Source of the DNA: a virus
Virus record (IMG/VR): IMGVR_UViG_3300025102_000242
Coordinates: 1-26,332 of that record
Direction: 5' to 3' (one strand)
DNA: 26,332 nt
The translations under genes and the position numbers were made by a program. The notes under the pieces were generated by a model. The model did not search any database. It saw only the letters and a program-made list of their open reading frames with translations, and had not been told where the DNA came from. Below are positions 1 to 26,332 of the stretch, piece after piece (positions within the stretch are counted from its first letter, which is position 1; each line of letters starts with the position of its first letter).

Positions 1-288
1 AGTGTAGTCAGACAATATACAAAGGCATCTGAAAAATCAAACAGGGTGCATCCAACACAGAAACCGATTGATCTTATAAATTGGTCAATTAATCGTTTTA
101 ATCAAAACGCAAATTTAATAGGAGATTTTTTTTTAGGTAGCGGATCAACAATGGTTGCAGCACATCAACTAAAACGCAAATGCTACGGAATGGAACTTGA
201 CCCTAAATATTGTCAAGTCATAATAGACAGGATGCAAAAACTTGATCCAAATATTAAGGTTAAAATCAATGGCAAAAAATATCACTAA
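1..288 (+). CDS. DNA methyltransferase, C-terminal part (5' end outside window)
   Basis: The reading frame is open from the first base to a TAA at 286-288, so only about 95 C-terminal residues are present. HPTQKP (residues 17-22) and then FLGSGST followed by MVAA match motif X and motif I (SAM-binding) of the beta-class N6-adenine/N4-cytosine methyltransferases. In that class the catalytic DPPY motif comes earlier, so it should lie upstream of the window. YGMELDPKYC is the usual segment after motif I. The enzyme would methylate phage DNA, commonly to evade restriction or mark replicated DNA. Its recognition site cannot be read from this fragment. It lies just upstream of the terminase genes. 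Family is confident; specificity and base are not. Confidence 0.88.
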   Translation, partial: SVVRQYTKASEKSNRVHPTQKPIDLINWSINRFNQNANLIGDFFLGSGSTMVAAHQLKRKCYGMELDPKYCQVIIDRMQKLDPNIKVKINGKKYH

Positions 289-293
289 TTTTG
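286..293 (+). promoter_or_regulatory. -7 promoter box for small terminase (leaderless type)
   Basis: TAATTTTG matches the Bacteroidota -7 element TAnnTTTG. Its first three bases are the TAA stop of the methyltransferase. The final G is followed by four bases and then the ATG at 298, so the transcript would start at or next to the start codon. I see no TTTG at about 18 bp upstream. Confidence 0.55.
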
Positions 294-297
294 TAAA

Positions 298-657
298 ATG
301 AAACAAAATGCAACGGCTATAAAAAAGAGAGCAATGATCGAGGCATTGGAAAAAACCCTCGGGGTAGTTACCACTGCCGCAAAGATGGTTGGTATTGATA
401 GAGTTACCCATTATCGTTGGATGGATGCCGATAAGGAATATCGTGAAAATGTTGATGATGTTCAAAATGTTGTTTTGGATTTTGCTGAATCCGCTCTCCA
501 TAAAATGGTTGAAAATCATAATCCGGCCGCAACTCTTTTTCTTTTAAAAACTAAAGGCAAAAAGCGTGGTTATATTGAAAGACAAGAAATAGAACATTCA
601 AGCAATGTTGAAACAGATGTAACTTTTGAAGTCCACAAGAGAAAAAAAGATTCTTAA
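298..657 (+). CDS. terS: Small terminase subunit (TerS)
   Basis: This 119-residue protein precedes and overlaps the large terminase gene. The N-terminal ~60 residues read as a helix-turn-helix (VTTAAKMVGIDRVTHYRWMD, about residues 24-43), the DNA-recognition domain of small terminases. A helical middle (oligomerisation) and a short charged C-terminal tail follow. It should bind the packaging start site and regulate TerL. The start is the first ATG, four bases after a TAnnTTTG box. Position and size support the call more than family-specific motifs do; a generic HTH regulator is the alternative. Confidence 0.75.
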   Translation: MKQNATAIKKRAMIEALEKTLGVVTTAAKMVGIDRVTHYRWMDADKEYRENVDDVQNVVLDFAESALHKMVENHNPAATLFLLKTKGKKRGYIERQEIEHSSNVETDVTFEVHKRKKDS

Positions 658-1804
658 AACGAACATTCAATTTGAGCAACTACTTAATTGCAAAAGTCGC
701 TTTGCTATATTACAAGGCGGGACTCGTAGCGGGAAAACTTATGCCGTTTGTCAATATTTGATTTATCTATTAAGAACATCAAAGAAGCCATTGACAATTT
801 CCATAATTAGAAAAACCCTCCCGGCCCTCAAAGGATCGGTGCAAAGGGATTTTATTTCTTTATTGGAGGAAACTGGAATGTATTATGCCGGAATTCATAA
901 TAAGGCCGAAAACACTTTTAGATACAATAATCACCTTGTTGAATTATTGTCAGTTGATGAGCCACAAAAAATCCGAGGCCGAAAAAGAAATATTGCTTTT
1001 TTAAATGAGGCTAATGAATTAACCCAAGAGGATTATCGTCAAATCAATATGCGATGTACTGATAAAATGATTTTGGATTTTAATCCATCTGAAGTAACGC
1101 ATTGGATTTATGATGAGGTAATCCCCAGACATGATGCCGAAACTTGGATAACAACTTACAAAGATAATTTGTTTTTGTCCGATGATTTGGTTTATGAAAT
1201 CGAGAGAATGAAAGATCGTGATCCAGATTATTGGCGTGTTTATGGAATGGGTCAAAAGGCTTTTTATTCAAATAGACAAATATTTCTAAATTGGAATTTT
1301 ATTGAAAAGTCCGAGTTCCCAGAATTTGACAATCCGGTGATTGGTATTGACTTCGGATTTTCAGTTGATCCAACCGCGATCTGTTTATTACAAAAGTTTA
1401 ATGAAAAGATTTACATTCAAGAATTGTGTTACAAAACAGGAATGACAAATCAAGATATTGCAGATTTTCTCAAGGCTCGGGGTCATGATGACACACTTTG
1501 TTATTATGATTCAGCAGAGCCAAAGTCAGGCGAGGAATTGCGACGACAAGGAATAATTTGTAAACCGGCAATCAAAGGAGCCGGATCAATCAATGCCGGA
1601 ATATCACTTTTAAAAGAATACGATATTTTTGTTGACAAGGATTCTAAAAATATTTTTAAAGAATTTCAATCTTATTATTGGCAACAATTAAAAGATGGAA
1701 CGATCATAAATAAGCCACAAGATAAAAATAATCACATGATGGATTCGATACGTTATAGTGTTTATTCTCATTATTCAAAGCGTTCGGATTTCTTTGTAAT
1801 TTAA
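626..1804 (+). CDS. terL: Large terminase subunit (TerL), ATPase-nuclease
   Basis: The 392-residue packaging motor resembles the PBSX/Terminase_3 type. Walker A is GGTRSGKT (31-38). Walker B is NIAFLNE (122-128), with the catalytic Glu followed by AN. Motif III-like DFNPS is at 151-155. The C-terminal RNase H-fold nuclease shows acidic residues at D242 (IDFGFS), D295 (YYDSAEP) and D373 (MMDSIRY). The start is TTG at 626: this frame has a TAA stop at 620-622 and no ATG before the Walker A. The gene overlaps terS by 32 bases, which suggests translational coupling. All key residues look intact. Confidence 0.95.
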   Translation: MKSTREKKILKTNIQFEQLLNCKSRFAILQGGTRSGKTYAVCQYLIYLLRTSKKPLTISIIRKTLPALKGSVQRDFISLLEETGMYYAGIHNKAENTFRYNNHLVELLSVDEPQKIRGRKRNIAFLNEANELTQEDYRQINMRCTDKMILDFNPSEVTHWIYDEVIPRHDAETWITTYKDNLFLSDDLVYEIERMKDRDPDYWRVYGMGQKAFYSNRQIFLNWNFIEKSEFPEFDNPVIGIDFGFSVDPTAICLLQKFNEKIYIQELCYKTGMTNQDIADFLKARGHDDTLCYYDSAEPKSGEELRRQGIICKPAIKGAGSINAGISLLKEYDIFVDKDSKNIFKEFQSYYWQQLKDGTIINKPQDKNNHMMDSIRYSVYSHYSKRSDFFVI

Positions 1805-1808
1805 TTAT

Positions 1809-1816
1809 TACTTTTG
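1809..1816 (+). promoter_or_regulatory. -7 promoter box upstream of portal gene
   Basis: TACTTTTG fits TAnnTTTG and begins four bases after the TerL stop codon. The ATG at 1839 is 23 bases past the final G, giving a short AT-rich leader. There is no correctly spaced -33 TTTG. Confidence 0.45.
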
Positions 1817-1838
1817 TATATAAATTTTATTAAATTTC

Positions 1839-4097
1839 ATGGCTTCACTTTTAGATCGACTGCAAAGGGTTTTTAAATCATCTCAAAATACAAATATTGA
1901 TTATAATAAAGCGATTTATAATTATTTAGGTGATTCGATTGTTTGGAATCCCGAGAATGATGATACATACATAAATAAAGGTTATCGATACAATCCAACA
2001 ATTTATTCGATTGTTAACTTAATATCAAAGACCGCTCAAACAATCCCTTTTCAGATTTACGAGATCAAAAGCGAAAATGATTTAAAAAGATATAAATCCC
2101 TAACATCAAGTGATTTCTCAACTTCAGCATTGTTCAAGGCTGAAAGAATCCAAAAAAATGCTTTGGTTGAATTGTCCGATACTGAATTGCATGAATTGTT
2201 AGAAAGACCAAATCCATCGCAATCTTATATTTCATGGATTCAAGAAATTATCGCTTACGGTAAACTAACAGGGAATAGATACATTTATGGTATTGGCCCG
2301 GAAACAGGGACCGACAAATCCAAGCTTAAAGAATTATACGTTTTACCATCTCAAGTCATGGAAATAAATTCTGGAGGTATTTTTGATCCGGTGAAATCTT
2401 ACACTCTTGAATACAACGGAACGGTCAGAATTGATGCAAACGATGTTTGTCACATAAAAGATTTTAATCCTTATTATGATGGAACGGGATCACACTTGTA
2501 TGGAATGTCACCTTTAAAGGCCGGACTTCGAGCAATGGACACAAATAATGAGGCGGTCACAACCGGAGTAAAATATTTACAAAATCAAACCGCAAGGGGG
2601 GTATTGATGTCAGACGAGGGGGATTTAACAGAAACCCAAGCAAAGGAATTGAAAAGAAAATTTAAAGACACATATCAAGGATCAAACAACGCCGGTGATG
2701 TTATTATCACGCCAAAAAAATTATCTTGGGTAAACTTTGGACTAAATGCATCGGATCTTTCATTGATTGAACAATACAATGCATCTATAAAAGACATTTG
2801 TAATATTTACAATGTTCCGGTGCAACTTTTAAATAATACCGATTCAAGCACTTACAATAATATGAAAGAGGCAAAAAAGGCTTTATATCAAAATGCCGTT
2901 ATGCCTGAACTTGTAAAAATTAGGGAGGAACTAAACAGATGGCTCACTCCAAGATTCGGAGAAAAACTTTATATTGATTTTGACTTTACATCGATTCCAG
3001 AATTGCAAGAGGAAATGGAAAAGGTGGTTGGACAAATGTCCCAAGCTTGGTGGATCACTCCAAATGAAAAAAGGGCGGCGATGTCATACGGTATTGAAGA
3101 AGATTCAAAACTTGATGATTATTATGTCCCGGCGAATCTCTTGCCATTGTCAGTCGAGGAAATGGATGTTGAGCCGAAAAATATTGATATCGATTATAAT
3201 GAACTTTTAAAGGCTCAAGTTCCCGGAATGCCAAATACATTTACAACAATTCAAGAGGCCGTAAATAGAGCCAGAGAATTGGGGGGCGATGGATATCATT
3301 CTCATGTTCATAATGGAGGAACTGTTTATATGCCATTTGAATCTCACGAGGAATTTGAGGGAATCATGAGAGGTGACTATTCACAAATTGAATCATCTTA
3401 TGATGAGGATTCTTATGATTATGATGAGGATGATGACAAAATTATCCACAAACAAAAGCTGACTGGTAAAGTCAAAAAAGCTTTGGAAAATAAAGTTGAG
3501 GATCACAATGAAAAATACGGCGATAACCCGGCAAAAAGAGCAACGTATTCAATGTTAGCGAAATCATTTGTCCGGGGAGTTGGTGCATATCGAACCAACC
3601 CATCAAGTGTGAGGCCATCAGTTTCAAGCGAAGAACAATGGGCATTTGCAAGAGTGAATGGTTTGTTGTATGCTTTGGCCAATGGTAAGTTCAAACGAAA
3701 GCCATACGATACCGACCTACTTCCAGAGGAACACCCATTGTCATCAAAAAAAAACTATACAATTAAAGAATCTTATGATGATTATCCCCAAGCGGCAACA
3801 AACAACGCAAGAAGGATGATCGAATGGCGTGAGAAATACGGCCGGGATGTTGTTAAAGGAGGAACCGAGGTCGGTTGGAAAAGAGCATCGATGTTGGCTA
3901 AAAGAGAAAAACTTTCTATTGATGTGATTTCACGCATGGCTCAATTTAACAGACATAGAGAAAACGCAAAGATTGATCCCAAGTTTAAGGATGAACCATG
4001 GAAAGATCGTGGATTCGTTGCTTGGAATCTTTGGGGTGGAACTCAAGGGGTTGATTGGGCGATCCAAAAGATGAAAAAAATCAGAGGTGAAGAATGA
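1839..4097 (+). CDS. Portal protein, HK97 type, with long C-terminal extension
   Basis: The protein has 752 residues, against about 400-450 for a usual HK97-family portal. Residues 1 to ~435 look like a portal: Pro- and Trp-rich start, a PNPSQSYISWIQEIIAYGKL segment, YNVPVQLL, and AMSYGIEED near the end of the core. It would form the dodecameric DNA channel at the head vertex. Beyond this, residues ~465-505 carry a His-containing YHSHVHNGGTVYMPF segment. Residues ~538-637 include RGVGAYRTNPSSVRP and QWAFARVN. Residues ~650-752 include WREKYGRDVVKGGTEVGW and PWKDRGFVAWNLWGG. I recall the last two segments from other phage structural proteins, but their function is unknown. The gene overlaps the next one by four bases (ATGA). 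Confidence 0.88.
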   Translation: MASLLDRLQRVFKSSQNTNIDYNKAIYNYLGDSIVWNPENDDTYINKGYRYNPTIYSIVNLISKTAQTIPFQIYEIKSENDLKRYKSLTSSDFSTSALFKAERIQKNALVELSDTELHELLERPNPSQSYISWIQEIIAYGKLTGNRYIYGIGPETGTDKSKLKELYVLPSQVMEINSGGIFDPVKSYTLEYNGTVRIDANDVCHIKDFNPYYDGTGSHLYGMSPLKAGLRAMDTNNEAVTTGVKYLQNQTARGVLMSDEGDLTETQAKELKRKFKDTYQGSNNAGDVIITPKKLSWVNFGLNASDLSLIEQYNASIKDICNIYNVPVQLLNNTDSSTYNNMKEAKKALYQNAVMPELVKIREELNRWLTPRFGEKLYIDFDFTSIPELQEEMEKVVGQMSQAWWITPNEKRAAMSYGIEEDSKLDDYYVPANLLPLSVEEMDVEPKNIDIDYNELLKAQVPGMPNTFTTIQEAVNRARELGGDGYHSHVHNGGTVYMPFESHEEFEGIMRGDYSQIESSYDEDSYDYDEDDDKIIHKQKLTGKVKKALENKVEDHNEKYGDNPAKRATYSMLAKSFVRGVGAYRTNPSSVRPSVSSEEQWAFARVNGLLYALANGKFKRKPYDTDLLPEEHPLSSKKNYTIKESYDDYPQAATNNARRMIEWREKYGRDVVKGGTEVGWKRASMLAKREKLSIDVISRMAQFNRHRENAKIDPKFKDEPWKDRGFVAWNLWGGTQGVDWAIQKMKKIRGEE

Positions 4098-4885
4098 CTT
4101 TGATGAAAGCCACTAAAGAGGAAACGGCTTGGCAAGAAGATTTTGAAAAAGAACTTGATCGGAGTGAAGAAAAAGAAATCGTTCCGGTAAGGAGATATTT
4201 ATCCCGGGAATACAATCAGGCAACCGGGGAATATTTAAAAAATCAAAACACAAATAATTGGTCGAATCTTTTTAAAGAACATGATATCGCCGCTATCTAT
4301 GCAATCCTCTACATGAATATCGGATCAAATTTTTCTAAACTCTATAAAAAAACATATCAAGGAAAATTCCCAAATGAATTTAACACTAATGGATACAATA
4401 ATATTTGGAGGGAAAAGTTTCGTGAGGCCGGTCTTAAAATATCGCAATTCAAAGGCAAGGGAGTTTCTTTGGCATCGCAAAAAGAGATTACAAGAATTAT
4501 ATCCAAACTTCATAAAAGTCCAGAGTTTCAAGCATTAAATGAAAGAGAGGCCGGGAGGATATTAAAATCACAATTTAAAAAATTAGCTGACTACAAAGCA
4601 AAAAGAATTGTAAGAACCGAGGCAACAAATGCGGCCAATTTTGCAACACTTCAAACGGCCAATGATATGTATGGAATCAACAACATTCAAAAAATTTGGT
4701 TGGCTAGTTTTATTCGAACAAGGGACACCCATGCGGCGGCAAATGGCCAAAAGGTAAATGGCGATGAAAAATTTAATGTTGGAGGGGAATATCTTACTCA
4801 TCCCGGATCTGGAGTTTTAGCTGAAAACAATATCAATTGCCGATGTACGATTTTAATCGAGCCAAAACCTATTCCAGAAATTTAA
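4094..4885 (+). CDS. Minor head protein, Mu gpF / SPP1 gp7-like
   Basis: This 263-residue protein has the C-terminal signature of the Phage_Mu_F family. RTEATNAAN is followed by RTRDTHAAANGQ, and the protein ends with a HPGSG...NCRC segment in which the paired cysteines and His are typical. Family members are minor head proteins that attach at or near the portal, and some act in DNA ejection. The N-terminal half is helical and charged and not diagnostic. The ATG overlaps the portal stop as ATGA, so translation is probably coupled. MTLMKAT allows an alternative start three codons later. Confidence 0.85.
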   Translation: MTLMKATKEETAWQEDFEKELDRSEEKEIVPVRRYLSREYNQATGEYLKNQNTNNWSNLFKEHDIAAIYAILYMNIGSNFSKLYKKTYQGKFPNEFNTNGYNNIWREKFREAGLKISQFKGKGVSLASQKEITRIISKLHKSPEFQALNEREAGRILKSQFKKLADYKAKRIVRTEATNAANFATLQTANDMYGINNIQKIWLASFIRTRDTHAAANGQKVNGDEKFNVGGEYLTHPGSGVLAENNINCRCTILIEPKPIPEI

Positions 4886-4893
4886 TATCTTTG
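4886..4893 (+). promoter_or_regulatory. -7 promoter box for prohead protease (leaderless type)
   Basis: TATCTTTG is a perfect TAnnTTTG. It directly follows the TAA of the previous gene (4883-4885) and sits four bases before the ATG at 4898, the same spacing as at 286-298. No -33 partner is visible. Confidence 0.6.
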
Positions 4894-4897
4894 CAAT

Positions 4898-5584
4898 ATG
4901 AACACAATACTTTATAAATCAACATTTCTCGGCGAGGTTATTGATGCCGATGAAAAAATGGGTATTGTCAAAGGTTACGGCTCAATTTTTGGGAACGTAG
5001 ATTCCGATGGCGATATCATAAACAAGGGAGCATATAAAAAGACAATCCAAGAAAACGGATCAAGGGTCAAATATCTGTATCAACATGATATGGATAAACC
5101 AATTGGGAAAATGATCAATCTTGAAGAAGATGACAAAGGACTCGCATTTGAGGCTCAAGTTCCAAAAACACGACTTGGAATGGATGTGATTGAACTTATG
5201 AAAGCCGGTGTAATAACCGAAAATTCCGTTGGCATCTTGCCAATTCAAAAAGGAATGAATGGTCAATACCGGGAATTAAATGAGGTCAAATTGTTTGAAG
5301 TGTCAGCCGTTACATTGGCGGCAAATGATCAAGCGATGATTGTTGATGTAAAAGGCAACAATGATCCGGAAAAGATTTTCAAGCGTTTTGACAATATGGC
5401 GAAACTAATTCGTAAGGGGGACATCTCTGATGAATTAGGGTACGCTTTAGAAGCTGAAATCTACAAATTGAAATCATTATACATCAATGCCACTTTGCCG
5501 ACTATGGAAGTCACAGAGCCGACAGTTGTAAAAACTGATGACAATGAGATTTATAAATATTTGTATAACCGTTTAAATAAATAA
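4898..5584 (+). CDS. Prohead maturation protease, peptidase S78 family
   Basis: At 228 residues this is the expected size for an HK97-type head maturation protease. VKGYGSIFGNVDSDGD (24-39) is the typical N-terminal strand and loop. The presumed catalytic His is H63 in YQHD and the catalytic Ser is S110 in ENSVG. LFEVSAVTLAAND (132-144) is the usual closing motif of the domain. It should assemble inside the prohead, cut the N-terminal scaffold domain of the capsid protein, and then degrade itself. A tail of about 80 residues after the core is less conserved. The next gene begins two bases after the stop. Confidence 0.92.
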   Translation: MNTILYKSTFLGEVIDADEKMGIVKGYGSIFGNVDSDGDIINKGAYKKTIQENGSRVKYLYQHDMDKPIGKMINLEEDDKGLAFEAQVPKTRLGMDVIELMKAGVITENSVGILPIQKGMNGQYRELNEVKLFEVSAVTLAANDQAMIVDVKGNNDPEKIFKRFDNMAKLIRKGDISDELGYALEAEIYKLKSLYINATLPTMEVTEPTVVKTDDNEIYKYLYNRLNK

Positions 5585-5586
5585 TA

Positions 5587-6801
5587 ATGAACGAAGAAAT
5601 TAAAAATCAATTGGATCAAATTGGTGATCTTGTTGATTCTAAAATCGAAAAAGCGTTCAATTCGGCTCAAGACAATGCAAAAGGAGAAGTTGAGGAATCA
5701 CTTAAAAGTGAAATCTCAAATCTTTCAAATGAATTTGTTTCGAAAAATAACGAATTGAACAAAAGAATGGATGAAATGGAAGTAAACGCCAAAAAAACTT
5801 TATCTGGCGTAAACTCAAAATCATTCAAAGGCTCTCTTGATGCCGCTTTCAAAGATGGCGTTATTGATGGAATTGTAAAAGGTAACACAAACGCCGCATC
5901 TTTTGAGGTAAAAGCTGACATGACAATGGCGGCTGACTTCACCGGTGTTGTTGCTGATGAAACAGTAGTGGCTCAATTTAAATTTGACCCAAGTCGTAGC
6001 GTACATATTAGAAGTTTGATTCCTCAAGGATCAACAAGCGCACAAACAATCCGTTTCCCTAAAGAATCTGGATATTCTGATAATGCGGCGGCTACTGCTC
6101 AAGGTTCAACTCTTGGAAACTCTGATTTTGATATCACCGCAACAAGCGTGAATTTGGAAAAAATTGGAACTTATATGAGGTTAACTGAAGAAATGTTGGC
6201 GGATACCCCCCAACTTTCATCTTACCTTTCAGCAAGAGTACCAAGTAAAGTTTTATCCGTAGAGGATAATGAAATTATCTCTGGTGATGGATCATCTCCA
6301 AACCTTGATGGGCTTTTAACTGATGGAACTGCATTTACCACATCAAGTGGCGGATTGTTTTATCAGTCAGTAGAATCTGCAAACGAATATGATGTTCTTG
6401 TTGCGGCATTGAATCAATTGGCATTGGTAAACTATCAAGCTGACACGATTCTTTTGAACCCAACAGATCTTCATAAAATCGTATTGTTGAAATCAACTGC
6501 AAATGAGTATTTAAGACAACAAATTTACACCGGTATTCAACCAACAATCATGGGAATTCCTGTGACTGTTAATACTGCAATGCCTAATGGTAAATTCCTT
6601 GTTGGAAATCTTGCTCAAGCAACTCAACTGTGGATTAGAGAAAACTTGGCAATTAGCTTTAGCCGGGAAGATTCTACAAACTTCAGAGATGGCTTTGTAA
6701 CTGTAAAGGCTCAAGAAAGAGTAGCACTTACAAATTACTTGCCAAATGCAATCGTACAAGGTACGTTCTCAACTGCTAAAACGGCACTTGAAACATCTTA
6801 A
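5587..6801 (+). CDS. Major capsid protein, HK97 fold
   Basis: The protein has 404 residues. Residues 1 to ~90 are charged and helical, with coiled-coil character (delta/scaffold domain). A protease site is expected near residues 80-110, where the sequence turns from charged helices to an Ala/Thr/Val-rich region. The core contains FTGVVADETVVAQF, IRSLIPQG, TIRFPKE, KIGTYMRLTEEMLADTP (E-loop and spine helix area) and the LLNPTDLHKIVLLK segment of the P domain, all typical of HK97 capsids. It follows its protease directly, and a rho-independent terminator follows it, as expected for the most highly expressed gene. Confidence 0.93.
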   Translation: MNEEIKNQLDQIGDLVDSKIEKAFNSAQDNAKGEVEESLKSEISNLSNEFVSKNNELNKRMDEMEVNAKKTLSGVNSKSFKGSLDAAFKDGVIDGIVKGNTNAASFEVKADMTMAADFTGVVADETVVAQFKFDPSRSVHIRSLIPQGSTSAQTIRFPKESGYSDNAAATAQGSTLGNSDFDITATSVNLEKIGTYMRLTEEMLADTPQLSSYLSARVPSKVLSVEDNEIISGDGSSPNLDGLLTDGTAFTTSSGGLFYQSVESANEYDVLVAALNQLALVNYQADTILLNPTDLHKIVLLKSTANEYLRQQIYTGIQPTIMGIPVTVNTAMPNGKFLVGNLAQATQLWIRENLAISFSREDSTNFRDGFVTVKAQERVALTNYLPNAIVQGTFSTAKTALETS

Positions 6802-6823
6802 TATTACGATTAGTTTAGTATTT

Positions 6824-6854
6824 AAAAGGGTGATCATAAGGTTACCCTTTTTTT
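6824..6854 (+). terminator. Rho-independent terminator after capsid gene
   Basis: AAAAGGGT (6824-6831) pairs with ACCCTTTT (6844-6851). The inner pairs G6832-T6843 and A6833-T6842 extend the stem, and T6848-6854 form the U-tract. It closes the head operon. Confidence 0.8.
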
Positions 6855-6903
6855 ATGCTATTATTTTTAAATGAAAAAAAATTAAAAAAAAGTAAAAAAA
6901 GTT

Positions 6904-6933
6904 TTTGTGTTAGAAAAAAAATTTATATATTTG
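6904..6933 (+). promoter_or_regulatory. Full -33/-7 Bacteroidota promoter
   Basis: TTTG at 6904-6907 is followed by 18 bases and then TATATTTG at 6926-6933, an excellent match to the host-type consensus. The coding start is the ATG at 6964, about 30 bases past the box. A GTG in the same frame at 6907 lies inside the promoter and is not the start. Confidence 0.8.
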
Positions 6934-6963
6934 AAATATAATTCAAAACAAAAAACAAAGATT

Positions 6964-7308
6964 ATGGATTCAGTACAAATTTTAAAAAGATTAAAAGAAA
7001 GAAAAAACTCTTTAGAGTTTCAAACAAGAATGCACACGGGACTTATTTCTCACAACTACATTGTAGAGGTTGGTGCTAATACTGTATGTACGGTGAACGG
7101 TAAAGCCGCACTTAAACCCATAAATGGGTCTGAACTTCCTTCCCAATGGACTGCAGATGGAGTTAAAGAGATCCAAGAAAACTGCGGATGGACTAATATG
7201 TTAGGTGATAAGATGCAGATGACTGCTATAACCTACAAAGAATGGTATGCCAAAGAACTTAAAAGCATCAATGAAACTATTGAAATGTTTGAGCCTTTAG
7301 TAAAATAA
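6964..7308 (+). CDS. Hypothetical protein, 114 residues
   Basis: I do not recognise this protein. The start is the ATG at 6964, the first in frame after the strong promoter; the open frame extends upstream to a GTG at 6907, but that would lie within the promoter elements. The product is soluble and mixed alpha/beta in appearance: a charged N-terminal helix (ILKRLKERKNSLEF), a central part with two cysteines, and a helical C-terminus (YAKELKSINETIEMFEPL). It is a single-gene unit with its own promoter and a hairpin after it. That makes it a candidate for early or constitutive expression, unlike the surrounding late genes. Function unknown. Confidence 0.75.
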   Translation: MDSVQILKRLKERKNSLEFQTRMHTGLISHNYIVEVGANTVCTVNGKAALKPINGSELPSQWTADGVKEIQENCGWTNMLGDKMQMTAITYKEWYAKELKSINETIEMFEPLVK

Positions 7309-7320
7309 ATAAAAACAACC

Positions 7321-7341
7321 GGGGGCGGCAACGCCCCCTTT
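7321..7341 (+). terminator. GC-rich hairpin with GCAA tetraloop, probable terminator
   Basis: GGGGGCG (7321-7327) pairs perfectly with CGCCCCC (7332-7338) around a GCAA (GNRA-type) loop, followed by only three T. The stem is very strong and the U-tract weak, so it may terminate only partly or protect the 3' end of the upstream mRNA. Confidence 0.6.
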
Positions 7342-7361
7342 GTATAACCAAAAATTAAATT

Positions 7362-7586
7362 ATGAAAAATCAAAATGAATATAGAATACAAGATACACCA
7401 GAATATATAATGGTAAAAAGAATTAACAACGAGGAAAATCGCAAGAACATAATTGAGGCCGCTAAAGCTTTCGCCATTCTAATTGGTGCAATGTTTTTGG
7501 CTATATATTTATTCGTGAAAATTCTTTTATATTTGAAAGATCACGATCCTTTAATTGCCTTGGCTGATTTTTTATGGATAAAATAG
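7362..7586 (+). CDS. Small single-pass membrane protein, unknown
   Basis: This 74-residue protein has a charged N-terminal ~35 residues and one strong hydrophobic segment (AFAILIGAMFLAIYLFVKIL, about residues 36-55), then a short tail ending in LADFLWIK. With no signal-cleavage motif, it is probably anchored in the inner membrane with the N-terminus in the cytoplasm. It is first in a chain of four tiny overlapping genes after the 7321 hairpin. I do not recognise the family. Superinfection exclusion, lysis control or inhibition of a host membrane process are possible but not shown. Confidence 0.65.
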   Translation: MKNQNEYRIQDTPEYIMVKRINNEENRKNIIEAAKAFAILIGAMFLAIYLFVKILLYLKDHDPLIALADFLWIK

Positions 7587-7726
7587 AGATTCTAAAACTA
7601 ATATTAGTATTAACATTTGTTCTATGGGCATTGAGATTGTTTTTGGTATTCAATGCGTACGTTGACTCTTTCTTTATGAGTATTTTGGCAATGATGATTT
7701 ATATTTCAGACAATGCAAAACAATGA
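7574..7726 (+). CDS. Small membrane protein, 50 residues, unknown
   Basis: ATG at 7574, overlapping the previous gene by 13 bases in another frame; stop TGA at 7724-7726. After MDKIEILK come a hydrophobic segment (LILVLTFVLWALRLFLVF, about residues 9-26) and a second, weaker one (SFFMSILAMMIYI). Most of the protein is therefore membrane-embedded. Support comes from the overlap pattern with both neighbours and the hydrophobic composition. No family recognised. Confidence 0.55.
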   Translation: MDKIEILKLILVLTFVLWALRLFLVFNAYVDSFFMSILAMMIYISDNAKQ

Positions 7727-7880
7727 TTTATTTGATTATATTTATAGTATAATCGATCAAAACAAAGATAAAATGAAACCAAGTGACTACTTGTATTTGC
7801 TAATGAAAGCAAAAGACATCGAGGATAGGATAAAAAAAATTAAAAACAGAAAAAATGTACATTCCAGACCAAGAACTTGA
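7713..7880 (+). CDS. Small charged protein, 55 residues, unknown
   Basis: ATG at 7713, overlapping the preceding gene by 14 bases; stop TGA at 7878-7880. The product is helical and basic towards the C-terminus (DIEDRIKKIKNRKNVHSR). The N-terminal part (NDLFDYIYSIIDQNKDKM, PSDYLYLLMKA) looks like two short helices. Overlaps with both neighbours are consistent with translational coupling. No function can be assigned. Confidence 0.5.
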   Translation: MQNNDLFDYIYSIIDQNKDKMKPSDYLYLLMKAKDIEDRIKKIKNRKNVHSRPRT

Positions 7881-7992
7881 TGACCCAATAGCACACGAGC
7901 CAATTGTTGACGAATTTGAATGTTTGGTATGTGAAAAAACTTCCAACTCTGAATTTTGTTCGAACATCTGTTACGAGGCTTATTTAAGATAG
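7855..7992 (+). CDS. Tiny four-cysteine (zinc-finger-like) protein
   Basis: ATG at 7855, stop TAG at 7990-7992; 45 residues, overlapping the previous gene by 26 bases. The acidic N-terminal half is followed by C23-L-V-C26 and then C35 and C39 (CSNIC), a spacing able to bind one zinc ion in a knuckle or ribbon. Such peptides in phages may bind nucleic acid or host proteins, but nothing here fixes a target. It ends the four-gene chain, and a terminator follows at 8023. Confidence 0.6.
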   Translation: MYIPDQELDDPIAHEPIVDEFECLVCEKTSNSEFCSNICYEAYLR

Positions 7993-8022
7993 TTTTTTGT
8001 TTGATTTAGTTAATTGGAAATT

Positions 8023-8051
8023 TCCCCCATAATTTTGGGGGATTTTTTTTT
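8023..8051 (+). terminator. Rho-independent terminator
   Basis: TCCCCCA (8023-8029) pairs with TGGGGGA (8036-8042) around a six-base loop, followed by nine T (8043-8051). It ends the small-gene chain and insulates the nuclease gene that follows. Confidence 0.85.
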
Positions 8052-8053
8052 AT

Positions 8054-8061
8054 TAACTTTA
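8054..8061 (+). promoter_or_regulatory. Possible -7 box for nuclease gene
   Basis: TAACTTTA is one base off TAnnTTTG and again ends so that four bases separate it from the ATG at 8066. A TTTG at 8034-8037, inside the terminator stem, is 16 bases upstream, slightly closer than usual. A weak or regulated promoter is plausible. Confidence 0.35.
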
Positions 8062-8065
8062 TTCC

Positions 8066-8431
8066 ATGGATTCTAATGCAATTGGCTATTTGTGTGAGTA
8101 TAAAATAGCAACGGCATTGATGGAACATGGACACTATGTTTCAATGCCATTAAATAATTCAAGTACATACGATATGATTGCTGAAATAAATAACAACCTT
8201 TATAAAATACAAGTGAAAGGCACTAAAAAAAAACCTTCTAAAAATAAAAACGGGATCCATGTAAATATTTCTAGGCATAGAACCTATTCGAAATCCGAGA
8301 TTGATTTCATAGCAATTTGGGTGGATTATTTTAAAGGATTTTTCTTTTTAAGAAATCAAAATCAAAATACAGTTGTTTTACATCCCGAGGGTAAGTATAA
8401 AAATTATTTTAATAAATTTGTAATTGGGTAA
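8066..8431 (+). CDS. PD-(D/E)XK-like nuclease, 121 residues
   Basis: The order of motifs fits a minimal PD-(D/E)XK endonuclease: an N-terminal helix with E11 (YLCEYKIATALMEHG), then D36 (STYDMI), then Q49-V50-K51 (KIQVKG), which takes the E/D-X-K position with Gln in place of the acid. Similar small proteins include group I intron-associated and free-standing homing nucleases, and Holliday-junction-resolvase-like proteins. The gene is bracketed by terminators at 8023 and 8481, so it is transcribed separately from the head genes around it. It could be a homing-type insertion, a recombination helper or an anti-host nuclease. Fold call moderate; role open. Confidence 0.6.
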   Translation: MDSNAIGYLCEYKIATALMEHGHYVSMPLNNSSTYDMIAEINNNLYKIQVKGTKKKPSKNKNGIHVNISRHRTYSKSEIDFIAIWVDYFKGFFFLRNQNQNTVVLHPEGKYKNYFNKFVIG

Positions 8432-8480
8432 GGTTTTGGTTTGTCCTTATCATAATAATTGTTTTATTGTTTTGTAAATG

Positions 8481-8513
8481 TTGCGCTACTCAAATGGGTG
8501 GCGCAATTTTTTT
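8481..8513 (+). terminator. Rho-independent terminator before connector operon
   Basis: TTGCGC (8481-8486) pairs with GCGCAA (8501-8506). T8487-G8500 wobbles, ACTC (8488-8491) pairs with GGGT (8496-8499), and the loop is AAAT. The eleven-pair stem is followed by T8507-8513. Confidence 0.88.
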
Positions 8514-8520
8514 ATCTTTG
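8513..8520 (+). promoter_or_regulatory. -7 promoter box for connector/tail-completion operon
   Basis: TATCTTTG starts at the last T of the preceding terminator. The ATG at 8537 is 17 bases past the final G, after an A-rich leader. Terminator and promoter are fused end to end. No -33 TTTG at the normal distance. Confidence 0.6.
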
Positions 8521-8536
8521 TAGTAAATTAAAAATT

Positions 8537-8731
8537 ATGAAAATTAAAATTTTAAAAGATGTATATACTTCAAAAGGTTGGCGATACGTTGGAGAGGTTC
8601 ATGATTTGGATCAAAAAACTTCCAAGCACTATATCGAAAAAGGTATCGGAATTGAGCAAAAAGAGGAAAAAGCCGCAAAACAAACAAAGGAAAACAAAAG
8701 CGTAAAAAAAAGAACTACTAAAAAAAAGTAA
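8537..8731 (+). CDS. Small Lys-rich structural-region protein
   Basis: 64 residues from the ATG at 8537. An in-frame ATG at 8459 would place translation through the terminator and promoter, so I reject it. The N-terminal ~40 residues (KILKDVYTSKGWRYVGEVHDL) form a compact module often seen in small proteins encoded between capsid and gp6-like connector genes. The last ~25 residues are almost all Lys, Glu and Thr, ending KKRTTKKK. It may bind DNA or the capsid interior, or be a head-decoration helper; no firm function. The connector gene starts three bases after its stop. Confidence 0.7.
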   Translation: MKIKILKDVYTSKGWRYVGEVHDLDQKTSKHYIEKGIGIEQKEEKAAKQTKENKSVKKRTTKKK

Positions 8732-8734
8732 AAA

Positions 8735-9250
8735 ATGCCAAGCGAAAAAATTGTTTCCACAACGGGGACAGAAATTGTAAGTGTGGCCGACGCTAAAGCT
8801 TACATGAGAGTTGATACATCAGATGATGACACCCTCATTGGGACAATGATTGAACAGGCACGAATTTGGTGCGAGAATTATATCGGAAAAGATATTGTTG
8901 CTAAATCTCGGCAATATTATCTGGAAGAAGCCAACAATCGCTTTAGTATTCCATTCAGTCCTTTAAATTCAATTTCAAGCGTAACCATTGAGGCATCAGC
9001 GGCTGAATATGATACCTATGGCCTTTATGATGAAATCATTGAACTTGATCAATTACCGGCGCAAGACATAAAAGTAAGTTATTCAACCCTTGGAATGGAT
9101 AATGGCCTATTGCAACAAGCTATTTTGCAACTTGTTTCAACTTATTATGACAATAGAGCCGATTTCATCGTTTTACAGGGCGTTTCTTTTGTCAAAGTAC
9201 CCACAGAGGTAACTCAAATATTAAATTCCTTTAAAAATATGTTTATTTAA
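8735..9250 (+). CDS. Head-tail connector, gp6-like
   Basis: 171 residues. VSVADAKAYMRVDTSDDDTL (16-35), followed by an Ile/Ala-rich helix with CENYIGKDI, is the typical start of HK97 gp6-like connector (adaptor) proteins, which form the ring under the portal. IPFSPLNSISSVTI is the conserved beta segment, and the C-terminus is helical (LLQQAILQLVSTYYDNR). It is followed in order by head-closure, gp10-like and tail-terminator genes, the standard neck order. TAATG overlap with the next gene. Confidence 0.88.
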   Translation: MPSEKIVSTTGTEIVSVADAKAYMRVDTSDDDTLIGTMIEQARIWCENYIGKDIVAKSRQYYLEEANNRFSIPFSPLNSISSVTIEASAAEYDTYGLYDEIIELDQLPAQDIKVSYSTLGMDNGLLQQAILQLVSTYYDNRADFIVLQGVSFVKVPTEVTQILNSFKNMFI

Positions 9251-9579
9251 TGGATTCGGGCAAATTAAACAATAGGATCATAATCAAACGACAATCAAAA
9301 TCCGATGATGGCTTTGGTGGAACAACATCAACCCTTTCGACAATTGCAACAATTTGGGCAAGAGTAACCGAGTTGAAAGGTGAGATTCAAAAAACCGATT
9401 TCGTTTCTGGTAGATATGTTGAGGTTGAAATAATTGTTAGAACTAAAACCGCAGATCAATATATTTTAGCAAACGATGTGATTCAAATCCAAGGTCAAAC
9501 GGGCGATTATAAAATCAATAATATTTATGAGAGCCAAGAGGATCAATATGTAAAAATTTCAGCGACTAAATTTGCGTAA
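9250..9579 (+). CDS. Head-tail joining (head closure) protein
   Basis: 109 residues. The pattern LNNRIIIKRQS...DGFGG near the start, IWARVTELKG in the middle (residues ~37-46), and VRTKTAD with a final KISATKF is that of the Phage_H_T_join / SPP1 gp16-like family. The protein would plug the connector and provide the surface for tail attachment. It overlaps both neighbours by one base (TAATG), so expression of this set is likely coupled at translation. Confidence 0.88.
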   Translation: MDSGKLNNRIIIKRQSKSDDGFGGTTSTLSTIATIWARVTELKGEIQKTDFVSGRYVEVEIIVRTKTADQYILANDVIQIQGQTGDYKINNIYESQEDQYVKISATKFA

Positions 9580-9591
9580 TGACTAAATTTG
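9564..9591 (+). repeat. Direct repeat of 11 bases at gene junction; possible -7 box
   Basis: GACTAAATTTG occurs at 9564-9574 and again at 9581-9591, spanning the stop of one gene and the start of the next. Each copy encodes the same three residues (TKF). The first copy contains TAAATTTG at 9567-9574, which fits TAnnTTTG and sits four bases before the ATG at 9579. Confidence 0.5.
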
Positions 9592-9956
9592 AGCCAAACA
9601 GGGGGGATATTAATCGGATTTTAGGAAAACTAAATTCTCTTAAAAGATTGGATGCAAAAGTTTTGAATCCTAATTTAAAATATTTTGCAACTGAATCTCA
9701 AAATGATATTAAAAGAGATGCCCCGGTTGATACCGGAAACTTGAGGCAAGAAGTTAAAGGTTTTATGGTTGACAATCTAACTGCTCAAGTCGAATCAATT
9801 GCTCTTGCCGAAAATAATTTTGATTATGCTCTTGTTCAAGAATTTGGATCAAGACATCGAAAAGGGAAACCATATTTTTACCCAAATATTGAAAAGAATT
9901 TAAGGGTGATGATAATGAACATTATCAAAGGAATTAGAAAACAACTAAAAAAATAA
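9579..9956 (+). CDS. HK97 gp10-like neck/tail-completion protein
   Basis: 125 residues. APVDTGNLRQEV (48-59) is the family hallmark, followed by YALVQEFGS (about 86-94) and GKPYFYPNIEKN (about 98-109), in the expected order and spacing for HK97-gp10-like proteins. These act in the neck or in tail completion of siphoviruses. The C-terminus is strongly basic. One-base overlaps (TAATG) on both sides. Possibly also served by the TAAATTTG box at 9567. Confidence 0.9.
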   Translation: MTKFEPNRGDINRILGKLNSLKRLDAKVLNPNLKYFATESQNDIKRDAPVDTGNLRQEVKGFMVDNLTAQVESIALAENNFDYALVQEFGSRHRKGKPYFYPNIEKNLRVMIMNIIKGIRKQLKK

Positions 9957-10390
9957 TGAACGAAATTTTCCATCATTTAAGAAAAAAATTCATTGATGCG
10001 TTGACCAATCAAATTACTATATCCGGGTCAACTGTTCCGATTTATAACCGAATTCCAATTGGATCAGCAACTCCCTTTGTAAAGATATATTCATATCAAA
10101 TGGATGAAATTGATCAAAATCAATCTTCATTTAATGGCGAGTATAAAACAAGGATTGAGGCCATAACCGGTTTTGATGGAGATGATGGGGGTGAGCATCA
10201 ACTAAATCTTATTGTCGATGCAATACTTCAAATAATAAGAACAAGAACAAACGTTGATTTATCAGCCGATAATTTTAATGTATATACAACCACAATCGAA
10301 AGGATTCGATATTTTGAGGATATTGAGGATGATAAAACTTATTTCCGAGCAATTATTGAAATATCTAATAGAATTGAAAAAACAAGCTAA
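9956..10390 (+). CDS. Tail terminator / tail completion protein (DUF3168-like)
   Basis: 144 residues. The pattern is that of DUF3168 tail-terminator proteins: an N-terminal helix, VPIYNRIPIGSATPFVKIYS (28-47), a central strand with the YKTRIEAIT segment, then LIVDAILQIIR and a final YFRAIIEIS strand. The protein would form a hexamer capping the tail tube. In most related phages the tube protein gene comes next. Here about 6.6 kb of lysis and fibre genes lies between this gene and the tube gene at 17047. Confidence 0.85.
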   Translation: MNEIFHHLRKKFIDALTNQITISGSTVPIYNRIPIGSATPFVKIYSYQMDEIDQNQSSFNGEYKTRIEAITGFDGDDGGEHQLNLIVDAILQIIRTRTNVDLSADNFNVYTTTIERIRYFEDIEDDKTYFRAIIEISNRIEKTS

Positions 10391-10542
10391 TGGATGACTT
10401 AAAAATTTTCGGAGTTTATGGTTTAAACATCGGTGCATTTGCAGTTAGTGTGTCGGAAGTAAATCCTATAATGCAATTTTTTGTTTTAACTGCAACCCTA
10501 ACTTTTACTATAATCCAAATTATAAAAATTTTAAAAAAATGA
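10390..10542 (+). CDS. Small holin-like membrane protein, 50 residues
   Basis: The ATG shares a base with the previous stop (TAATG), and the TGA at 10540-10542 overlaps the next ATG. After MDDLKI come two hydrophobic stretches (about residues 7-24 and 26-47, the latter including [19 protein letters not shown]), ending in KILKK. Two membrane spans, small size, basic tail and a position two genes before the endolysin suggest a holin or pinholin-like protein. No family signature is visible. Its first six residues are repeated in a 16-codon frame at 16985. Confidence 0.65.
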
Positions 10543-10913
10543 AACTTCCTACAAATGGAGTCGCCAAAGAAATTCGTCACTTTTCCGGAGCAATGATGGT
10601 TTTTTTTCTAATTGTTGGGATATTAGCCTATTTGACGAAATATTCTATTCCAGATGAAAACGCTCAAATTATTAATACTCTAATTGGTATGATCGCCGCA
10701 AGTTTAACAATGATTATTTCCACAATCACCGGGAGAAATCCAGATGATTTGGAGGCGGCAAAAAAGAAAATCTCAAATCTTGAAACGAAAATTGATCTTT
10801 TGGTTAGTCAAAAAGATAATCTTGAGGCAATGGTCATAAAATTACAAGATGATACAATTGATAGATTGCTTTTAAATAAAACTTTAAAATGTGATGACAA
10901 ATGCGATTTATAA
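10539..10913 (+). CDS. Membrane protein with coiled coil, lysis-cassette associated
   Basis: 124 residues. Two membrane segments (about 15-35, [16 protein letters not shown]; and 44-65, [18 protein letters not shown]) are followed by a long charged coiled coil (about 74-115, [18 protein letters not shown]) and a Cys-containing tail, KCDDKCDL. The two-span plus coiled-coil design fits a holin or a lysis regulator. An inner-membrane spanin is less likely because there are two spans. The gene overlaps the preceding one by four bases (ATGA) and the endolysin gene by 13, so the three are probably translated together. Confidence 0.65.
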
Positions 10914-11359
10914 GCAAATACATTTCATGGCATGAGGCCGTAAAAAGTAAAACGGCAGAAAAGCACGAGATTGAAAATTCTCCCAATGAGAATCAAATTC
11001 AAGAGATGAAAAAATTGGCCAAGAATGTTTTTGATCCATTGAGAGTTTGGGCCGGACACCCTATTCGTGTAAATAGTTTTTTCCGTTCACCTGAACTTTG
11101 TTTGAAACTTAAATCAAAAGCGACAAGCCAACACACAAAGGGTCAGGCCATCGATATTGATTCACTTGGTGAAAAAACAAATTCTGATCTGTTTTATTAT
11201 ATAAAAGAAAATTTAAATTTTGATCAATTAATTTGGGAATTTGGTGATGATGAAAATCCCGATTGGATTCATGTTTCATATATAAGCGAAAACGCCAATC
11301 GAGGTAATGTTTTTAAAGCAATCAAAAAAAATAAAAAGATAAATTATATATTTTTCTAA
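10901..11359 (+). CDS. Endolysin, M15-family peptidase
   Basis: 152 residues. [12 protein letters not shown] (76-87) supplies zinc ligands H78 and D85, and DWIHVSY (121-127) supplies H124; E113 in LIWEFG is a good candidate catalytic acid. [11 protein letters not shown] (56-66) is the usual substrate-side segment of the M15_3 peptidases. It would cut the peptide cross-links of peptidoglycan at the end of infection. There is no signal peptide, so release depends on the neighbouring holin-type proteins. The start at 10901 overlaps the previous gene; all predicted active-site residues are present. Confidence 0.9.
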
Positions 11360-11364
11360 TTCTT

Positions 11365-11778
11365 ATGTCAAAAAAGCGTTTTAAGGACACAAATGTTGGA
11401 AAATTCTTATTGAATAAGATTCCATCCATTGTTGGTAAAATCGCAAATGATACGCCCGTTGGAAGTGTAATTGAGGCAATCATTGGTGGATCGGATATGT
11501 CTGAAAATGACAAGCAACTGGCTATTGAAAAATTACGATTAGAAAGAGCGGAACTTGATGGCATCACCAAAAGGTGGGTTGCGGATAGCAGGAGCGGTTA
11601 TTTTCTGACTTCCAACATTAGGCCATTGATTCTTTTGTTTATTACTTTAGCAATTATCGGAGGGTTCTTTTTTAAATACGATATTACTCCACTTACAAGC
11701 CTTGGGGGGATTATTTACACCGCTTATTTTGGAAGTCGTGGAGCCGAGAAAATATTTGGTAATAAATTACATCAATAA
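11365..11778 (+). CDS. Holin of the 3TM / gene-transfer-agent type (probable)
   Basis: 137 residues. The pattern WVADSRSGYFLTSNIRPLIL is that of the 3TM holin family (DUF3154-like): a helical, charged region with W-x-x-D, then an N-x-RP just before the first strong membrane span (about 85-102). A second span follows (about 108-122), then a short tail, AEKIFG. The N-terminal PVGSVIEAIIGG region may be the third hydrophobic element. It lies directly after the endolysin. Together with the two upstream membrane proteins, it makes the cassette unusually rich in candidate holins. Confidence 0.75.
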   Translation: MSKKRFKDTNVGKFLLNKIPSIVGKIANDTPVGSVIEAIIGGSDMSENDKQLAIEKLRLERAELDGITKRWVADSRSGYFLTSNIRPLILLFITLAIIGGFFFKYDITPLTSLGGIIYTAYFGSRGAEKIFGNKLHQ

Positions 11779-11906
11779 TGGCGAAAATAATATCTAATTT
11801 TATTTTTAAAGCTAAAAAGAAACGACCGGGCGTTCATTCTAAAAATGCGAGTAAAGGACAAAGGGGTTGGAAAAAAAAGTATAAAGGTCAAGGAAAAAGA
11901 AAATAG
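11778..11906 (+). CDS. Very small, highly basic protein, 42 residues
   Basis: ATG shares a base with the preceding TAA (TAATG); stop TAG at 11904-11906. About half the residues are Lys or Arg, with only one or two acidic positions at most. KKKRPGVHSKNASKGQRGWK contains the RPGVHSK string that I associate with tiny basic proteins in other marine and Bacteroidota phages, whose role is unknown. Nucleic acid binding is likely from charge alone. Conservation of such a string argues that it is a real gene. Confidence 0.65.
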   Translation: MAKIISNFIFKAKKKRPGVHSKNASKGQRGWKKKYKGQGKRK

Positions 11907-11908
11907 TT

Positions 11909-12205
11909 ATGGCAACAAGAGATTTATATTCGGCTAATAATTTCCATCGAATGAGTTTCGGTGACTTTGGAATGAGAACGCTTATCAAAGGCGATGTCAA
12001 TTTATCAACTCCAACTGGGGAATATTTTTGCATGATAGAATGTATTACTTCAGCGACTTTTGATGCTACTAATGACACCCCGGCAGGTGATACAACATTA
12101 ACTGATTATGATCTTTTGGATGGACAAATTATTTATGGGAATTTTACAGACATAACACTCACAAAGGGTCACATAATTTGCTATTTACGCCATGTTCCGG
12201 AATAA
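11909..12205 (+). CDS. Small protein before fibre genes, 98 residues
   Basis: The first part (ATRDLYSANNFHRMSFGDFG) is polar, and the rest is beta-rich with conserved-looking Gly and Thr (CMIECITSATFDATNDTPAG, then LLDGQIIYGNFTDITLTKG). This gives the impression of a small beta-sandwich, possibly a trimeric capsid- or fibre-associated protein. It begins two bases after the basic protein gene and overlaps the next gene by one base (TAATG). I have no firm family; a minor structural or decoration role is an inference from context. Confidence 0.6.
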   Translation: MATRDLYSANNFHRMSFGDFGMRTLIKGDVNLSTPTGEYFCMIECITSATFDATNDTPAGDTTLTDYDLLDGQIIYGNFTDITLTKGHIICYLRHVPE

Positions 12206-12342
12206 TGTTAAGTTTAAAAAAAACCATACAACCCAAAGCCGGGAGGTTTAGAAAATTAATTCTAAAAAAAATTAGAAATTTTTTATGGCAAAATAGAAAC
12301 ACAAAATGGGAAAACGAAAATGCCTTATGGAATGAAGAATAA
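12205..12342 (+). CDS. Small basic protein, 45 residues, unknown
   Basis: ATG shares a base with the preceding stop (TAATG); stop TAA at 12340-12342. The N-terminal ~30 residues are basic (LKKTIQPKAGRFRKLILKK) and the C-terminal part is Trp- and Glu-rich (KWENENALWNEE). No domain is recognised. Support is the exact TAATG coupling and the location just before the fibre promoter at 12351. Confidence 0.5.
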   Translation: MLSLKKTIQPKAGRFRKLILKKIRNFLWQNRNTKWENENALWNEE

Positions 12343-12350
12343 AAAATCAC

Positions 12351-12358
12351 TAAATTTG
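12351..12358 (+). promoter_or_regulatory. -7 promoter box for fibre gene
   Basis: TAAATTTG fits TAnnTTTG. The ATG at 12372 is 14 bases past the G, after an A-rich leader. The spacing and leader are nearly the same as before 13644. No -33 partner seen. Confidence 0.55.
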
Positions 12359-12371
12359 TAAAAATTAAAAA

Positions 12372-13625
12372 ATGGGTAATACACTAACCGGTCAAAGGAT
12401 AAAAGACACCTATCTCGGATTCATAAAAACAACAGATAATGCCGAGGTTGATGCAACGGGGAAAGAGTTAACCGATGGTAATGGAAATGATCTCGATATT
12501 TTTATTAATACGGGTGGTCAATTAGGTTTTAGTTCAACACCAGATTTCACCGTTGACGCCGGAGGAAATACAGATGCTTTCCGTTTACCCAATGGATCGA
12601 CTGCTCAACAACCAACCGGTCAAGCCGGAATAATTAGATATAATACAACGGATTCAAAACTTGAGTATTTTGACACCGGATATAAATTTATCGCATCCGA
12701 AAATTATGTTAATACTCAAATCACAAATTTAATTGATTCCGCTCCCGGGACACTTGATACATTAAATGAGATTGCGGCGGCTTTAAATGATGACCCGGAT
12801 TTTAATACTACAATTACCAATTTAATAAACGGAAAACAAGCGACAATAACCGGAGCGGCAACAACTATCACATCAAGTGATTTGACCGTATCAAGAGCAT
12901 TAATTTCAAACTCATCGGGAAAGGTGGCCGTTTCATCTGTTACAGATACTGAACTTGGATATTTATCGGGAGTGACTTCCGCCATTCAAACTCAATTCAA
13001 TAATATTACCGACAATAATACAACTTACTCCGTAAGTGCGGTTGATTCTGGTGATAATGCAATAATAAGATTGACCGGATCGGATTCAACTACCGATGAC
13101 GTTACTCTTGTTGCCGGATCAAATATTACATTGACACCAAGCGGTGATAATATTACAGTTGCATCAACTGCCACAGGGTCAGGGGGATCTACAAATGTAG
13201 TCACAACAACCTCAACAGGAGATGGATCAACAACTGCTTTTACTTTGCCAAACACGATTGCAAGTGAAAACAACGTTCAGATTTATGTCAATGGAGTTTA
13301 TCAATCAAAATCTAATTATAGTACATCATCCAATACGGTGACTTTCTCAACTGCTCCTCCAAATGGATCAAGCGTTGAATTTATGCATTTTGTTGCACTT
13401 AATGGAACTCCTAATATTGAGATTGATAGTTTTGATGGCGATGGATCAACCACGACATTCACATTGTCAACTGAACCGGCAAATAAAAATAATTTGCAAA
13501 TTTACATTGATGGGGTTTATCAAGCAAAAGCAAATTATTCAGTAACAACAACAACATTAACATTTACAACCGCCCCGGCAACGGGAACAGGAAATATCGA
13601 GGTAACTCATTTAAAAATATCTTAA
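12372..13625 (+). CDS. Tail fibre-like protein with duplicated C-terminal domain
   Basis: 417 residues, Ser/Thr/Asn/Gly-rich. APGTLDTLNEIAAALNDDPD followed by a FNTTITNLINGKQ segment (residues ~117-155) is a classic helical registration element of phage tail fibres. An N-terminal head (about 1-100) and a middle beta region follow the pattern of trimeric fibres. Two similar ~60-residue domains end the protein. They start at GDGSTTAFTL (about 283) and GDGSTTTFTL (about 356), and both contain QIY-x(2)-GVYQ and TFxTAP. They are presumably receptor-binding or spacer units. The stop codon overlaps the next promoter box. Confidence 0.8.
   Translation: MGNTLTGQRIKDTYLGFIKTTDNAEVDATGKELTDGNGNDLDIFINTGGQLGFSSTPDFTVDAGGNTDAFRLPNGSTAQQPTGQAGIIRYNTTDSKLEYFDTGYKFIASENYVNTQITNLIDSAPGTLDTLNEIAAALNDDPDFNTTITNLINGKQATITGAATTITSSDLTVSRALISNSSGKVAVSSVTDTELGYLSGVTSAIQTQFNNITDNNTTYSVSAVDSGDNAIIRLTGSDSTTDDVTLVAGSNITLTPSGDNITVASTATGSGGSTNVVTTTSTGDGSTTAFTLPNTIASENNVQIYVNGVYQSKSNYSTSSNTVTFSTAPPNGSSVEFMHFVALNGTPNIEIDSFDGDGSTTTFTLSTEPANKNNLQIYIDGVYQAKANYSVTTTTLTFTTAPATGTGNIEVTHLKIS
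13215..13612 (+). repeat. Tandem duplication of a fibre domain
   Basis: Two units about 217 bases apart, starting near 13218 and 13435, share the GATGGATCAAC core and encode similar domains (GDGSTT, IYVNGVYQ/IYIDGVYQ, TFSTAPP/TFTTAPA). They have diverged well beyond wobble positions, so the duplication is not recent. Confidence 0.7.
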
Positions 13626-13630
13626 CTTTG
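13623..13630 (+). promoter_or_regulatory. -7 promoter box overlapping the fibre stop codon
   Basis: TAACTTTG fits TAnnTTTG, and its first three bases are the TAA stop of the upstream gene. The ATG at 13644 lies 14 bases past the G, after a leader made only of A and T. Confidence 0.55.
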
Positions 13631-13643
13631 TAAAAAATAAAAA

Positions 13644-14003
13644 ATGGCATTAACAAAAGTAACAAGCGGAGTTTTAGGGGATGAATATACATCAAGCAGT
13701 TCCTTAATATCCGCCGCATCCATAACCGTTGACACATCTTCTGCTGATGTATTCACATTAACAGCTGGACATTCAGCAACTTTAAATTTTACAAATGTTA
13801 TTATAGGGGATTTAAAAACATTAGTTGTTACTGGAGGGGGCAGTTCTTACACTTTAACTTTAGGGACTGTAAATGGTTCATCAGCAACTTATAATCTTAT
13901 AAGTGGTACTTATGATGACACCAGTTCAACAAAAAACTTCATTCAAATAAAATTTATTTCCACAACAGAGGCGTGGTACACAATCTCACAAATATCAAGT
14001 TAA
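13644..14003 (+). CDS. Small beta-rich tail fibre accessory protein
   Basis: 119 residues, rich in Ser, Thr and Gly. It starts with ALTKVTSGVLGDEYTSSSSL, a segment typical of the attachment end of phage fibre proteins. The rest resembles short beta strands (ADVFTLTAGHSATLNFTNV, then TLVVTGGGSSYTLTLG) ending with WYTISQ. It has its own promoter and sits in the fibre module, two bases before the next gene. It may be a small fibre or a fibre-tip subunit. It lies within the GATC-free stretch. Confidence 0.6.
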   Translation: MALTKVTSGVLGDEYTSSSSLISAASITVDTSSADVFTLTAGHSATLNFTNVIIGDLKTLVVTGGGSSYTLTLGTVNGSSATYNLISGTYDDTSSTKNFIQIKFISTTEAWYTISQISS

Positions 14004-14004
14004 T

Positions 14005-14544
14005 ATGAAAGCATTAGTAAAAAATGGTGGTATTGCAATTTATAAAACCCTTCCAAATGTTTGGAATAATATTTTAAACTTTAGGAAAGCAACGGATGAG
14101 GTTTTAATTGAAAATGGTTTTTACGATGTTGTTAGACCAAGCTATGATAAGCAAACCCAAACTAAAGGAGGTCTATACTTTGACGAAAAGAAGAAGATAG
14201 TAACCTATGATGTTACTGACATAGACTTTAATAAAGAGGTAGATATTATTGGAGAGGATGGCGAACCAACAGGCGAAAAAGAAAAAAGGTATAAGATAGA
14301 CGACATCAAAGCGAGTAAGATTGCAGAGATAAAATCTAAAGCAGGTAAAATGTTAGAGCCTACAGATTGGCAAATTATAAGAAAAGCAGAGAGGGACATT
14401 GCTATTAATTCGGATGTTGCAACAAAAAGAGCAGAGATTTTAGCAGAAGCCGATAGATTGGAAGCTGAAGTAAATGCTAAAAAATCCTACAAGACCGCAT
14501 TGCAATACAACGTAAAATTTTTCCCTCCATCTGAAAAAGAATAA
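14005..14544 (+). CDS. Tail fibre assembly/chaperone-like protein
   Basis: 179 residues. The N-terminal ~55 residues (NGGIAIYKTLPNVWNNILNF) resemble a short attachment domain. The C-terminal half is a charged helical region (IKSKAGKMLEPTDWQIIRKA, then KRAEILAEADRLEAEV) like the domain of many phage fibre-assembly proteins (DUF4376/Tfa-like). In that family, the LxxTDW segment before a long helix is characteristic. It lies between two fibre-type genes (gaps of one and two bases), consistent with helping one of them trimerise. Codon usage differs from the head genes (fewer GCC, no GATC). Confidence 0.6.
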   Translation: MKALVKNGGIAIYKTLPNVWNNILNFRKATDEVLIENGFYDVVRPSYDKQTQTKGGLYFDEKKKIVTYDVTDIDFNKEVDIIGEDGEPTGEKEKRYKIDDIKASKIAEIKSKAGKMLEPTDWQIIRKAERDIAINSDVATKRAEILAEADRLEAEVNAKKSYKTALQYNVKFFPPSEKE

Positions 14545-14546
14545 AT

Positions 14547-16985
14547 ATGGCTTTAGGCAAAAGATTAATTAATACAGGTGGCGTTGCGGTTTGTAATACT
14601 GAAACTACTGATATTTTTGGCGATTCAAGTGGTGTAGCATTATATTCTTTGGACTATGATTCTTCGGAAGCAAGTGGCAACTTTAATGGTGAGCCTTACA
14701 ATGGAGTCAATTTCGGAGTTTCGGGTAAAATAAATACAGGTGCGAGATTTAATGGTACAGACCAATTTATAGAATTAGGTACTAATATTTTTAAATACAC
14801 AGATGCAACCATTTCAGCTTGGATTAATCCAAATGTTTCAAATACAAGTGTTAAAACAATATATGGTAATACAAGCTATGTTAATGGTCAACAATTTCAC
14901 GGAATTATAATAAGCGTAAGGAATGATGGTAGTTCTGATAAAATATTTGTTCAGCACTACCCATCCAGCACAGCTGTTTATTCAACAGGTTCAATATCCT
15001 TAAATACTTTTACTCACATTGCTGTTTCTTATACAGGTTCACAAACAAAAATATATATAAATGGTTCGTTAGATTCTACACATTCAGCTACATTAAGTTA
15101 TAGTGCAAGTCAAACGCTTACAGCTTCGTTAGGTGCTTATATTTTACAAGACTATACTACCAATACTACTTATGATGAATTTAGCGGTACTATCGACCAA
15201 GTAAGGGTATTTTCAAAAACGTTAAATCCAACAGAAGTTGGCACCCTATACGCAGAAACCGCTTGTGTACATACTGCAACTACAACTGATAGTGAGTACC
15301 CTGTTACAAATGCTGCATATTACAAATTAAATAATTCAGCAGAGGATTCAAAAGGTACGGCAGATGGTACTGAAGCAGGGGGTGTTGAGTACAGGTTCGG
15401 ACGCTTTGGTCAAGCTGCGGTGTTTAATGGGAGTAGTAGTAAACTTGATTTACCTTCCATACTACCTGCAAACAGTACAGCCGATTCAAGTTTTACTTGC
15501 TGGTTTAATACAAGTGATACATCTGGAAGTCAACAGACAATAGTAAATGCTTGGAATGGTAGTACAACCGCTAATAATGGTGGATGGGCATTGTTTAAAG
15601 ATGCAGGAAATGTTTTGCGATTAGGTCATAATTATTTAACAAGTGGTAGTGCAGGTACCGATGGAAGTACAAATGTAGGGGATGGAAATTGGCACTTTGT
15701 AGCGGTTGTTTTTGATTATAGTGCTGGAACTTTAAAACTATTTTTAGACGGCAATAGCACACCTGAAGTGCAATTGACATCGCTCACACCAAATACACCA
15801 AATATTTTTTCAGGGAGTAATTTATCATTAGGTTATCAAAATCCAGGTGGGCCTTTTAGATATTGGAATGGAAAAATAGACCAAGTACGCATATTTTCAA
15901 CCGCACTTTCGAGTAGTCAAATTACCCAACTTTACAACGAAAAACCTGAAACAGATACATCTAACTTTAAGACTGTATTGTATGGGGGGAATGGTGGAAC
16001 TCAATATATTTCAAATGTAGGGTTTGATTTAGACGTTAATGATGGTGGGGATGGTGGCTTGGTTTGGATTAAGGGAAGAACAGTAGGCGCATCTCATAGT
16101 TTACAAGATACAGTAAATGGTGAAGGTCAGTCAAAAAACTTGTATCCTGACAACACAGGGTATTTAGGGCAATTTGGTCAATTCGGTTTTTTATCAACCT
16201 TTGAAGCAAATGGTTTTTTTGTAAATGCAGGTTCAGGTAATCATACAAACGCAAATAATAAAGACTATGTAGCTTGGACTTGGAAAGGCGGTGGCGATGC
16301 AGTCAATATTGGAGTAAATTCAATTACAGGCTCTACACCTTCTATTGCATCAGATGTTAGTGCTAATACAGAAGCAGGGTTTAGTATTGTAAATTGGTCA
16401 GGCAGTATATCTTCAAGTGCTGAAACAGTTGGACACGGACTATCTTCTGCACCTGAACTCGTAATATTAAAAAATACAGATGTATCTGATAATTGGTATG
16501 TTTTCGTAAACGGAGTTACATCTACTTCACAAAATTTAAAATTAAACACAGACGATGATGTTGCAAGTTCTTCTACGATGTGGGGTGCAGGGATGACTTC
16601 TACTGTTGCAGGCATAAGACCTGGCAGTTTTGTTTCGAGCACATCTAATAAGGTAATAATGTACTGTTGGCATTCAGTTGCAAAATATAGTTCTATTGGG
16701 ACATATACCGGGAATGGTAATTCAACAGGTACTACTGTTACTTTAGATTTTGCACCAAGTTTTGTTATGATTAAAGGCACTGACCAGACATCTAATTGGA
16801 TAATTATTGACAACAAAAGAGACACTACAAATCCAAATTCAGGAAGATTAGATGCAGATAGCAGTGGTCAGGAATATACTGGTGAAACTATAATGGATTT
16901 AAATTCTGATGGTTTTCAATTAAAAACATCAAGTGCATCAAAGAACGGTCTTGATAAAGTTTTTATTTATATGGCTTTTAAATAA
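14547..16985 (+). CDS. Large LamG/concanavalin-like receptor-binding fibre protein
   Basis: 812 residues. Two LamG/ConA-like lectin domains are visible. The first is at about residues 30-235 (GARFNGTDQFIELG, ATISAWINPN, GTIDQVRVFSKTLNPTEV). The second is at about 250-475 (AVFNGSSSKLDLP, SSFTCWFNTSD, GKIDQVRIFSTALSSSQI). Both end with the IDQVR-x-F segment typical of these jelly-roll lectins. The last ~330 residues form a different beta-rich region (GGLVWIKGR near 507, DYVAWTWKGGG, and ending VFIYMAFK) like C-terminal regions of marine phage adhesins. It should bind host surface sugars. No GATC occurs in the gene. Confidence 0.82.
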   Translation: MALGKRLINTGGVAVCNTETTDIFGDSSGVALYSLDYDSSEASGNFNGEPYNGVNFGVSGKINTGARFNGTDQFIELGTNIFKYTDATISAWINPNVSNTSVKTIYGNTSYVNGQQFHGIIISVRNDGSSDKIFVQHYPSSTAVYSTGSISLNTFTHIAVSYTGSQTKIYINGSLDSTHSATLSYSASQTLTASLGAYILQDYTTNTTYDEFSGTIDQVRVFSKTLNPTEVGTLYAETACVHTATTTDSEYPVTNAAYYKLNNSAEDSKGTADGTEAGGVEYRFGRFGQAAVFNGSSSKLDLPSILPANSTADSSFTCWFNTSDTSGSQQTIVNAWNGSTTANNGGWALFKDAGNVLRLGHNYLTSGSAGTDGSTNVGDGNWHFVAVVFDYSAGTLKLFLDGNSTPEVQLTSLTPNTPNIFSGSNLSLGYQNPGGPFRYWNGKIDQVRIFSTALSSSQITQLYNEKPETDTSNFKTVLYGGNGGTQYISNVGFDLDVNDGGDGGLVWIKGRTVGASHSLQDTVNGEGQSKNLYPDNTGYLGQFGQFGFLSTFEANGFFVNAGSGNHTNANNKDYVAWTWKGGGDAVNIGVNSITGSTPSIASDVSANTEAGFSIVNWSGSISSSAETVGHGLSSAPELVILKNTDVSDNWYVFVNGVTSTSQNLKLNTDDDVASSSTMWGAGMTSTVAGIRPGSFVSSTSNKVIMYCWHSVAKYSSIGTYTGNGNSTGTTVTLDFAPSFVMIKGTDQTSNWIIIDNKRDTTNPNSGRLDADSSGQEYTGETIMDLNSDGFQLKTSSASKNGLDKVFIYMAFK

Positions 16986-17035
16986 TGGATGATTTGAAGA
17001 TATCTGAAAAAATTAAAATCACTATATTTGTATAA
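16985..17035 (+). pseudogene. 16-codon open frame resembling the start of the holin-like gene
   Basis: ATG shares a base with the preceding TAA (TAATG), and the frame ends at TAA 17033-17035. Its first six residues, MDDLKI, equal those of the holin-like gene at 10390, with three synonymous base differences. The sequence then diverges. It could be a decayed remnant of a holin gene, a real micro-protein, or chance. The next promoter box lies within it. Confidence 0.35.
17023..17030 (+). promoter_or_regulatory. -7 promoter box for tail tube gene
   Basis: TATATTTG is a perfect TAnnTTTG. The ATG at 17047 is 17 bases past the G, with an A/T-only leader. A TTTG at 16993-16996 is 26 bases upstream, too far for a normal -33 element. 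Confidence 0.6.
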
Positions 17036-17046
17036 AATTTAAATAA

Positions 17047-17457
17047 ATGGCAACAACAGGAGTTTTTTCAGGAACTAATTTAATTCTAAAGATAGAGGGA
17101 GCAACACTCGGACACACGACAAGTTGTTCAATGACTTTTAATGCTGATTTACCAGAGGCAACAACAAAGGATTCAAGTGGTTTTCAAGAAGTGATTGCCG
17201 GTGTTAAATCTGGCGAGATTTCTTTTGATGGACTTGTTGCCTATGATGACACCGCAAACGCAATTGAACTCGCTGATTATTTAATCGCCGGAACTCAACT
17301 TACTTGCATTTTTGGAACTGCCGTAAGTGGCGATGAAGTTTTTACAGTCGAGGGATTTCTCTCAAGTGTGGAAATGAGCGCAGAGATGGAATCACCCGTT
17401 AGTTATAGCGGCTCAATTACAACAACCGGATCGATTGTTAAGTCAACCAACTCATAA
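17047..17457 (+). CDS. Major tail (tube) protein
   Basis: 136 residues. The start (TTGVFSGTNLILKIEGATLGH), then EATTKDSSGFQEVIAGVKSG and a beta-rich C-terminus (VSYSGSITTTGSIVK), match the TP901-1-like major tail protein family. The W/F-x-E-x-I-x-G-x-K turn is recognisable as the FQEVIAGVKSG segment. It polymerises into the tail tube. Its own promoter fits the need for high expression, and the tail assembly chaperone gene follows 19 bases later, the conserved order. Confidence 0.88.
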   Translation: MATTGVFSGTNLILKIEGATLGHTTSCSMTFNADLPEATTKDSSGFQEVIAGVKSGEISFDGLVAYDDTANAIELADYLIAGTQLTCIFGTAVSGDEVFTVEGFLSSVEMSAEMESPVSYSGSITTTGSIVKSTNS

Positions 17458-17476
17458 GAGTTAAATTCTTAAAATA

Positions 17477-17860
17477 ATGGCAAACAAAAAGAGGGGTTAC
17501 TATTCCTTAAAAATAGGCGGAAAAAATCGTACATTACATTTTTCCATGAACTTTTGGGCAAACTTCACCGACCTGTTAGGCATATCGCTTGACAAGTTGG
17601 GAGAGGTGTTTGAAAACGGTATTTCAATTAAAAGCATTCGATCATTAATCTATTCCGGTCTTTTGGCATACGATCAAGAGGAGGGAAATAAAATTGATTA
17701 TAATGAATTTAAAGTCGGTGCATGGCTTGAGGATATTGATGCCGAAGAACTTACAAAGATTGTCAATGCAATGACTGAATCCAAGATTTTAGGTTCAAGT
17801 CTAAATATGGGCATTGAACGAAATGCTGAACCCGAGGGAAAGCAGAGGCCGACCCCCTAA
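17477..17860 (+). CDS. Tail assembly chaperone, short form (lambda gpG-like)
   Basis: 127 residues, mostly helical (FSMNFWANFTDLLGISLDKL, IKSIRSLIYSGLLAYDQEEG, AEELTKIVNAMTES), like phage tail assembly chaperones. It lies between the tube and tape measure genes. The protein normally ends with RPTP at the TAA 17858-17860. A slippery site 15 bases before this stop lets part of the ribosomes shift to the -1 frame and make a longer form. The short form should outnumber the long form and, by analogy with lambda, bind the tape measure and tube proteins during tail assembly. Confidence 0.85.
   Translation: MANKKRGYYSLKIGGKNRTLHFSMNFWANFTDLLGISLDKLGEVFENGISIKSIRSLIYSGLLAYDQEEGNKIDYNEFKVGAWLEDIDAEELTKIVNAMTESKILGSSLNMGIERNAEPEGKQRPTP
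17836..17842 (+). promoter_or_regulatory. GGGAAAG slippery site for -1 ribosomal frameshift
   Basis: In the zero frame the heptamer reads G GGA AAG, the X XXY YYZ form, and is the same heptamer used by lambda G/GT. It lies in the 31-base window where both frames are open, between the TGA of the -1 frame (17827-17829) and the zero-frame stop (17858-17860). A short C-rich/G-rich pairing downstream (17854-17856 with 17863-17865) is a weak candidate stimulator. Confidence 0.85.
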
Positions 17861-18177
17861 ATTGGGATAAATTACTTGATTACTATATCGGGCAAGTCGG
17901 CATAAATCCCAATGACTTTTGGAGGCTTACTTGGTCTGAAAATCAACGCTTGGGTGAATCACATACAATCAAATTAAATATCCAATGGGAACAAACCAGA
18001 TATTTGGCCACAATGGTTCACAATGTGAATTGTCAAAAGAAAAGCCAAATGATTAAGCCGGAGAAACTATTTCCATTGCCACAGGATAAGTATTTAAAGC
18101 CGAGTAAACCAAGATCAACGCCAGAGGGATTTAAAACATTTTTAAACAAAGTAAGATCAATGGGGGTTAAGATTTAA
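17842..18177 (+). CDS. Tail assembly chaperone, frameshift extension (gpT-like part)
   Basis: Read only after the -1 shift, as the last 111 residues of a predicted 233-residue fusion. The sequence LNWDKLLDYYIGQVGINPND followed by FWRLTWSENQRLGES is typical of the second part of chaperones (Trp, then P-x-x-F/W-x-x-LT). This frame lacks a sensible start of its own: the only candidates inside it are a TTG at 17950 and an internal ATG, both after the conserved part. That supports the fusion over a separate gene. The extension in lambda GT recruits the tube protein. The final codons lie inside a terminator stem. Confidence 0.85.
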   Translation, partial: AEADPLNWDKLLDYYIGQVGINPNDFWRLTWSENQRLGESHTIKLNIQWEQTRYLATMVHNVNCQKKSQMIKPEKLFPLPQDKYLKPSKPRSTPEGFKTFLNKVRSMGVKI

Positions 18178-18191
18178 CCCTCTTTTTTTTT
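18162..18191 (+). terminator. Rho-independent terminator overlapping the chaperone stop codon
   Basis: GGGTTAA (18164-18170) pairs with TTAACCC (18174-18180) around a GAT loop, and two outer pairs (G63-T81, G62-C82) extend it. T18183-18191 is the U-tract. The TAA stop is part of the 3' arm. Confidence 0.88.
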
Positions 18192-18192
18192 G

Positions 18193-18200
18193 TATTTTTG
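18193..18200 (+). promoter_or_regulatory. -7 promoter box for tape measure (leaderless type)
   Basis: TATTTTTG fits TAnnTTTG. It starts two bases after the terminator U-tract and ends four bases before the ATG at 18205, the same arrangement as before terS and the protease gene. No -33 TTTG. Confidence 0.6.
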
Positions 18201-18204
18201 TAAT

Positions 18205-20160
18205 ATGGTAAATCAAGAACATTTAAGGGTATTAATTTCGGCAGATGTTAAAAAATTAAATGCCGGATTAAATAAAGCATCTAATCAACTGTCAAATTTT
18301 GGCAGTCGATTAAATACAATAGGGAAAAATCTATCTTTAAAATTAACTGCTCCAATATTAGCCGCTGGAACTATGGCCGTTAAATCCGCAAGTGATTTCC
18401 AAAGATTAAGAACAACATTGGAGGTTTTAACAGGTACTGCCGACAAGGGTCGAAAAGTTTTTGAAAAGCTTGTTAAGTTTTCTGCAAGAACACCATTCCA
18501 ATTACCCGATCTTGTCAATGTAAATAATATGTTGATGGGATTTGGATTGAATGCCGATCAAGCTTTTGAATCATTAAAATTGCTTGGTGATATTGCCGCC
18601 GTTTCTGGAGGTAGCCTTGAAAACATTGCAAGGGCATTTGGACAAAGTGCCGGTGCCGGTAGAGTAATGACCCAAGATATAAATCAATTTATAAATAATG
18701 CGGTTCCATTATATGGAATGCTTTCTGATGTTACGGGTAAAAATGTTGGTCAATTAAGAGAAATGGCCTCTCAAGGTCAAATAACTTTTGAGTTATTAAT
18801 AAAAGCTTTTAGAAATGCAACGGCAGAGGGAGGCAAATTTAACAATGGGATGGAACGATTATCTCAAACTTTTGCCGGTCAATTATCTACATTTAGAGAT
18901 CAATTAAATATTACTTTTGCCAAGTTTGGTGAAATTATATTACCCTTATTAACTCGAATGCTAAAAAAATTATCGAGTTTAGCTGATACGCTTAAAAATC
19001 TATCTCCAGAAACAAGAAAATTGACTTTAATTTTTGGAGGATTACTTGCCTCATTAGGGCCGTTATCAATTTTAATTGGTTCAATGTCTAAAGGTTTAGG
19101 AATTATGTTGAAAGGATTTAAATCTCTTTTAACGGTTGTCCCATTAATTACAAGATCATTTATCTCATTAGGAGTCGCCATTGCGGCAAATCCAATTGGT
19201 TTATTAGTTACTGCCGTAACGGCTTTAGGTGTGGCATTAATTGAGGTTTTGCATAGGATGAATCCTTTAGTTGGTAGGATGACTACATTCTTAAATGTCA
19301 TAAAGTCAGCCGGTAATCCGGCAAAGTTTTTCGCTTTACAAGCCAAAACCATTGCTAAAAATGAACACAATGCCACAAAACAACAGATTAAGCTAAATAA
19401 AGAAATTAAAGATTTCAAAAAGAGTGTTGATCAAACAATACCAGAGATTGATGTTTTTGCGGATGCATTTAAAGGAATGGGTAATGAGGCCGACAACGTA
19501 AGACAAAAAGTTGAGCCGGTCAATAAAATAATGAAAACATTTGAATTTGATGGCCAAAAAGCAGTTTTTGGATTAAAGGGCATTGGTAAAAAAGTAAAAG
19601 TGGCAGAGGATGCTTTTAAAGATTTGAAAAAAACATCCACAGAGGTTTCTAAAAAAATATTTGTTGATTTTAGCGGAATAGCATTAGCGGGGGCTCAAGC
19701 TTTTGGAACTGCTTTAGTTGAGGGAGGCAATGTTTTCAAAGCAATAGGCAAAATCATTTTACAATCTTTAGGAGATATTTTAATTCAAATGGGAACTGCC
19801 GCAGTTTTAGCCTCTAAATTAGCTACCACATTCGCAATTCCAATTGTCGGAGTTGCCGCCGGTCTTGCGGCTATTGCCGCCGGTGCAGTTTTAAAAGGTT
19901 TAGCCGGTAAAATGCAAAATGAGGGGCCGAGAGCATTTGCCGATGGAGGAATTGTTTCCGGCCCTACAATGGGGTTAATTGGAGAATATACAGGGGCAAG
20001 ATCAAATCCCGAGGTGGTCGCTCCACTTGATCGACTTAATTCAATGATAAATAATGGAGGATCAAACAATGTAAATGTTACGGGCGAATTCAGATTAAAA
20101 GGTCAAGATTTGGTCGTTGCATTACAAAGAGCAAATAAACAAAGAAATAGAATTTTATAA
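18205..20160 (+). CDS. Tail tape measure protein
   Basis: 651 residues from the ATG at 18205; a TTG five codons earlier lies inside the terminator and promoter and is rejected. The N-terminal ~200 residues after position 50 match the tape-measure N-terminal domain (FQRLRTTLEVLTGTADKGRK, FSARTPFQLPDL, SGGSLENIARAFGQ, FINNAVPLYGML). Hydrophobic stretches at about 273-300, 312-350 and 542-572 are typical membrane-active parts. The C-terminus has ADGGIVSGPTMGLIGEYTGA and the EVVAPLDRL segment common in this family. At about 1.5 angstrom per residue, the tail would be roughly 100 nm. No peptidase domain is seen. Confidence 0.93.
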   Translation: MVNQEHLRVLISADVKKLNAGLNKASNQLSNFGSRLNTIGKNLSLKLTAPILAAGTMAVKSASDFQRLRTTLEVLTGTADKGRKVFEKLVKFSARTPFQLPDLVNVNNMLMGFGLNADQAFESLKLLGDIAAVSGGSLENIARAFGQSAGAGRVMTQDINQFINNAVPLYGMLSDVTGKNVGQLREMASQGQITFELLIKAFRNATAEGGKFNNGMERLSQTFAGQLSTFRDQLNITFAKFGEIILPLLTRMLKKLSSLADTLKNLSPETRKLTLIFGGLLASLGPLSILIGSMSKGLGIMLKGFKSLLTVVPLITRSFISLGVAIAANPIGLLVTAVTALGVALIEVLHRMNPLVGRMTTFLNVIKSAGNPAKFFALQAKTIAKNEHNATKQQIKLNKEIKDFKKSVDQTIPEIDVFADAFKGMGNEADNVRQKVEPVNKIMKTFEFDGQKAVFGLKGIGKKVKVAEDAFKDLKKTSTEVSKKIFVDFSGIALAGAQAFGTALVEGGNVFKAIGKIILQSLGDILIQMGTAAVLASKLATTFAIPIVGVAAGLAAIAAGAVLKGLAGKMQNEGPRAFADGGIVSGPTMGLIGEYTGARSNPEVVAPLDRLNSMINNGGSNNVNVTGEFRLKGQDLVVALQRANKQRNRIL

Positions 20161-22478
20161 TGTTAAAATTTTTAAATACATGGAATCCTAAATTTGAGCT
20201 TTATTTTTCCGATCAAAACAATAGACCGGTTCTTGTTCAAATATTAAAAAAAAATTATGATGGCGATGTTTTCAATCTTGTTGGAACAGATAATCCCGTT
20301 GAAGTAATATGGGATTCCGATGATGATATTTATTCACCCATTAGAGGATCAAGGTGTAAGCTTAATTTATTAATTACCGATTTTTCTGAATTTGATGATT
20401 TTTACAAAACCGATGAAAGGGAATATCGAGTTGATATTTATTATTATAATTCTGCCGGTGATGTTTATGAAGAACTTGAATTAAGGCCGGATTTGGTCAA
20501 AATCAATTATGATGCCGAATTTGGAAAAGCTTTATTTTGGGAGCCTTATTGGTCGGGATTTATTGTGGTGGATCGTTGGCAAGAGTCAATGACTACAACT
20601 CCTTATGAAGTAACTTTGGAGGCGATTGACGGACTTGGTACTATTGAGGGTTTTGATGCTCCTAGTCCATTTAAAAACAATTTCTTTGAAACCGCAACGG
20701 AATTTCTTGATCCAACAAAAACACTCTTTTATTATCTTTTAGAAATACTCAAGAAAACAGGTCATCGATTTGATTTAAAGATTGCCAATGACATAAGAAA
20801 GTTTGATTCATCAACTGACACAATAAGTGATAAATTTTCTTTAACCGAGCAATCAACTATTTTTCATGATATAACAATAAATGACATTCCCCTTTACAAT
20901 CAAAATTTAGATTTTAGAAACTGTAAAGAGGTTTTGGAATTTATATTGAGATTGACAAATTCAAGGATTTTTCAGTCCTATGGTTGTTGGTATATAATAA
21001 GCAATTCAAATCTTATAGACAATACAATTGATCAACAAACGGTTTGTCCATCTGGAGCGGATAGTTTAATTGATGACAATGCAAGTATTACATTCGGTGA
21101 GGAACAAGATATTGTTTTGCCCGTTACGGCTCCGGATTTACTAATTAATGGCCGTACAACTGCAAACACCGATGGATTGTTTCATTTTTTTGTAAGCAAT
21201 TTGGGAAGTGATTTGGTAAGTGGCACATGGACTTTGCCCGATGGATCAACTCAAACAGATAATCGCCGAGTTCCAAAAATCAGTTTTACGCCGCTTTTGT
21301 CATATAATAACCAAACAATTTCTTTTACAGGAATTAATTCTACCGGATCCGATACTGATACAAAAACACTCACAATCGGAACACCTCCAACACCTCAACC
21401 CGGTGCAATTGGAGGGGTATTTACTTTATTAGTTTTGCATTCAAATACAAGTAATATTATATTTTCTCCGGTGAAACAACAGATACAATATACTGCATCA
21501 CAAGTTGGGGATCCTTTTTCTTTTGATGTTTTTTTAAGACCTTTTACTTTTTATGCAGATTATGAGTTTACAAGTTTAGATCAAGTATCGGCGGTTTGCA
21601 GGTTTACAAAAGCAGAGTTTTCAACTGAAGTTCATACAACTACAAAAGCTTTTCTTGGATCAGACATAAAAATCACCGTTTCAGGAACAATACCAACATT
21701 TCCACAAACAAATTATTTACATCTTGGAGGATCACCAAATGAAAAACAATTCACAACAACTGTAAATATAACAAACAATACATCCAACACGACAATTGAT
21801 AAAACTCAACTTGTTTTTAGTGGATTGAAAAATTCGAGTTTTGCCGGAAATGTAAAGCTTACGGCAACCGGGACAAGGGAATTTGCAAGGGCGAGTGATG
21901 TTTCAGGATTGATATCTGGAAGTTATTCACCCCCCGATGGAATTATTGTTTCCGATAGTTTTTTTAGTTCATCTTTATTATTGCAAAATATTAATCCAGA
22001 TTATGAATATAAAGACTACACAATTGGAGTTGATGGTCGGATTGGCAGTGAGGATCAAACCGTTACGCTTGTTTTATCAGGGGGACCGGGCGGATCAACT
22101 GTCCAAGCATCAAGCGCACAATTTTTTCCCGGTGGGCCGGCCAAGGTTGATGCAAACGCCGGGAGTTTAAGAATTAGAGTCACCCATAGTGGCAGAGTAA
22201 CAATCAGTCAAAACTCGGATTGGTTGCAATTAAATCAATCATCTCCAACATCATTCACAAGTTATGGATATTTGAAAACATTTACTTTTACCGCAAGTGG
22301 AGCGACAGGAAACGATTTCAATGCAACTTGGAAACCAAATAAGGATAGACCAGCCGGTAGGACTGCGACAATATTTGCAAAAGATGATCAAGGAAATGTT
22401 TTGGATAGCCTTATAATAACTCAAGAATTTTCATCAACGGATGATTACAATTCACCGTTGAATTATTTATACCGATAA
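20160..22478 (+). CDS. Large tail-tip (baseplate) protein with PKD-like and BACON-like domains
   Basis: 772 residues. The N-terminal ~190 residues (FELYFSDQNNRPVLVQIL, then YWSGFIVVDRWQE and VTLEAIDGLGTIEGF) form a module common in siphoviruses of Bacteroidota, placed where Dit/Tal proteins lie. Residues ~320-410 resemble a PKD-type Ig fold (SGTWTLPDGSTQ, TISFTGINSTGSDT). Residues ~640-760 resemble BACON, an Ig-like carbohydrate-associated domain of Bacteroidota (VTISQNSDWLQL, PAGRTATIFAKDDQGNVLDS, LIITQEF). It probably forms the tail tip and contacts host surface sugars. TAATG overlap with the tape measure gene. Confidence 0.7.
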   Translation: MLKFLNTWNPKFELYFSDQNNRPVLVQILKKNYDGDVFNLVGTDNPVEVIWDSDDDIYSPIRGSRCKLNLLITDFSEFDDFYKTDEREYRVDIYYYNSAGDVYEELELRPDLVKINYDAEFGKALFWEPYWSGFIVVDRWQESMTTTPYEVTLEAIDGLGTIEGFDAPSPFKNNFFETATEFLDPTKTLFYYLLEILKKTGHRFDLKIANDIRKFDSSTDTISDKFSLTEQSTIFHDITINDIPLYNQNLDFRNCKEVLEFILRLTNSRIFQSYGCWYIISNSNLIDNTIDQQTVCPSGADSLIDDNASITFGEEQDIVLPVTAPDLLINGRTTANTDGLFHFFVSNLGSDLVSGTWTLPDGSTQTDNRRVPKISFTPLLSYNNQTISFTGINSTGSDTDTKTLTIGTPPTPQPGAIGGVFTLLVLHSNTSNIIFSPVKQQIQYTASQVGDPFSFDVFLRPFTFYADYEFTSLDQVSAVCRFTKAEFSTEVHTTTKAFLGSDIKITVSGTIPTFPQTNYLHLGGSPNEKQFTTTVNITNNTSNTTIDKTQLVFSGLKNSSFAGNVKLTATGTREFARASDVSGLISGSYSPPDGIIVSDSFFSSSLLLQNINPDYEYKDYTIGVDGRIGSEDQTVTLVLSGGPGGSTVQASSAQFFPGGPAKVDANAGSLRIRVTHSGRVTISQNSDWLQLNQSSPTSFTSYGYLKTFTFTASGATGNDFNATWKPNKDRPAGRTATIFAKDDQGNVLDSLIITQEFSSTDDYNSPLNYLYR

Positions 22479-22481
22479 AAA

Positions 22482-23705
22482 ATGTCAATACTTAAAAATT
22501 ATCAAAAGGAAAAATTAAAAACAGGAGCCGAACAAATTAATTACAAGGTTTACAGTTCGGAGGGTACTTATAAAACTAATGAGGATAAAAATGTTTTATT
22601 TTCAACTCCAAGACAATTAATTCCTTTGCATAATTCTTTTATGAAAAGCTTTGAAAAGCCAATTAAAAGAGTTGTTTTACCTATTCGAATAAATAAAATC
22701 AACATTAAAAATGAAAACCCAAACTTTACGGCAATTAAGTTTATAACTGCGAATGGATGGGCCTTTATTTTAGGGGGTGGAAATGTTGCTCGTGATTTAA
22801 ATAGTGATGTAAAAGCATTGTCTGGAAATAAATATCTTAAAACAACAAATTTATTTGGTGCCCCAATTACAACATTTTTCACAAACTCCGAACCAGATTC
22901 ATGTATTACAAGAAGTAAGGCGGAATTGGAGTTTGCTTATAGTTATTATATTAAAACAAGCGGATCATCTGCCAAATATAATTGGAGGGTTAAAATAGAA
23001 GCAATTGATTCATCATCAACAAATTATTATTATAATTTTGAAACAAATGAATGGCAATCAACAACCACTCAAATTGAAAGAACAACCGAAACAATAAATA
23101 AATGGGGAAAGCTTGTTTTTAAAATGAATCCACTAATTATTGCAAACAATGATGATGATGTTGAGATTCGTGTATTTATTTTCTTGCCTGAACAAATTTC
23201 AGATTCCGGTACTTATGATAGTTCATATATTGACAATGCATATATTGCCGAGGTAAATCAAACGGATTCCTCTGAATATATAATTGAAAGAAAAATCCCG
23301 GATGGCGATAAAACTATAACCGGGGAAATCATAATGGAAAAACAAATCCTATCAAATGATTTAAGTGATAGTGATTATTTCAATGGTAAAATTTCTGGAA
23401 CATTTAGAAGGCCAAGAGATACCGCCGACAAAAAACTTGAACAAATCATTACTCAAGAGGTTTTAAATGACAATCGAGAATTTACCTCAAGATATGAGGG
23501 AACATTTTATAACACCGCCCTTGATCATATTTCAATGCATAATAAAATTTATTTGGATTTTGGGAGTGATATATTTCAAGAATCTGTTTCAAGTTATATT
23601 GATGCTATGACCCATCGTATGAAATCAAATGAATATGAGTTACAACTTCACACTCCTAATCAAAACAACGATGTAAGTTCAATTTACCAATCAAAATTTA
23701 AGTAG
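22482..23705 (+). CDS. Tail-tip/minor tail protein, 407 residues
   Basis: It starts three bases after the preceding stop and ends the tail operon, with a terminator after it. The sequence is beta-rich with no membrane segments. The C-terminal ~90 residues (EFTSRYEGTFYNTALDHISM, then NKIYLDFG and HRMKSNEYELQLHTPNQNND) form a domain that, from memory, follows the Dit/Tal-like protein in other Bacteroidota siphoviruses. The middle part (SAKYNWRVKIEAIDSSSTNY, KWGKLVFKMNPLI) looks like a jelly roll. It is probably a baseplate or fibre-attachment protein, assigned mainly from context. Confidence 0.6.
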   Translation: MSILKNYQKEKLKTGAEQINYKVYSSEGTYKTNEDKNVLFSTPRQLIPLHNSFMKSFEKPIKRVVLPIRINKINIKNENPNFTAIKFITANGWAFILGGGNVARDLNSDVKALSGNKYLKTTNLFGAPITTFFTNSEPDSCITRSKAELEFAYSYYIKTSGSSAKYNWRVKIEAIDSSSTNYYYNFETNEWQSTTTQIERTTETINKWGKLVFKMNPLIIANNDDDVEIRVFIFLPEQISDSGTYDSSYIDNAYIAEVNQTDSSEYIIERKIPDGDKTITGEIIMEKQILSNDLSDSDYFNGKISGTFRRPRDTADKKLEQIITQEVLNDNREFTSRYEGTFYNTALDHISMHNKIYLDFGSDIFQESVSSYIDAMTHRMKSNEYELQLHTPNQNNDVSSIYQSKFK

Positions 23706-23729
23706 CAAAAAGTTCTTTTTTGTTTGCTG

Positions 23730-23766
23730 ACCCCTTGATGATTTCGATTTGATAGGGGTTTTTTTT
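23730..23766 (+). terminator. Rho-independent terminator ending the tail operon
   Basis: ACCCCT (23730-23735) pairs with AGGGGT (23754-23759) around an 18-base loop, followed by a T-run to 23766. It separates late structural genes from the early region. Confidence 0.72.
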
Positions 23767-23777
23767 GTTTAAATATT

Positions 23778-23807
23778 TTTGTTTAGCAATAAATAATTTT
23801 ATATTTG
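23778..23807 (+). promoter_or_regulatory. Full -33/-7 promoter for the early/replication operon
   Basis: TTTG at 23778-23781, an 18-base spacer, then TATATTTG at 23800-23807. The boxes and spacing are identical to those of the promoter at 6904-6933. The ATG at 23824 lies 17 bases past the G. A host holoenzyme should recognise it without phage help. Confidence 0.8.
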
Positions 23808-23823
23808 TAAAAAAATATATTAT

Positions 23824-24009
23824 ATGGATAGTAACTTAAAAGAATTTAGAATTGAGCTTATTCGCAAGGATTTGAGCTTTGCAATAGTTTCAAAAAAACT
23901 TGGTATTTCCAAGCCAACGCTTATTAAAAGGATTAAAAATCCTGAATTATTTACAATTGAGAATCTTAAAAATTTAAAAAAATTAAATTTTAATGTATTA
24001 GAACAATGA
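23824..24009 (+). CDS. Small HTH DNA-binding protein (regulator-like)
   Basis: 61 residues. Residues ~16-36 (LSFAIVSKKLGISKPTLIKR) fit a helix-turn-helix of the Cro/XRE or excisionase kind, with the G at the turn. The remainder is basic and helical. As the first gene after the strong early promoter, it is well placed to regulate its own operon, though a replication-accessory role is possible. The last four bases overlap the next gene (ATGA). Confidence 0.65.
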   Translation: MDSNLKEFRIELIRKDLSFAIVSKKLGISKPTLIKRIKNPELFTIENLKNLKKLNFNVLEQ

Positions 24010-24479
24010 AAACAATAAACATTAAAGGTAAGGATTACATTACAGTCAATGAAAGGCTTAAATATTTTAGAGTTGATAAAAATTATTCTGGATGGCGTAT
24101 CAATGAGAAATTGATTGACATAAATGAAAAAGAGGGAATATTTAAAGTCACAATATTTGATAATGATGGAAATCCTATTGTTTCGGCTCATGCTCAAGAG
24201 TATAGAGATTCATCCTATATAAATAAAACTTCATTTTTAGAGAATGGATTCACCTCGGCTCTTGGTCGTGCGCTTGGTTATTTAGGAATTGGAATTGATA
24301 CGGCTATTTCATCGGCTGATGAAGTTAAAAACGCCGTAACTAATCAAAAACCATTTCTTACAGATCAACAATTAAAATCGACATTGAAAGGAACAAAAAA
24401 ACAAGCCGAGGCGGTTTTACAAAACTTTCAAATGAAAGATGAGTTTAAAAAAGAAATCAAATCAAAGTTTAATATTTAA
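24006..24479 (+). CDS. Putative single-strand annealing protein (ERF/Rad52-like family)
   Basis: 157 residues. The middle has FLENGFTSALGRALGYLGIG followed by IDTAISSADEV (about 79-108). This is the E-x(4,5)-S-A-x-GRALG-x-x-G-x-G pattern, with a following I-x-S-A-D/E-E-V, that is shared by phage proteins annotated as ERF- or Rad52-like annealing proteins. An N-terminal beta region (KNYSGWRINEKLIDI, GIFKVTIFDNDGNPIVSAHA) precedes it, and a helical Lys-rich tail follows. The neighbours fit a recombination set: an SSB-tail protein and a RecE-like exonuclease follow. Fold and family are inferred, not proven. Confidence 0.5.
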   Translation: MKTINIKGKDYITVNERLKYFRVDKNYSGWRINEKLIDINEKEGIFKVTIFDNDGNPIVSAHAQEYRDSSYINKTSFLENGFTSALGRALGYLGIGIDTAISSADEVKNAVTNQKPFLTDQQLKSTLKGTKKQAEAVLQNFQMKDEFKKEIKSKFNI

Positions 24480-24490
24480 AAATTATAATT

Positions 24491-24748
24491 ATGAGTAATA
24501 ACAAAATTTTCGCAAATGGATTTTCATTTAAAAAGAGAGATTCCGCTCCCGATTTTGTGATCGGAAATCTTTCAATAAAAGTTGATGATGCCATCAAATT
24601 TTTACAAGAAAAACAAAAAAATGGATGGGTAAATTTAGATATTCTAAAAAGTCAAAAAGGCTCTTTCTATGTTGAGTTAAACACATGGACACCAGATGCA
24701 TCCCCTCAAAACAATGAGGCTAAAAAATCAGATGATTTACCTTTTTAA
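24491..24748 (+). CDS. Small protein with SSB-type C-terminal acidic tip
   Basis: 85 residues. The body (GFSFKKRDSAPDFVIGNLSI, then GWVNLDILKSQKGSFYVELN) is a compact beta-type domain of a common phage family of unknown function. The protein ends with a short flexible stretch and DDLPF, close to the DD(I/L)PF tip by which bacterial SSB proteins recruit replication and repair enzymes. Placed between an annealing protein and a RecE-like exonuclease, it is best read as a phage ssDNA-binding or SSB-mimic protein. I cannot tell whether the body is an OB fold. Confidence 0.6.
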   Translation: MSNNKIFANGFSFKKRDSAPDFVIGNLSIKVDDAIKFLQEKQKNGWVNLDILKSQKGSFYVELNTWTPDASPQNNEAKKSDDLPF

Positions 24749-24760
24749 TTAAATATCATG

Positions 24761-24784
24761 GGGGGGCGGATGTCCCCCTTTTTT
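24761..24784 (+). terminator. GC-rich hairpin, probable terminator or attenuator
   Basis: GGGGGGC (24761-24767) pairs with GTCCCCC (24772-24778) around GGAT, using one G-T wobble, and T24779-24784 follows. Because more genes of the same direction follow without an obvious new promoter, it may act as a partial terminator within the early operon. Confidence 0.7.
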
Positions 24785-24787
24785 GTT

Positions 24788-24976
24788 ATGGAAAACATAA
24801 TTTACGATGACACTCATGAGCATGACAAAGAATTTATGATTGAAAGGATAAATAAGTTGATTGAATATTTAGCCATTGAAAAAAATAAATCTTTTATGTT
24901 TGAGTCACAAAATGCTCATCTTCAAGACAAAATCAATCGTCTAGAAGCTGAAATTATAATTTTAAAATCAAAATAA
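24788..24976 (+). CDS. Small coiled-coil protein, 62 residues
   Basis: The ATG at 24788 is chosen. An in-frame ATG at 24758 would translate the hairpin itself and add ten residues of doubtful sequence. The N-terminal part is acidic and His-rich (YDDTHEHDKEF). The rest is one long amphipathic helix ending in DKINRLEAEIIILKSK, consistent with a dimeric coiled coil. No domain recognised. It lies between the SSB-tail protein and the exonuclease, so a recombination or replication accessory role is possible. Confidence 0.6.
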   Translation: MENIIYDDTHEHDKEFMIERINKLIEYLAIEKNKSFMFESQNAHLQDKINRLEAEIIILKSK

Positions 24977-24991
24977 AACAATTAAAATTTT

Positions 24992-25750
24992 ATGCAAAAA
25001 GTACAAGATACAAATGAACAGTATCATTCAAAGGATAGTATTAGCGCATCTGGATTAAAAACTATATATAAAAAATCGGTAAAACATTTTTTAGAACAAC
25101 TACCTTTTTCGAGTAAATCAATGGAACTTGGAACTGCCGTTCATACTATTTTATTAGAGGGAAATGACAAGTTTTATAATGATTATTATATACTCCCAAA
25201 ACTTGATTTAAGATATAAGGCCGACAAAGAACAATTAAAGCAACATGAAAAACTTGCAAAAGGTCGCAAATTATTAAAACAAGATGAAATGTTTATTATT
25301 GACAAAATAATAGTAAACTTTAAGTCAAATGATTTGGCTCGGGAATCTTGCGATGGTGATGTTGAAATCAGCCATTATGGTAAATTTAACGGAATCGATG
25401 TAAGGGTTCGCCCGGATGTCATTGGAAAGGATTTCATTGGTGATGTCAAAACTTGTCAAGATAATTCACCCAAGGCATTTGGGAGGGACATTTATAAATA
25501 TAATTATCATTTACAAGCGTGTTTTTATTCGGATGCTTTGGGATATGATCCGGCAAAATTTAGATTTGTTGCCGTTGAAACTAATCACCCGTTTTCAGTT
25601 CAAGTTTATTCGCTTAAAGATGAAACAATTGAAAGAGGTCGTTTGGCCTATCAAAAGGCTCTTGATTTATGGAAATTGTACTTGGAAACGGGTATTGTTT
25701 CAGGTTATGTTTCTGATGATCAAACAGAGAATGGAATAATATTAATTTAA
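24992..25750 (+). CDS. RecE-like PD-(D/E)XK exonuclease
   Basis: 252 residues. SISASGLKTIYKKSVKHFL near the start and MELGTAVHTILLEG (about 45-58) are the N-terminal hallmarks of RecE-like / DUF3799 nucleases. The active site is in RVRPDVIG (D in motif II) and IGDVKTC (D-x-K of motif III), followed by YNYHLQACFYSDAL with the conserved Gln. The enzyme would degrade 5' strands at double-strand ends, leaving 3' tails for the annealing protein two or three genes upstream. All expected catalytic positions are present. Confidence 0.85.
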   Translation: MQKVQDTNEQYHSKDSISASGLKTIYKKSVKHFLEQLPFSSKSMELGTAVHTILLEGNDKFYNDYYILPKLDLRYKADKEQLKQHEKLAKGRKLLKQDEMFIIDKIIVNFKSNDLARESCDGDVEISHYGKFNGIDVRVRPDVIGKDFIGDVKTCQDNSPKAFGRDIYKYNYHLQACFYSDALGYDPAKFRFVAVETNHPFSVQVYSLKDETIERGRLAYQKALDLWKLYLETGIVSGYVSDDQTENGIILI

Positions 25751-25755
25751 AAATT

Positions 25756-26130
25756 ATGGAATTATCATACATTATAAACAAAGTAAATGAATCGTTGGGT
25801 ATTGACATAAAAAATAAAAAAAGGCCAAGAGAATATGCTTATGGGCGTTTTTTGTTCATGAGATTGGCAAAAGATTTAAACCCTCATTTCACTCTATCTT
25901 CAATTGGAAAATCAATTAAAAAAGATCATTCAACTGTTCTTTATGGTCTGCAAATGTTTGAAAATATTCTTGAATTTAAACAAGAGCCGGAATTGATTAA
26001 TTTATATTTAGAATTATTAACTGAATTAAAACAAGAAAAAACATTTATCGAAAGCGGATTTGTTAGAACAGAAATAATTTTAAAGAATTTAAAGCCAATT
26101 CAAAAATATTATGAGAAACCCATTTCATAA
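25756..26130 (+). CDS. Stand-alone DnaA domain IV-like DNA-binding protein
   Basis: 124 residues. The first ~75 residues match the C-terminal DNA-binding domain of DnaA: KKRPREYAYGRFLFMRLAKD corresponds to the R-x(n)-AR-x-I-x-M-Y-L helix, SSIGKSI precedes it in the usual order, and KKDHSTVLYG (55-64) equals the DnaA signature DHxTVxxA. The AAA+ ATPase part of DnaA is absent. The last ~50 residues are not recognised. It may bind DnaA-box-like sites to start phage replication or to compete with host DnaA. It overlaps the next gene by 20 bases. Confidence 0.75.
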   Translation: MELSYIINKVNESLGIDIKNKKRPREYAYGRFLFMRLAKDLNPHFTLSSIGKSIKKDHSTVLYGLQMFENILEFKQEPELINLYLELLTELKQEKTFIESGFVRTEIILKNLKPIQKYYEKPIS

Positions 26131-26332
26131 ATATCTAACAAAAGAGGATCATTTGCAAAATTCGGTGATCACTTATTTTAAGATTAATTATCCAAACGCT
26201 TTTGTAATTCATGTCCCTAATGAGGGTAAAAGATCACCCTTTGAGAGATTTAAATTTAAACACCTTGGAGGGGTCGCCGGAGTGCCTGACATTCTTTGTT
26301 TTTCTAAAAATGAAAATAAAGGGGGTTTAGCG
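26111..26332 (+). CDS. VRR-NUC domain nuclease (3' end outside window)
   Basis: 74 residues visible, frame open to the window end. HVPNEGKRSPFERFK, then HLGGVAGVPDILC, are the hallmark strings of phage VRR-NUC proteins (a PD-(D/E)XK subgroup); the D of GVPD is the metal ligand and the following x-E/D-x-K part lies past the end. Stand-alone phage VRR-NUC proteins are structure-specific nucleases acting on replication or recombination intermediates. The start ATG overlaps the DnaA-like gene by 20 bases. Confidence 0.85.
   Translation, partial: MRNPFHKYLTKEDHLQNSVITYFKINYPNAFVIHVPNEGKRSPFERFKFKHLGGVAGVPDILCFSKNENKGGLA

Follow-up and report, generated by a model that had tools for sequence, protein, structure and literature searches.

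Three genes in the viral DNA analysed here, those for the small terminase subunit (terS), the head-maturation protease and the tape measure protein (TMP), start exactly four bases after a TAnnTTTG promoter box, and the same placement recurs at the orthologous starts of related viral loci. From this placement we infer that the boxes very probably give rise to leaderless mRNAs for terS, for the protease together with MCP, and for TMP, with both the transcription start and leaderless translation predicted from sequence.

The DNA is a virus record of 26,332 bases, referred to below as the window. Its tightly packed genes follow the siphovirus-type head-to-tail order of terS, terL, portal, head morphogenesis, HK97-type protease and MCP, connectors, major tail protein and TMP, with MCP starting at 5587, directly after the protease. 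Expression of the three genes is presumed to be late from gene function only. At its left end lies the C-terminal part (46–288) of a DNA methyltransferase-like ORF, which ends in the TAA of the terS promoter box; the record is apparently a fragment. The promoter boxes of the window agree with the Bacteroidota consensus TAnnTTTG. Among isolates, the relatives of its terL infect Bacteroides, Phocaeicola and Parabacteroides, and a Flavobacterium phage gives a short DNA match; a search of INPHARED for an isolate close to the window phage found none.

Placement of the box in the window and its relatives

The boxes and genes concerned are as follows, each box with the number of related loci whose nearest box is exactly 4 bases 5' of the orthologous ATG.

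286–293, + strand: −7 box TAATTTTG, 4 bases 5' of the terS ATG (298); 17 of 19 loci
298–657, + strand: terS, predicted leaderless (PHROG terminase small subunit)
4886–4893, + strand: −7 box TATCTTTG, 4 bases 5' of the protease ATG (4898); 51 of 54 loci
4898–5584, + strand: head-maturation protease (PHROG), predicted leaderless
18193–18200, + strand: −7 box TATTTTTG, 4 bases 5' of the TMP ATG (18205); 6 of 6 loci
18205–20160, + strand: TMP (PHROG), predicted leaderless

The preliminary description of this DNA had placed boxes at these three positions, and all three are exact. The complete pattern, TANNTTTGNNNNATG (TANNTTTGN4ATG), is matched at five sites of the window (expectation 0.76), namely at 286, 4886, 9567 and 18193 on the + strand and 22966 on the − strand. 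The highest count in 100 shuffles was 3, none reaching 5, which bears out the earlier statement that the fixed spacing is improbable by chance. The box alone is not enriched across the window (46 against 40.9 expected), so that the signal lies in the placement of the box. The − strand match is antisense within a gene, presumably a chance occurrence, and was rejected as a promoter. All three boxes fit the Bacteroidota sigma-ABfr −7 consensus TAHHTTTG, and the degenerate middle positions are kept across relatives. No conserved −33 TTTG element was evident by eye in the upstream alignments; in F. johnsoniae, too, the −33 element is not evident (PMC6847099).

The related loci, about 116 in number, were collected using terL, MCP and TMP. 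The protease exceptions have the box 13 or 17 bases from the ATG, never 5–12. When loci with flanks more than 60% identical are dropped, the spacing is retained in 25 of 27 protease and 11 of 13 terS loci. In the protease alignment the core box columns are conserved at 0.93–1.0 and columns −32 to −21 mostly at 0.3–0.7. Since the flanks beyond the box are unconserved and yet the four-base spacing is kept, we count this as preserved placement.

The assignment of the start codons supports these distances. At terS an in-frame stop lies 2–5 codons upstream, with no alternative start upstream, in all 20 rows of the alignment, and the protease has no alternative start between its ATG and the upstream in-frame stop. 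At TMP the single upstream in-frame TTG, 5 codons before the ATG, lies inside a T tract and 5' of the box. In 14 of the 54 protease loci there is a second in-frame ATG 3 codons downstream, which, like this TTG, counts against the reading. Comparison by codon position shows third positions to be the most variable directly after the protease ATG, a coding-type variation; the N-terminus of terS is highly variable across loci.

In the transcription start map of F. psychrophilum, TAnnTTTG occupies −12 to −5, counted from +1 (PMC9723704), and with four bases between box and ATG, as here, +1 is expected on the A of the ATG. Transcription should thus begin no more than about 1 nt from the start codon, the geometry being taken from Flavobacterium maps. 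The distance between box and start is 4 or 5 nt in F. johnsoniae (PMC6847099); promoters of the 5-nt kind would lose the A of the AUG at this spacing, which counts against the reading. On balance, the conserved spacing and the published geometry support leaderless starts for terS, the protease and TMP, as had been proposed.

Terminators, leadered boxes and two other readings

Several boxes are directly preceded by terminators, and others lie further from their start codons.

18162–18191, + strand: intrinsic terminator, hairpin GGGGGTTAA-GAT-TTAACCCTC plus T9, with one base between it and the TMP box; in 4 of 6 TMP loci
8023–8051, + strand: hairpin and T tract of a terminator, immediately 5' of the nuclease box; in 17 of 17 loci (8015–8056 folds at −16.5 kcal/mol)
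8054–8061, + strand: variant −7 box TAACTTTA, 4 bases 5' of the ATG (8066) of a small "nuclease" gene; spacing 3–7 in relatives
1809–1816, + strand: portal box, leadered, 22 bases; 14–24 in relatives
8513–8520, + strand: box TATCTTTG after a terminator, leadered, 16 bases to the ATG at 8537; 14–17 in relatives, once 23
12351–12358, + strand: leadered box, 13 bases, gene at 12372; 13–16 in relatives
13623–13630, + strand: leadered box, 13 bases, gene at 13644; 13–15 in relatives
17023–17030, + strand: major tail protein box, leadered, 16 bases; 16–23 in relatives
9567–9574, + strand: box-like sequence before neck1, within the last part of the head-closure gene; rejected (coding sequence, unconserved)

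As the terminator adjoins the TMP box, transcripts from upstream should mostly stop before TMP, leaving the leaderless RNA as its main source. The arrangement differs at the other two genes. No terminator was found between head morphogenesis and protease in 53 of 54 loci, or before terS in 15 of 20, and in the window neither gene is separated by one from the genes upstream. In the remaining 5 of 20 terS loci a terminator does precede the box, several of them by 1–5 bases. Without a terminator, leadered read-through may contribute at the protease and, in the window, at terS as well. One could go further and take the boxes to be real promoters whose leaderless RNA is minor, with the protein made mainly from leadered read-through of upstream transcripts, as the tight packing of the genes and the loci free of terminators would allow. 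We regard this as unlikely, because a terminator stands 1–5 bases before the box at the window TMP and at several terS loci, and because a constant spacing of 4 would not persist if the leaderless product were unimportant.

The joint of terminator and promoter is not limited to leaderless genes. At the leadered gene starting at 8537 a terminator with a strong hairpin runs straight into the box (8480–8520 in the window), and does so in 32 of 33 loci. The 60 bases upstream of the window TMP, comprising terminator and promoter, are nearly identical to those of one related locus (18145–18205 against 151–211 of L114), in which the TMP itself is only 35% identical. On sequence comparison it looks as if TMP genes had been swapped behind a shared terminator–promoter joint.

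For the boxes at 12351, 13623, 17023 and 8513 the preliminary description had given leaders of 13–16 bases, and we obtain 13, 13, 16 and 16, respectively. Two further leadered boxes, that of the portal gene and one at 23800 (16 bases), did not figure in it. These leadered boxes bear on the idea that TAnnTTTG at a fixed distance is no promoter at all and acts as a translation-initiation signal in a leadered mRNA. Ribosome-binding signals typically keep a set distance from the ATG, and 96% of the protease loci have A at −3. We nevertheless consider this very improbable, since the same box stands 13–24 bases from other ATGs, fits the host −7 consensus including both degenerate positions, and occurs directly after terminators, where there would be no upstream transcript for it to act upon.

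Two other sites had been credited with the four-base spacing. The box before the gene at 8066 is present, has the spacing of 4 in the window and appears to be a near-start promoter; its distance in relatives varies from 3 to 7 and is thus not fixed. The comparison supports a near-leaderless promoter here, a weaker case than terS, protease and TMP. In most relatives this box ends in A instead of G (TAACTTTA or TATCTTTA), a conserved variant of the −7 box. The gene, earlier named a nuclease, falls in PHROG 5018 (function unknown). The sequence at 9567, given as a box in the neck operon (ATG 9579), does exist, but it lies within coding sequence and is kept in 2 of 6 relatives, being broken or absent in most; a relative with a 99% identical protein at this site carries TAAATTTT in its place. 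We therefore do not retain it as a promoter.

Distribution of box-to-start spacings

Of the relatives' 1,628 called genes, 60 have a box at spacing 4, against a mean of 0.3 and a maximum of 2 for control scrambles. Spacings of 5–12 are at about background, and a second, broad class begins at 13. The 60 are mostly protease (33), terS (16) and TMP (4), and are not independent genes. Their start codons are ATG in 56 of 59 ATG/GTG/TTG cases, with one GTG and two TTG, in line with the nearly uniform AUG usage expected of leaderless mRNAs.

A second set was made up of ten phage isolates infecting Flavobacterium, Polaribacter, Nonlabens, Croceibacter, Riemerella, Cellulophaga and Bacteroides. Seven genes lie at spacing 4 and five at spacing 5, against 0.2–0.3 expected, with almost none at 6–13, and 11 of these 12 starts match the deposited annotation. 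In Flavobacterium phage 11b the annotated terS start (4858, gene 4858–5340) lies upstream of a terminator and box; the ATG at 4930, 4 bases after the box, is the likelier start on sequence grounds. Phage P12002L, too, has such a box, at terL (5260).

We also searched a sample of IMG/VR, irrespective of host phylum, for T tracts with a box after them and an ATG no more than 25 bases on. ORF starts number at least 14 at spacing 4, at least 4 at spacing 5, at least 1 over 6–12 and at least 29 over 13–25; with a scrambled box there were none at spacing 4 among the matches listed. The genes at spacing 4 or 5 include at least three TMPs, at least two terS and a tail protein, and one of the TMPs aligns with that of the window at 29–46% identity. 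Patterns lacking the T tract, which over IMG/VR hit mostly chance sites, gave no clear peak (AATTATCTTTG, two at 4 and two at 5; AAATAATTTTG, none). The only contig from a scan of genome contigs, related to the window (MCP 54% identical), sits within a genome labelled Candidatus Woesearchaeota archaeon and is probably a mis-binned phage contig.

The excess of the four-base spacing over shuffled sequence that the preliminary description had expected in this and related phages is thus strong in three data sets. That it reflects chance, or a short stretch simply inherited by close relatives, is scarcely credible: related loci and some near-identical contigs are indeed in the set, but the spacing survives removal of loci with similar flanks and the enrichment is seen again in unrelated isolates and in the collection-wide scan, which refutes the idea unless the sampling was biased to spacing 4.

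Taken more broadly, the distribution inclines us, by a modest degree, to the view that genes of Bacteroidota phages start in one of two modes, with the box 4–5 bases before the AUG (leaderless) or with a leader of at least about 9 nt, leaders of 1–8 nt being selected against. A compact module of terminator, promoter and start codon would then repeatedly place terS, protease and TMP in the leaderless mode.

Proposed mechanism and comparison with known systems

In the mechanism that we propose, the boxes at 286, 4886 and 18193 would act as host-type sigma-A (sigma-ABfr) −7 elements, from which RNA polymerase would begin the transcript with the start-codon A and so produce leaderless mRNAs for terS, protease and TMP, with MCP carried downstream of the protease in the same leaderless transcript. 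The host ribosome would have to initiate at a 5'-terminal AUG. Where terminator, promoter and start codon fall within about 45 bp, they would form a compact, insulated restart of transcription. Such a restart might set the output of genes needed in low amounts apart from that of the upstream operon, although as to purpose this is a guess.

Leaderless translation has been treated as rare in Bacteroidota, whose ribosomes choose start codons without a Shine–Dalgarno (SD) sequence. Phage genes that keep leaderless starts across diverged genomes would be natural test cases of how this choice is made, and the conserved spacing suggests that short leaders are harmful. It also gives a rule for locating true starts and promoters in Bacteroidota phages that are known from metagenomes only.

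The lambda cI mRNA is a leaderless phage message for a single repressor gene, made from a sigma-70 promoter. Our candidates resemble it in being phage mRNAs that would start at the AUG; they differ in belonging to packaging and structural genes and to Bacteroidota promoters. Leaderless initiation was first discovered in lambda (PMC3160421), and in E. coli kasugamycin spares leaderless mRNA (PMC5230787). A survey of TA-led genes shares the logic used here, that a promoter box about 10–12 bp before the start codon marks a leaderless gene; its target was TANNNT, not the Bacteroidota box TAnnTTTG, and by its criterion one of 37 Bacteroidetes/Chlorobi genomes contained leaderless genes (PMC3160421). 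Our search of the literature for mapped transcription starts of phages in Bacteroidota found none, and the host baseline is taken from literature values: leaderless mRNAs make up 5.5% of mRNAs in Flavobacterium psychrophilum (PMC9723704), and about 3.7% of 5' UTRs in Bacteroides thetaiotaomicron are shorter than 10 nt (PMC7366714). The leaderless mRNAs of Bacteroidota hosts are like those predicted here in the −7 element, the expected geometry of the transcription start and translation without SD. In the hosts, however, leaderless genes are a small minority, whereas in the phages the predicted ones recur at particular orthologous genes and form a sharp, separate spacing class. Leaderless mRNA is thus known, if uncommon, in Bacteroidota; its conservation at particular phage genes, together with the empty zone of short leaders, is new in that it appears undescribed in the literature searched.
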